Assembly (NCBI GenBank): GCA_029339195.1
Contig: JAPTJF010000284.1
Span: forward strand, 8,445-72,444
Direction of reading: 5' to 3'
DNA from: Micractinium sp. NFX-FRZ
Taxonomy: Eukaryota > Chlorophyta > Trebouxiophyceae > Chlorellales > Chlorellaceae
Length of the DNA stretch: 64,000 nt
Both the position numbers and the translations under genes were made by a program. This document shows, one piece after another, positions 1 to 64,000 of this stretch; position 1 is the first letter of the stretch; each line of letters begins with the position of its first letter. A model generated the notes under the pieces. The model was not told the DNA's origin. It was given only the letters and a program-made list of their open reading frames with translations, and ran no database searches.

Positions 1-257
1 TGAGGTTGTGAGGGGCGGGAGCAGGCAGGCAGGCGGGGGGGGGGGCGGCTGGAAGCAGCCTGCCTGAAGCCGGCCAACCAAAGGCCATAAAAGAACAACG
101 GTGGATGAAGGGAGGAAGAAATGAGGTAACGGGGGAGGGCAGCGGGCGCCCGGGGCCCTTTGCCCTGCTCTGCCGGCACACTCGCGTGGGCTACGCGGCA
201 AAAGGTTTGTATGTTCTGCATGATGACATACGTTGGCTCGCTGGCAGGCCGGCCAGC

Positions 258-3200
258 TCAAGCGTAGATGCCGCTGCGCAGCGCCACCGCCAGGCCCAGC
301 ACCAGCAGTATGGCGGCGCCGCCAATCAGCGCCAGCGCTGCCGGGTGCATGGGGCGCTGCCGCCACGCCTCGAGCTCTGCGGCGGTGGCGGGCAGGCGGA
401 CGGGGGGCGCCACGCCGGTGGCGGCCGCACCGCCCGCACCCTTCTCAAGCTGCAGCTCCAGGTGCTGCTTGAGGAGGCCCACATCTTCACCCGCCTCTTT
501 CACCCGCTCCTGCTCATCATACTCCGCAGTCTTCCGCCTCAGCCGCTCCTCCTCAGCCGCGGCAGCCGCCGCTGCGGCTGCGGCTGTGGCAGCGGCTGCA
601 GCGGCCGCGCTGCTGCCGCTGGCTGCCGCTGCCGTGGCGCCGGCCTTGGTAGGGCTGGCTGGTGCGGGTGCGGCGGGCGCGGCCGCTGCCTCGCCGTCTG
701 GCTGCGGCGCAGCTGCCGGCGGCTCCAGCAGTGCCAGCAGGGCAACGTTGCTGGCTGCAGTGGCCACCTGGCGTGGCGTCCAGCCGCCGGCGTGGGCGTA
801 CTGCCAGCACTCGGCCGCCGCCGTCAGCCCCACCGCCGCCACCAGCGCGGCGGCGGCGTCGGCCGACAGCGCCGGGCCCAGCGCTGCTGCCAGGTGGAGG
901 GGCGTCAAGCCGCGGCTGCCGCTGCCTGCCAGCTGCCAGCTGTGGCCCGCTGAGGTTGCCCAGTCAGCCAGCGCCGTCAGCAGCTCTGCGCTGCCAGAGG
1001 CAGCCGCCGTGCCCAGCAGCCCGGCTGGCAGCAGCGCATCCACGGCGGCCACTGCTGAGCTGGCATCCCCGCTGGCGGTGACAGCTGGCAGCAGGCGGCG
1101 CAGCAGCGCGGGCCAGCGGCAGCGCACGCACAGCGCACACAGCCAGGCGGCGGCCGCCGCCACGCGCTGCCGTGCGGCGGGCAGGTACCCCACATCCTCC
1201 GCCCCTGCCACCACCTCCCCCGGCTGTTGCTGCTGCTGCTCCAGGAAGGACAGCACGGTGTTGACGAGGCGCAGCACGCGCGTCGTGAAGCCGTGGAGCT
1301 GGCGCTGGTCAGCTGCAGCCGCGGCAGCCGCCGCCTGCAGCTGCAGCAACTCTGCCGCTTCCGCCTCCATGCCATCCGGGAGAACCAGCACTGGCGCGCC
1401 CTCTCCCAGCAGCGGGCCTGCAGCAGGGTACAAGGTTAGCAGTGGTGTTTAGAGCACGCAGACACAGCACGGGCACGTGCCCAGGTGGGAGGCCTGCCCT
1501 TCCCGCACAAGCAAGCACACATGCCCCAGGAAACAAGGCACCTGCCAGGCCGGGAGCAGCCGCATGCCGTGCCAATGCATTTGGGAGGAAGTACGACAGC
1601 AAGCAATGGGCGGCAGGCGAGGCCCAGGCAGGCGAGGCCCAACTTGCCAGGGCAAGCAAGCAGCCCAGGGCTCACCTGCCGCCGTCGCGAGCTCAAACTC
1701 ATAGAGGCCCCACTCGCGCCGCGCCGCCGGCACCCACACATCCACGCCGTGCTGCTGCTCCAGGAGCCGCCTCAGCCGCTCCTCCTCCTCCTGCTCCTCC
1801 TCCGCCCCATCATCATCAGCATCCGTCCCCACGTCTGATTCTGCCTCCCCATCTGACTGCGCCTCTCCGCTGCCGCCGCTGGCGGAAGCTTGTGCCTCCT
1901 CGCCGCCCTCTGCAAGGCCCTCAGCATCGCCCCCCTCCTCCTGCTCCTCCTCCTGCTCCTCCTCAGCCTGCGCTGGCCAGCTCTGCTCGCCAGGCATGTC
2001 TGGCGCGGCCTCTCCAGGGGGCAACACCGCGAGCGCCTTGTGCCGGCCGCCCGAGCGGCAGTGCAGCACGCGCGCACGGCCGCCACCCGACTCTCCCAGC
2101 AGCAGCTGCTGCCATTCGGGGCAGTGGAGCACAAAGCGGCCGCCTGCCGCCCCAACAGTTGTGGCCACAGGGCCCACGACCGCCAGCTTCAGCCGCTGCT
2201 GCTGCTCCTGGCTGCCGCTGCCGGCGCCGGGCCCGCCCATGGCAAGCGCACACACGACGCTGCCGGCGCTGGCAAGCTGCCTGTAGCTGCCGGCTGTGCC
2301 GCCGCCCTCTGCCGGCTGCTCCAGCGGCTGCAGCAGCAGGGCCGCGCTGGCCGTCTCCGCCTGCGCAACTACACGCAGCAGCGGCAGCGTGGGCGGCAGC
2401 CGCCACGCGCCCTGCTGCGCCGCCTGCACCGCCTGCCACGCGCGCAGCAGCTGGGCCAGCACGGCCGCCGAGCCGGCGGGGTGCTGCAGGGCTGCAGCCT
2501 CTGAGGAGCTCAGCAGCACGTCCAACGCGAGATGGGTGCACCCTGAGCGCACGGTCCCAATGATGATGGTCGGCGTGGAGGCCAGCGCGCTCTGCAGCTC
2601 ACGGCGCAGGTGCGGGGGCAGCTGGTCGGGCGCCAAGCCATACACCTGCAGCAAGGGGACGGGGCGGGCAGGCACGCGCGCAGGTTGTGGGGCAGCCGGG
2701 GCGTGCAATGGGGACACGAGGGCTGCAGAAACAGGTAGCCGGCATGCCCGTGGAATGGGAGCGCCCACCGGTATGGAGGCCGCACGCAGTGGCAGCGGCA
2801 GCTGCAGCAGCAGCTGCAGCATGGGGCCTCTCTCCGCACACACCTCGAGGGAGAAGCGGACCACAAGGGGCTGCCTCTCATGCAATCAACTAACACCTCC
2901 CAAGACAAAAGTTTGGAAAAACAGCAGGGCCCCAACCGCAGCACACACCTTGAGGGAGAAGCGGATCACCAGGGGCTCCCTCTCCAGAGAGCAGGGGTCG
3001 GCAGCCGCGGCAGCCACGGCCTGCGGCAGCGGCGCGCCCGCGCTCTGCAGCAGCGCCGCCGTCTCGTGCGCTGCCGGCCAGGACGACAGCGGCAGGCTGG
3101 CGGCGGGCAGGCTGGCGGGCGGCAGGTCAAACATGGCGTCGTCCAGAGGCTCCCGCTTGGCCTGCTGTGCATGCTGGGGCGCTGAGCGCGACGACAGCCC

Positions 3201-4084
3201 CAGCAGGCTGCGCTGCATCTGCTCCCCAGGAGAGCTCACAAAGCAGTCCAGGCTGGGCAGGTCGGCCAGGGAGACAGTCGTGAACTGCTGTGCCTCCTGC
3301 ACTCCCAGCCGGTTGGCTGCCAGCGCGGCGTCCACGGGGAGGCCAGCGGGCTCCGACAGGGAGGCCAGCGGCCCCATTTGGTGGGTGCTGCTGGCGGCGC
3401 TGGTGCGTGCCAGCAGGGCGGCCGCCAGGTCATCAGGCTCCATCACCTGCCACGTCAGCAGCGGGCGGCAGGAAGCCAGGTCAGCAGCAGGGGCAGAAGC
3501 CATGTGGGGAGGGCGCGAGGCAGCGGGGCAGACACGCAGCCCGGGGCTGTGCGCTGGCTCGCGGGCGGCAGGGCGTGCCCAGCAGTGCAGTGCATCACAA
3601 GCCATCAGGGAGCAAGGGATATGCCCATTCGCAGCGCGCATGTGCAAGGCTGCATGCAGGCTGGGCACTGCTGCGTCAGGCGGGCAGCACAGCGTGAGGT
3701 GCACAACATTTTAAGTCAGCCTCTAGATTGGGCAGGCAGGCAGGCAGGCAGGCAGGCGGGCAGGCAGGACAGGGGCAGCAGGGGCAGCAGGGGGTGCAGC
3801 GGGCATGTCAGCGGGCATGTCAGCGCTGAAAGGAGTGCATGCCGGCAGGGGGGCAGCCGGGGGGCCTTACCAGCAGCTGGTCGATCTCGTCTGGCGTGAG
3901 GGTGGGCAGGGTCTGCTGCTGCGCCTGCTGCGCCTGCTGCGGGAAGCTGGGGCCCAGCAGGCTCCCAAACGAGGCCAGGCCATGCGGCGGCCAGCCGTCC
4001 GCCGATGACGAGCCGCCGCCCGGCTGCGGTGACACGCTTCCCAGTGGTGCCAGAGTGGAGGGAGGGAAGTCCTGCTGCTGCTTG

Positions 4085-4117
<33 letters not shown>

Positions 4118-5848
4118 CAGTGATGCAAGCCTGCCAGCTGTGCTTCATAGGACAGCTCTCCCGCCAGGCTGCTCTGCAGGGGCCCGTCGAACCCCAACAT
4201 CGGCAGCAGCTGGCTGACGCCGGGCACCAAACCCAGGCCGAGCGCGTACTGCCCCTGCCCCTGCTCCTGCCCCTGGTGCTGGAGTGGCTGGTGGTGGTAG
4301 TGGTCAGCATAATGGCCCACCGCTTGCGCTGGCACGCCGGGCAGCGGCTGGGCAGCCGTGGACTGCCCGCGGGCGGTGCTGGCACTGCCGCCGCTGTGGT
4401 TGTTGCTGTGCCGCCGCCCCATGCCCTCGCCGCTTGTGCTGGGGCTCAGGCTGTGTGAGTAAAGGTCACCCTTGGCCTCGCTCTCTCCCCCGCTGCTGCC
4501 CGCCAGGAAAGCGGTGGCGGCCGCCATCTTGCTGCTGCTGGCGCCGCGCGTGCGCCGGCTGGTGCGCGCCGCCGCCTCGCCGTCGGCAGTGGCCCGCTCC
4601 TGCTGCCGCTTCTGCTGCATGCGGTGCTTGCGCTCCATGCGCCGCTGAAGAGAGACGGCGCAGCTGCGCTTGGCGCCCTCAAATTCGGCAACCGGGTGCA
4701 GCCGGGTGCACTGCACGGGGGGGCAGCGGGCGGGCGGGCGGGCGGGCGGGCCAGAGGGGGGCGGGCGGGAGTTGAGGCGGCCGGCGACAGGTGCACGGGC
4801 TGATGGGTGGGGACGAGCTGCCATGTGCCGGGCCGCAGGCATGGCTCTGGCATTCACGTACCAGGCGTACCCAAGCTAGATTGCTTACCAGGGCTAGCTT
4901 TACCTGCTGGCAGATCCAGCCAGGTGCTTACGATGGGGACCAACCCGCCCCCCCCCCCAAAAAACAACCAAGTGGCTGTCCTTACCTGCTGGCAGAAGCG
5001 CAGGGCCCGCCCGCTTGCATCCGTCACGTACATGGCTCGCGCATGCTGCTCTGCACGGGCGGGAAGGCAGGCAGAAGGCCAAAGGCCAACAGGCAGGCAA
5101 GCAGGTTGGAACACCAGACTTCAAGTGCTCTGATACCCCAGCTCCAGTCAATCGCGAGCCCTGCACATGGCAGAGCGTGCGCATATGTGCAGACAAATGC
5201 AAAAGCCCTAGCCAGGACGCGCAGCAGCTGCCATGCAACAGGGAGCGGCCAGGACACACGCGGCGGCAGAGCCAGGGCCGGCCGCAGCACCCACCACAGA
5301 TGCGCTGCAGGCGGTAGAAGGGTTTGCCGCCCTCCAGGCTCACGCCACAGCCCTCCACCTGGCATGTTGCGGGGGTGCGTCCCGCGCGTGGGCGACGCCC
5401 CTTGCCGCCACTGGCCACAGCCGGGGCGGCGCGGCGGCTGCCTCCGCTGCCCTCCCCGCTGCCAGCAGTGGCCTGCGAGGCGGTCTGCAATGGCAGATGC
5501 AAGGGACGGGTCAAACCCTCGAAGGGGTTGGTAATGCAATCCAGAAGAGGAGGAGGCCACGGAAGCAGAGGCAGCGGCCACCGCCCGCCTCCCCGTAGGC
5601 GTCTGGGTGCACACGGGCCATACTGTGCACAGGTCGCGGAGCGGTCCGTGCCGCATACCAATAGCCAAGTATGCTCACTGCAAGTGCAGAGGAGGCACTG
5701 TGCGCACCTGGGCCGCACTGCTGAGTACGCCTTCTTCTCGCTGGCCGTCGCTGGGCGAGCCGCCGGCGCTGGGCCCCAGGGCTGCGTGCTTCTCCGCTTG
5801 CAGACCGTGTGGGTCCCATTCGAAGTCGGACAAGGACCACTGTTCCAT
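258..5848 (-). CDS. SBP-domain transcription factor, CRR1/SPL-like, with ankyrin-like repeats and C-terminal membrane segment
   Basis: Seven exons in transcription order: 5848-5708, 5484-5295, 5050-4986, 4710-3871, 3446-2949, 2645-1676, 1417-258; phases close to 1287 aa. The start (MEQWSLSDFEWDP) resembles the W-D-rich N-terminus of CRR1 and group-I SPL proteins. The SBP domain begins near residue 88 (CQVEGC) and is spread over three exons. It has both zinc sites (C-x4-C ... C-x2-H, then FCQQC ... H ... KRSC) and a basic NLS (RRMERKHRMQQKR). SBP domains bind DNA with a GTAC core. A conserved SPL block (PLVIRFSLK, then TIIIGTVRSGCTHLALD) spans the exon 5/6 junction. Ankyrin-like sequence (GLTPLHLAAAL) lies near residues 1070-1130 and a hydrophobic helix ends the protein. 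In Chlamydomonas CRR1 controls copper and hypoxia responses; orthology here is inferred. I see no long Cys-rich tail, only a CALCVRC cluster. Confidence 0.9.
2836..2879. repeat. Intronic copy of SBP exon 5 donor edge
   Basis: This 44-nt stretch matches 2941-2984 (end of exon 5 plus its donor) with about 4 mismatches at an offset of 105 bp. It still encodes PLVVRFSLE followed by a GTGTGTG donor, inside intron 5. Confidence 0.9.
3730..3769. repeat. (GGCA)n microsatellite
   Basis: Tetranucleotide GGCA run in intron 4 of the SBP gene. Similar GGCA/CCTG runs recur at 33356-33380, 40258-40283 and 49259-49281. Confidence 0.9.
4085..4116. repeat. CAG/CTG repeat coding poly-Gln
   Basis: At least ten CTG triplets on the + strand encode a glutamine run in exon 4 of the SBP protein, in a Gln/His-rich presumed activation region. 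Confidence 0.9.
4732..4755. repeat. (GGGC)n tract in SBP intron 3
   Basis: Run of GGGC units close to the acceptor of exon 4. The pre-mRNA (minus strand) is C-rich here, so it doubles as the pyrimidine tract; the other strand has G-quadruplex potential. Confidence 0.7.
4900..4915. repeat. Short intronic copy of SBP exon 3 donor edge
   Basis: TTACCTGCTGGCAG is repeated from 4982 onward, the real exon 3 end and GTAAG donor, 82 bp away within intron 3. Confidence 0.6.
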
Positions 5849-6092
5849 GCTGGGCCCCAGCCAGCCCGCAAAAGGCGCGAGTACGCCAGTGGCCGCCAGC
5901 GGGCTGTGCTGTTGGGTAAAACACGTGGGGAATTCTGTGCACCCATGTAGGGGGCGTGTGCCGCTAGGGGCGTGTGCTGCAAGCTTCGAGCTGAAGCAAT
6001 TGCGCGTGCCACCGTGGCGCGGAGGCATCATGCGCAGGTAATGCTGCACCAACGGTGATCGGCTGAGTCGTAGACGCCGTGGGTGGCGCGCC
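5849..6092. promoter_or_regulatory. Divergent promoter between SBP gene and membrane-protein gene
   Basis: 244 bp separate the two start codons, which face away from each other, so both promoters and 5' UTRs must lie here or overlap the genes. A single GTAC, the SBP-domain core, is at 5881-5884. One occurrence is weak evidence for autoregulation. Confidence 0.5.
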
Positions 6093-8136
6093 ATGGCCTC
6101 CTGGCTGTCGTTCTGCGACAAGAGGCAAGAGCGGCAGTGGAACCTCACCTTTGCAGCCGGCCAGGCGGGCCTAGATGCGGCCGTGAGCTTGCAGACATTG
6201 CTGTTCCCCAGCCTGGTGGCACGCACGGTGAGGGGAGGGCTCGCGAGGAGTTGTGACCTCGTCACGGCGGGTGGGGCCCACGGGAGGGCCCAGCGCGCTG
6301 GGCCGGTCACGTTGGATGTCAGTGAGGCCAGGCGAGGCGGGTAGCGGCGTCCCCGTCCCGGCCAGGCCACCAAATTTGTCCCGCCGTGTGCCACCGCCCT
6401 CCGCCGCCGCCGTGCACAGTTGTGGGACGAGCTGAGCGGGCGGAACAACACTGCGCTGCACCTCTTGGAGGCCCTCTGGCTGGCTGCCTTCCTCGCGTGG
6501 GCGCCGCTGCACCTGCTGCTGGCGCAACTCAGCCCTAGCACATACCTCAAGCACCGCACGCCGCTGGTGCTGCTTTCCCGGCTGCAGCGACAGCTTACAA
6601 GTGAGGCAGGGCTGGGGGAAGGGGAGGTTGGGCCACTTCATGACCCAATGGCACTCAAACGAGCAGGACAGCACCCAACTTGGATGCATGCGGTGGACAG
6701 TTGCGGCGCGGCATCGTGGCACCTGCGTCGCTGCTCTCACCACTATGGCTGCAGCAGGCATGCGTGGCAGAGGGTCCTTTGTGGTGCTGCCCAGCACCCA
6801 TGGGCGTGTTCCGCAGCACCCACTGCTGCACGCGTCGCCCATTGCTGCATCGCCCATTGCTGCAGTCATGCGCTATGCAGCGCTGTTCAACCAGGAAGCA
6901 ATGGGCCTGACAGCGGACGCTGCCGCACCCGGCGCCCTCCCTGCCACGCTGGGAGGCGTCCTCGGCATGCTGCTCTGGAGGGTGAGAGCTGCGGGGGCGT
7001 GCAGCAGGGGCACGTACTGCACCTCACCGCCCTGCCAGCCCGGCGTACATCCCCGACATGCCATGCCCTGCCTGTCTTGCATGCTCACCCTGCTGACCTG
7101 CTGGCCCAGGCCTGGGTTGCTCGCATCCAACCAAACCCAACCGCCCTGCACCCACCCTGCCCCCGCCCGCCCTCTCGCTGTGTGCAGCCCGGCAGCGTGG
7201 CCTCCCTGCTCAGCACGTACACGCTGCCCATGAAGTACACTGCGCCCTGCGCGCTGGGCCTGCTGGCCGCCACGCTGCACAGCACGCTGCGGCAGTGTGC
7301 CGCAGAGTGCAGGGGGGGGACGCGGGTGCAGCTGGCGCAGCTATATGCAGGTGAGAGGGCAGGAGGGGCTGGCTGGCTGCGGCTCAGCTTGGAGGTTGGC
7401 GGCGGGCGCAGGGTGGGGCCCTTTGATGGCTGGGCCCGCTGCCGTCGGCAAGGCCGGGGGGGTGGCAACTGGGACTCTGTTGCCATGCGCAGTGCGGAGG
7501 GGCCGGCACGGGTGCAGCAGCTTCGAATGTTGTGTGTGGGCAGCGCCCTCACGAATGCGGCGACCGCAGCGCCGCAACGGCGGTGCGTGCCTGGAACAGC
7601 ACCTCGCGGCGCCTGCACTCTACCGTGTTCCCTGGCCCTTTGCACCCATGCTGTGCCGCTATGCCCTGCCTGCGCTGCCTGCAGGCATAGTGCAGCGGGT
7701 GCGGGAGTGGAAGGCGCTATGGCTGGCTGCGCCCAGCAGCAGCAGCAGCGGCGGCGCCGGCAGCGGCGGGGCGTGGCCCACGGGCCAGGACCCTCTTGCA
7801 GCCGTGTCTGGCGGCACATGTAGTGCCAGGAGCTGCGTGGGCACATGCGTCGCGGTGCATGCGTGGCTGCAAGTGGTGCTAGGAGCGCTGTTGCCGCTGC
7901 TGGTGATGTGGGCGGTGGAGGAGCGCTCCCGCCTGCGCTTCCAGCAGCAGTGGCTGCAGCACCACGCGCCGGCGCCGGCAGATGTGGCCGACGGCAGCGC
8001 AGCGCCCCGGGGTGGCAGCCCCGTACTGCCTCCCGCCCCCGCCGCAACGCGCCCCGTCCCCAGGCTGGCGCTGGCAGCCTGGCTGGCAGCTTGCGCAATG
8101 GGGCTCTGGGTGCTCCTTGAGGCAGCACTGCTGTGA
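6093..8136 (+). CDS. Multi-pass membrane protein of unknown function
   Basis: Five exons: 6093-6227, 6420-6600, 6866-6981, 7188-7350, 7685-8136; phases close to 348 aa. All four introns have GTGAG donors and Y-rich AG acceptors. I do not recognise a family. Hydrophobic segments are visible in exon 2 (LLEALWLAAFLAWAPLHLLL), exon 3 (ALPATLGGVLGMLLW), exon 4 (APCALGLLAATLHSTL), and twice in exon 5 (VVLGALLPLLVMW and a C-terminal LALAAWLAACAMGLWVLLEAAL). About five membrane passes are likely. Between the last two is a Pro/Ala-rich loop, and a Ser/Gly run sits early in exon 5. There is no obvious signal or transit peptide. The gene is divergent from the SBP factor and convergent with PFL. A TGTAA motif occurs only at 8854-8858. 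Confidence 0.75.
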
Positions 8137-8672
8137 AGCAGGCCTGTGGGCGTGCCGCTACACACATGGCAGCTGCTGGCATGGCTGGGGTGCACACCGC
8201 TCCGCTGCCTTTTGCCGCTGCCACTCATTTTTCAGCCCTGTCGTGCCCGCGCCCTCACCCCCCACGCGAGAGCCCACCATCCTCTAGCAACTGTCATACT
8301 ACTTGTCCCCGCCCCCCCCGCAACACGCACCTGTTTTTCCATGCAAGGCCCCAAAGCACACACCCCTCACCTTGTCCCTCCCGTCTTTCATGCCCTTCTC
8401 TTCCCCCCTGTCTCCCCATCTTTACACCCTGCCCCACTCGTCTTTCCCACTCCCAAGTCACACGCTGTCTTCAGAAGAACCTTCCATCCCCTTGCTCACT
8501 CGCTGCGCCCTTATTTATCAGTCTCACCTTCTCTCTAACACATGCTGCCTGCCGAGGGCCCAGCCCGACCCGTGGCGGCTGCCACCTCGGTTCAGCTGCT
8601 TTCGAACAGACACCCGCTGTGCGCTGTCCCTGCCCGTCCCCCGCCGGTCAATTGCATCATCCTCCGCATCCT

Positions 8673-8791
8673 GAACACGAAAGCAGATCCACATGCTATC
8701 GACACGTCGGACCCAAGATTATAAGGATTGCATCTGTTACCGCCCCTCTTGAACACCAAAGCAGGTCCACATGCTATCGACACATCTGACC
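8673..8791. repeat. 41-bp direct repeat pair
   Basis: 8673-8713 and 8751-8791 match over 41 nt with a few substitutions (shared core CCACATGCTATCGACAC), offset 78 bp, in the gene-free interval. Confidence 0.85.
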
Positions 8792-9173
8792 AAGGGACGC
8801 ACCACACTCTGGGGTGTCACCAATCCTTTGCCTCAGCGGTGTGCATCACACCGTGTAACGCACAGCACACTTCTCATGGGGGAGGGGTTTTCGTCAGACA
8901 TGAGCGCAGGCAGCGGGGAGCAGCGCCAGCCCATCCCCTGTGGCTGGCAGGACGGGGCACCTCCGGTGGGGCTCAGCACGCCTATGCAACCTCGGCCCGT
9001 TCGGAGGGCAAGCGGCTCAGGGAGGCAGACCCCGCGGGTTAGTGCCAGGTTGGCGGCTACAGTGGTCTGCCACTGGATGGGGAAAAAATCAAGTACAGGT
9101 AGTCCCCTGACTTGCCAAGGGGTGAGCCACAAACGTAACAGTCTGTCAAGCGGGCCCTGTGGGCATACGGCTG

Positions 9174-9224
9174 GGGGGGGTCTGACATGCGGCTGTCCAC
9201 AAGCTGTGGGGGGTCTGACATGGG
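9174..9224. repeat. Short direct repeat (GGGGGGTCTGACATG)
   Basis: The 15-mer occurs around 9175-9190 and 9210-9224 in the gene-free interval. No function is evident. Confidence 0.7.
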
Positions 9225-10383
9225 TGGGTGGCTTCGGTTGACACGATGCATTCGTTGATTGGGTGGACAGCTGGGACGCTCACACACGAAAGCACCGCCA
9301 CATTCACATGTGCGGTACTGTGTATGGATCAGGAGGGAGGGCATCTAGGGGATGGGAGCCCACCTGCCTGGGGGCAGGGGACAGAGATGACTCAGCACAG
9401 AGCGGTGTGACCAGCAAGGGCGCGGCACTCATGATGTGGGGTGGATGCCAGCGCTGCAGGGTGGGCGGCCATGGGTACTGCGGGGGAGTGGGTGGGCGGG
9501 GCGGGCAGCGTGGCATGCATGCTGACCCCCGCCAGCAGCCTGCGCCCTGCATAGCGCCAGCGGCGGGGAGCACACACAACCTGCAGCTGCGAGCCGTGCC
9601 CCTTGAGAGGCTTGAGGAGGGTCGTTGGCTGCCTTGCTTTGGGATCTGCGGGTCTTACACGGGTGGTTCTCTGTCGGTTGAGCAAGGCAAGGTGAACAAG
9701 GTGAAAAAATTGCGCTACACAAACTGGTCCGATCATAGCCCAGGGGCGTGAACGAATGCACTACACAAATCACTGATGGGAGCATGATGGGCGGGGAATA
9801 AAAGGTTGGGGGTCGCAAGTCGCAAGTGTCACAGGGGGATGGTATTCATACGTAACAGAAACACAAGGGATGGGGAAGCAGCGCGAAGCTGCGGCAAAGG
9901 ATGGGGACAGACTTGACAGGATCGCTGGGGCAATTTCACGGGGCGGACATATCAATTTTCATGTTGCTGGCTGAGCAAGCATAACGTCGTTCGTTTGCAG
10001 TGTGTGTTCAGAGGTGCGCGGGGGCTGCGAGGGGTGGTTTGACGTCGCGCCAAGGCATGAGCCCCCGCAGCACGCGAAGCACGGTCAGGAAGCCCAAAAG
10101 GCACCTGTGCAACAGCTGCTGACCCAGGGGAGCCTGGCTAGCCTCTACATCTGCAGCAGCAGCGGTGGCGGCAACAGCAGCGCTGTGCTCAGCATTCTGA
10201 AGGGTTGAAAAGTGCAACCCCCTTGCCTCAAGTCTCCGCTCAGGCACAGGGTCGAAGCTTCTCCCTCCCACCAACCTCCCTTGCCAACAACTCACACTCT
10301 CCCCCGCAGCCTCGCCATGCCGTGGCGATGGAAGGCGGGGTGATCATGCTCCGCTGCGCCGGCCCATAACACCCTCGGCCGCC

Positions 10384-10520
10384 CGCCAAATACGAAGGCC
10401 CACAACCCACACCCACACCCCACGCACACCACGTCGCAAATACGCCAGACTTACTGAACACACGCCCACAAATATACCATACTCAGTGAACATTACGCCG
10501 CAAATACAACATACTTAGTC
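10384..10520. repeat. Degenerate AT-rich tandem repeat 3' of PFL
   Basis: Three to four diverged units containing CGC(A)AATA(C) and a TACT(C/T)AGT or TTACTGAAC core follow one another immediately downstream of the PFL stop codon (minus strand). This could be 3' UTR. Confidence 0.6.
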
Positions 10521-13500
10521 AATGCATGCAACCCGCACTCACCATGTCGTGGAAGGTGCGGGTGATGACGTCCAGCTGCTGCTCGCGCGTGAGGGAGGTG
10601 AAGTGCACGGCGTAGCCGCTCACACGGATGGTGAGGTTGGGGTAGGCCTCGGGGTGCTGCAGGGCAGGTGAGTGGGGTGGGGGGAGTAGGTCATTGGATT
10701 GGGCTGGGTTGGGCGGGTGGGTGGGCATGGAAAGCACGGCCCACAAATGGTGAGGTTGGGTGCCCACTTGTAGCCACCAACACCGCACCTTGTCCACTTG
10801 TAGCTACCCACACCGCAACCCATCCGCCTGTAGCTACCCACAGAGCCCCCCACCCACTTGTAGCCACCCACACAGCCCCCGCCCACACAGCACCCATCCC
10901 ACCCACCTCCATGGCATCCACCAGAGTGTCCCGGCTCAGCGTGTTGACGTTCAGGTGGTGCCCGCCCTTCTCAAAGTAGCCTGCACGGCGCACGCAAGTG
11001 TGTGGCATGGAGCGGTGTGAAGGCAGCAGCAGCAGCAGCACACATGTGCATGTGGAGGCAGCAGCAGCGGGGCAGGGAAGCACTCGCTCCATCCAGCAGT
11101 GCTGAGAGCTCCTGGCATGAGGGCCAGCACTGAGCAGTGCACGTGTTGTCATCCACCATTGGACGACACGACAGACACACACACAGTCACCCCCCTTTCG
11201 TTCACGCACACGCATGCACGCACCGTCCAGGATTGACACCAGGTTGTTTGCCTTGGCCGCCTCGCTCTTGCCCAGGGCCGCAGGCACCAGGCTGAAGCTG
11301 CAGGCACGAATAGTAGAAGGCCGGCAGGCGCAGAAGGGCAGAGGGCATCGGCGGGCTGCAGAGGCGGGCGCCACGTGGGGGTGTGCAGACCAGCATGCAG
11401 GAGCTTGCAGTGGGCACGGCATGCAGGGCGCTTGCTTGCCGAGGACCACTCAGGTCGGCACGCCGCCTGTTGGGGCTGCTGGGCCGTGCTGCGAGCAACA
11501 CCCCTTCCTCCGCAACACCTGAGTGCTGCGAGCACCACCCTTTTATTCTCCGCACCCACGTGGTGCCGCACTTGCCCCTGGCGGTTTCACAGCTGGCGGG
11601 TGCCAACCCACAAGGCTCGACGCAAATCATGGCTGCTGGCTGACTGACGCCATACACCAAATTGACAGCGATACATTGCAAGGGAACCTCTGTTGCACTC
11701 ACGTGTTGCTCACGCCGTCCATGGCATCATCGTAGCTGATGGCGGCCACGGAGTTGAGGGAGGCCAGGGCCCCGGAGGCATCACGGCCGTGCATGGGGTT
11801 GGCGCCTGCACACGCGGCACGACGAAACACAGCGTGCACAACATGGTTGCACTGCCAGCAAGCGCGGCTAGCTATTGGTGCACAAGGCAGGCAGCCACGT
11901 CAGCCCACCACGCCGCACCCGACGTGCCCTGTTGCCGCCCGCCCGCCCGCCCGCCCCGCACGCCTCGGGCGATCCTCACCTGGGGCAAAGGGCTCCCCGG
12001 CGCGGCGCCCGTCGGGCGTGTTGCCGGTGGCCTTGCCGTAGACGACGTTGGAGGTGATGGTGAGCACGCTGCAGGTTTGGTAGAGCATGGCAGCGGGGCG
12101 TGAGCACATGTGGGGGGAGGAGCTGCTTCCCACAACACCTCCCTTCTCTGTCCCACCCCACCCCAACCAAGCCCTGCAGCCCCCCCGAGCCATGCACCGC
12201 CCGCCCTGCCGCTGCCCCATCCAACGTGGCCCTCACCTCAGCGTGGGCACGGCGTCACGATATGTGTGCTGCTGCGCCAGCTTGTCGTGAAATGCCTTGA
12301 CCAGGCCGGCGGCAATGCTGTCCACCCGCTCGTCGTCGTTGCCGTAGCAGGGCCACACACCCTCGGTCCTGCAGGCAAGACGAGGCCAGGGGGCGTGCAG
12401 CGCGGGGGAGGAGCGTAGGGGGCAGGTCAGGCCATGCAGGCACACTGTTCTGGGTCCCTGCATCCCGCCTGCCTGCCCTGCGCTTCCATGATCCCTGCGC
12501 TGCTCTGTTCCGCACTCTGTCTCCTTTCCCCTGCCTCACTTGACGTCCGTGATTATGCCCCTCATCATCATACATGGGGAACACTCCCTTCTCTGTCCTC
12601 TCCGCCCAGCTGAGACCATGATTGGTCCACCCAACTCCCCTGAGGGTTCACCTGAAGTCCGTGATCATCCCCCTCTCGTCATAGAGGGGGAAGACCTTGC
12701 CGTACTGGATGGCGGACAGGGAGTCGGCCACCACGCTGCAGTACAGTGCGGTACAGCACGACTTTGGGTCAGTTCCAATCGCAGATCCAATGCGGGGCAG
12801 GGCGTGCCTGATGGCATGGCAGAGGGGGCGTCGGACAGCGGCAATGCCGTTCCGTGCCTGGTGGCCCAAACACGGCCCAGCAGCTGAACAGCAATCACTG
12901 GTCACAACAATCTTCACGCCGCACCCCCGCCCAAGCTCACCTCAGGCCGGCAATGCCGTAGGCCATCAGCCGGCGCACGTGGGTGTCGTGCAGCGCCATC
13001 TGCACCTTCTCGTAGTTGTACTTGTCGTGCCTGCATACAGAGAAAGGACAGGGGTAATGATCGGGTACAGAGAAAGGACGGGGTAACAGGGCACATCATC
13101 TTAAATTGTACCTGCGCTTGTTGGGTGTTTGCGTGCAAGAAAGCACAGGCTCAGGCTATAAGGGAATGGGAAGGGGAGTTGAGACCACACATGCGCGGCG
13201 CCCCAATCGGCATACATGTTGCTGCCTGCCGGTTTTGCTACTCAGCCGCTGGCCCTTTGGCTGGCAGCAGCACCAAGGGGCGCAGCAGCCCAGGCAGCTC
13301 CCTCCCGGCCCCACGCCTGCTGTCCCACGCCTGCCCATCCTGAAAACCGTACAAGCAAGCAACCAGCTCACATGCAGTGGATGACGTTCATGGTGGAGGA
13401 GTACAGCTCAGCCAGCCAGGTCATCGCGGTGTCCAGCCTGGCGGCCACGTCAGCGTACTGCAGGGAGCCGTCCTCGGCAAGCGCCGGCGCCGGCAGGGCC

Positions 13501-16500
13501 GGGCCCACCTGCAAAACAACAGAAAACAGGAAGCGCTGTTAGTAAGCTGCCACCACCTGTGCCGGCAGGACCGGTCCCACCTGCACTAGTGTAGAAGAAA
13601 AGAGGAAGAAATGGCGACCTGTCTTCCTCAGTGCAAGGGGCAAGGATTTGGCTTACTGTGTGGAAGGGAAGCAGGGGAGCACGCCAATAACCTGGCGCCC
13701 TGCCTGCCCTCAAACATGCAACACTTGTTAACAAATTGCGGCACACACCTGCTTGCCCGACACCTCGTCCTTGCCGCCGTTGAGCGAGTACAGCAGCAGC
13801 TTGGCCAGGTTGGCGCGCGCACCAAAGAACTGCGGAGAGTGGCCGCCGACAAGCAGGCAGTTGTGTCAGTCGCACAAAGTGAATGCATGCGAGAGCAGCA
13901 AGTAGAGAAGCAGCAGCAGCTGGGGTTGGTCGGGCGCACCGCACCGCAGCAGTGCGGCAGCAGATGCACTCAGGTGTGCTGGCACCGGTTGGAGGTCTCA
14001 AAAACAGAGAGCACCGACCTGCATGTCCTTGCCGAGCTTCATTGCGGACACGCAGCAGGCGATGGCGTAGTCGGACCCAAACCGGCTGTTCATCATCGCG
14101 TCGTTCTCGTACTGGATGGAGGAGGTGTCCAGGGAGACGCGCGCGCAGTACCTTTTGCAAGCCAAGTGTTGGGGGCAGGAGGGGCAGGCAGGGTGCAAGG
14201 GCAGGGAGTGACAGAGGGGCGGATAGCAGGGTGGGCAAAGGGCTGCTGGTTCTCCAACAGCAACAGCAGCTGCAGAGCGTGCCGTGCTTGCTGGATGCCA
14301 GCGGTGCGTCCAGTGAAGGAGCATTCGGTTGGTGCAAGCAGCCACTCGTTGCTTGCTTGCAGTGCTCGGGCAGGGACCTGACAACCGATACGCAGATGCA
14401 TGTGCATGTGCATTTGGTGAAGAAACAAAGCAAGATGCATTTGATGAAGAAAGAAAGCAAGATGCATTTGCCACAGAAACAAAGCACATAGAAAGAAGGC
14501 ATTGCTCACTGCTTGAAGCTCTCGGGCAGGGAGGGGTGCCACAGGATGGTGATGTTGGGCTCGGGTGCGGGGCCCAGGTTGTAGAGGGTGTTCAGGATGC
14601 GGTACGACGTCTTGGTGACCTGCGGTACAGAGTGCCAGGTGGCAGGGTGGCAGGGTAGCAGGTGTGTGAAGCAAGATCAGATTGCAGAGGGTGTTGAGCA
14701 GGCGGTTACAGATGTCTTGGTGACTGGCCAGACGCTTTCACACCCCAGCTTCCCGGTGCCTGGGAAGCTGAAGCAGACAGCTGGCACTCCTCCGCCTGCC
14801 TAAGCACCCTCCTCTTCCACCCGCCGTGCCACCAATCCAGCCCCGCCCCACTCCATCCCTGCCCTCATGCCCGTCCAGCTTGCAACCAGGCAGTGCCTCT
14901 CACACTGTACTTCTCCTGCTGTGGGGCCACCCCCCGGCCTCATGCCCACCCAGCAAGCAAGCAACCCAAGCCGTGCCTCTCACCATGTGGCTGCCCTGCT
15001 GGTCGGCGCCCCCCAGCACTGCGGTTACCCAGGTGGGGTCCCCGGCAAACAGGTTGTCGTACTCGGGGGTGCGCAGCTGGCGCACGATGCGCAGCTTCAT
15101 CACAAACTGCGGCGGGGGGGCAAACAGGACTTGCTTTGAGCAGGGGGACGGGTTGCTGTGGCACGGGGGTGCGCAGCTGGCGCACGATGCGCAGCTTCAT
15201 CACAAACTGCGGCGGAGGGGGCAAACAAAGCACGTTGAAACAAGATATCAGCAGGAGGGCAGGCGGTCGCACTTGAGGGTGCGCAGCTTCGTCACTAGCT
15301 GCAGCAGCGCGAGCAAGACATACTGAGCATAGCAGGAAGGAGAGGAGCAGCCAGCCAACTGTGCAGCGGCAGGCAGGCAAGCAGGCAAGCAACAATCCAG
15401 TCCAGCTGGCGGCCAGCCAGCCAGCTGCACATGATCGGCCCCACCTGGTCAATGATCTCCTGAGCTCCGGCCTCATCCAGCCGACCCTCCGCCAGGTCCT
15501 TCTCCAAATAGCTGCACGGGAGCACAGCAGGCACAGCAGGCAGGGCAGGCACAACGGGCATGTCGGACAGGGGCGCCAGTAGGGCACACAGCATGCGCAT
15601 CAGGCGGGCCGACGCATCGAGTCTCAGCCCAGCCCCTCAGCTTGTCTAAGCCTATGCCCCTGGTGAGAGGCACCAGGCAGGCAGGCACGCGAGGCCGGGC
15701 ATTGCAACCGGCGGACAAGCAAAGCAACTTGAAAGCACTGCAAGCGCACCTGTCCAGGAAGGCGTCCACCCGCCCCAGGCTCATGGCGGCGCCATCCTGC
15801 TCCTTCACCGCAGCCAAATAAGCATAGTATACCCACTGCACCGCCTCGCACGCGCTGGCGGCGGGGCGGGAGATGTCATCGCCATAGGCGGCGCCCAGCT
15901 CCTGCGCAGGGGGAGGCACAGGCAGGGAGGGAGGGGGCGCGCAGGCGCAGAGCAGAAGGCTTCAGCACAGACGGCAGCGCACCTTGGGCTTTGGAAGCAC
16001 TTGATCCACGCACGGCCCAATTAATGACCCAACTAATGACAAAATTATAATGACACAATTAATGACAGAACTGATGACCCAACTCAGCCTCAGTGGGTGT
16101 GGCTCTCGCCTTGAGCTGCACGGCGGCAGCTGCCCCCGGGCCTGGCCGCACCTCCCTCCTCACCCCAGCCAAGCACAGAGCAACACGCTGCAGAACTAAC
16201 TAAACTCGATTGATTGACCGACACGGCAGCATCACGCACCTTGAGCTGCTGCCGCGCCCCGAACCGGTCGGTTCACCTCCTCCCTCACACCCCAGCTAAG
16301 TGCAGCCCAGCACATCAGGTGCAGCACTGCTTGAACCGACGCACCTTGAGCTGCTGCAGCGCCCGGATCTGGTCGTTCACCTCCTCCCTCAGCCTGATCT
16401 TCTCCTCGGTCATGGGGGCACCGCACAGCCCGGGGGAGGAGAGGTCGGCCAGCTGCGGGCGGGCAGGGGGAGGAAAGTGGGAAAAGGTGAGGGATGGAGG

Positions 16501-19179
16501 GCAGGCGAGGGCAGGTGGGGCATGGGAGGCGGGGAGGGAGGTGGGGGCAGGTGAGGCAGGTGGGGGCGGGTCAGGGATGGAGGGCGAGGCAAGGGGAGCG
16601 GAGGCAGGGGAGGTGGGTGTGCCGGTCATCGCAGACGAGCGGCGTGCTGCGGTCACTGGGTGCTCACCCTTTCAGCTGGCTGCCCGCCATGGCTAGCTTA
16701 CACTGACCGCACCCGCCCAATGGAAGCCACTCGATGACGCCGCTGCGCCATGCATTTAACCTTCTTCCCTTCCTCCCCTTCTTCCCCTTCTTCCCCCTCA
16801 CCTTTGCCTCGATCAGCGCATCCACGCCGTACAGCGCCACGCGGCGGTAGTCTCCGATGATGCGCCCCCGCCCGTAGCCGTCGGGCAGACCCGTGAGGAT
16901 ATGGTTGGAGCGGGCGGCGCGCATGGCGGGGGTGTAGGCATCAAACACGCCTGGAGGTGGAAGGGGGGGGAGGGGAGGGAGGGCACACGGAGGCATGATG
17001 AGAGGGGAAGGGGGATGGTGAGGGTGGCAGAGGGGGAAGGCACCGGCCAGGCAGCGGGGCAGCCGGGAGGCGGTTGGGCAGCGGGCAGACAGCATTTTCA
17101 AAGACGGAGCGGGGCAGTGCATTCTACCTCCCCCCTTGCCCATCATGGCTTGCTTGTCTGTTCCGCAAACGTTGGTGTACCATGCAAACATTGGTGTACC
17201 ACACGATCACACAACATGCTTGGAGGAGGCTCCCGGCCCCCCCACACCCTCCCCGCCCTCTCTCCCTCTCCCTCCCTTCCCTTTGTTCGCTCACCCTGGT
17301 TGTGCGTCTTGCGCACGTTGGTGTACATGAACTCCACCTCTGGTGCCAGCTCCCGGCCATAGGCCTTGAGCGCGTTCTTCACCACCCCCACGCCGCCCTG
17401 GGGCTTGATGGCACGCTTCAGGGGCTCGTCAGTCTGTGGGAGCAGGGGCAGTGAAGGGGTGAGAAGGGGTGCAGGTTGCCTTTCCAAGGGAGCCGGGTGG
17501 CTTGATGGCTTGCCCCGGGGGTTGAACAGTCTGTGGGTGGGAAGAAAGGGGGGGCAAGGGCAGTGAGGTGCTGCACACTCCAGCTGGAGGGGCCCGCGGA
17601 GGATCAGGAGCATTGGGAGACGGCGGAGGATCAGGAGCATTGGCAGACCCTGGCCGAAGCACCCTAGGACGCACCCACTCCCGCACACGAATCTCTGCCC
17701 ACCCACCCATTCACCCACTCTCCACGCCCTCCAACAACCACAACCAAGGTCTCCCCCGAAGGTCAGGGGTCAGTCATTCAGGCCACCTGCAGCCCCTGGA
17801 TGACCTGGCTGAAGTAGCCCCCCCTACACCCTGCCCCAAACGCCCAGGGTCAAGTCTTGTGACAACCCTACACCAATCGTCACACACCTGCAGCCCCTTG
17901 ATGATTTCCAGCCCCCGGTCATGTAGCCCCCCTACACCCGTCCTTGACACCCAGGATCAATTCTTGTGGCCCCCGTAGTGCCCATTCACCTGCAGGCCCT
18001 TGATGATCTCCAGCCCCTGGTCGATGTAGCCCGGGGGGGAGGTGAAGGCGGTGATGGTGGAAGGGACAGAGGGGTCCACTCCCATGATGCCACGCCGCCG
18101 CTCCTCCTCCTTCAGCGCCTGCAAGGGAGGGCAGTGGGGGCGGGGAATGAGGGGCCACAACTGGGTCAGTGTGCGTGCCAGCCAACCGTTTGCCAGCACT
18201 TTGGGGGGTGCCACACTAACAGAGCGCTGAAGAGGTGCGTTTTGGGGGGTGCACCCCCCAGAGTGCGGGTGAGGTGCGGGGGCAGTGGATCTGTGGCAAG
18301 CAGCAAGCAGCGCGGAGTGGGCAGACGGCGGGGCGATGCCATGCCGGCGAGCACGGAGGGAGGGCAACCAGTGTGCACATAGGCAGGGGCCACGCGAGCC
18401 AGGCAAGCTCTCTAGGGTGTGGGCCGAGGGGACGCATCCCTTCTTGGCCTGCAGGGGGCGTCCCACTGCCCGTGCACCCCTTGCGCTGGTGGACAGCACA
18501 GCTGGAAACAAGACTGCAGGTTGATTCCCGGCTGCGCACCTCGATCTGCGCCCACAGCATCTGGGAGCGCTGGGTGGGCCCCGCCAGGAAGGAGGCATCT
18601 CCGTCATAGCGAGTGATGTTGGCCTGGATGTGTGCATCCACGTTGATGCCAGCAACGGGGGCAGCAGGCTTCTGGATTGCCCGGGCGGCGGCCGGGGCGG
18701 CGGCGGGCGCGGGCGGCGCGTCCACCGCGGCGGCGTGCGTCCTGCGGGAAGGGGTGACGGCGGTTTGTGGGGAGGTGGGGCGGGGAGGGGACGTGTTTGC
18801 GGGCTGTGAGCTGGCAGGAGAGGAGCGGTCCGGTTGGGGGTTCAGGGACGGAGCTGGCAGTGCAGTTCAGGACTCTGGACAGGCCCGGCACCCTCCAGGG
18901 GGTGTCGGTCTGGCCTGAGGCTGGCTGTGGTATCCCGCCCGACAAGGGCAAGTGTTTTACGTGATGGGCAGAAGCGGTCCATGAGCGGGCGCACCTGACA
19001 GACGGCGTGGACTCGTGCTTCTCCGCGGCTGAGACGGTGAGGGTGCGCTGGGGGGTGCGGCGCAGGCTGGCACGGCCCGCGAGCAGCTGCGACGGGCGCT
19101 GGACTCGGCGGCCCGCCAGGGGGCCTGCCGCAGGCGGCAGGCCCTTGCACTGTGTTGCGGCGGCAGCGGCGCAATGCAT
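10519..19179 (-). CDS. PFL1: Pyruvate formate-lyase (formate C-acetyltransferase)
   Basis: PFL converts pyruvate and CoA to acetyl-CoA and formate under anoxia. There are 21 exons: 19179-18995, 18741-18540, 18118-17990, 17433-17295, 16950-16802, 16452-16345, 15901-15750, 15511-15445, 15106-14984, 14619-14510, 14151-14019, 13829-13749, 13508-13372, 13030-12941, 12735-12652, 12368-12237, 12068-11980, 11805-11703, 11297-11224, 10980-10907, 10656-10519; all phases close to 832 aa. The N-terminal 60-80 residues are Ala/Arg/Ser-rich, as for an organelle transit peptide. The family block [13 protein letters not shown] is present. The catalytic pair is C487-C488 (YAIACCVS) and the glycyl-radical residue is G801 (IRVSGYAV). 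The end is slightly uncertain because a perfect GTGAGT donor follows the codons for TFHDM, 26 nt before the stop. The activase gene is head-to-head. Confidence 0.96.
10767..10880. repeat. Minisatellite in PFL intron 20
   Basis: Four diverged units of about 29-31 bp containing CTTGTAGC(C/T)ACCCACAC, in the intron before the last exon. Confidence 0.8.
12540..12590. repeat. Intronic copy of PFL exon 15 donor edge
   Basis: Diverged copy of 12652-12702 (GTCCGTGAT core, GGGG(A/G)A near its end), offset 112 bp, inside intron 15. Confidence 0.75.
13561..13585. repeat. Intronic copy of PFL exon 13 acceptor edge
   Basis: About 25 nt (CCGGCAGG-CCGG-CCCACCTGCA) match 13489-13513, which spans the real acceptor of exon 13; offset 72 bp, in intron 12. 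Confidence 0.7.
14408..14490. repeat. 27-bp tandem repeat in PFL intron 10
   Basis: Three units built on GATGCATTTG ... GAAACAAAGCA, AT-richer than the surroundings. Confidence 0.85.
14683..14730. repeat. Intronic copy of PFL exon 10 acceptor edge
   Basis: Diverged copy of 14580-14627 (AGAGGGTGTT and GTCTTGGTGAC cores), offset 103 bp, in intron 9. Confidence 0.8.
15164..15305. repeat. Two intronic copies of PFL exon 9 acceptor edge
   Basis: 15164-15231 is a near-identical copy of 15064-15131, offset 100 bp, and contains the acceptor plus the first 14 codons of exon 9 ([14 protein letters not shown]). A third, weaker copy is at 15270-15305. Both lie in intron 8. Confidence 0.92.
16107..16293. 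repeat. Two intronic copies of PFL exon 6 donor edge
   Basis: 16236-16293 resembles 16341-16398 (offset 105 bp) and 16107-16165 is a more decayed third copy (a further 130 bp away). Both sit in intron 6 and retain the AAG/GTGC donor environment or its remnant. Confidence 0.85.
17784..17986. repeat. Two tandem copies of PFL exon 3 donor edge
   Basis: Units start at 17784 and 17885 and match the real exon 3 end starting at 17987 (period 101-102 bp). The two intronic units also share their intron-derived halves, for example the GTAGCCCCCC tract and CCCAGG.TCAA.TCTTGTG. Confidence 0.9.
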
Positions 19180-19494
19180 GGCGCGTGCGCTTGCGTCCGG
19201 ACTGCTTCTGAGGCGTAGACGGCCTGTTTGTAGTCAAGCACTTGACCACTTGGTTGCCCTTCTTGATCCCTTGATCTGCGGCAGAATGTGTTGTGGGGCG
19301 GTCTGGAAGGGTAGGGTGTGAATTAACAAGGAGTGGCGACGTGTTATACCAGCCGCCGTGGGATTCGGCTTGATTTTCACGCTTACAAACGACAGCGGGC
19401 CTCCGGCATATGCCCCATTTCCGGTCCACCAGCGCCCTCCACACCTCCCGGCAGCATTACACTACATTATTAATAGCTCCTGAACCTTTTGAGC
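19180..19494. promoter_or_regulatory. Shared divergent promoter of PFL and PFL activase
   Basis: 315 bp separate the two start codons on opposite strands. An AT-rich patch (ATTATTAATAG, about 19465-19476) lies just upstream of the activase start. No GTAC motif is present, so direct control by an SBP factor is not supported by this interval. Confidence 0.6.
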
Positions 19495-21988
19495 ATGCCG
19501 CCCGCCACGGCGCAGGCCCCGAGGGCAGTATCCACTCAAGCCCTAGCCCGCGTTCCAACACGGCGGTCACACGCTGTGACCACCTCTCAGCTAGCTGGCG
19601 ACGGGCCCAGCAGCTCGCGCTATGCGCTGCAAGGGCAGCAGCAGCAGCCAACGGCACGCCGAGCGGCGCCGGCCCTGCGGAGCGCGGCGGCCGCGGCAGA
19701 GGCTGCTGCCCCCTCACCTCAGACGGAGGATGTGGCCGCAGAGATCCCTGAAGTGTGGGGCCGGGTGCACAGCATCGAGACCTTTGGAGCTGTGGACGGC
19801 CCAGGCCTGCGATTTGTGGTGTTTGTCCAGGTGAGCAGGGCTCGGCTGGCGGGGGGCGGTTGGTGCCGCTGTGCCAGCGTGCCAGCAGAGCGCTCTAACA
19901 GGTCGCTCTGGCATCGCTTTCACTGCTCGCCGAGTGTTTCACAGCGGAAGAAGAGTGCCTGCACATGCCAGCAGATGTCTTGATGTCGGACGCCTGCCAG
20001 CAATAGCAGCTGCTGCTGGCGCCGCCCCTGCCGACCGCCTGGCTCTGCCTGGACGCTGCCAATGCCCTGCAGGGGTGCGGCTTCCGCTGCTTGTTCTGTT
20101 CCAACCCAGACACCTGGGACTCCCATGGCGGTGAGAGACGAGACGGAAGGGGTCCGACTCAGGGCAGGTGCCGTGCTGGCGCCGCCCAGGCGGTGCTGGG
20201 TGCAAACAGCGCGGTATGCCCTGGTTAACTCTCGCCTCATGCACTCCATGTAGGCAACAAGAGGGACAGGTAGCAAGGGAGCACGATGTGTTGGATAGAG
20301 GCGCACGTGTGCCGCGCTGTTCGGGCCCGCAATGGCTGCGCTGCCTGGCAGCTGCCGACACGTGCGCGCCCGCCGCACTCCCCCTCCCACCTGCCCTTTC
20401 CCCTTGCAGGCACCCGCACCTCCAGCAAAGAGCTGGCAGCCCGGCTGGACAAGGTGACCCCCTACCTCCTGGCGGGCAGGCGGCGGGCGGGCGGCGAGGG
20501 CGGCATCACGCTATCGGGCGGGGAGGCGATGCTGCAGCCCGAATTTGTGGTGGCCATGTGCCGGGAGGCGCGTGCCCGGGGGCTGTCCACGTGCATCGAT
20601 ACGACAGGTGCGCGCATGCATGCACGCCCTGCTGCTGCTGCTGACTTGCCTGCTGCTGCTGCTGGTTTGGCTGCTGCTGCAGCCTCTTGAAGGCACCAAG
20701 GTGGCTCTCTTGGCACTTGAGTCACCACACTCGTGTTTAGCCTGGCACTCAAACCGCCCTCCTGCCCTCCCCTTGTGCTCCTGCTGCAGGGGCGGGGCGG
20801 CACTCCGACTGGGACCTGGTGCTGCCCCACTTGGACTACGTCCTGGTCTGCCTCAAGAGCCCCCGACCGTGAGTGTTGCACATGTGCATGTGTGGTTGAG
20901 CCATAAATGACCTGGTTGTGCACAGTCACTACTTGCCTCGCATGACCTGGCATTGTTGTTCAACGCGTCTCCTTGCCTCCCCTGCTGCTGGCCCTGCCGC
21001 CTGCAGGGAGAAGTTTGCGGAGCTGACGGGGCAGCCGGCGCATGCGCAGGAGAAGACAAAAGAGTTTGTGGAGGAGCTGGAGAGGCGCCAGATCCCCTAC
21101 TGGGTGAGCCTTGAAAGGACACGAACAATGAAAGGAAATCTAAACGAAGCACTGAGCTGAAGGCAGTGCGTGCAGAGCTGCTTTCCCTGCTGCCACGGCT
21201 GGCTGCATGCATCATGGGATGGGGCAGAGGGGCGGCACGAGCATGCCGGAAATGGCGGCCCCGTGTCGGTAGCACCATGCATAGCTGCCTGAAAGTTGTG
21301 AGCTGTCACCAGCCGTGGCGCACTTACTTGCCTGCTTCCCTTGAACCAAACTCTTGCCTCTGTCGCCCTGCAGCTGTATAGCGCCGACAACATGCTGCAC
21401 CCTTGCCTCCTTTCTGTACCCCCTGCAGCTGCGCTACGTGCTGATACCGGGCATGACGGATGCGCCGGAGGATGTGGAGGGACTCATCTCCTTCTGCCGG
21501 GGCAAGCACAGCTTGCAGGTGCGTCACGAGTTGCCATGCTGTGGTTGGAAAGCGTGACAGGTGGAAGAAAGTGCGCCGGGGCAGGGGCACTGCTGTGTAT
21601 TCCTCTGGGCGCAGGCCTGCCCGGGCCCCTCCCACAAAACACCTGCCTGCCCGCGGCTGCCTGCCTGCGGCTGACTATAGGCAGTGGAGGTGTTGCCCCT
21701 GCAGCAGCAGCAGCGGCATGGGGCAGCAGAAGTGGAAGGATAACATCTCTTGTCCTCTACCGTACCTGAGACCCACCCACTAACACCTGCCTGCCCGCAC
21801 TGCCTGCGCACGTCTGCCTGCAGGCGGTGGAGGTGCTGCCGCTGCACGCGCTGGGGCAGCAGAAGTGGAAGGAGATGGGGCTGGACTACCCGCTAGCGAA
21901 CTTCAAGCGCCCCAGCCAAGCAGCCATCCAGCAGTTCGTTGATGAGCTAGAAGGCGCAGGGGTGACCACTATGTGCGCAGAGGTGTGA
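19495..21988 (+). CDS. PFLA1: Pyruvate formate-lyase activating enzyme (radical SAM)
   Basis: This enzyme installs the glycyl radical on PFL using S-adenosylmethionine and a 4Fe-4S cluster. Seven exons: 19495-19830, 20073-20130, 20410-20607, 20790-20868, 21007-21103, 21429-21518, 21824-21988; phases close to 340 aa. Residues 1-75 or so are Ala/Arg/Gln-rich and transit-like. The conserved start of the domain is VHSIETFGAVDGPGLR. The cluster motif C-x3-C-x2-C is GCGFRCLFC, split from the preceding block by intron 1. The GGE motif is TLSGGEAM, and CIDTTG and LIPGMTD blocks follow in order. ATG at 19495 is used because it is the first in-frame ATG. It is divergent from PFL, its only known substrate class. 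A TGTAA poly(A) motif lies 133 nt after the stop. Confidence 0.95.
21639..21745. repeat. Intronic copy of PFL-activase exon 7 acceptor edge
   Basis: Diverged copy of 21782-21888, offset 143 bp. It keeps GGGGCAGCAGAAGTGGAAGG, but the acceptor CTGCCTGCAG has decayed and an in-frame interruption is present. It lies in intron 6. Confidence 0.88.
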
Positions 21989-22120
21989 GGGCAACCCCTT
22001 GTTGAGATCATCAGTGAATTTGATTAATATTGATTGCTTTTCTCCCTAGCTCGCTCCCACCCAAACAGCAGGCGATGCCATTTATGCCTGTGATTGTTGT
22101 TAAGGAGCTGCTAGGAGCTC

Positions 22121-22125
22121 TGTAA
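22121..22125 (+). terminator. TGTAA poly(A) signal of PFL activase
   Basis: Green-algal poly(A) motif 133 nt downstream of the stop codon and before the next gene's start. Confidence 0.6.
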
Positions 22126-22567
22126 AACTTGCTTCTGGTATACTTGCAGCACATTAGGGCATGAGACCCACAGGCATGGACAGCTGGCCACCCAGCCTGC
22201 CATGCAAGCCAGGGAAGCTGAGGCCAAGCGCTGTCGGACACAAAGTTGTGGCGCTCGGCAGGCAATCTATGTTAGGCGGCGCAGGCCAAGGGGACCAGCC
22301 CTGGCTGGGCGTGCCCACCAGGGGAAGCGGAGACAGGTGGGGAGGGCCTGCATCGTGGGCCGCCGCAGCGGCACGTCGAGCGCGCTATGCTGGCAGCGGC
22401 GGCGGCAGCAGCTGGGCACGCCCTGGACGGCCCTTCTTTTCAGTCACATTGACGCTCGTTCATTTCTTGTACTATCCTTAGTGGTTTGCAGCCGTCCCTG
22501 CTGCGATTTTTGTGGTTGTCGGCCCTGCACGGCTTCCGCCCTCGCTGTCTGCACTGCTGTCGCGCCA

Positions 22568-25500
22568 ATGCTGGCATCCAATGGATTGAGGGCGCGGCCT
22601 GGATGGTCTATACGGCGACAGGCGCTCTCTGAGCGCGCCCCTGTGAATACAAGTGGGCAGCAGCAGCCGAGTGGCGCCCGGGCCAGCGCACCGGAGCCGC
22701 TGCTGCGCCGGCCCCAGCGCCGTCCCGCCCCCGCGGCAGTATTTGCTACTGTATCAGGCGCCGGGGAGTCCGCAGGCGCGCCAGGCAGGGCGGGCCAGGG
22801 CGGCAGCGGCGGCCGCCGCCAGTCCTCCACTGGTGAGGTGGAACGGGAAGAAGTGCTGCGCCTGGTGGGCCTGCTGCCCCCCGCAGTGCGCGACCGCCTG
22901 CAGCAGCACCCAGAGCTGCCGCTGCTGCTGGAGGTGGTCATGGACCTGGGGCGCCCGCCGCTGGCCCGCTTTCCCTCGGGCGACGTGCGCCTGGCAGAGG
23001 CAGCGGTCACTGCTGACGACCTGCAATACGCTGTCGACCAGGTGTGCAGGCTGGGTCCTTGGTATACATGCTTGCTTGCACATAATCAAACATAAGCCGG
23101 ATGAACAACCCGCTCCATCGATTGCTGCATATGAGGGTTGTGTGTTGTGCACGCTGCTGCTGCGGCTGGAAAGTGTAGCCTGCCATGTCCTTGCTCCGCA
23201 GGTGGGCGAGTTTGGCGCGGACAGCCGGGCGGTGGCAATGGCAACACTCTGCACCTCACCAGCTGCATCCCCAGCAGCCCATGTTGATGCAAATTTCCAT
23301 GCACGTATCCTTGCTCTGCAGGTGGGCGAGTTTGGTGGGGACAACCGGGCAGGCATCGACAAGACGCTGCACCGCATCAGCTGCATCCGCAACCGGGCGG
23401 GGCGCGTGGTGGGGCTGACGTGCCGAGTGGGGCGCGCCATCGCGGGTGCGAGCTGAGCTGGCGCGGGGCTGCAGGGCGGGGCTGCAGGGGGTGGTGGTGC
23501 ATGTGCGTGCAGCGGCGGTGCAAGGCAACAGTGGTGCATGGGCATGCAGCGGGGGCGCAAGGCGCGCGCGTTGGCCTGCAGGACGTTGAAAGTGGCTTGC
23601 ATGCATGAGCGCTGCAGTTTCCGGCGGGGGTGCAGCGGTACCTCCGGTGCACATTCTGTGTCCTGCCACCCCTCTCACCCCCGCTCCGCCCCGCCTGCTG
23701 TGCCTGCTGTGCCTGCTGCACACTGCAGGCAGCGCCGCTATGGTGGCTGACATGGCACGAGGTGGCAAGAGCATACTGCTCCTGGGTGGGTGCTAGTACA
23801 GTTGGCTGTACCGCTGGGAGTGCGTGTGTGGTACCTGCACGCACGGTCGTGCACAGCCTTTGTAAGTTGGCCTCCGCTCTCAGCGCCGCCAGCAAACCTG
23901 GCGCTCATCCACGGTCCCGTCTTCCCTCCTAAGCCTCACGTCCTCTGCTGCCGCCGCTGCTGCTCCTACTGTGTGCTGCAGGCCGGCCGGGCGTGGGCAA
24001 GACGACTGCCATCCGGGAGATCAGCAGGCTGCTGGCGGATGAGTGCCAGCGGCGGGTGGTGATTGTGGACACCAGCAACGAAATCGGTGCGTGACTGGTG
24101 GCTGCGTGACTGGTGGTTGCCTGAACTGGCACAGGGGCGTGCCGGAGCTTGCATGGCCGCTGCCGCTGCCGCTGCCGCTGCTCGCCGGTTGGCTCCTCCA
24201 CTCCTGATGATCTCCTGGGCTTCTCCACGCCGCTGCTTTCTCACCTGCGCGCTGGTTCCCCGACTCTGGCTGCAGGGGGAGACGGCGACATCCCACACCC
24301 CGGCATTGGCCGGGCGCGCCGCATGCAGGTCTGGCCGGGCGGCCTGGCAGCGCCTGTGCCAAAGAACCTGTGCATGTATGCTGCCCATGGGTGCTGCACG
24401 CTGCCCACGCTGCCATGTCGTGACATGCCAGGCCGCTGTGTGTGCTGCTGAATGCTGCTGTGCATGCTGTGCCCAGCAGCCCGGCAGCAAGCTGTTTGAG
24501 TCTTGCTTACAAACTCGTTGACACTGGCTGCTGCCTGCCTACTGTGCCCTGTCTGGCAGGTGCCGCACCCGGAGCAGCAGCACCGCGTGATGATTGAGGC
24601 TGTTGAGAATCACATGCCCGAGGTGATTGTAATTGACGAGATTGGCACCGAAGCGGAGTGCCTGGCGGCCCGCACCATCGCGCAGCGTGGCGTGCAGCTG
24701 GTGGCGACCGCGCATGGTGTGTGGGGGCAGGGTATTGTTTGGGGTCCCAGATAGGAGGGTGGGTGGCATGGCTCACGGCTAGTGCTACCTGGGACCGCAC
24801 CTCTGAACTGCGTCCCGCGTACTCAACCTTCCCCTGCCTGCCGTACGACGCTCTCTCAGCGTATCAGTGCCTGCTGCTCTCCCGCCTCGCCCTGGCAACA
24901 AGCTGGAGAACGTGAGCGCGCACCCTCCCTTGCCTTTGCCGCAATGGTGGACAGCACATAAAGTACAATAACTGTACTGTTGCCTACCGCTCTCCCTCCC
25001 CCCCCGCCCCCAGGCAACGAGCTGGAGAATGTGATGAAGAACCCCAGCCTGTCGGACCTGGTGGGAGGTATCTCCTCGGTGACCCTGGGAGACGACGAGG
25101 CCAAGCGGCGCGGGGTGCAGAAGTCGGTGCTGGAGCGGCAGGTGGGTCTGGGCCGGCTGGGGGGCTGGGCTGGGCTGGGCTGGGCTGGGCACTGACAGCG
25201 TGGGTCATTGCCAGTGTAGCTCTTCGAGATGGGTGTTGTTGGGCTGGGTGACTCCCGTCCGCCTGTCCACCCTTCTGTGCCCCGCCTGCCCCAGAGCCCG
25301 CCCACCTTTGATGTGTGTGCCCAACCTGTGCATCCACCACGCGCCGCACTCTGAAACCCAGGCCCCTGTTCACCCCTTCCGCATCTCTCTTGCCCCCCAC
25401 CCTGTTTTGACCCCGCCTGCCGCAGAGCCCGCCCACGTTTGATGCTTGCGTGGAGATGGTCAGCCGGGAGCAGTGGAGGATCCACCTGGATGTGGCATGG

Positions 25501-25973
25501 GCGGTGGATATGGTGCTGACGGGGCGGGAGGCGGGTGAGGCTGGGGCAGGGAGGGGGCGGGCTGGCGTGGGTGGGGAGGCCAGTGGGCATGGTGCCCAGC
25601 TTGGGGGAGGCGGGGAGGCATGGGGGGCCGTCGAGCTGAGGCTGGTTGCAGTCGCAGCGCTGCATGTTGGCGTGCTGGTGCAGAGGCGGGGAGACAGGGA
25701 GGCACTGCTGCGGCTTCTGAGGACGGCCTCGCAAGCTTTCTAACCTGGCTGGGGTGCCAGTTGGCAGGCAGGCTGCTTGCCTGCACTCCAGCCCACTCAA
25801 AACTGCAACATGGCTGCCCGCGCGCAGGCGCTGAGGTGCGGGAGCGGGATGAGGACGGCAAGGTGTGGAGCTGGCCTGAGGGCGGTAGCACCGATTCCGA
25901 CGGCGACGAAGAGGAGCAGCTGTCAGAAACTGGCGCCAGCATCAGCGGCAGCAGCCGGCGGCAGAAGGGCGGC

Positions 25974-26006
<33 letters not shown>

Positions 26007-29000
26007 CGGCAGCAGCAGGTGGAGACGCAGCCCTTCCCCGCTGATGCTCTAAACGCGGCCCGGCTGGGAGCAGCGCTGCAGGTGGCTGAGGAGGCGGGGA
26101 TGCCGCTGCCGCCAGCGCTGCGCGCGGCCGCCGCCGCCGCCGCAGCACGCTCCGGCAGCAGCACTGCCAGCACCAGCACCAGCAGCAGCTTTGCATCCAG
26201 CCTGCCCGCCAGCAGCGCCGGCAGCCGCGCTGCCGCCAGCGGCAGCAGCCGCGGTTCCAAGGCTGGGGCAGCCGCTGCCGCCGGCCCCACCCTGCATATC
26301 TACCCTTTTGGCTTGGATGGCGCCAGTCTGGCGGACATTGGAGAGTCGTTGGGAGTGAGCGAGCGCCTGGTGCTGGCTGAGCGCCTGCAGGATGCTGACG
26401 CCGTGCTTGCGCTGAGAACCAAGATCAAGACAAGTGAGTGAATTCTTGCCCCTGCCGGCTTGCCTGCTGCTCCCCTTGCTGCTGCTGCCGTCGCTGCTGC
26501 TGCACACCCGTTGCTGCCACGGCTTGGCTGCTGGCAATTTCAGTCGGGTAGTGGAGGGTCCCAAAGGCTGATCACAAGCCTTGAAAGCGGCAAGAAGCAA
26601 AAGCCTGTGTGTACACAGTTCACTGCTGTCGGTTACATTCATTTGTTCAAGGCCAGAAGCATGGTACAAGGTCGTGCAAGCAACAGGGGCAGTCTGAAAA
26701 AATGGGGGGCGCTCATTCAAGCAAGCAGAGTGGGCTGCGGAAAAGGCACGCTGCCAACGAACAAACTAACAAACAAGCTGACAAGCAAACAGTGCTGAAA
26801 AAAGGGCAGGGGCGCGCCTGCCTGACAGACAAACAGCTGCACCCCTGGTGCCCCAGGCAAGGGCAGGCGAGGGCTCAGATTTCTGAGCGCCGCAGGCTGG
26901 GCCGCCACCCTCAGAAAGGGGCCTCAGGAGTTATTCACAGGCAGACAGACAGAGAGAGAGAGGGAGCCTCAGGCGGGGTCATGCTCAACCCTCAGCCGCT
27001 GCTGCTGCTTCCACTGAGGCAGGGAGTCGGGAAGCTGCGGCTCCTCCCCGGGCCCGTCCCCCCCACCGCCGCTGCCCATCTCCCCGCTGCTGCCGCCGCC
27101 GCCGCCGTCGCCGTCCGCCCCCGCGCGCTCGCCGCTGCTGACCTGGCGCTCGTGTGGCGCCAGGTCACGCTCCTGGTCCAGCACGGCGCCAGCCTGGCGG
27201 CGGACTAGTGCTGCATAGATGCCGCCGCGCCGCATGAGCTCCGAGTGGGTTCCCACCTCAGCCACCGTCCCCTTGTCCATGACAACTGTCTGGTCGGCGT
27301 TGCGCACCGTGCTCAGCCTGCAACAGTGGGAAGTGGGTTGGCAGGGCGGGGCGGGGCAAGGATGGGCGGGGGTGGCGGGGCGAGGCAGGGTTGGCAGGAA
27401 GGGCACGGAGATGGGGGGAAGGGCTGTTGAGCAGACAAACGGCCACAAGTCGGACAAGCTGCCCGCAGCTGCTGCATGCCATGCCGTGCTGCAGTGAAAG
27501 CGCAGGTGTGTGCGTGTGTGCAGCGCAGCGCCAGGCAGCGGGGAGGGCCAGGTCACCAACCTGTGTGCAATGACGATGACGGTGCGCCCATCTGTGCGCA
27601 TCGCCCGATCCAGCGCCGACTGCACCGCCGCCTCGCTCTCTGCGCGTGGACAGGTGTAAGTGGGTGGGTTGGCAAGCAGGTGGGTGGGCAGAAGCGGTGG
27701 GCAGAAGGGGGAGGCCTGCGCTCACTTTACTCCCAGCCAGCATGCAAGCCGACCAACAAGCAAGCAAGCGAGCACCTGCGAAGCCAAAAGAGGCTGCTTT
27801 GCCAGGCGCACGTGCTGCCTCAAGAGGTGGCTTCATCCAAAAAAATGAGCTGCGCCTGATTGCCCCGCTTCATCCTCACAACCTTCCCTGGCCCCGGCAA
27901 ACAACCGCGTGCCCTTCCGTCTGTGCTTGAGGCCCCACCTGCGTCCAGCGCTGACGTGGCCTCATCCAGGATCAGCAGCGGCGGGTCGCGCACCAGCGCG
28001 CGCGCAATGGCGATGCGCTGCCGCTGCCCGCCCGACAGAAGCTTGTCGGTGACCGGGGTGGCGTAGCCTTGCGGGAGGGCGGAGATGAAGTCGTGTGCGT
28101 TGGCCAGCTGTGCCGCCCGCTCCACGTCAGCCTGCACACGAATCAATGATAACAATGGGGTTGCGATATCAGCCTTGTGAACCGGGTGGATGGGCTGGCG
28201 TGCCTTGGCCCCCTGAACTAGCTAGCGCCCCTGCGCATCACCCCACGCCTGGCTAGCATCAAAACTAGTCACCTGCAAATGTCAGCCACCGCCAGCCCAA
28301 ACAGACAGCCTGGTGTGCACCATGCCCCGCATCGCCCCTGCCCTGCCTGCCCTGCCCCCCCCTCACCTGGCTGGCGTCGGGGCAGCCGTAGGCAATGTTC
28401 TCAGCCACCGTCATCCCAAACAGGCGGGGGTCCTGTGACACCACGCCCACGTGCCGCCGGAACCAGGCAGCATCCACCTCCCTGCATGGGGCACATGGCG
28501 CAAGAGGGAGCGCACAGCAGGTCAGGGAGGGTAGAGATTGGGCCGGCAGTGGGTGCATGGTTGGGGGGGGAAACCTTGCTGGGTGGGGTGGGGCGGAGCG
28601 GCAGCAAAAGGGGCCACGCCGCCGGTACTGCGCTGCTCTCAGCCCCAACTCGTAGCTCTCGGCATCCTTCCCCTTCCCCTTCCCCTTCCCACCCCTCCTC
28701 GCCCCTCCTTGAACACGCACCTGAGGTCTGCCCAGTCCAGCAGCACCGCTGCTGGACAAGCCGAACCTGCCCTTGCACCCTGAAATCCACTGCCACCATT
28801 TACATCCAACCCACCCCCCCCACCTGAGGTCTGCCCCGTCCAGCAGTACCGCTCCCGCCGAGGGGTCGTACAGCCGTTGGATGAGCGCCACCAGCGTGCT
28901 CTTGCCGCTGCCGCTGAGGCCCACCAGGGCGGTCAGCTTGCCCGCCGGGATGACCAGGCTCACGTTGTCCAGCGCCTTGGAGTCTGTGGTTGGGGGGCAA

Positions 29001-32000
29001 CAGGTATGGAAGGCAGGGGAGGGGTGGGCGGGCGGGTTGGGGGAAGCAGGGGGCAAGGGTGCGAGGCAGGGGCAGTGGGAGTGCGAGGGGGCGTCTTGAT
29101 GCGGTGCAAGCATTGCAAGGCACGATTGCGGACCAGCCCTGGGCCGAACCGACCCAAATCAGCGCAAACAAGCGCACCCACCCACTCACCTGGGCGCGAT
29201 GGGTAGCTGAACTCCACGCCCGCCAGCTCCACCTGCCAGCTCAGCCCACCGGCACCCCCGCCACCGCCGCCTCCTGCCGCCCCCGCCGCCGCCTTCCCAG
29301 CCTCCCCTCCTGCGGCCGCCTGCCCGGGGATGCGCCCCGCCGCCATCTGTGGCGCCGGGGGGGCGTCAAGGTAGGACATGACCCGCTCAGAGGCGCCCAC
29401 AGCCTCCATGATGGGACCCCACTGGTCGCACACAGAGAGCAGCGCCGAGGCCAGGAACTCGGTGTAGAACATGAAGGCGGTGAGCTGCTCGGCGCCCACG
29501 GTGCCGGCGAGGGCGGCGGTGCCGCCCACCGCCAGCGTGGCAAGCCGGGTGGCGTTGTACAAAAAGTTGTTGCCGCACACGTACATGGCATATGCCACGC
29601 CCTGCAGGGCGGGGAATTGAATCACGCAAACACTTGACCCGTGTGTTGCGGGCCATAGATGTATAGGAGCAATTCAAGGTTGCGCCCGGCCTTGCCTGTC
29701 GGATGCTGATGCGGCGCAGCGTGCCCAGCGTGGCGTCGTACCGCGCCCGCGTCCCCGCCTCGCTGCCAAACGAGCGCACGAGGCGGGAGAGGGAGAAGCC
29801 CTCCTCCGCCACCGCGTTGCTGCCGGCCAGCGCGTCCTGGTAGATCTGCAGAGCAGAGCAGAGCACACAAACATGTGTCGACGCAGAGCACACAATTCAG
29901 CGCAGCACAAAAGGCTAATGAGAAGGGGCCAGGCAGGGCACAGCCAACACACTGTCCGGTGAGGCCAGGCAGGCAGTGCACGCGTCGGCAGGGCGTGCTA
30001 CCCTGCCTGCCCACCCAGCACAGCCACCCAAGCCACCTCTGCAGCAGCAGACCGGCGCACCCCTCCCCCTAGTTTACAAGCCCACCCACCCGCTGCGTGC
30101 GGCGTGTGAAGGCGCCGTACGTGGCTGCCACCGCCACGAGGACTGCCGCCACGCCCGCCGTGGCGCCAGTCATTGCGGGGGACAGGCGCCAGAGGTAGAT
30201 CCCCCCGCCGATCACCTGCACACATGCACAGGCCGCTCAGCAGTGTGTTGTGTGTGTGCACTTGGGTTGGATGGTTGGTACGCACAGACTGTGGCGGCGC
30301 CCTTTGACCAGAAACGCAAGCCCTGCTGCCGCTGCTGCCGCCAACACACACACACAACGCAGCTCCTGCCGGGCACCGACTGTAAAGAAGCAAAGGCGCA
30401 GCCTGCAGCCTGCGTACAAGGCGCTACCTGCAGCGTGTTGCGCAGCGCCACGTTGATGCTGGTGGCAAAGAGGCGGGAGATGACGGAGCAGTCGGCGGCC
30501 AGCCGGCTCGTCAGCTGCGCCGTCTCCGTGGCGTCAAAGAAGGCCACCGGCTGGCAGATGAGGCGCCAGAACAGCTGGCTCCTGCCACAGAGCAGCGGGG
30601 GCAGGCAGGCAGGTGGGCGGGTAGAAAGCATGAAGAGTGCAAGGGCATGGGTGGGGCGGGTGGGCACACCGGGTTGGGAGGCAGCTTGGCGTCAGCCTGC
30701 TGGTTCATCTAGCATGCGAACGCGGCCGCCCATAGCCCGCCTGCCGCCCGCTGCCGGGCATCCACCTGCTGAGGAGCCCCCTCCCCAACCCGGATCTGCC
30801 TCAACCCACCCACCTGAGGCGCTGCAGCAGGTTTGTGTTGACCAGTGAGAACATCCAGCCGCGGATGGCTGCAAACACGGCATACGTGGCGGTGGAGCAG
30901 GCCAGCCAGGCGAGGTTGTGCCGGAACGCCTGCTCCGACCGCTCCTGCAGTGGAGGCAGGTAGCGGCAGCAGTGTGAGCACCAGTTGCTGCGTCTGATGC
31001 AAAGGGCAGGAGGCCAGGCGGTGCCTGAGCGCCTACTCGGACCGCTCCTGCAGGTGAGGCAGGCAGCGGCAGTCGGGGCAGTGCGAGCGCCGGTAACGTT
31101 GCTAGAAAGCAACACTGGCAGCTGTGGGTGAAATTCTGACTGGAACACTTGCCAGCTGACCACTGGCAAGCGCTCTGCAGCATGGGCCCCTGCTAGGAGT
31201 ACTGCACCCTGCTGGGCCTGCCCGCTCCGAGCAACCACCCCTCCCACCTCCCCCCAAATGGTAAACCAAACAGACTTGCCTTGGCGGCCGCAAACACGGC
31301 GGCGGTCACAAAGTGCGGTATGGCCAGCTCAGCAGCTGCCGCCGCAACCATGAAGAACACTGCGCAGCACATCAGGAGCTTGTCGGGGGCTAGCAGCGCC
31401 CCCACTTTGCGCAGAATGTCACGCATGCTCTGCGGCGCCGTGGGGACGCCCGCCGCGTCGGCTGCTGCTGCTGCGGGGTCGTCTAGTCGCCACCACTCAT
31501 GCCAAGCAGACAGGAGGCCTGTCCGCTGCTGCTGCTGCTGCTGCTGTGGGCTGTCTGCTGCAGCGGCGGCGGCTGCACGTGGCGGTGCCAGGCGGTGGCG
31601 GCGGCAGCGGCTGGGTGCTGCCGCTGTCAGCTGCAACGCCTGGCTGCCCGGCACGGCGCATCGTGCTCTGCACCGCACCGACTGCTGGGCTGCCAGCGGC
31701 AGGCCGCCCTGGCCGCGTGCGCCCAGTCGGCCAGTGACCCGCATCGCCATTCGCCTACGCTATGTCTTTAGCGATCGCTTTGTTGGCTGAGCATATGTGT
31801 CTCGCGATCTAAATGCCTCCGCAAGCCGACTGCCGGCAAACGGGCTGTCCGACGTGCGAACTGCTATTCGGCCCAGCGGGCAACGCTGGCAAGGATCAGA
31901 AGTGATGCAGGGGCGCAGTGGGTGGCAACAAACACAGTCGCCCGCCCTCCGATGGCAGCTTGCTCAGGGCTCCCACCACGCCAGGGTGGCGGCGGCAGCC

Positions 32001-33788
32001 AGCCCAGTTGGCTTGGTGCCTGCCACGGGACCCTACCTGGATCTTGCTCTTGCCAGCTCCACATGCAGCATGTGGAGCTGTCCCTCATTGGATGTGCACT
32101 CTGCCCTCGATATGCCGCCATCAGCTGCCCTGTGCCACGCCCCACTCGCCCCGCTCCCCAATCCCATCGTCACGCCATGTGCGCCGCCCTTGCCTGCTTC
32201 CTGCCTGCAGGCAGCTGGATCAAGGATGCCTCCAAGGCAGCCGGCATCCCCGTCTACAGCATCAAGTCCGCCAGCATCAGCAACCTGGTCCGGTGAGGCC
32301 GGAAGCCGCATGGCCCAGCAAGCCGGGGGGCGGCGGGGCAGGGGAGGGGGAAGGGAGGAGGGATTGGAGGCAGCCACTGTGGGCAGCCAAGGACACCAGA
32401 GCACAGGGCCTGCCGTCCCCACACCCCTCCACTGCCTACATGCATCCCCCTCCCATCGCCGCCCCCGCCCCTGACCTCCTCTCCCCCCTCCCCCCCACGC
32501 CCCATATCTCTCCCGCAGCGCGGTGCGCACCCTGCTCGGCATCGACCCCTCCCCGGGCGCCATGTTTGCCGAGGAACCCGAGTCCCCCGCAGCCGCCGAC
32601 CCCCGCAGCCGCACCTCCAACAGCCGCACCCTGAGGGCCGAGACGTCCATCGCCCTGGCGGCCGCGGCGGGCGCCGGCGCCGCAGGGGAGGGCGGGCGGA
32701 GCGCCAACCGGCAGGACGCGCTGGAGGAGGCGCGGCTGGCGGGTGAGTGAGTGGGCAGCTCTGCCGGGCGAGCTGGCTGTGAGCGAATGCTGTGCTGTGC
32801 TGCGCTGTGCATGCATACAACCTGCTGGTTGGGCCCTCCCGCCTGCCTGCCACCCACTCATCTCGTCACCTTGCCCCCTGCGGGCGATGTGCCTCCCTCT
32901 CATGTACGCAGCCCTGTGTGCCCTTACCCTCGCTGCACCCTGGCCCGCTGCTCACCACCCTCAACACTGATTGAATACTCTGAAATGATTGAATACACTG
33001 AATTGATTGAATTAACTGAATTGATTGTTCATCTTGCTCCCCCTTGTACGTGCTGCAGCGGAACAGATTGTCATCCCCCGCAACCAGGCCGTGGAGCTGC
33101 TGCCGCGCGACCTGCAGACCATTGATGAGCAAGTGGAGCTGGTGCAGGCAAGTGGGTGCTCGAGTTCCGTTAGCTTGAGAAATCTTGTTAGGGGAAGGCG
33201 GTTCGTACAAGGGAGGGAGCAGGGAGGGCTGCACCTGGGCGGTTGCAGAGGGTCAAAGAGCGAGTGAAGCCGGCACAGGCAAGTACAGCTGGCCAGGGCT
33301 GGCCCTGTGTTCATGTGTGCCTGGTCTGCCTGCACGGCTGCAGGTGACCACCTACCTGCCTGCCTGCCTGCCTGCCTGCAGCCTGCACGCCTTTCTTTCT
33401 GTTGCATCTGGCAGTGTGAGCCCCTGCGGTCGTCGTGCGCACCCCCTGCTTGTCTGCTTGCCCCCACTATACCCGGTCCTCACAGCGGGGTGGGGGTGGG
33501 GGGGCCGCAGCCCCCCCCCCCCTAAGAAGAAGTGATCTGCTTTGCCCACCCCCATCACGTATCCCCCTCCCTGGTTGCTGCCCCTTGCGCCCTCTGCAGA
33601 GCCTGGGCCTGCCTTTCGAGGTGGTGGGACCCGTGGACAGCCTGCGCCTGCGGGTGCTGCCGCCTGAGTGGGCCAGCGCGGGCACCACCAGCGGCGTCAG
33701 CAGCGGCAGCGGCGGCCGGAGCGACCCGGCGGCGGGTGCTGCGGCGGTGGGGGGCGTTGAGGGCGCCAAGCAAAAGGAGTACTGGTAG
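22568..33788 (+). CDS. Ycf45/SpoIIIAA-type P-loop ATPase, probably plastid, with a gene nested in intron 9
   Basis: 13 exons: 22568-23041, 23322-23445, 23729-23785, 23982-24086, 24276-24328, 24560-24716, 25014-25141, 25426-25534, 25828-26433, 32211-32292, 32519-32742, 33059-33147, 33600-33788; phases close to 798 aa. The N-terminus is Arg/Ala-rich and transit-like; an upstream in-frame ATG at 22202 is less likely. The ATPase core has Walker [10 protein letters not shown] (about residue 220) and Walker [10 protein letters not shown]. The family blocks [19 protein letters not shown] and [16 protein letters not shown] follow. A Gln/Ser/Ala-rich insert in exon 9 includes a Q run. Exon 9 ends in [14 protein letters not shown] and exon 10 resumes [19 protein letters not shown], exactly the continuation seen in Ycf45 relatives, with matching phase 1. 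An R3H-like C-terminus follows. Plant homologues act in plastid development; the role here is inferred. Confidence 0.9.
23188..23275. repeat. Intronic copy of ATPase exon 2 acceptor edge
   Basis: Copy of 23308-23395, offset 120 bp. The acceptor and VGEFG codons are intact, then similarity decays. It lies in intron 1. Confidence 0.9.
24892..24913. repeat. Short intronic copy of ATPase exon 7 acceptor edge
   Basis: GGCAAC-AGCTGGAGAA matches from 25013 onward, offset 119 bp, in intron 6. The upstream AG is lost. Confidence 0.7.
25280..25313. repeat. Intronic copy of ATPase exon 8 acceptor edge
   Basis: Matches 25411-25444 over 34 nt (AGAGCCCGCCCAC-TTTGATG), offset 131 bp, in intron 7. The acceptor is nearly intact. 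Confidence 0.85.
25977..26005. repeat. CAG repeat coding poly-Gln in ATPase exon 9
   Basis: About nine CAG triplets inside a low-complexity insert between the ATPase core and the C-terminal domain. Confidence 0.9.
26633..26637 (-). terminator. TGTAA poly(A) signal of the nested ABC transporter
   Basis: TTACA on the + strand, about 330 nt beyond the ABC stop codon and still inside intron 9 of the host gene, which supports an independent transcription unit. Confidence 0.5.
26969..31750 (-). CDS. ABC half-transporter (ABCB/TAP-like), probably organellar, nested in an intron
   Basis: 11 exons: 31750-31280, 30944-30814, 30581-30428, 30215-30090, 29845-29696, 29601-29190, 28983-28824, 28481-28367, 28131-27939, 27639-27561, 27317-26969; phases close to 779 aa. 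An Arg/Ala-rich N-terminus with a poly-Gln run precedes a transmembrane domain (exons 1-6; for example [18 protein letters not shown], typical of ABCB proteins). The nucleotide-binding domain is complete: Walker [11 protein letters not shown]-loop VVSQDPRLF, signature [16 protein letters not shown], Walker [14 protein letters not shown], and switch His in [12 protein letters not shown] Gly/Ser-rich tail follows. It resembles plant ABCB26/TAP1-type half-transporters, which dimerise; the substrate is unknown. Introns 1 and 5 use GC donors. The whole gene lies antisense within intron 9 of the Ycf45-like gene. Confidence 0.92.
28269..28313. repeat. Intronic copy of ABC exon 8 donor edge
   Basis: TCACCTG ... 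CAGCCACCG ... CCCAAACAG resembles 28363-28432 with an internal deletion, offset about 119 bp at the shared core, in intron 8. Confidence 0.7.
28718..28755. repeat. Intronic copy of ABC exon 7 donor edge
   Basis: Matches 28821-28858 with few substitutions (CACCTGAGGTCTGCCC), offset 103 bp, with a usable-looking donor, in intron 7. Confidence 0.9.
31021..31075. repeat. Intronic copy of ABC exon 2 acceptor edge
   Basis: Matches 30919-30972 (ACCGCTCCTGCAG core), offset 103 bp. The similarity extends further into both intron halves. It lies in intron 1. Confidence 0.88.
32970..33027. repeat. 18-bp AT-rich tandem repeat in ATPase intron 11
   Basis: Three units of 18 bp (ATTGAATACACTGAATTG type) plus a partial fourth, strikingly AT-rich against a GC-rich background. 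Confidence 0.92.
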
Positions 33789-34177
33789 TGGTCGGCAATC
33801 GAATGACGGCCTCTGTAGCTGATGCCTGAAACCTTGTGTTGTCTCGTGCTGCAAATCTTCTGCTATAATGCTCTGTGAACTTGAATGCCTCTGTCCCAGC
33901 ATGCCGTCACAAGCAGTGCCAGCGCCGCCAGCAGGGATGTGGGCATACTCTGCCCTGTGTGGTGGACCAGCACCTCGCCTGCGCACTTGCAGACGTGTGG
34001 ATCCGTAAGTGACACTTCCTCCTCAAAACCGAAGGGCGCCCAGGGCTGCCCCCAGCGCGCGTGCCCCCTGCACTTGTGCCCTGTCGCTCGCGCAGCTCCA
34101 CCCTCTGCCTTCAACTTGTTCAAGTGTGTCGACACTGATCAAGTGGACCAGAACCTCGCCCGGGGCAGCGGAGCGGA

Positions 34178-35781
34178 ATGGACATGGAGACCGGCGAACA
34201 GCAAGCACAAGAGCTGCCCCTGCATGTGTTGTCAGAGCTAGTTCTCTCACAGGAGGTGCTGAGCGCCAGGGATCTCGCGGCTTGCGCACGGTGAGCTGGA
34301 GGGGCGGCGGCGCGCCGGCGGCCGCTCGGGGGGTGCTTTGTGCAGTTTGCGTGCACACGCGCCTTGCAGCTTCCAGCCAGAGTTGGCTGCATGCAACTCA
34401 CGGAACATGGCTCCACTGCATCCCTGGCAGGGTGAGCACATCCTGGAGGGCAGCAGCGGAGCAGGACGCGCCCTGGGCAGCGGCACGCCGCCGCGACTTC
34501 CCCGCCGCGGCACATGCCACGGTGGCTGTTCTTTTAGAGCGGGTTCGTGGCAGTCAGCGGCTAGGGCTGGAGCCGATGCCTCTGCAGCAGAATCAGACGC
34601 TGCTGCAGTGCAGTGCTGAGAAGAAAGTGTACCGCTGGCTGGCAGCACCCTCGGCCTGCGACCGCTGCGGGCAGGTGCGCAGCGCTGCTCTGCAAGATGC
34701 GCGGTCGCGCACCATGTCACTTGTTGTGGGTGGAACCTGCCTGTGCAGGCCAAGTGCATACGGTGCAATGCACAACCAGGGCTGCCGCCCCTCCTGCCCT
34801 GCCTGTGCAGGACTTCACAGACGGCACCAACACGCCCACCAGCTGCTGCTACCACTCTGGCATCCTGTGAGCAGGAAGAGGGGGCCCTTGGTTGATTGGA
34901 GGTAGCTCCTTGAGTGGAGGCTGAGAATGGTGGGGGCCTTGGCTGGTGCCCTTGGTAGGGGGGGTGAGATGGCAAGCCTGGTTTACTTGTTATAGTATAC
35001 TTGTTACAGCTGTCATTGCGTTTGAGATGGGGGGCCTTGGCCGGGTGTGGAGGTGTGTGGGGGCCTGTCAGCGCTGCTCCCCCCAGGTCACCACATCGCC
35101 TCGCTCACCGCCTGCTGCTATGTGTGTGCGACACGCAGGTTCAGCGGCGGCCAGCTGAACGGCACCGGGCTGCGCTTCACGTGCTGCAACCGGCGGGCGC
35201 ACCACATCCCAAACGGCAGCCGCGACTCAAACGGCTGCTGCCACGCCTTCCATGCGGGAAGCGCCTCCGCCTGGCAGCGCCACGGCACGGTGAGTGGGCG
35301 CGGCCTGCTGGCTGGCTGGCTGGCTGGCTGATTCTTGCTGCTGGCTCGGCAGGGCACAAGGGGATGCGGGCCGTGCAAGCTGGTGCGGGGGAGGCGGGAG
35401 ATGGTGGCCACTCAGCCAGCGTACTCTGAATCCGAATGGGGGCATGCATATCATGAAGGTGAATGGGCACACAGCGGGTGCCAGGGCGGCGGAGTCACAA
35501 GCCTCCACCCCCCTAATTTGTTTGCCTGCTGCACCGCTGCACCACAGGGCGTCCAGCCCCGCGAGCCGGTGCTTGAAAGCGCCCCAAGCGGCAGCGGCAG
35601 CGCCAGCAGCGGCAGCGGCAGCGCGAGCCCCGCCAGTGGGAGCGCGCCCAGCAGCCTCCCTCGCTCATACCCCTGGCTCACCACCTCACGCCAAGCAGCC
35701 GTGGAGTGGCACCCCAACCAGCAGCCAGGCCGGCTGGAGCTGCCCTCCCGCCTCCTGCTGGGCAGCAGCAGCAGGGACTGA
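34178..35781 (+). CDS. F-box protein with C-terminal Cys/His-rich region
   Basis: Five exons: 34178-34290, 34431-34674, 34811-34866, 35139-35289, 35548-35781; phases close to 265 aa. The N-terminal 60 residues read as an F-box (LPLHVLSELVLSQEVLSARDLAACARVSTSWRAAAEQD...RRDFP): leucines early, then the A-C-A-R-V-S-x-x-W-R-A-A-A core. The F-box core is cut by intron 1 at the Arg codon. F-box proteins recruit substrates to SCF ubiquitin ligases through SKP1. Downstream comes a CDRCGQ knuckle, SCCYHSGIL, FTCCNRRAHH and CCHAFHAGSASAW, spaced like a zinc-binding module, then a Ser/Gly/Pro-rich tail. I do not recognise a named family for this combination. The gene follows the Ycf45-like gene on the same strand by 390 bp and converges with the TPR gene. 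Confidence 0.8.
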
Positions 35782-36279
35782 GCAGCGACCCAGCGGCCGG
35801 CAGGCCAGGGCTGGCTGGCTGGCATTGCTGACGGTTCCTGGCAGCAGCCTCTTTGCGCAACCTGTGCTGCTCTCAATGTACTTTCACACGATCTCGTACT
35901 ATCACCATGACCTTGCTCTGTGTACTGCCCACAGTCCTGTACCCTCCCATTGCAATCTGCTGCCGACCCATGTATCCTTCCCCCCTCCTTCTTCTGCCGA
36001 CCCATGCATTGTTATCATATCCCTCCCTCCATCCACCCATCCATCGATTTGCCCCGCTCAACATGCCTGGTTACACAAGCGGGGTTGCCCCAACACAGAT
36101 ATTGAGAGGAGGCGAAGCCTCAGAGGGAAGCTGTTGCACACACTAGAGGGGTCGATCAGAAGGCGGCAAGCCGGGGCGCAGTGTCGTGAGGCAACAGGGA
36201 GCAGGTGCCTGGGGTGAGAGCTCAAATTGCGTCAGAGGACGGACATCACAAAGGCCCACGGGAGGAGTAAGCAAGCCCG
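35782..36279. other. Convergent 3' intergenic region
   Basis: About 500 bp between the convergent F-box and TPR genes. Pyrimidine-rich with short CC(A/G)ACCCATG repeats (35966-36007). No gene seen; expected to hold both 3' UTRs. Confidence 0.6.
36071..36075 (-). terminator. TGTAA poly(A) signal of the TPR gene
   Basis: TTACA on the + strand, 205 nt beyond the TPR stop codon. Confidence 0.55.
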
Positions 36280-38103
36280 TCAGAAGAGGCCCAGGAAGCC
36301 CTTGCCCTGGGCGGGGGCGGGGCGCTCAAAGCGCTTCATGACGCCCTCAAACCGCGCGTCGGCACGCAGCGCCTGGAGCGCAAGGCGAGAAAGGGGGGGC
36401 ACGGGGGAGGATGAGCATGCGGTCAACGCCTCTGGGGTCCCATTCGGCACTGGACACGTGACCACCGCGCAGCTTTGTCCGGAGCACACAACATGTGTGC
36501 ACAACTCCACACCAGCGCACAACGTCGCACCACAGTACAACACAGGACTCCATTCAGAGCACGCTCAGAGTACACTTGCAACCACAGTACGCCTGTACGG
36601 TCAGAGAGCACACAGTCAGAGCACACGCAGTCAGAGCACCCACCTCCAGGTCGGGGTCGGCACGAAGCTGGTCAAAGTTGCGGTAACCTGCAGGGCAGAG
36701 GGCGGGTGGAGCAGGGGGCGCGCTGTCGCTGTGGTGCTGCGCTGCGCTGCACTGCGCTGTGGCATGCCATGCTGTGCTATGCAACATTCTTGTGCCGGCA
36801 TGGCATGTGGGTAGGGGTCGCAAAGCACTAGAAGGAGCAGCGTGCAGGAGCGGCCTGTCCGGGCAGGCGTGCACACAGCATGCACCCTGCTCCACGGCGC
36901 CAGCAATGCCCACCAGGCAGATCAGAATGAGATGAAAGTACCAACACCCCGGACCAGCACTGCAGCTGACGGCACCAGCTGGTGCCAACTGATAGCAGCG
37001 GGCACGACGCTACAGCGCCACCAGCGGCCACCAGCCTGGTGTTGACCCCTCCCAGCCGGCCCTGCTGACCCTGCCCCCCACCCTGCCCTCCCCTAATATC
37101 TACGCACCCTGCTCCACTGCGCCGGCAATGGCCACCAGCCCGTTGTCAATGTCTCCCAGCTGGCTGCGGCAGCAGGCGATGTTGTACAGTGCCGAAGTCA
37201 GCTCGCCCTCCGAGAGCGCCTGCAAGGAGACCGCGTTGTGCATGGCAGCAGTGCGGGTGTTGGCAAGCATTTAGGGTTTACGTTGACAGAACCCAATCAT
37301 GTTGACAAGCATGCGGGACAGGGGCGACACAACAAGCACGGCAGCAACAACGGTGTCACAAGCATGTGGGAGAGGGGACAATCTGGGTGAGGAGCGGCCC
37401 AATAACAGGTGCTGTGTCACACAAGCAGGGTGGCTGGAAGCGCAGGGCCCGAAAGGCAAGCGCAGGTTGTGCGGGCTGGAGTCGCACCGGGGGCTTGTCG
37501 CGCCAGCGCTTGAGACCAGTGCCAGGCAGCTCCAGGGCGCGCTCAAAGTACTCCTGCAGGCGGGAGGCACCCCGTGAGTACAACATGGAGTTGGATTGCA
37601 TCACAGCGTCCGTTACTGCCAGAGCTGCATGGCGGAGGGTGCTGCGCTGGCACCGACCAAGTGCCACCGACCAAGCGCCCTTGAAGGACACCAGGTCGTG
37701 GGCATGGCGCTGGCACAGGCGGCTCAGTGCATGGGGCATTAGGTGATGCTGCTTGAGTGAGCTTGGATCAGTATGGCGCAACAGGAAGGGAGGAGAGCAG
37801 AGGGGTAACTGCGGGCGGCACGCTGCCCGCTGCTGGACAGTGCAGGCGTAGCTGGCTGCATATCTCTTCCCCACGCACCTGTGCCTGTGCCCAGTTGCCA
37901 GCATTGCTAAACTTTAGTCCAATCGCAATGGCGCCGCGCGCATCCTCCGGCTCCACAGCCGCTGCGGCCAGCAGGTCGTCGGCGGCTCGGCAGCGGAGGT
38001 GCCGGCGCTGTGGTGCCAGGACGGCCGCCTGCCGCGGCGCGGCCGTGCGCCGGGGCTGTGCAGGTGTGAAGGCTGCGCGGATCGTGCAGGCGGACAGCAG
38101 CAT
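36280..38103 (-). CDS. Small TPR-like protein, probably plastid-targeted
   Basis: Five exons: 38103-37879, 37553-37488, 37219-37108, 36687-36644, 36372-36280; phases close to 179 aa. The first 45 residues are rich in Ala, Arg, Thr and Pro, transit-like. The mature part starts at an AIAIGLKFSNAGNWAQAQ helix. It continues EYFERALELPGTGLKRWRDKPP, then ELTSALYNIACCRSQLGDIDNGLVAIAGAVEQG, GYRNFDQLRADPDLE and ADARFEGVMKRFERP. This order matches a plant/algal family of small TPR-superfamily proteins. The ATG at 38103 gives the transit-like start; an in-frame ATG further upstream (38466) would overlap the PSF3 3' end and is not used. Role unknown; likely protein-protein interaction in the chloroplast. 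Confidence 0.82.
36881..36916. repeat. Intronic copy of TPR-gene exon 3 donor edge
   Basis: Matches 37103-37138 (GCACCCTGCTCCAC-GCGCC-GCAATG) with about four substitutions, offset 222 bp, in intron 3. Confidence 0.88.
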
Positions 38104-38410
38104 GGCTGCGCTTGTGGTGGGAGAGGCTGGGGCGGGAGAGGGCGGGAGAAGCGGTGTGGGCTGCGACAGCAATGGCTCGACCCCTTTGATGTCGACAAAC
38201 ACCGCGGCGTCGCGAAACGCGCGTGATCTGGGGGGCATCATCTGCCGCCCGCCAGTCTGGCGCCCACCTGCAGGCTCCGGTGCCCCCGACCAGCTCGCTG
38301 TGTCCTTGTGTTCGTGCCTGGTTGCAGGTATCTGATGTGTGTCCAATGTGTCATTCATGCAATCTGTCAATGCTATGGGCGCCTGGGCAGGCCGCGGGCG
38401 GCAGGCGTGC

Positions 38411-40140
38411 TCATCCGGGCCGCCGGCTGCTGGGCTGCTCCGCTGCCGCGGGGTTGGCTGCTGCATTCTCGTTGCCGCTGGTGCCCGCGCCGCTCTCCCA
38501 CTTGCGCTTCAGGCTCGCCGCGCGCGTCAAGGGCCGGCTGTCGCCGCTGGTCTTCCAGCGAGAGTAGGCCGCCGACGCCTCTGCCGCCACAGTGAAGAGC
38601 TGCAGGCGGAAGGAAGGGCAAGCCGGGAGGGGCAGGCAGGGAAGGCGGCAACGTGGGCAGATGAAGACGGACAGTGTCGGGCGGCAACGCAGGCAACGAG
38701 AGCTGCACCCCATCATCTGCCATGGACAAGCCTCTGCCGACACCAGGGCAGCACCCACCAGAAGGGCAGCACCCACTACCAGGGCAGCACCCACCATAAG
38801 CGCAGCACCCACCTGGCTCTCCTCGCTGCTGAGCTTGGTCTGGATCTTGGTGGCCTCCAGGCTGCTCTCCACCTGGGGGGCCTTGGTCAGCAGCTCCTGC
38901 ACGTGGCGCAGTGAGGATGGGGAGCAAGGGAGGGACGAATCTAGTAAAAGGAAGGATGAAGGGAGGAGTGCTCAGACCTCAGCAGAACAGAAAAACAGGA
39001 TTGTGGCTGCCTGCTCCTGTACTGAGTGAAGGAATGGCCCTGCCTCCCTTCCCTCCCCTTTCGATCCCCCACCCGGCCAATCAACCAACCTTGTAGCGGC
39101 TGCGGAAGGTGTTGAGGATATAGGCGGGGAAGTCCTCGTCCGCCGTCATGCTGGCCTGCTCTCCGTTGGGTGGGAGGAAGGCGAAGGGGAAGGGGATTGC
39201 AGTCAAGGCTGCAGCAAACGGGCCCTCAGCCGGCCCTGCACCGTCCACCTGAGTGCCTGCACCCTTAGATCATGCCCAGCACCCTTGGCCTGCTGCTGCA
39301 CCCGCCTGCGCCTCCTTCTCTCTCCCCCACCCACCTGCATGGCAGCGTGCAGCCGCGTGGCCACGCTGTAGTAGTGTGGGCACCGCACTTTGAGGTCCTC
39401 GCACCCCGCCCCCGCCTTCATCTTGCGCCGCATCTTGTTGCCGTAGAACACCGGCATGTCCACCTGGCACAGCAGGCACAGCATGGGTGGCAAGCGGGCA
39501 AGGGTCAGTGCGCGACTGGCAGGGAAAAGGGGAGCCTTCACCTTGCCCCGCACCACCCAAAGCCACGCAACTCCTCAAAACAAACCCCGTCGTTGTTTTC
39601 CCTGGCAAGCCCCTCCTCTGCCCACCTGCAACATGTTGCGCCCCGCCATGGGCGGCACCATCCACAGCGGCAGGTCCAGCCGCGCCCCAGGCGCCAGCTC
39701 GGGGCGGTCGCTGCTGGGGTCTATGACCGTGCCCACGCCTGCGGGAGGGGAGCCAAGGCAGCAGGGAGGCAGAGGGCAGAAGAAGAGGTACATGGGTGAG
39801 CAGGCGGGCAGGGCAAGGGAGGGCTCAGGCGGGCAGGTGGGCAGGTGGGGCGCAGCTCACCACCGCTGTGCTGCCTGCAGCAGACAGCAGGCGAGGAACC
39901 ACCTGCTTCGGACGGCAGTGACCCCAGTTTCACTCCCTTTCCACATTGGACGCTTTACAGTACAACCACCCACCTGTGCTGCCATGGACTAGGCGCACCG
40001 GCACTTCCACCCCTCCACCTCCCAACCCACTCTACAAGGTTTTCCCCCGGCCACCACCTACCTGTGCATCCGTGCACCAGGCGCACCGGCACCAGCGTCT
40101 CCTCCGCCAGGATGGCAGGCACCGAGTAATAGTCTGCCAT
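38411..40140 (-). CDS. PSF3: GINS complex subunit PSF3
   Basis: PSF3 is one of four GINS subunits; with MCM2-7 and CDC45 it forms the CMG replicative helicase in the nucleus. Six exons: 40140-40062, 39738-39626, 39463-39335, 39155-39090, 38896-38813, 38599-38411; phases close to 219 aa, the usual size for the family. The N-terminus MADYYSVPAILAEE.LVPV is the PSF3 hallmark. It is followed by DPSSDRPELAPGARLDLPLWM, the VDMPVFYGNKMRRKMKA block, and FPAYILNTFRSRYKELL. The C-terminal tail after about residue 180 is low complexity and poorly conserved. The start is fixed by homology. It lies on the same strand as, and about 300 bp upstream of, the TPR gene, and 200 bp downstream of RPC9. Confidence 0.93.
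38745..38816. repeat. 18-bp x4 minisatellite grown from PSF3 exon 5 donor
   Basis: Four exact-length units of AGGGCAGCACCCACCANN. The last unit (38799-38816) contains the real exon 5 donor at 38813/38812, so the other three are donor-edge copies in intron 5. Confidence 0.92.
39971..40006. repeat. Intronic copy of PSF3 exon 1 donor edge
   Basis: Matches 40059-40094 (CCTGTGC ... AGGCGCACCGGCAC), offset 88 bp, in intron 1. Confidence 0.85.
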
Positions 40141-40338
40141 GGTGCTTGCTGCTGCTGCTGCTGGGTACTGGAAATTGGTACCGCTAAATAGTACTGCTGC
40201 TGCTGGTAGGTGGTGCTAGTAGGTACTGCTGCTGCAAGCGCTGCTGGTACAGTGCCTGCCTGCCTGCCTGCCTGCCTGCCTAGCCTAGCTAGCGAGCGCT
40301 ACACCGCGGCGTCTACAAGGTCTGCTGCTGGGTGCTGC

Positions 40339-41723
40339 TCAGGCGCTCAGCAGGTGTTGCTGCACCAGCGCCAGGAGCTCCTCAATCTGCGCCTCCTCAA
40401 ACCGCTCCTCGCAGTCCTCGATGCACTGCAGGCAGGGGCGGGACGGGGGCAGCAGGGCAGAGGTCAGCGTGGCACAGCACAGCACACGAGGGAGCTCCCT
40501 GTGAAGGAGCCTCCTCAGAACCCTCCTCACGGAAGCATGTCATGCTGACCTGCCCCTCCCCCCACGCTACGCCAATGGCACCACAACAATCCACCAAATC
40601 AGCGCTGTGTGCTGCCCAGCCCACCAGGAAGATCTCCACCACTGAGGGGGGCCTGTGGTTGATCAGCTGCACAATCTCGCTCTTGGTCAGCTGGAAGGGC
40701 TGCAGGCGCATGGGGATGGGGAGAGGCAGCTGGTTGGTGAGTGGACTGGCCAGGAGCAGGGGCCGGGGCAGGCTGTGCAGTGTTGATTTGGATGGGAAGC
40801 AGGGGCAGGGGTGGGAGCAAAGATGAGGGGTACGCGTAAGGTAAGTGACAGGAGGTCGACACATGCGCCGAGATGTTGAAGTGGGCAGGGAAACGAGGGG
40901 GGTCGAAATAATCCAGAACAGGGGCAGGGGCAGGGGCAGGGCAGGGCAGGGCAGGGTGCCAGTGACGCTCGAGAGGGGCAGTGTGCGCAGCGGCGGCGGG
41001 AAGTCTGCAAGCCAGAGGCCCCTCATCCCCAGCCAGAAGGCTCCACAGCACAGCAACCTTGCCCCCCTCCCACGCACCTTGACCCCCTCGATGAAAGCTG
41101 CCAGCTGCTCCCGGCCCTTGAAGGTGCCTGCGCTCTGCTGCAGCAGCGCTGTGTAGGCCTGCAAGCGAGCAAGGGGCGGCCGGAGGCGGCACACCCAGGT
41201 GCAGGCAGAGTGAGGCAGCGAAGACGCACACAGCCGCCCAGGGCTGCTGCCATGCTCTACAGCGAAAGAAGCAGTCGCATATACCAACGGCACATGCAAA
41301 CACTGCATGCAGCCGGCACGTAGTTTTCAAACACGCGCCTCCACCCCGCCTGCAAGCACACAACATCAGCCCAGCACCCACCGCCCTTTGGCCCGCACCT
41401 GAATCTCCGAGGGAGTGGCGCGGCTGATCACCGGCTGCTTGTCTGCCTCCCTGTCCTTGAGCACTGCCAGAACCTCGTCGTTGGAGAGCAGGCCAAGGTT
41501 CTCTTCCACACTGCAAGGCGCGGCGAGTGGCGGGCAGCGGCGGCAGGCGGCGGTGGGCAGCAGCAGCGGCCCACTTGAACTGCCAGCCCCGGGCGGGCGG
41601 GCATTCGCGTCTGCCTGCTCGGCGCGGCTGGCCCGATAGTGTTCCGCAACGCGGCGCACAGTCAGGCTGTCAAGGCGGGCAAAAGAGGCCGCTGTCAGCA
41701 TGCAGCGCGCCTCACATCTTCAT
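40339..41723 (-). CDS. RPC9: RNA polymerase III subunit RPC9 (CRCP family)
   Basis: RPC9 pairs with RPC8 in the stalk of RNA polymerase III. Five exons: 41723-41716, 41510-41399, 41158-41078, 40690-40625, 40425-40339; phases close to 117 aa. Exon 1 is only 8 nt (ATGAAGAT) with a GTGAGG donor. Joining it to exon 2 gives MKIVEENLGLLSNDEVLAVL, the family's canonical start (MKxxxANxGLLSNxEVL). Exon 3 carries EQLAAFIEGVK, exon 4 LTKSEIVQLINHRPPSVVEI (the HRP motif is diagnostic), and exon 5 EERFEEAQIEELLALV. At 117 aa it is shorter than human CRCP (148), lacking only the acidic tail. An alternative reading starting at 41701 without the micro-exon would give an unrelated Ala/Arg-rich N-terminus. 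Confidence 0.9.
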
Positions 41724-42679
41724 AGACACGCAGGGGACCGCTGGTGCCGCTCTGAGATGCTCGTAAGCCCTTTGCAGCAGGTGGCTAGCGCAGGAGGCCT
41801 CCTCACGGGCCGCAAAGTTGGTTGGCGTTGCCCAGTGGCGCTAGTCTCCTGCCTCGCTTTAACAATGCTGGAGCGTCGCCAGGAGCAGTAGCAATGCAAA
41901 CACGCTGCGGAGGGTCGCGACTGCTGGACGGGAAGCCAAGGTTTTTGAGCGGCGCCCGTCCCGCCCCGCCAGCTCACCATACTGACGCTGCGCCGGTTCC
42001 GGTGCCAGTGCAAGCTAGCAAGGCTGCACAGAATCCAAATGCGGCTCTTCCGTAATGCGCACAAGAACTCTAAATCAAGCACATGAGTACCTGCTGTGGT
42101 TTAAGCGGAAATGGTGGCGGTTGGCAGCGGCACATGGTCACCGCGGTTGCGCCGGTGTGCCGACTGCTGGGCCGTTGATGCGAGACTGATGCAAGTCAAC
42201 CTGAGGTCGAGGACCGTAGGTCGCGGAACGCCCCTGCTGGCAGAAGCCTGGTGTTTCCCCCCATCCGCCTGCTGCCTCACGTGTCACTGTACGCCCCGCA
42301 GCGCATGCAACATGGGTGACCTCCTCCCACCCTGGCTCATCACACCCAAATGACACAGCTAGCAGCACTCGTGACCGAGGCACAAAGCAGAGAACAAGTA
42401 CAAGCCACGTTTGCAAGCAACGAGGACACACACAACGCTTCTGGCAGGCAGTGGAGCAGTGACACGGTGCAGCAGTGTGACAGCCGCAGCGGGAGACACC
42501 TTGCCAGCACACTGGGTGCCGCTGCGCAGCCGCCGTTGTGGCACTGCAAACTGTGTTGGCAGCTCTCAAAGTGTCACAGGTCTGACAGGCCTTATGTGTG
42601 CCACTCCTTAGCAATGTAGTGGAAGGATCTGATCCATCCGAGCAGCCCCAGGTGCCGCTGTGCCCCGCCGGGTGCCGCC
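41724..42679. other. Intergenic, no gene recognised
   Basis: About 950 bp between the RPC9 start and the stop of the first MYND gene. Short ORFs only, no family resemblance; should hold the RPC9 promoter and the MYND 3' UTR. Confidence 0.55.
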
Positions 42680-44959
42680 TCAAGACGCTGAGCGTGACGC
42701 TGCTCGGCACGCCACCTTGTGCTGTCGCCAGTGGCTCACCTGGCAGTCGCGGCTGCAGGCAGGGAATCAGAGTGCAGTAAGAGGAAGCAGTGGGTGCGCT
42801 GCATGTGCCATGCACCTGCCTGGAACTGCGACATGCCCGCTGCATGGCGTGCCGGTGTTCTGACCAGATGCGGCCGGCATGGCACGGTCCCCAATTGTGC
42901 CCCTTCAAGCATGGAGGCCGGCAGAAGGCCCGTGATGCAGCGGCTAGAGGCAGGCACATCGCAGGGCAGACCTCCCCTGCACTACACGTCACACCTGCAG
43001 TACGGGTCTCGCCTGAGGTACAACACCTCTCACCTGCAATAGCCGGCCTGGCGACAGGCGGAGCACAGGCGCAGCTCACAGGCGGCCATGCCGCACCCAA
43101 TGCAGCGCAGGCCCACCGGTTCAGCCACCTCGCCCGCCCCAGGCTCCCTCCGGTGAGCCTGCAAAGCGCTGAAGCTGCCCCCGGCCGAGGCGGTGCCCTG
43201 CAGACACGGTACGTGTCACGGCAGCACAGGGTACGCTTTGGTTGGTTACGGGGCGCTGCACGCTTCCGGGCTTGTGCAACAGCAGGTGCATGCAGGCGGG
43301 GCTGGCATACTGCGGGGGCTGCTGCGGCCAGCGCTCAGCACCCACCTCTGAGTACTCCCGGGCCTCCTGCTCAACCGCCATCCACACGACTTGAGGCAGG
43401 TAGCGCTTGCAGTGCCTGAGTGCCGTGGCGTACTGCAGGGGGGCAGGAGCGGGGGCCACGGGGCAATCAAAATGACTGCCGGCTGTGCGGTGCTAGCAGA
43501 ATCGTGCTAGCATTTCGAGTGCTAGACAACCTTGTCACCTGCCAGTGGGAAAGTACAGTGCCTGCCCAGGGCCAGCGTTGGCCACCTGAGAAGCTCACCT
43601 TGGTGCGCAGAGCCTCCCGCCCTGGCGCGCTCAGCGGCTGCATGCCCAACTTAAGCAGCCGTGGCTTGGTCGCCCAGCATGTGCAGCAGCTGCCGCTTTG
43701 CACAGCCAGTACGACCGTCCCGAGTCCTCCGCCAGCCGTACCGCCCGCTGCAGAAGCTCCACCCCCTCGCACATGCGCCGCACGAATGCAACGTGAGCAG
43801 CGCGGGTGGTAGTGCTGCTACGGCCGCTGCCAGCGCCCGGCAGGGCCCCTGCTATAGCACCCAGCATGTGCCCTGCTGCCAACGCGGCGGCGCACGCGTC
43901 TGCTGTCATGATTGCGAAGCGTGGGTGGGAGGGGTCCGCCTGTGCCATCTGGCGGCACAGCGCCAGCGTCTCCTCCGCTAGTCCCAACTTCCCCTGTGGG
44001 CCAAACGTGTCTGCCGGCAGCTGGTGCATGAGTGCCAGCAGGGCACGCCCCTGGGAGGTGCTGCCAGCACCCAGCCTGTCCTCTTCCCTGATCAGCGCTG
44101 TGCACGCTGCGTAGCACGTCAGCAGGTTGGCCTGGCGCAGAGCGCCCAGCGTGAGGCGCCGCTCCTCGGGCGCCCCCGCCTGCGCCGCTGCCAGCTGGCG
44201 CTCGTAGGCTGCTGCCCGTGCGGGCTGCGACACCTGGCGCTCCACCGCCCCTGCCACGGCGTACGCCAACCTGAAAGACATCCCGGGCTGCATCCCTGGC
44301 GAGCCCTGCCACGTGGCTGCTGACATGGCAGCTTTCAGCAGCGTCAGCAGGGTGTCATCCGGCCAGGAGCGGATGAGATCGCGCAGGGGAGGCTGCTCCA
44401 GCACGGACGTGGCGTTGACTTCGTCTGGGCCGGGCTGCGCCTCGCAGGCAGTGATCAGCGGGTGGCAGTGGGCGGCCCGGGTGCGGAAGTAGCCTGCACC
44501 GGGGGGGGGGCGGGTGGGCGGGCAACAGGGGAGTGGGCAGGGGATCCTTGCATAGCCTGCCCGGCGCTGGCATGTCCCAGGCAGTGGACCTGGGCTTTTA
44601 ATATTCGCACTGCAATACTGTGAACAAAATGAGTCCAAGATTGCAGCTGGCAGGTAAGCGCTTGCAAGGCCGCCAAGCTGCGTCCCGCCCACCTCACCCC
44701 TGTGATGGGCGGGCGTCTCCAGGAAGAGCAGGTGGGCCTTGAGTGCCAGCGCCAGCCCCTGCGTCTGCACGTCTAGGTCTGCAGCACCCACGTTGCGTAT
44801 CGATGGCACCAGCAGATCCAGAGCTTCATCCAGAAGCTGAGAGCAGAGCACATAATCGGCGACGTCGGCGCCGCGCTGCTCTGGCGGCAGCGCCGCCGCC
44901 TTTTCGTAGCGTGCGCGCAGCAGCTCTTCGCCCGCCATGGGCACCGTCGGTGCAGGCAT
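42680..44959 (-). CDS. MYND zinc-finger protein A (frame conflict in the middle)
   Basis: Supported exons: 44959-44698, 44493 to about 43700, about 43640-43599, 43432-43346, 43197-43034, 42752-42680. The long second exon is helical and Ala-rich. The C-terminus is a complete MYND finger split by an intron: CIGC, CSACRQAGYC, then SRDCQVSHWRQHKVAC. MYND fingers bind proline-rich partners. Between 43600 and 43700 the frame must change: the reading SYWLCKAA runs to a stop at 43631, while the next conserved piece (LGMQPLSAPGREALRTK) lies in another frame with no plausible intron between. Either a 1-2 nt indel (real or assembly) or a missed splice event is present. Expected length is about 490 aa. 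It lies tandem to a second MYND gene on the same strand. Confidence 0.7.
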
Positions 44960-45445
44960 GGTGTGCGGGTGCGGCGTGGAGGAAGGGCTGAGTGGGGCTG
45001 GGTGGCCACTGGGTGAAACCTGGGCAGCGGCGCGACCGAACGCTCCAAGTCCTTCGCGCTGGAAAAGCTGTGCCTCAGAACGCAGACCTCGGAAATGAAC
45101 CCACGGCTCCGAGCAGCGCCTCGGTAGCTCGGTGTAAAAACCCCACAGGGCGTGAGGGTGGTGCAGCTTGGCAACAGAACAACCTTGCAGCCTTCAAAGA
45201 CAATACAGCAGCGGCAAGAGGCTGCGCGGGTGGGGGATGAAGAGATCCAGGCTAGGCAGATGGGCAGGCACCTTCCACCCGCTGCCGCCCGCTCCGCACC
45301 CAGCCACTCTTGGCTCTCAACTGACAGTGTGCATGTGACATAAAAACATGGCTCGATTTGCAGAGAGAAATAAGAGCCGGCGACAAGAAGAAAGTGTATC
45401 TTGCATTGCAGGGAGCCTGCCCATTGTACAAGAAGACGTCCGCCC
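44960..45445. other. Short intergenic between tandem MYND genes
   Basis: About 490 bp between the start of MYND gene A and the stop of MYND gene B. I see no gene; it should contain the B 3' UTR and the A promoter. Confidence 0.55.
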
Positions 45446-48400
45446 TCAGCCGCTGCCCCCAGGCAGTGCTGCAGCCGCTGCTGCATGCTGGCGCGCCGCC
45501 AGCTGTGCCCCCAACGCCTTGCACACCCGCCGGTGCCCTGCCCGCCAGTCGGCGTGCGAGCAGGCGGTGGAGCAGTAGTACACAGCGCGGCAGGCGCTGC
45601 ACCGCTTGCACCTCTTGCCCTCGCCCGCCCCTGGGCCGCCCTCCAGGCCCAGGTTGGCGCAGCCCAGGTAGGCACAGCTGCGGGCGGCGGCCGCCTGTCC
45701 CAGCGCCAGCCGGTCGGCCGCCTGCTGCTCTGGCTGCTCCCATTGCCTGAGCAGCAATGCCGCCAGGTGCTCCCACTGGGGCAGCGAAGCAAAGAATTGC
45801 TCAGCCTGCACAATGGTGTCGAGCACTGGCAGGCTGGCAAGCGCTGCCTGCAGGTCAGAGCGCCACTGCCGCTGCCGCAGCTGCTGCTGCTGCCGCGTCT
45901 GCTGCTGCTGGTCAGCCACCTCACCACTGCCTGCACCGCCGCCGCTGCTGCTGCTATTGCCAGACCCACCGCTCTGCTCAGGATGTGGTTGGCTGGCTTC
46001 TGCCCCCACCTCCGCCACCGCCGCCCGCGCTGCTTGCTCCAGTGCATGCATGGCTCTAGTGCAGAAGCTTAACCGGTCCTGGGCCTGCAGCAAACGGGTG
46101 CGTGCAGTATGCGAGCAGAGCAGACGCCAGTCAGCAGGGGCAGCACGGCAGCAGCGCCGCGCACTTGCGTATCGTCGGTGCAACACAAACTGAAGCAGCC
46201 GTGTACAAGAACTCACTGCCAATGCACTGTCAACAGCAAAAGGCGCTTGGCAGTGTGCAGCTGGCGCAGATTTATAGTAGTAGCAGTGACAAAGTTTTTT
46301 TCCACACCCACCAGCTGGGATTCCTCCTCACTAGCTGGCGCTGCTCCCTCGGTGTGATCTCCCCAGGACGTAGCGCGCGCCACACGGCCCAGCAGCCCGG
46401 CAGCAACCAGGCGTGCCGTCGAGTGTGGAGCAAAGATCAGCATGCTGGTGGCTTGGTTCAGCCCAACCAGCGCCTGAGAGGCGGCCTGCACGTTATGTTT
46501 GGGGAGTGTGGGAAGCAACAAAACTGATGAGCCTCAAAGGCGCCTGAGCCACCAGGCACCGGAGCCAGAACAAACTGCAGAAGCAGCAGCAGCAAAGCAG
46601 CAGCAGCAGCAGCAGCAGACCATGGCCGCGCACTTCTTCGGCCTCTCAGCGTGCCACTGATGCCGGATGCACTGCTGCTATCACAACAGAAACGCAGTGA
46701 GGCTGGCTGCCAGACTGTATGGCTGGAAAGCAGGCAGGCAGGCAGGCACGCCAGCAGGCAGGCGCAGCGCTCACCTCCTGCTGCCGCGGCTCCAGCATTT
46801 GCAACAGAAGCATTGTCAGCTGTTCGTCCCCGGCCAAGGCTTGGCAGTTCAGCGCAACAAGGGGCAGAATGGCCCTGGCCCTGTCGGTCAGCCCCATGGC
46901 ACCTCCGGCCCCTGAGCCGCCTGCCGACTCGTCAGCATCTGCAAATGGGTGCGACGCCTGCATGGCTGCCCAGTGCGCCGTGCAGAGCATGCACAGGATG
47001 CGGGGGCTGCATGCGATGGGCGGGGAGAGTGGGGGCGTTAGTGAGGCCCAACACCAGCTCGGCTGCCAACCCGTGACAGCTTGTAGCAAACTGGTCTAGC
47101 CAGCTGTTTGTGGCACTGAACAAGTAGGCGCAGACCTGGCGCAAGGTCAGTGGACGAACGGCCCTGCCGACGGCGCAGGCCTTGCATTGGTAAGCTTTGC
47201 GCAAGGATGGCATGAAACACGTGGGGTGGGGTGGGGTGGGGGGGGGGGCCTTAGCTGAGCTGCTGCTCACCTGCTGTCCTCCTCGGCGGTAGAACCATGA
47301 GCCAGCGTGCCGCACGCCGCCACCAGCACCGTGTGCAGCCCCTCCACGACGGCGGGCACCAACTGGGGATGAAGCCGTGCCAGCAGCTGCCCCGCGGCGC
47401 CGCCCTCGGCAGCCACCCCCGCCAAGAAGTGCACGGCGCGGCAGCCGATGGCGTGGAGCAGCTGCAGGCGGCTGGAGAGCGCTGCATCTGATGGCGGCCG
47501 CAGCGCCTGGACGGCCGCCATGAACTGCTGGGCGCCAAACACCCACATGCGCAGCGGGGCGAAGGCCAGGGGCACCGCGTCGTGACGCCCCTGGGCGTCC
47601 GCATTCGTGGCGAGGGCGAACAAGCGGGGCAGCAATTGCAGGCTTGCACCCGCCGCCGCATCCCACTCTGCCATGCGCTGTGCATCCGTCAGGGGCAGCT
47701 CTGAGGCGAGGCGCAGGATGCGAGAGCACGCAGCAGCCGCATCCAGGTCCTTCTGACCTGGGCACTGGGCATCAGCTCCCAGCGCACGCAGCATGGCTGC
47801 CACCCGCGGCACGAGCCGCAAGACTGCTGCGAACACTGCCTCGCGCTCGAGCTGCTGTGCGTCTACCGACGCCTCCGCTTGCACCGCCGCAACGGCGCCT
47901 TCCGCCAGGATTGCCAGCAGCTGCGACGCAGCTGCATGCGCCGTCACAAACTGATCAGGCTGCCAGCTGTCGGGGCGGGTGAGCGGCAGCGCACCGGCAA
48001 TGCGGTCCGCTGTGTGCAGCACGGCCGCGGCGCCTGCCTGCCGTACGCAGCGCAGCTGCTGGCTGTCACAGGCGGTGCTGACATCCGGCAAGGGCACTGG
48101 CAGCACATCGGCCAGCAGTGCTGGCAGCAGCATGACCACGGTACTCACAGTATCATCCGGCCTGCGCTCGCTGCTGCCTGCTGGCGCGTATTCTGAGGCT
48201 GCCGCGGCCGCCGGCAGCACGCGGTGCAGCAGCAAGGCCAACAGCGCCTGCTGCGTGTCCGGGGCGGCACCCAGGGCGGCAGCATGCCCGGGAAGCTCAA
48301 CTGAATGGAAGAAGAGGGCGCAGAGGTTGGCCAGGCGGGAGCAGAGGCTCAGGTCCGTGGTACCTGCGTTCAGGGGGGTAGCGGTGCAACGGGCAGGTGG

Positions 48401-49456
48401 GCAGGTGTGTGACGCGGTGCCTGGGTGCTCAGAGGCTGGCCTGGTAACAGCAAGTGGAAGCGTGTACTTGGCCACATAACTGCCATGCATTGAGAGGCAC
48501 GAGGCAGCGCAAATGCAGGTGCGAAACGTTGAGTGCGTCCACAAAGGACCAGCTTCCGGCTGGCTGCCGCGCTCACCTTCTTCCCAAGCCGTCAGCAGCA
48601 CGTCTGCCAGGGCCGTCAGCCAGGGCAGCACATCCGAGGGGCGCCCGCCCGAGCGTGCCCACGTCACGAGCAGCTTCTCGTCTCCACCTGACACAGTGCC
48701 AAGCAGTTGGATGCTTGACAACAACGCCGAAAGCTGGCGGCGCGCCGTCGCGCACAGGAGAAGGGCGTCACATGCCTGGGAAAGCGGCACAGGCTGGCCA
48801 AGCGGCGGCGTTGGGGCGGCGCCCCCGCCGGCGGCGCCGGCTCGAAGCCTCCTCATCCACCGCTGCATCAGCCGCTGCCCCGAGTGCAGCACCAGCGCCA
48901 GGCTGTTGCCCGCCAGTCGGAAGGCTTCGGCTGGCTGCAGCTGCTCCCCCAGGCAGCCTGCCAGTTGGCTGCTTGCCTCAATGATGTAGCACCCAGCCTC
49001 CAGAAAGAGATGCATGGTGGGCAGCAGAAGCAGCACCACGCGACTCGACAGAGTGCGGTCCACCTCACCCAGCCGCTCAGCCAGGGTGAGCAGCTTGCTG
49101 CAGGCAGGGAGTGGGTGGGGAGGCAGTAAGAACGGCGTACAGGGCAACGCAGAGTGGCAGGGCGGGCAGGCGGGGTGGACGGTTGGCGAGCGGGCGGGCA
49201 GAGGTGCCGATATGCGGGCGGGCAGACAGCAACGGGTGCGTGTGCTCAAGGCACGCTCAGGCAGGCAGGCAGGCAGGCAGGCTTCTCACCCTAACCACTG
49301 TGGGTCTGCGTCCCCCTCCACCTCATTTGCTAAGTCGCTCAGCTCTTTCGACGCCCGGTGAAGAGAGTCGACCGCCTCTGCTGCAAAGGGCTGCCCGGCA
49401 AACAAACCTGCCAGCTGGTCCAGCAGCTGCGGCACACGCCTTGCAGCAGCCGACAT
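45446..49456 (-). CDS. Large MYND zinc-finger protein B
   Basis: Seven exons: 49456-49290, 49097-48577, 48363-47271, 47163-47071, 47006-46775, 46485-46312, 46084-45446; phases close to 972 aa. Most of the protein is helical, Ala/Leu-rich and armadillo/HEAT-like in texture without a recognised domain. The C-terminus (about residues 897-951) is a MYND finger: CAYLGC, then KRCKRCSACRAVYYCSTAC and HADWRAGHRRVC. A Gln/Ser/Gly-rich linker precedes it. Intron 4 (47007-47070) is only 64 nt with a GTTGG donor and a CTAAC branch-like element. Such MYND proteins are abundant and lineage-specific in Chlorella-type algae; the function of this one is unknown. The ATG at 49456 is the nearest start that preserves the helical N-terminus; an upstream in-frame extension to 49810 is Arg/Pro-rich and rejected. 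Confidence 0.82.
46567..46619. repeat. CAG-rich microsatellite in MYND B intron
   Basis: Interrupted CAG array inside intron 5 of the MYND B gene, not coding in this model. Confidence 0.8.
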
Positions 49457-49930
49457 TGGGTGCTGCCAAAATGACGGCAGCACGCCACCCTGACGTTCTG
49501 CACAGTAGGGGAGATGGGAAGAAGTGCGCAGGCAGTGGCGGCGGTCACGGCAGGCGGCGGGCGGCGGTCGAGGGTCCAATGGCAGGCGCGGTGGTGCAGG
49601 CCGAGCGCGCTGCCACTCCTGAGGCGTTGTCTGCATACATGCGCCGTGACGATGCCCTCGGCGGGGAACAGCCTCGGCCGAACACGGTCCCCTCAGTCGA
49701 GCGCAACCCGTGCGAGCAGCTTTAAAGGACAGACTCAGGCGAGTAGATGCCAAAGCACAAATTACGTCAAGAACCCGCGCATCGAGGACCGCCTTTCTAC
49801 TGGCCGGCACGCCGCCGCCACCCTTGCCAGCACCCGCCGTTCACAGCGGACCGCACCCTTGCCAGCGCTCGCCCGGCCGGTGGTGCTGCCACCGCCTGCA
49901 CCACGTTCTCTCACAGCGACATCTCACCCA

Positions 49931-50043
49931 GCATCCTATGCACCCACCGATGCCCTGCCCTGCAGTCTGCGTGCAGGCAGGCAGTAAAGCAGCAGTACAC
50001 CGCTTGCATCCCTTGCCCTCGCACGCCCCCGGGCCGCCCTCTA
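49931..50043 (-). pseudogene. Decayed MYND-finger fragment
   Basis: On the minus strand this aligns at DNA level with the MYND end of gene B (45510-45650). It reads AVYYCFTACLHADCRAGHRWVHRM-like where gene B has AVYYCSTACSHADWRAGHRRVCKA. About 18 nt coding the first Cys pair of the second knuckle are missing, the conserved Trp is Cys and a late Cys is lost. No gene body for it is visible around it, so it looks like a relic of a partial tandem copy. Confidence 0.75.
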
Positions 50044-50627
50044 GTGCGCAAGCTTAAGCAGGCATGAGCGCAGCAAGGCGCGGCCACCCCTGGCTGCAGC
50101 TGGCGAGCTGAGGTGTTTTGAGGCCCTCTGAAAGCAAGGCCAGTCATGCCGTGCTCTGCCTGCTGCGCTGCACGCGCCGCCCACTTTGTGCCCATGCTCA
50201 AAGTGAAGGCACGCACGCACTCAGTGCCATTGCAATCCTCTGCTTGAACCCACGGCACATGAACGCAGATTACAGCTGGGGCTGGACATGCTGGTCATGC
50301 GGGGTGGGCATACATGCTTGCGATGCAGGGCAGTCGGGTGGTGGTACAGGTCACGCTTGTCAGTAGGGGGAAGTGGAGTCAGAGAAGGTCAAAAGGGGCG
50401 GGCAACGCAATCGTAGAGCTTCACCCAACAAGCACTTGTTTGTCACGGCTAGGCTGCGGGCTCCCCCACAGCGGCGGCAGCCACCTGCGGTCAGCCCCGC
50501 CACAGGAGCGCTGCGCCACGTCAGCGCGTCCACGCGTGCGGGCGCTGACATGTGCCTCCGGGCGCGCCCAGCTGTCCTGAGGGGCTGGCTGACTGTGCTT
50601 GCGCAGGCTCTGGGTTGTATGCGGGCC
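50044..50627. other. Intergenic upstream of the MYND relic
   Basis: No gene recognised between the MYND relic and the SLBP stop. Contains TTACA at 50270-50274, a candidate TGTAA poly(A) signal for the minus-strand SLBP gene 354 nt past its stop. Confidence 0.5.
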
Positions 50628-53358
50628 TCACACCTGGATGTCGTCCTCATTCCACTCCTCGGCAGCGGTGGGGTTGTTGTAAAACATGGTGGGGAATTGG
50701 GTGGCCCGCCCCTCCTCGGGCTGCACGTGCTGCCAGCTGTCGTTGCTCTCGCTGCGGGGGCAGAGCAGGGCGGGAGGGGCAGGGAGGGAGGGTGGGGTAG
50801 AGAAGTGAGCACGCGCTGGATGCTGGACCAGTGGCAGGCAGGCAGGCAGGGGCAGGCAGCGCAGCACGCACAGCAGCATTTGCAGCAAGGAGCTGACTGT
50901 AGCTGGCACAGCGCTGCTCCACCCTCTCCTCCAGCTTTCCCATCCCCAGCATCTCCACCCCAGAAGGCTCTGCTGTCCCGGCTCACCCCCAGTCCAGCTC
51001 AGGCTGCTGGTACCGCTCCTCAGCCCAGCTTTGCACGCTTGGCTGGCCCGCCGCCCCGGCTGCTGCCGTCGCTGCCGGCTTGCCGCCCCTCATCGGCAGC
51101 TCCGCAGACCTCCGCTGCTGCTTGGCGTCGGGCTGCAGGCGGGCGGGCTGCGCCGAGTGCACCCCCATGTGCTGCGGGCGGTTGGGGTGCTGCTGCGGCC
51201 GCTGGTTCTCGCTGCCCGCCTGCTGGGGTGGGCCAGGGAGCAGGGGGCAGGAGGCAGAGGCGGCAGGTGTGAGGAACCAAGGGGTTGTGTTACCTTGCAG
51301 CAGCAGGGTGCCAGGATGGGCCCCTGCCCTGCACTGCCTCTCGCATCTCCTTCCCGCTCATCATGCCCCCCCAATCCAAACAAGTGTGGGGATTGACAAG
51401 CCCAACATTCCCACCCACTGCCTCTTGCGGTACGCTTGCTTGCGCACACTGCCCAACCTACCAACCAACCACTGTGTCAGCCCCCCATCACACCGCCTGC
51501 CCACCGCCCCTCGCGTGGTGAGTACTCGACACTCACCGCCACAGTCTCGTCGTACGCCCGCTTGCGCACCGCCGACGGCATCTTCAGCGGCAACTGCGCG
51601 TGTGCGCCGCCCCCCGCTGCCGCCGGCAGCTCCCGCCCGTTTTTTGGCACCGCCGCTGCTGCCGCTGCCGCGCTGGGGATGGGATCGGCGGCGTCTGCGT
51701 GGGAGATGAGCTCGTAATCGTCGTACGAGCGCTCCCCTGCCACAGGGGCGGGCGGGTTGGCTGCCAGGGGCCCCAGATCCGCCACCACAGGCAGCAGCGC
51801 AGGCTCTCCACCCTCACCCTGCCAAGGAGCACGCCAGATGGGGGGAGGGAAGAAGAGGGGAAAGGCGGGAGGGAGGCAGCAGTGAGGCAGGGAGGCTGGG
51901 GAACCAGGCAGGCAGGGCAGGAGCAGGGCGGGCGGGCGGCATGTGCGCAGGGGCTTTATGTTTGCTTGCAAACAATGCTGGCCGGGGCCCTCCCCACGTG
52001 CAGCCACGCAGCGGTGTGCAAGGCAGAAACGCACGCCACCACAGGCATCCCACCCAGCCGCCCCTCAAGGCCCTGCCGCCCCAATGCACCTGCTCCGAGG
52101 GCGGGTCCCAGACGTGCAGCATGCGCCGCCACTTCTTCACCTGCCCCTCAAAAGCGCGCTTGCTGCAGATCTGCGGGGTGTGAGGGCAGGGCGGGTGTGG
52201 CAAGTGTGGGGACAGGGCGGGCAGGGCAGGGAGCATGAGGGCAGGTGGGCAAGCAAACGCACGTTTGCTGGAGATCTGCGCGGCAGGAGGCGTGAGTGGG
52301 CCACGACAGGTCTGGTAAGTGTGGAGCTTGCGTGGCATGGCAGGGCAGGTGGGGGGTGGAGCAGGTCTGGTCAGTGTGGGGGCTGGGTGGGCAGGCAGGA
52401 GGCAGGGGGGTAGGGCAGGGCCGGGTGTAGTGGGGCAGGGTGGGGCAGGGTGGGTAGGCGGTGTGCAAGGAAGACAGGTAGGCAAGCAAGCGGCGCAAAG
52501 GGTGCGGTGCATTTTGGTAAAAGCAGGCCGACATGACTGGCATGATTGGTAAATAGCGAGGAGCGTGCTCTGCTCACGGAGAGCCAGGCAGCCCACTCAA
52601 GGGCACACAGGCCTCGATGCCTGGTCTGACCTGGTGCGTTGCATTTGGCTTTCTACCCTTGCGACGGACACGCCATGTCAGCAGAAACGTGTAGCTATTC
52701 AAAGAATCAAACCAAATGAATGACACATCCCAACAGCCACTGTGCCAGCTTGCAACTGTGCGCACCTGGTACACATCGGGAGTGATGGGGTCATTCTTGC
52801 GGTTGCGCCGGTCCCTGCAGCCAGGATACAAGGCGGCAGTTGGGGGTTGGGGGTGCTGTTGAGGGCATGGCTGGCGCCCGCAAGCTGCAACCCTGCAACC
52901 CCACAGGCAGACCCGTTGTGGCCTTTTGAAAGGTGCATAGGCGCATGCGCGAGTATAGGCACATGCGCAAGCAGGCAGGGAGCAATGCGAACTTGGTTTC
53001 TGTAATACGCACCGCGGCACCGCCGTCCGGTAGCGCTGGTAGCCCAGCGTGTTTTTGCCCAGGTCAATCTGCTTCTGCCGCTGCGCCAGGCGGTGGGCGT
53101 CGCCCTCACGTTGCGCCGCCTCAGGCCGCTGCGCGCCGCTGGCTGCGGGGCGGGGGGCAGCGGCAAGCATGAGGCGGGCAGCGGCAGGTACCGTCGCAAG
53201 CTGCGGCGGCAGCTGGGCAGGCGCCGCCAGCCGGTTGAGGCCACAGCGCCGGCGGCGCTGCGGGCCGGCTCGCATTTCTGTTCAACAGCATCCGTTTGCC
53301 ACTCACGTGCAGCGTCCTCCACCATGAAGTCCTCGCTGAAGTCCCTGCCCCCAGCCAT
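50628..53358 (-). CDS. SLBP: Histone mRNA stem-loop-binding protein
   Basis: SLBP binds the 3' hairpin of replication-dependent histone mRNAs and drives their processing and translation. Seven exons: 53358-53307, 53142-53013, 52814-52766, 52170-52090, 51818-51537, 51222-50987, 50751-50628; phases close to 317 aa. The RNA-binding domain spans exons 2-4: RQKQIDLGKNTLGYQRY, PITPDVYQ, and KRAFEGQVKKWRRMLHVWDPPSEQ. This keeps the family's KNTxGYxxY, the TP kinase site and the WRRxLHxWDPP core. The region after the domain is low complexity and ends in an acidic EEWNEDDIQV. The start MAGGRDFSEDFMVEDA is acidic and compact. The exon 6 acceptor is a CAGCAG tandem, so a one-codon alternative is possible. 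Confidence 0.94.
52258..52286. repeat. Intronic copy of SLBP exon 4 acceptor edge
   Basis: Matches 52153-52181 (TTGCTG-AGATCTGCG), offset 105 bp, in intron 3; the acceptor CAG is mutated. Confidence 0.75.
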
Positions 53359-54064
53359 GGCGCCGGCAGCTGCTGCGAGCGCGAGGCGCTGTGATGTTGA
53401 GCACACGCAATCTAACGCTGCGGGAGATGGGGCCAAAGCTGCAGAGGGTAGGGCGTCTGTTGTTCGATTTAAACCCGGAAGGCGGAGTGTGTAGACGAGG
53501 CCGCAAGGCGGATCTAGAAGGCGAGAGAACGAGAAATGTGCCTGCGAGCGAGCACAGCAAAGCCAGATCACCAGACGGGCCGGGAATGCACAAGCCAGCC
53601 TGGCGGGCGGCGGCAGCTGCCCTGCCGGGCGGGCTCCAGGTTGCAAGCGCCCAATCATGCAGCTTGCTGCCACGCATCTGGCTTTGTGTCTCATGCCCTG
53701 ATGGCTACCAGAACATTCGTCGAAACGTGTTGAGCTGAGCCTGTCAAGCTTTCTGGGCCTGCAGCCGACGGGCCACCCACAGACCTCTCTGGAGTCGAGC
53801 GCACCAACCGCCTGCAACTGCAACCCACCGGCATCGAGGGCTCAGCTACTGATTACACAATGTGAGAGAAGGAGGATACACAAATGCAGCTACCTTGGGA
53901 GCAGATAGAAATATAAGAACTGAACAGATGGGTCTCAGCGAGAGGGAGTTGGGTTCATATCACATCTGTGCGCATCAGCGCATCATATCAGAGAGGGTGC
54001 GTTGCGCTGGATCCAGCTGGCCGACCTCCTGCCTGCTGCTGCGCTACTGTAAGTGACGGCTGCG
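53359..54064. other. Intergenic between SLBP start and U-box stop
   Basis: About 700 bp with no recognised gene. Expected to hold the SLBP promoter and the U-box 3' UTR. Confidence 0.55.
53853..53857 (-). terminator. TGTAA poly(A) signal of the U-box gene
   Basis: TTACA on the + strand, about 210 nt beyond the U-box stop codon. Confidence 0.55.
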
Positions 54065-57000
54065 CTATGCGTGCGGCAACAGCGCCAGCAGCGGCAGCGC
54101 ACGCAGCGCTCGAGCCACCGGGTGCTCAGCCGGCAGCGCAGCCGCAAGAAACATGCAGGGCGCCAGGACGGCGGGGCGCCGCACCCAGCCGGGCAGCTGA
54201 AGCCCGCCGCCGCCGCCGCTGCCGCCCTCTTCCGACGCCGCGCTCCCGCTGCTGCGGCCCGCGCCGCTGCCGCCGCCCTTGTTCTGCCGCCGCCACTTGC
54301 CCAGCTCCGCTATCCGCCGCTCCGTTTCCGTCTGCCTCCGCTGCAGGCTGTCGGTGAGCACATGCACATATTTGAGCAGCAGCCGCTTCTCCTGCCCCGC
54401 GGGGCTGCTGCTGGAGGCTACCAGCGCGTCCTCGCCGCCGCCGCCAGCAGACGGCAGCGTGCGGAACAGCAGCTGCTCGCACAGCCTGCGTGGGGTGCCA
54501 GCCGGGCAGGTGGGTGGGGTGGGGGTGAGCTTAATGGCACACTTAGAAGCTGAACACGAAGCTTCTTCTAAAAGGGCCTGTGAGCTGCTGGGCGATTCCA
54601 ACTTGCAGGTGTGGCAGCAAGTGGGCACGGCAGTCGAATGGAAGACGTGGGTGCATGCTGCAGCTAGAGTATCCACCTCAACAAGAGGCAGGTGCACCTT
54701 GGGTGCGCAGCCTAACCAGCCCACGGCCACCGCTCATGCTCTCCTGCCTCCCTCGACATGGCACCTGCTGTATCCCCCACACTGCCCAGCTACGCGCTCA
54801 AATACATTGATTCAAACACCGGCCGATGCCGAAGCTTGGGATCATAAACCAGCATCCCCGCCCCACTCACCGCAGCACAAAGCCGTCCCCCAGCTGCGCA
54901 TGCTGCGCCAGCTCCACCAGCTGCTCCCAGCTCAGGCAGCCGGGCCGCGCCTCAAACAGAGCCACCAGCTTCTGAAACACATAGTCGTCTGCCGTGTTGG
55001 CACCCTCTGTCCAGCAGCTGCCAGGCAGAGGAGGGAGCAGGGGAAGAAGTGGTCGGGGCAAGGGCAAGGGTGGGTGGAAAGGCAGGGTTCCAGGTTGCAG
55101 CAGAGGCACCAGGGAGCGCAGGCATGGTGCAGGTGCGGGAGCAGGGGGCACAGATGGGTGGCGCTCTGCACGACCTGCCCAAAGCCCCACAAGGGTGGGC
55201 ACACATCAGAGGCAGCAGGCAGCGGGCCGCACCTGGGGCAGCGCCGCAGCAGCTCCACCTGCTTTTACCTCCCCGGTCCAGTCCCCACCCTCCCTATGAT
55301 GAGTCAGCACCCCAGGCAGCAGGCAGCACCCGAGGCGGCTCCGCCGCAGCCCCGCCTACTTGACCAACCTCCCTGCTCCAGACCCCCATCCACCCTGCGC
55401 TATGGCATGGCAGCATCCGAGGCGACGGGCCGCACCTGAGGCAGCGCCGCAGCAGCTCCACCTGCTGCACCCGGTCAGAGTCCTCCAGCAGGAGGGAGCC
55501 GTAGATGGCGGCCGCCCGGTCGCGGTAGCCCGCCTGGAAGAGGCCCTGGGCAAAGAGCTGGAGGGCAATCCTGCGGGGAGGGGGGTGTGGCAGTGATGCC
55601 AGTTGTCACTAGTGTTTGGTGGTTCGTGCATTTGGTGGTCTGCCTGGGAGAGGCCCTGGGCAAAGAGCTGGAGGGCAATCCTGCAATCGAGCAGTGCAGG
55701 CATGGAGCCCAAGCTACTGGTGTTGCCTGCTTCCGAACTTCCAGTTAGCACATTGGCTGCCTCTCCCCCTGCCTGCTGGCTGCCTGTCCGCCACCCTTGC
55801 CCTCATGCTCAGGCACCAACCAAGCAGGCTGCATTGCAGCTGCCCCCCACCTGTCAAACGCATTGCTGTTGTGGGACTGCACGTACTGAATCGTCTCGTC
55901 CGAAAGCCCCTGCAGCAGGCGGGCGGGTGGAGAGTAAGTGCGCTGCATTTGATTGCGCAGCCATGTATCCTACACATGCAATGCTCTGCCCTTGCCCCAT
56001 GCCTGCAAGCCCCGCTGCTGCCCCTGCTCCTTACCCGTGGCCCCTGCCTGCCATGTTCCCCGGGTATAGCAAGCCTGCGCGTGCTTCCTCCACAGGCTTC
56101 CTCCTCAGCCTACCTCCTAACGCTGCCTCCTCACCGCCACTCCCGCCCACAGCCCTCCCACCTGCACATGGCTCTTTGTGTCGGCCACAAGCTCCACCGC
56201 ACGCCGCAGGTAGCGGACGGGGTCGGGCACGCCGGCGCCGCTGCACACCCGCTGGATGCACGCCTGCGGGGAGCGGGGGGGAGTGGCAGGAGCTTCCCAA
56301 AGTAGGATGCAAGCACGCACGCCTGCATGGGCGCAGCACTGCCTGGCAACTCAGCAACCCTAGCCGTTGCCAAACTCAAACAGCTGCTTCTCAGCACAGG
56401 GCCGTCCACAATCTCTTCACGCAGGCTGGCGGGGGGTGCCGGCTGCCGACCCGGTGCGCCGTGCATGCCAAGCGGCTGCAATTCCGCCCGGCTCGCCACC
56501 GTCATCCGCCATGGGGCAGCTGGTCCAGATGCTAAGTAAGCCCTCAGCCCGCCCAGGCCTCCTGCCCAGCCTCCCCCCCCAAAGGTGACTGACTGCTGCC
56601 CCCACCTTTGCCACGCTCTCCCGGTACTCCATGGCACGAGCACGGATGACGTAGACGGGAGTGAGGGACCTGCGGGTGGGAGCAGAGGGAGAGCAGGCCG
56701 GATGTGATGCGGGGGAGATGGAGCGGCTCGAGCGGTATGGAGGCATGCACTGGGCACGGCGGGGCGATGCAGGCTGGGCAGATGGGGTCTGCTGCCGCGC
56801 CACCCCGATTGGTCTGGCCCCGGTGGGTGCTGGCTGTGCAGAGCTGCCTGGGCAGAGCTGGCTGTCAGCCAGAATTCAAACGTTTCAAACGGAGCCAAGT
56901 CTGTTTGGCCGCCCGGCTCACTTGTTGAGGAGCGGCTGGCGGGTGAGGGGGTCAGTGGTGCTGTGCTCCAGGTGGGCCTGGATGGCGGCACGCTCATACA

Positions 57001-57931
57001 CCTGCGGCAGTCGGGGGCAAGTGGGTGAACTGATATGAATCGGCACACGCATACACATGCCGCAGGCGTGGGTTGAGTGGGTGGATGTTGTCATATTGCA
57101 TTTGGTTGACATCCGGCAGGGGCGAGTGGGTGAAGGGAAGGGATAGCATAGTTGTTGAACGGCAACATTGAAAGGCAGGCAGCGCTGAAGGGCAGCCAGG
57201 CAGGTGCATGGGCCTGCACAATGCTGGCCACCGCCGCCGCTGTGGCCAGTGCGCCAGCTGAGCAGTCTGCCCTGCACCTCCTCACGCCCAGCTGCATGCG
57301 CCCGCCTGCCCGCCCAGCCGGGCCCTGCCCCGCCCCTCCGGCGGCCGCGCTCACATGGCCCGCCCAGCTGGCGCCAACTCACATGGCCCGCTGTGGTGAG
57401 CACCGGGTCAATGAATGGTGCCAGGGTGAGGGGGCACACCTGCAGGCAACGGGCGCAAGGGCGGCAACGGTTGGCAGCATCCGTGGGCGAGTGTCTTTGT
57501 GTCCTGCCTGACGGTGCCAGCAGTAACGCACGCACAGGGGCACACACACACACACATGCAGCAGTGGATGTCAAGGGCTCCATCACCCAGGCTGGCCCAA
57601 CTCCCACTGGCGCCGGCGCCTGCACCCACTGAACAGCCTGCTCACCAGCTCAGGCGGGGTGTCAGAGATGCAGCTTCTCCTCCAACCCATGCCTGGCCTC
57701 GCTCCCGGGACCACTTGCCAGCCCAGCCCACTAGACACTCTGTGGCCTGCTCACCAGCTCAGGCGGTGCGTCAAAGATGTAGCTTTCCTCCAGCTCTGCC
57801 GCCGCTTTGAGGCCGCTCATGCCTGGGCTCAACCCAGGGGCCGGGCTCTTGCCGGGGCCGGGGCTGTGCGCTGCTGTGTGCTGCTGTCCCCTGGGCGGGG
57901 TCCCACGAGGCGACGGGGATGCCATGGTCAT
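54065..57931 (-). CDS. U-box protein, putative E3 ubiquitin ligase
   Basis: Nine exons: 57931-57755, 57439-57383, 57001-56922, 56669-56606, 56263-56162, 55909-55851, 55570-55436, 55017-54871, 54485-54065; phases close to 413 aa. The U-box (residues about 60-105) is VCPLTLAPFIDPVLTTAGHVYERAAIQAHLEH...DPLTRQPL, with the family's P-x-T, DPV, G-x-x-YER and DPxTRxPL landmarks. It lacks RING zinc ligands, as U-boxes do. A proline/serine-rich leader precedes it. After it come helical segments (YLRRAVELVADTK, RDRAAAIYGSLLLEDSDR, DDYVFQKLVALFEARP). A coiled-coil-like stretch (SLQRRQTETERRIAELGKW) follows, then a hydrophobic C-terminus that might anchor in membrane. Three of its introns carry exon-edge copies. 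ATG 57931 is taken; 57925 is two codons further in. Confidence 0.88.
55228..55358. repeat. Two intronic copies of U-box exon 7 donor edge
   Basis: 55228-55264 is close to 55431-55467 (GCACCTG-GGCAGCGCCGCAG), offset 203 bp, and a weaker copy at 55326-55358 lies midway (97 and 106 bp steps), giving three tandem units. In intron 7. Confidence 0.88.
55640..55687. repeat. Intronic copy of U-box exon 7 acceptor edge
   Basis: Nearly identical to 55530-55577 (GAGGCCCTGGGCAAAGAGCT), offset 110 bp, in intron 6. Exon 7 thus has copies of both its edges in its two flanking introns. Confidence 0.93.
57637..57712. repeat. Intronic copy of U-box exon 1 donor edge
   Basis: Matches 57746-57821 (CCTGCTCACCAGCTCAGGCG then diverging), offset 109 bp, with an intact GTGAGC donor, in intron 1. 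Confidence 0.9.
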
Positions 57932-58850
57932 GTGTGGCGTGACGGCGTGCTCGCGTGGCGCCTGCTGTGCTGGGCGTGTCCTGCAATGTGCGGCGGATGG
58001 AGGGCAGAGTAAGTGGGGTGCGTAGGGGGCTGGTCTGTGCATCCAGCTGGCTATCTGCTAGCTAGCTGTGCTGTAGAATACGCACCGTGCCGCCGCCGCT
58101 GCCGCCACTGCCGGTACACAGCTCAGCTGGGGCGGGCGGCAGGAGTCCCGCCTCGCCACTGCACGTCGAGCAAATTATTTCGACGGCGCTCCTACCTCTC
58201 TCTGCAGGTGCGCAAGGTTCAAGAATCGCCCTCAAGAACGCGGGTGCGGGTTGGGTGGCGGCAAGCGGCAGCTTCCCCCTTGCGTTCTTTCTGCAAATCT
58301 GCTGCAGGAGGCAGGTGCAGCTACGTTGTTGCGCTTACAGCTCCAACCCGAGGACGGCTAAATGCGCTGCCGCTAGCGCATCTCCTGCTCAGCCTGCTGC
58401 GCTCGAGGGCTCGACAGCTCGGTCCACCTGCTGCGCTCTGCCCACCCTCTGGGAAGCAGCAGTGAGGCCTTTGAGCTCACCAAATATAAATGCACAGCAA
58501 TGAAAGTCGCTCCAGAGTGTGAGAATGATATCACAGCCTTCCAGCAGCCCCCACCACCGCCAGTCGGTCCTGCAGCAACACCGCCATACCTCCCGCAGCA
58601 TAGCACCGCAGCAACCCAAGACACACACAGACCCCTATTTGTGTGGAATATCTGATCGCGTGGATTGAGTTTACAGTGGCAATTTCTGTGCAGTAGAGAA
58701 AATTGGAGGTAAGATACTGCAGGGGTGCTGAAAATTGCAGGCATTGCAAGAGAGAGCCGACATAATGAAAACTGGAAACAGAGATAAATCAAATCTGATG
58801 GGCCCAAAACTCCAACTGATGCTAACACTCTCGCTCACTTGCACACCCGG
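57932..58850. other. Intergenic, no gene recognised
   Basis: About 920 bp between the U-box start and the IMPACT-family stop. Plus-strand ORFs of up to 150 codons are present but have no family resemblance and no splice logic. AT-richer from 58470 to 58800. Confidence 0.55.
58671..58675 (-). terminator. TGTAA poly(A) signal of the IMPACT-family gene
   Basis: TTACA on the + strand, about 175 nt beyond the stop codon. Confidence 0.6.
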
Positions 58851-60170
58851 TCAGCCAGCCTTGCCGGCGTCATCACCCAGCAGCACCGCTGCCACACGCC
58901 CGCTCGTGGCGTCTGCCACCGCCGCCGCCAGCCCCGCCGCTTTCGCCGCCTCCAGCCCCACAAGTAGGCTCACCCCCACAGCTGCATCATACTCCTCCTG
59001 CTCCCTTGCAGCCCCATACTGCTCCAGCAGCGAGTACACCGCCCCAAGCAGCTCGTAAGGCACCGCCAGCTGGAGCCGCACGCGTGGCGTGACCTGCCTC
59101 CGCGACGCGCCCCGCAGGCAGTCGCGCGCCGCGCCGCCGTAGGCTCGCACCAGGCCGCCGGCCCCCAGCTTGACGCCGCCGAAGAAACGCACGACCAGCA
59201 CTGCCACTCCATCCAGGCCCTCCCCTTCGATGGCTGTCAGTATGGGGCGACCTGCGGTACCGCCGGGCTCCCCATCATCGCTGCTGCGGTACGCCTGCCC
59301 CACCTGAGGGAGGGCAGGGAGGGGTGGCGGTGGGCGGGGCAGGAGTGGGGTGGGGAGGTGAGGGATGCAGGGAGGGGGGGCAGCGGGTATACCCTATGTA
59401 GGGCAGGAGTGGGGTGTGGGTGGTGAGGAAGCATGGAGATGGGGGGCAGGCGGACAGCGACTGCCGCCATGGTTTGGTTTGTGGGTGGGGGCAGCTGCGG
59501 CAGCGCCGCGGTGCCTCTGCTGCGACGCATGCTGCTGCAGGCAGCAACAGCCCGGCGCCGCACTGCCCAGCTTCCCCTCCTCCCCCTCCCTACCCTCCCC
59601 TGCCTCACTTTGTACGCCCAGCAGTTGTGGCTAGCAGATGCATCGGATGCCCCGCTGATGAGCTGGAGCGCCTCGTCAGCAGAGGAGCAGGGCCAGGCGT
59701 GGGCAATGAACTTGCTCTTCTTCACCTCTGTTGTGCTGCTGCAGGGCTCTGCCAGCGTCTGGAAAGCCCTGCAGGGGGGGTGATCCAGGGTGTGCAGGGG
59801 GCACGGCAAGTGAGTGCAGTTGTGGGGTGGAGGCGGCGGGGCAGGCGGCGTGTTGCCGTGTTTCATGTGTAGCAGAACCCTCAAGGACTTGATGCTCCAC
59901 GGTTACATCCACTTTGCTTTGGCCAACAACATGGGCAGGAGCGCACCCCGGAGCAGCAGTCGCGCTTGCCGCCGAGCTGCCGCTGCCGCCTGCCGCCGCT
60001 GCCGGTTTGGCAGCGCCGCTGGCCCTGGCTGCCAGCCGGCGGTGCTGCGCTGCTCTCATCACTGCATCCATCCGGACATCATGCAGCGCCTCCACAGCGG
60101 CTGCACGGAGGTGAGGCCGCGCCGGGCAGGAGCGCAGCAGCAGGTGGCGAAGACAAGGCGCCGCCATCAT
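58851..60170 (-). CDS. IMPACT/YigZ (UPF0029) family protein, possibly organellar
   Basis: Three exons: 60170-59947, 59768-59609, 59303-58851; phases close to 278 aa. The UPF0029 N-terminal domain is clear: KKSKFIAHAWPC, SHNCWAYK, then SSDDGEPGGTAGRPILTAIEG.GLD and VVRFFGGVKLGAGGLVRAYGGAA. These are the hallmarks of bacterial YigZ and the C-terminal domain of eukaryotic IMPACT. The second, ferredoxin-like YigZ domain appears to follow (QLAVPYELLGAVYSLLEQYGA). The first 75 residues are Ala/Arg/Ser-rich, resembling a transit peptide, so the protein is more YigZ-like than IMPACT-like. There is no RWD domain. Molecular role is poorly known; IMPACT inhibits GCN2 in animals, and transfer of that role here is not justified. 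Divergent from the copper transporter. Confidence 0.88.
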
Positions 60171-60645
60171 AGGGACGGCTTATTGAATTGAGACGATCGG
60201 ACTTGCTTGCGCAATGCGCAGTGAAGCGTCAGGGAAGTGTCAGGCAAGCGCCGCTGAGCTGGCAGTGTTCCGCTGCCAGTTACTTGAGCTCCTTGGGCGG
60301 AGCCTCACACAACGTGACAGTCGCTGTACAGCTTTCGAGCACGAACACAAAGGAGGAGCAGCACGTATGGGCACAAACGCCCCAGTCATCTAGTTCTTGT
60401 GTAGACCGTCTTCCGCGTCTTCTGGTTCCCGCGACAGCGCCCACTGCGCTCTGGAGATTTATAAGATAGGCAAGTGCCCAGCAGTCCTCCTGCTTGCAGC
60501 CCCCTGGTGTGTCGGCAATTGCCAGGTCCGCTGCAGCCAACAACAGAAACCGCGGCACCGATAAAATCAAATCCCTGCTCATGATCACGCTCGAGGCATG
60601 ATCGCAGACCGCTGCACTGCCGTGCCCTCCGCAGATCTGCCCAGC
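60171..60645. promoter_or_regulatory. Divergent promoter of IMPACT-family gene and CTR copper transporter
   Basis: 475 bp between the two start codons. One GTAC, the core of the copper-response element bound by SBP factors such as CRR1, is at 60326-60329, about 320 bp upstream of the CTR start. A single GTAC is only suggestive. Confidence 0.45.
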
Positions 60646-63600
60646 ATGTGTGCCGCCATCCCCCGCCGCGCGCCGGCAGCAGCTCTCCTCCTGCTGCTGG
60701 CACTTGCCGCACCCTGGCGCGGCGCCCTGGCGCAGGACGTGTGCCTCTCCAACCCCACACTGCCAGCCTGCGCGACGTACACAGTGCCCGATGCGGTGCT
60801 TGAGCGCGACTTGGCGAAGCTCTGCACAGCAGCGGCGCTGGGCGGCCGCACCTACAGCGGCTGGCCCTCCGCCTGCACGCTGTGGCACGAGTGCCAGGCG
60901 GGGCGCGGCAGCGCGGCGGCCTGCCGCCCCCTGGTCCTGCTGCAGACGGGCTGCAGCGAGGCCATCACCAGCGGAAGGGCAACCGACGTGTGCATGACGT
61001 GAGTGCGGCGCGCCACCTGGCAGCCCTGGCCCCACATCGTGGGGAAGCCGCCATGCAACCGCCAAACCGCAACATGGTGCATGGTTGCTGTTCCCTTGGC
61101 CCCTCAAGCCCAGTGTGCTGCATGAATGCTGCCGATCACATCACAAACAAGTGCGTCCCCACACTCTGCCGCCCCTGCAGGTACATGATGCTGTGTGCAC
61201 CCCAGTCGGTGGTGGCGCAGTGCCGGGAGCAGCCGTCCATCGCTGAGATCCGGCCAGCCATGCAGTACCACACAGCGGTGCAGCAGCTGTGCCCCGCTGC
61301 CGCCAACGCCAGCGCCGGCGCCGGCATTGTGACGGCTCAGGACCTGCCGGTGCAGTGCCGCAACTGCAGCGCCCTGAGCTTTGACCCAGACAGGGTGACG
61401 GTGCAGGCGCTGGAGGCGAACTGCCCGGACCCACTGGGTGAGTGCCGCGTGTGAAGAAAATCCCCTGGTTTGCTTTGCTTTCAAGTGCCGTGATTTCCAC
61501 CATGCAGGGGGGCGAGGGTGCATGTGGGGGGGCAGGGCAAGCGGGCCGCTGGGTGCTGTTGTGCGGTTGCACCGCCTGGCATGAACCAACCGGCTGCTGG
61601 GTGCTGTGTGCGGTTGCACCGGCTGGCATGAATTGTGCTGTGCTGTGTGCTGCGTGTGCAGGCACCCTGGCCAGCCTCTGCCTGGAGAGCAGCACCGGCG
61701 CGCGTGAGGACAACTGCGCAGGCTGGGAGGAGCTGTGTGCATCCGAGGCGGGGCAGGGCTTCCCGGGTCTGTGCGGCGGCAACGGCACGGCAGCGGCGCC
61801 CGCGCCGGCGCCCTCGCCAGCTGGCACCAAGATTGAGGCGCTAGCGCCGGCCCCAGGTGAGGAACCCAGCCTCCTCTGAGCAGGCTGCTGCCGCAACAGC
61901 AGCAGCATGACATGCTTGCAGGTGCTGCAACTGAGGGGCCAGGCTGTGCATGTCAAACTGACTGGCGATGGTCCGGGCTCAAACGCTCTGCTGCAGGGGC
62001 GGCGGCCGTGCCGTCGCCTGCGCCGCCCGAGCGTGCTGGCGCGGCGGCCCTTGCCGGGCCCACTGCCACCTCATGCTATGATGACCCCAGGCAGGACAGC
62101 TGCCGTGCTTTCCAGCACGCTGATGAGGAGTCGGAGGCCGACATGCGCCAGCTGTGCGGCGCCATGCCCAGCATGGTGGGCTGCAGCCTCTGGCAGCAGT
62201 GCAGCAGCGGCGGTGCCACCGGCAGCTACTGCCAGCCCTTCAGCCTGCTGGGCTCCATCTGCCAGCCCAACCCAGCCACCGCCGGCTGCCAGCGCTGGGC
62301 CGCGCTGTGCGCCACAGCAGGCAGCGTGGTGCAGCAGTGCATCACCGGTGAGGCAGGGTGCTTTGGGGCTGGTGCATGAGGGCTGTTGAGGGATATGTGG
62401 CAGCTGCTGGGCAGTGCATGACACGTGCGTCTGTTAGCGCTGTAGGCGGGATGCATGGCAGTCGTCTGGCAGCATGGGAAGCCTTTGGCGCGTGCTTGCC
62501 TGGCCGGGCCAGGAGTTATGCAATCCGTGCATTGCGTGCTGGTGGGCCAGCGAGCAGCAGGCGCAGGGACGTGCCTGCTCCCCATCCACGTGCGACGTTG
62601 TGGGGGTGGTCTGACAGCCCTGCCTGACCTCCCTGCCCTGCCTGACCTGGCTCACACACCACCTACCTGCAGCTGCCCCCGTGCGCAACGTGCTGATGAC
62701 CAGCCAGACGATGGATGCAGTGGTCAAGGGGTGCAGGTGGGTGGGTGGGAAGGCGGGGCTATGTTGCTGGTTGAGGGGCAAGGGGGGCCCTGCCGGCAGG
62801 GAGACGACTGGTCACTGCCACAGCAGGCACACGATGCAGGCTATGCACCGTTCCCCTTTTTGGTGGGGTGGACAGATAGCCTAATCGACGTCACACCCAT
62901 CCCTGCTTGTGCTCCCTGCCCTGCTCTGCAGCTCCCAGAGCGGCGCCAGCGTGGCAGGCTGCCAGCAGTGCACGGCGGGGTGGAGCGGCTGCTCCGACCC
63001 GCTGGGGGTCATGAGCCGCCTGTGCCAGGGCACCCCCAGCCTGGCCCAGTGCAGCAACTTTGCGGCAATGTGCGCCGAGGCTGGCGCCACTTTCACCGCC
63101 CTCTGCAGCGGCCAGCTCAGCAGCGGCGGCGCCGGCGGCGCCGACAGCGGCAGCGACGGCGGCAGCACCGCCGCCAGCGGCAGTGAGGCAGGAGGCGGTA
63201 CGCTGCCAGCAGGCATGAAGATGTACATCCACGCCTCCATGTCAGGTGCGGGGCCGCCGGCAGTGCTGGCTTTTGCGCGGCTGTGGGGGGAAATGAGGGT
63301 CGCTGCAGCTGCCCCGCACTGGTAACGTGTGGGGTGCGCAACTCCATGCACTGCTCTCCCCATCTATCTTGCCACCCTGCTCACCCGCCTGCCTGCCTGC
63401 AGCCATGATCCTGTTCCAGTCGTGGGTGCCCTCCTCTGGCGGCGCCTACGTGGCATCATGCCTCGCCATCATTGCCGCAGCAGTCACCGTGCAGGCAAGC
63501 AGCGCGGGGGCCAGGTGCCAGCTCGCTGCCCCTGCGGGCGTTTCTGTGGGGCGGGCAGGCGGCAGGCAGGACACTGCTTTGCTCTTGTGTAGGGCCCTGC

Positions 63601-63877
63601 TTTGCACGGCCGGCGGAGCTGGCATCGGGCATGCGTTGCACCATGTCATGAGAAGTGTCCCTTCTCCATCCCACGAGTCCTGCTGGCTCCGTGGACCTTA
63701 CATGCCAGTGCTTGTTTGGTTGATCATTTGAAATCTCAAGTGGCCCCCTTTTGTGTGTGCCTCCCCCTCTCCTGCAGGCCCTCAAGGCCCTGCAGCTGCA
63801 GCTGGAGGCACGCTGGGCAGCCCAGCGTGCGGCGGCCAAGAAGGCCACGATGGTGTGCAACCCCGCCAGCAGCCCAG
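60646..63877 (+). CDS. CTR-type copper transporter with Cys-rich ectodomain (3' end outside window)
   Basis: Exons seen: 60646-60998, 61181-61437, 61662-61856, 61997-62347, 62673-62736, 62932-63245, 63403-63494, 63778-63877, then at least one more beyond the window; phases close over 577 residues. A signal peptide (ALLLLLALAAPWRGALAQ) leads a roughly 480-residue Cys-rich lumenal region with four C-x3-P-x4-C modules and CMTYMML/MPSM-type Cys-Met motifs. The CTR domain starts with GMKMYIHASMSAMILFQSW and the first membrane helix (YVASCLAIIAAAVTVQALK). The second and third helices, with the M-x3-M selectivity motif, are not in the window; the GTGGGG donor at 63878 implies continuation. Chlamydomonas CTR1/CTR2 have comparable Cys-Met-rich ectodomains and are CRR1 targets; similar regulation here is inference. 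Intron 7 appears to use a GC donor. Confidence 0.88.
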
Positions 63878-63920
63878 GTGGGGCGGCAGCACCTAGAGTC
63901 GCACTTGCAGCCGCGTGACG

Positions 63921-64000
63921 GCAGGCTGTCGTGAAGGGCAGGGGAATGCAGCGTGTTGCATTTACTTGTGGAGGCAAGCTGTCGTGAAGGGCAGGGGAAT
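63921..64000. repeat. 53-bp tandem repeat at right edge
   Basis: GCAGGCTGTCGTGAAGGGCA... at about 63921-63947 recurs at 63974-64000, offset 53 bp, in the presumed last visible intron of the CTR gene. Confidence 0.88.

Follow-up and report, generated by a model that had tools for sequence, protein, structure and literature searches.

In the Rogers model, represented by ATP2A1 of Hellsten et al. and outlined in the available part of PMC4974935, an intron is gained by tandem duplication of AGGT-containing exon sequence. The same source outlines the case of the potato RdRp gene, where the 3′ side of an intron was duplicated together with the 5′ side of the downstream exon (Ma, Lan and Niu 2016, PMC4974935). 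Novel introns in Drosophila are ascribed to sliding or tandem duplication in the available part of PMC2891723, and excerpts of PMC8355091 and PMC5730883 describe small tandem duplications as arising from fill-in of staggered breaks. Within the literature on intron duplication and intron gain, taken mostly as titles and abstract openings and largely from outside subscription papers, we found no genome-wide report of introns that carry echoes of their own exon edges.

We examined 264 kb of the 66-Mb genome of Micractinium sp. NFX-FRZ, including the window, i.e., the whole stretch of 64 kb under study; gene models were predicted ab initio with a purpose-built HMM gene finder. Approximately one intron in ten in the examined regions holds a decaying copy of the neighboring exon edge. 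An earlier note on the window had proposed self-alignment of introns with their flanking exons against shuffled pairings. Run on the 264 kb as a junction-centred test, this comparison revealed an exon-edge copy (score of at least 18) in 52 of 465 introns, versus no match, even at a score of at least 15, in the mismatched-intron control (at most five introns per junction). The list of 465 introns precedes the merging of 24 internal mini-exons (30 nt or less) into introns for the uniform-placement test discussed below; the counts exclude pairs scoring below 18 and most low-complexity pairs. Within the window, 55 ungapped self-matches at offsets of 40–400 score at least 18 without a low-complexity filter, against a background of one such match across 361 random distant offsets, and 25 junction matches were obtained with the HMM gene models. 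Junction copies at 85–145 nt are present in 19 of 112 introns inside the window and 28 of 329 outside it, making the window about twofold richer (Fisher p = 0.02). The tally in this range of offsets is 48–52 junction clusters, a few of which match the exon only. Direct copies occur at 57 of 882 junctions and inverted copies with a score of at least 18 at none of the 882, i.e., in the direct orientation only, as fill-in with end joining demands. At this score, inverted templated insertion is rejected.

The earlier note had listed 22 echo sites by offset, without coordinates. By comparison of offsets and their sequence along the window, 21 of the 22 were recovered, and nothing scoring at least 18 corresponds to its offset of 82 or to a second copy at +130. 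The first site is a donor-edge echo on the minus strand with an offset of 105 bp (2817–2984; real edge 2922–2984, echo 2817–2879, intron 2802–2948). Four acceptor-edge echoes are found on the plus strand, at offsets of 143 (21657–21846, intron 21519–21823), 120 (23188–23350, intron 23042–23321), 119 (24877–25034, intron 24717–25013), and 131 (25280–25444, intron 25142–25425). The sites that follow are on the minus strand. Donor edges are copied there at offsets of 103 (28718–28853, intron 28482–28823), 88 (39965–40092, intron 39739–40077), and 109 (57636–57785, intron 57440–57754, in a U-box gene), and over about two units at 36882–37164 (intron 36688–37107; offset 222, plus a weak copy at 104) and at 55217–55471 (intron 55018–55435; offsets 97/106 and 203, the latter equal to two units). 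Acceptor edges are copied at offsets of 103 (30908–31072, intron 30945–31279, in an ABC transporter gene), 105 (52149–52290, intron 52171–52765; weak), and 110 (55524–55684, intron 55571–55850; 43 bp at 98% identity, starting at GCAG). A weak exon echo near a donor, offset 119 (28282–28423), does not include the junction itself in the match, and an 18-bp tandem array starting from the donor of intron 38600–38812 (38741–38813) is a short-period exception tallied as intronic. Outside the note's own entries, the window contains four weaker matches, at offsets of 80 (14966), 210 (15260), 104 (37116), and 55 (57041). Sites are carried by eight gene models, one of which (19495–26548) looks like two genes, so that the nine genes claimed earlier are a reasonable count; four of the five other window proteins given have Pfam domains above cut-off. 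The claim that echoes always lie in the adjoining intron also held: in the 279 exons tested, no edge recurs in the intron beyond the exon's other end, whereas copies on the edge's own side number 18 and 18.

The pyruvate formate-lyase gene PFL1 (10148–19179, minus strand) served as the reference for splice junctions. Its corrected model, from which a predicted 3-nt last exon is omitted, has 20 introns, six of them with echoes. Donor edges are copied at offsets of 112 (12536–12675, intron 12369–12651), 105 (16234–16375, intron 15902–16344), and 102 (17885–18022, with a third copy deeper in the intron and a gapped alignment of 138 bp at 84% identity, intron part included), and acceptor edges at 72 (13477–13585), 103 (14575–14706, intron 14620–14983; weak, score 18.0), and 100 (15064–15220; 63 aligned bp identical, one indel). 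This last pair is the closest in the window and has a third, weaker copy at 15260–15288. The PFL1 product matches E. coli PFL 1h16, and the corrected product is 91% identical to the protein of a relative, with a single 3-residue N-terminal gap. The relative's protein (823 aa) has no extra residues at the echo positions, which for this one gene suggests that the echoes are spliced out; in the same comparison, no copy in PFL1 was seen to yield an additional spliced intron. As a warning for annotation, an ab initio gene finder can read echoes as mini-exons, and ours did so three times in PFL1: at 13557–13580, within a stretch longer than that of E. coli PFL, at 15186–15206, absent from both E. 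coli PFL and the relative, and at 16240–16248. In comparison with the paralog PFL2, 7 of 13 comparable PFL1 introns lie at the same place. Five echo introns are among those comparable; the ones at 15107 and 13509 occupy positions common to both paralogs and the other three are not exactly co-located. For dating the echoes by this paralog, no duplication scoring at least 18 was found in PFL2.

The echoes look neutral. Over 60 sites, the mismatch at codon positions 1–3 is 0.10, 0.10, and 0.15, and 19 of 21 indels in the echoes are not multiples of three. Retention of the copied donor GT or GC in 28 of 33 cases might indicate that the inner copies are alternative or decoy splice sites maintained by selection, but the per-site identity of 0.89 alone predicts about 26 of 33. 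Since the copied acceptor AG is retained in only 17 of 27 cases and lost in 10, the indels break the frame, and the codon positions are nearly even, a coding or splicing function is unsupported and such selection is very improbable.

The excess near 100 bp anticipated by the earlier note is present: of the 75 matches scoring at least 18, several of which may share one site, 51 have offsets of 80–139 and 32 of 90–109, the preferred spacing being about 100–110 nt. Its proposal that existing introns are enlarged agrees with their lengths, as echo-bearing introns are longer by about one unit (median 336 nt, n = 46, versus 233 nt, n = 395, for echo-free ones). By number of echo units, the median is 232 nt for none (n = 388, CI 222–244), 330 nt for one (n = 34, CI 297–352), 403 nt for two (n = 17, CI 349–436), and 397 nt for three (n = 2), the first unit adding 98 nt (CI 63–124).

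The unit spans the junction with flanking exon and intron; its intron part is clear at 17434, R008 1115, and R006 13745, and was copied in three multi-copy introns, over 138 bp (84%), 133 bp (85%), and 139 bp (80%). Overall, high identity is confined to the splice signal and the 30–40 nucleotides at the end or start of the exon; after donor position +5, identity drops from 0.77 to 0.49. Intron parts are 10 nt or shorter at 57% of 46 sites, compared with 21–30% in simulations. The lengths of exon parts (median 36, 90th percentile 58) resemble those of a simulated copy of 40–80 nt (34 and 58) rather than a full unit (56 and 92). Together with sharp edges at the splice signal in some close pairs, e.g., 55571 (43 bp, 98%) and R012 1856 (52 bp, 96%), these lengths favor a copy plus unrelated filler over duplication of a whole unit. 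This option is weakened by the lack of any increase in visible copy length at larger offsets (Spearman −0.08, n = 40), by the whole-unit gain in length, and by a weak residual intron-side similarity at 16 sites where little of the intron part can be seen (p = 0.002 and 0.009, with control pairs that are not independent); at the same 16 sites, no similarity was found past the exon breakpoint (p = 0.65). As regards a whole unit, then, the gain of 98 nt fits, whereas many sites show no visible intron part and have exon parts of a length that fits a shorter copy.

The reading we prefer, with a probability of roughly 0.47, is that an echo is the remnant of a junction-including tandem duplication added to an existing intron, without targeting of junctions. 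A tandem duplication of about 85–145 bp (mode about 105), presumably produced by fill-in and end joining of staggered breaks, would lengthen the intron already present by about one unit, and splicing would stay on the outermost, original site. Because that site would still be used, the protein would remain unchanged and the inner copy would be neutral. Selection would fix the real exon edge and its splice signal, but not the intron half, so that a pair would stay recognizable there after its intron half, fading faster, had gone. Duplications lying wholly in exons would persist only as multiples of three, and 17 of the 17 observed are such multiples; wholly intronic ones would fade fast, and hence junction pairs would seem to arise more often than they do. 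Few junction pairs lie closer together than some 60–85 nt, probably because a nearby decoy splice site gets used, with harmful effect. Such a splicing filter, acting on a falling size spectrum, would create a peak just above this limit. At 20–60 nt there are 20 intronic pairs and one junction pair (1/21, p = 0.008), or 3/21 (p = 0.15) if two donor-touching rows are reassigned, and some rows share one array. Many of the intronic pairs at short offsets, and likewise the 18-bp array at 38741, have the character of a minisatellite, which the echoes of about 105 nt do not.

Were duplications placed uniformly, 27.0 junction pairs and 12.4 intron-only pairs would be expected at offsets of 85–145, where 48 and 8 were observed; counted against intronic pairs (II), junction pairs (J) stand at 48 to 9 (p = 7e-5, the expectation under equal rates being 0.59). 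Part of this excess is a matter of visibility, as the exon half remains recognizable longer. With Ji denoting junction pairs that are also seen by intron similarity alone, the observed ratios are 5.2 for J/II and 4.0 for J/Ji. Uniform placement with equal fading gives 1.4 and 1.8 and fails; intron fading factors of 2, 3, and 5 give 2.7 and 3.1, 3.9 and 4.9, and 5.6 and 8.5, respectively. The data are thus approached only if intron-derived similarity fades 2.5–5 times faster than exon-derived similarity, a factor that is fitted rather than measured and no single value of which satisfies both ratios. The age-fair count, based on intron-to-intron similarity only, is 13 junction versus 10 intronic pairs, compared with 0.7–1.1:1 under uniform placement, i.e., no bias (p = 0.14–0.68). 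Post hoc exclusion of minisatellites and secondary copies turns it into 11 introns versus 2 (p = 0.001–0.02). Two of the nine intronic rows near 100 nt were judged to be independent duplications of about 100 bp, and with just these retained J/II lies above anything simulated. Intergenic pairs number 0 at offsets of 85–145, versus 9.5 predicted by uniform placement, and over all offsets (2 of 116) they are likewise scarcer than under this model.

A junction-directed mechanism, by which repair or a transcription-linked process copies an exon edge of about 35–60 nt with its splice signal some 105 nt into the intron, would explain the confinement of identity to 30–40 exon nucleotides and the splice signal, the sharp-edged close pairs with exon parts fitting a copy of 40–80 nt, the junction excess at 85–145 nt, the 11:2 count, and the paucity of intergenic pairs. 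It is at odds with the count of 13:10 without exclusions, with the extra length of one-echo introns, which amounts to a whole unit (about 98 nt) and not to about 50 nt, with a copy length independent of offset, and with the several units that contain an intron part; we consider it unlikely, if the strongest of the alternatives. Equally doubtful, or slightly more so, is the broader proposition that in this lineage exon edges and splice signals are carried outward into introns by a splice-junction-directed process with a preferred step of about 105 nt, which has left a trace in about one tenth of all introns and is a main route of their growth. What stands of the earlier note's reading is that the duplications span junctions, go with longer introns, have a preferred spacing of about 100–110 nt, and differ from AGGT births; on a process directed to junctions, the two counts (13:10 versus 11:2) point different ways. 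The exon half and splice signal could also have been kept young if, after a tandem duplication, the echo was repeatedly overwritten by its exon through gene conversion, which would account for an exon-half identity of 98–100% beside an unrecognizable intron half (55571, 15107) and for a J/Ji of 4.0 where 1.6–1.9 is expected, and is consistent with the even codon-position pattern. Given an average exon–echo difference of 0.10–0.15 per site, conversion would have to be sporadic; moreover, intronic pairs should likewise be kept alive and no conversion tract is polarised, so that this explanation appears improbable.

Introners are a source of intron gain in diverse eukaryotes and of rapid intron change. 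The spacer between copies might come from mobile elements of the introner kind that leave long target-site duplications; in the echo-bearing intron L020 3772–3989, the first 87 nt do have matches at 26 other places, of which 16 begin no more than 1 nt from the donor. However, this 87-nt segment appears to be a GTGCTG-type repeat, as does the second of the three matches that were followed; the third proved to be a truncated dispersed element lying inside a long intron. Judged from these three introns, mobile elements seem an extremely improbable source, with the 16 donor-adjacent matches in their favor. The least credible of all the explanations is that tandem duplication of exon segments containing AGGT gave birth to the introns themselves. 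The fast turnover of intron positions (7 of 13 co-located between PFL1 and PFL2) would suit it, but offsets are about 105 nt and introns about 230–340 nt long. In-register homology of donor and acceptor (offset equal to intron length) at a score of at least 10 was found in 0 of 441 introns, compared with 1.3 in shuffled pairs. This bears out the distinction from AGGT intron gain drawn in the earlier note and speaks against such births, of which old, fully decayed ones could escape the search.

If the preferred reading of untargeted duplication is true, one compact genome keeps a graded fossil series, from near-identical to barely visible, of duplications of about 100 bp feeding introns from their edges. 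Each echo would then be a natural test of splice-site choice, with two near-identical sites in the same exon context at a known spacing, the outer one being required. The scarcity of junction copies below about 60–85 nt, if it holds, would give a smallest distance at which duplicate splice sites are tolerated.

Like introners, the echoes point to rapid intron change, and no common mobile family was seen behind them in the three introns followed. As outlined in the available part of PMC4974935, AGGT intron gain has in common with them a short direct tandem duplication, copied splice sites, and an unchanged protein; it produces a new intron of unit length, whereas the present duplications lengthen an intron that was already there and show no donor–acceptor signature. 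The potato RdRp unit, in the same outline, straddles an acceptor junction like the acceptor-type echoes, and a cryptic donor made the duplicate an additional intron (PMC4974935), whereas the duplicates described here, present at dozens of sites and beside donors as well, apparently became part of a single longer intron. In Drosophila, gene structure was likewise reshaped by duplicated splice-site segments, with exon duplication creating introns at new positions according to the available part of PMC2891723, while here old ones grow. Duplications from break fill-in, as excerpted from PMC8355091 and PMC5730883, are head-to-tail copies of short units, as are the echoes; the insertions of PMC8355091 are short (<100 bp), and most echo units are at or above that size. 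Relative to known intron duplications, what appears to be new, judging from sequence, is the lengthening of existing introns, with no intron created, at dozens of sites.

Local self-similarity in the window is far above chance, with 86 ungapped self-matches at offsets of 40–400 (score at least 16) compared with 3 at equally many distant offsets. When exon-edge queries, each made of at most 60 exon nucleotides and the splice site, were searched in their own introns at a threshold score of at least 18, matches were found in 52 of 465 introns; in a mismatched control, where each query was run on as many as five other introns, no match reached 15. The distance between an exon edge and its intronic copy (the echo) peaks at 90–130 nt, and a smaller group near 180–220 nt looks like second units. 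With mini-exons merged, a junction copy at 85–145 nt is present in 19/112 introns within the window and 28/329 outside it, while a slightly different clustering yields 48/441. No inverted copies were observed at a score of at least 18, every copy being direct. The claim of the earlier note that exon edges are copied only into the adjoining intron is upheld, as no copy crosses an exon at this score.

These introns come from a 264-kb sample comprising the window (G+C content 65.7%) and 200 kb drawn from ten other contigs of the source assembly (66.07 Mb in 838 contigs). A hidden-Markov gene finder, self-trained on the sampled sequences, predicted 475 introns (median length 235 nt), whose splice profiles are clear (donor AG/GTGNG, acceptor TGCAG/). 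The models were checked against one gene, PFL1 (10148–19179, minus strand), whose product was identified as pyruvate formate-lyase by its match to the E. coli enzyme (1h16, E = 9e-267). Among the best 120 of 8,000 scored proteins, the nearest named ones are from Micractinium and Chlorella, which makes a chlorellacean green alga the most likely source. Prior to comparison, a 3-nt last exon and three mini-exons coinciding with echoes (13557–13580, 15186–15206, and 16240–16248), artefacts of the ab initio gene finder, were dropped from the model. The corrected product is 91% identical to an 823-residue protein of a relative, the alignment having a single gap, of 3 residues, close to the N-terminus; the relative's protein is probably transcript-derived, since its source contig is 4,347 nt long. 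Public annotations of such genomes may contain similar errors, with echoes taken for mini-exons.

PFL1 and a radical-SAM gene (plus strand, from 19495) are arranged head to head, and the approximately 315 bp between them (19180–19494) may, judging from this layout, constitute a common promoter region. A radical-SAM domain is expected of pyruvate formate-lyase activase. The model at 19495–26548 fuses this domain with a SpoIIIAA-like ATPase domain and probably represents two genes. A paralog, PFL2 (locus L040, C119:42000–48500), is 69% identical to PFL1 over 597 residues; only 7 of 13 comparable intron positions are common to both, and hence intron turnover between them is fast.

The echoes do not look coding or otherwise functional. 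At 60 sites, exon-echo mismatch rates at codon positions 1, 2, and 3 are 0.10, 0.10, and 0.15, and indels disrupt the reading frame in 19 of 21 cases. The copied splice dinucleotides are retained in 28/33 donors (GT or GC) and 17/27 acceptors (AG), so that their loss is about as frequent as that of other bases, or more so. Nor are the echoes newborn introns: when donors were compared in register with their own acceptors in 441 introns, similarity did not exceed that of shuffled pairs. An origin from introners was considered by following dispersed matches of three introns, of which two look like simple repeats and one holds a truncated dispersed element. The latter (L012:3280–3378, within a 1.2-kb intron) looks like a truncated retroelement tail, as 18 of its 22 further matches share their 3' end to within 3 nt but have variable 5' starts. 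On the other side, one of the repeat-like segments, L020:3903–3989, the first 87 nt of intron 3772–3989, has 26 further genomic matches at 73–85%, and 16 of these matches begin within 1 nt of the donor.

Several observations fit tandem duplication with a faded intron half. In three multi-copy introns (17434, R008 1115, and R006 13745) the duplicated unit of 93–104 bp takes in a part of the intron. Median intron length is 232, 330, and 403 nt for zero, one, and two units, respectively (397 nt for three units, two introns), and thus the first event goes with extra length of about its own offset. The length of the visible copy is independent of the offset, and 16 sites with a faded intron half retain weak residual similarity on the intron side (p = 0.002 by one measure and 0.009 by another, both with non-independent controls), with none past the exon breakpoint. 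Two observations count against this reading: exon parts have lengths better matched by a copy of 40–80 nt than by the whole unit, and intron parts are short more often than simulated. The L012 intron 647–1747 holds an array of ~107-bp units that ends at a real acceptor; several units are identical, and the array is interrupted by a stretch of N. It represents a junction duplication expanded to several units.

Junction pairs, i.e., duplications spanning an exon-intron junction, differ in size from those lying wholly within introns: 1 versus 20 below 60 nt and 48 versus 9 at 85–145 nt (Fisher p = 9e-11, or 2e-8 with two donor-touching short rows moved). Compared with the simulated expectation, the shortage of short junction pairs has p = 0.008 for 1/21 and p = 0.15 for 3/21. 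The simplest reading is a splicing filter, whereby a decoy splice site nearer than about 60–85 nt would be used by splicing and then purged; together with a falling size spectrum, this would produce a peak just above that distance. Alternatively, the peak may stem from a mutational step near 105 nt. That selection acts within the same catalogue follows from the wholly exonic duplications, all of which (17/17) have a length that is a multiple of three.

Whether duplication is directed to junctions, or strikes anywhere and merely fades faster in the intron half, was addressed by uniform placement of the observed spans. At offsets 85–145 the expected numbers are 27.0 pairs at junctions, 12.4 wholly in introns, 8.9 wholly in exons, and 9.5 in intergenic DNA; the observed numbers are 48, 8, 4, and 0. 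The observed junction-to-intronic ratio of 5.2 exceeds the range of about 0.7–1.7 simulated with equal fading of neutral bases through substitutions and indels, in some runs on real intron sequences. Of the 52 junction pairs, 39 do not reach a score of 18 by intron similarity alone and are therefore seen through the exon half. When only pairs visible by intron-to-intron similarity are counted, 13 junction and 10 intronic pairs remain, about as uniform placement predicts. One faster-fading factor for intron-derived bases shifts both ratios towards the data, but the two call for different values, 2.5 and nearly 5.

By our reading of the rows, only 2 of 9 intronic ones are left after removal of minisatellites and secondary copies, giving 11 introns versus 2 (p = 0.001–0.02). 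Since the 13:10 count becomes 11:2 and no single fading factor suffices, a junction-directed process is held possible. It is also kept in play by the sharp identity profile around the splice signal, by close pairs of truncated extent, and by intergenic pairs being scarcer than uniform placement predicts: 2 of 116 pairs at a score of at least 18 are wholly intergenic, though 18% of the sample is intergenic (one, at 8669–8791, has an offset of 78). Of the earlier proposal that existing introns grow outward from the junction, growth is supported by the rise of length with units and by the lack of an intron-birth signature, whereas direction to junctions is only possible.

In literature searches on intron duplication and gain, none of the titles and abstract openings listed describes duplications of this kind absorbed into existing introns genome-wide. 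Small tandem duplications arising at staggered breaks are known from both animals and plants (PMC8355091, PMC5730883). Creation of introns by tandem duplication is established (PMC4974935, PMC2891723), and in the potato case the unit straddles an acceptor junction (PMC4974935), as in the acceptor-edge echoes here.
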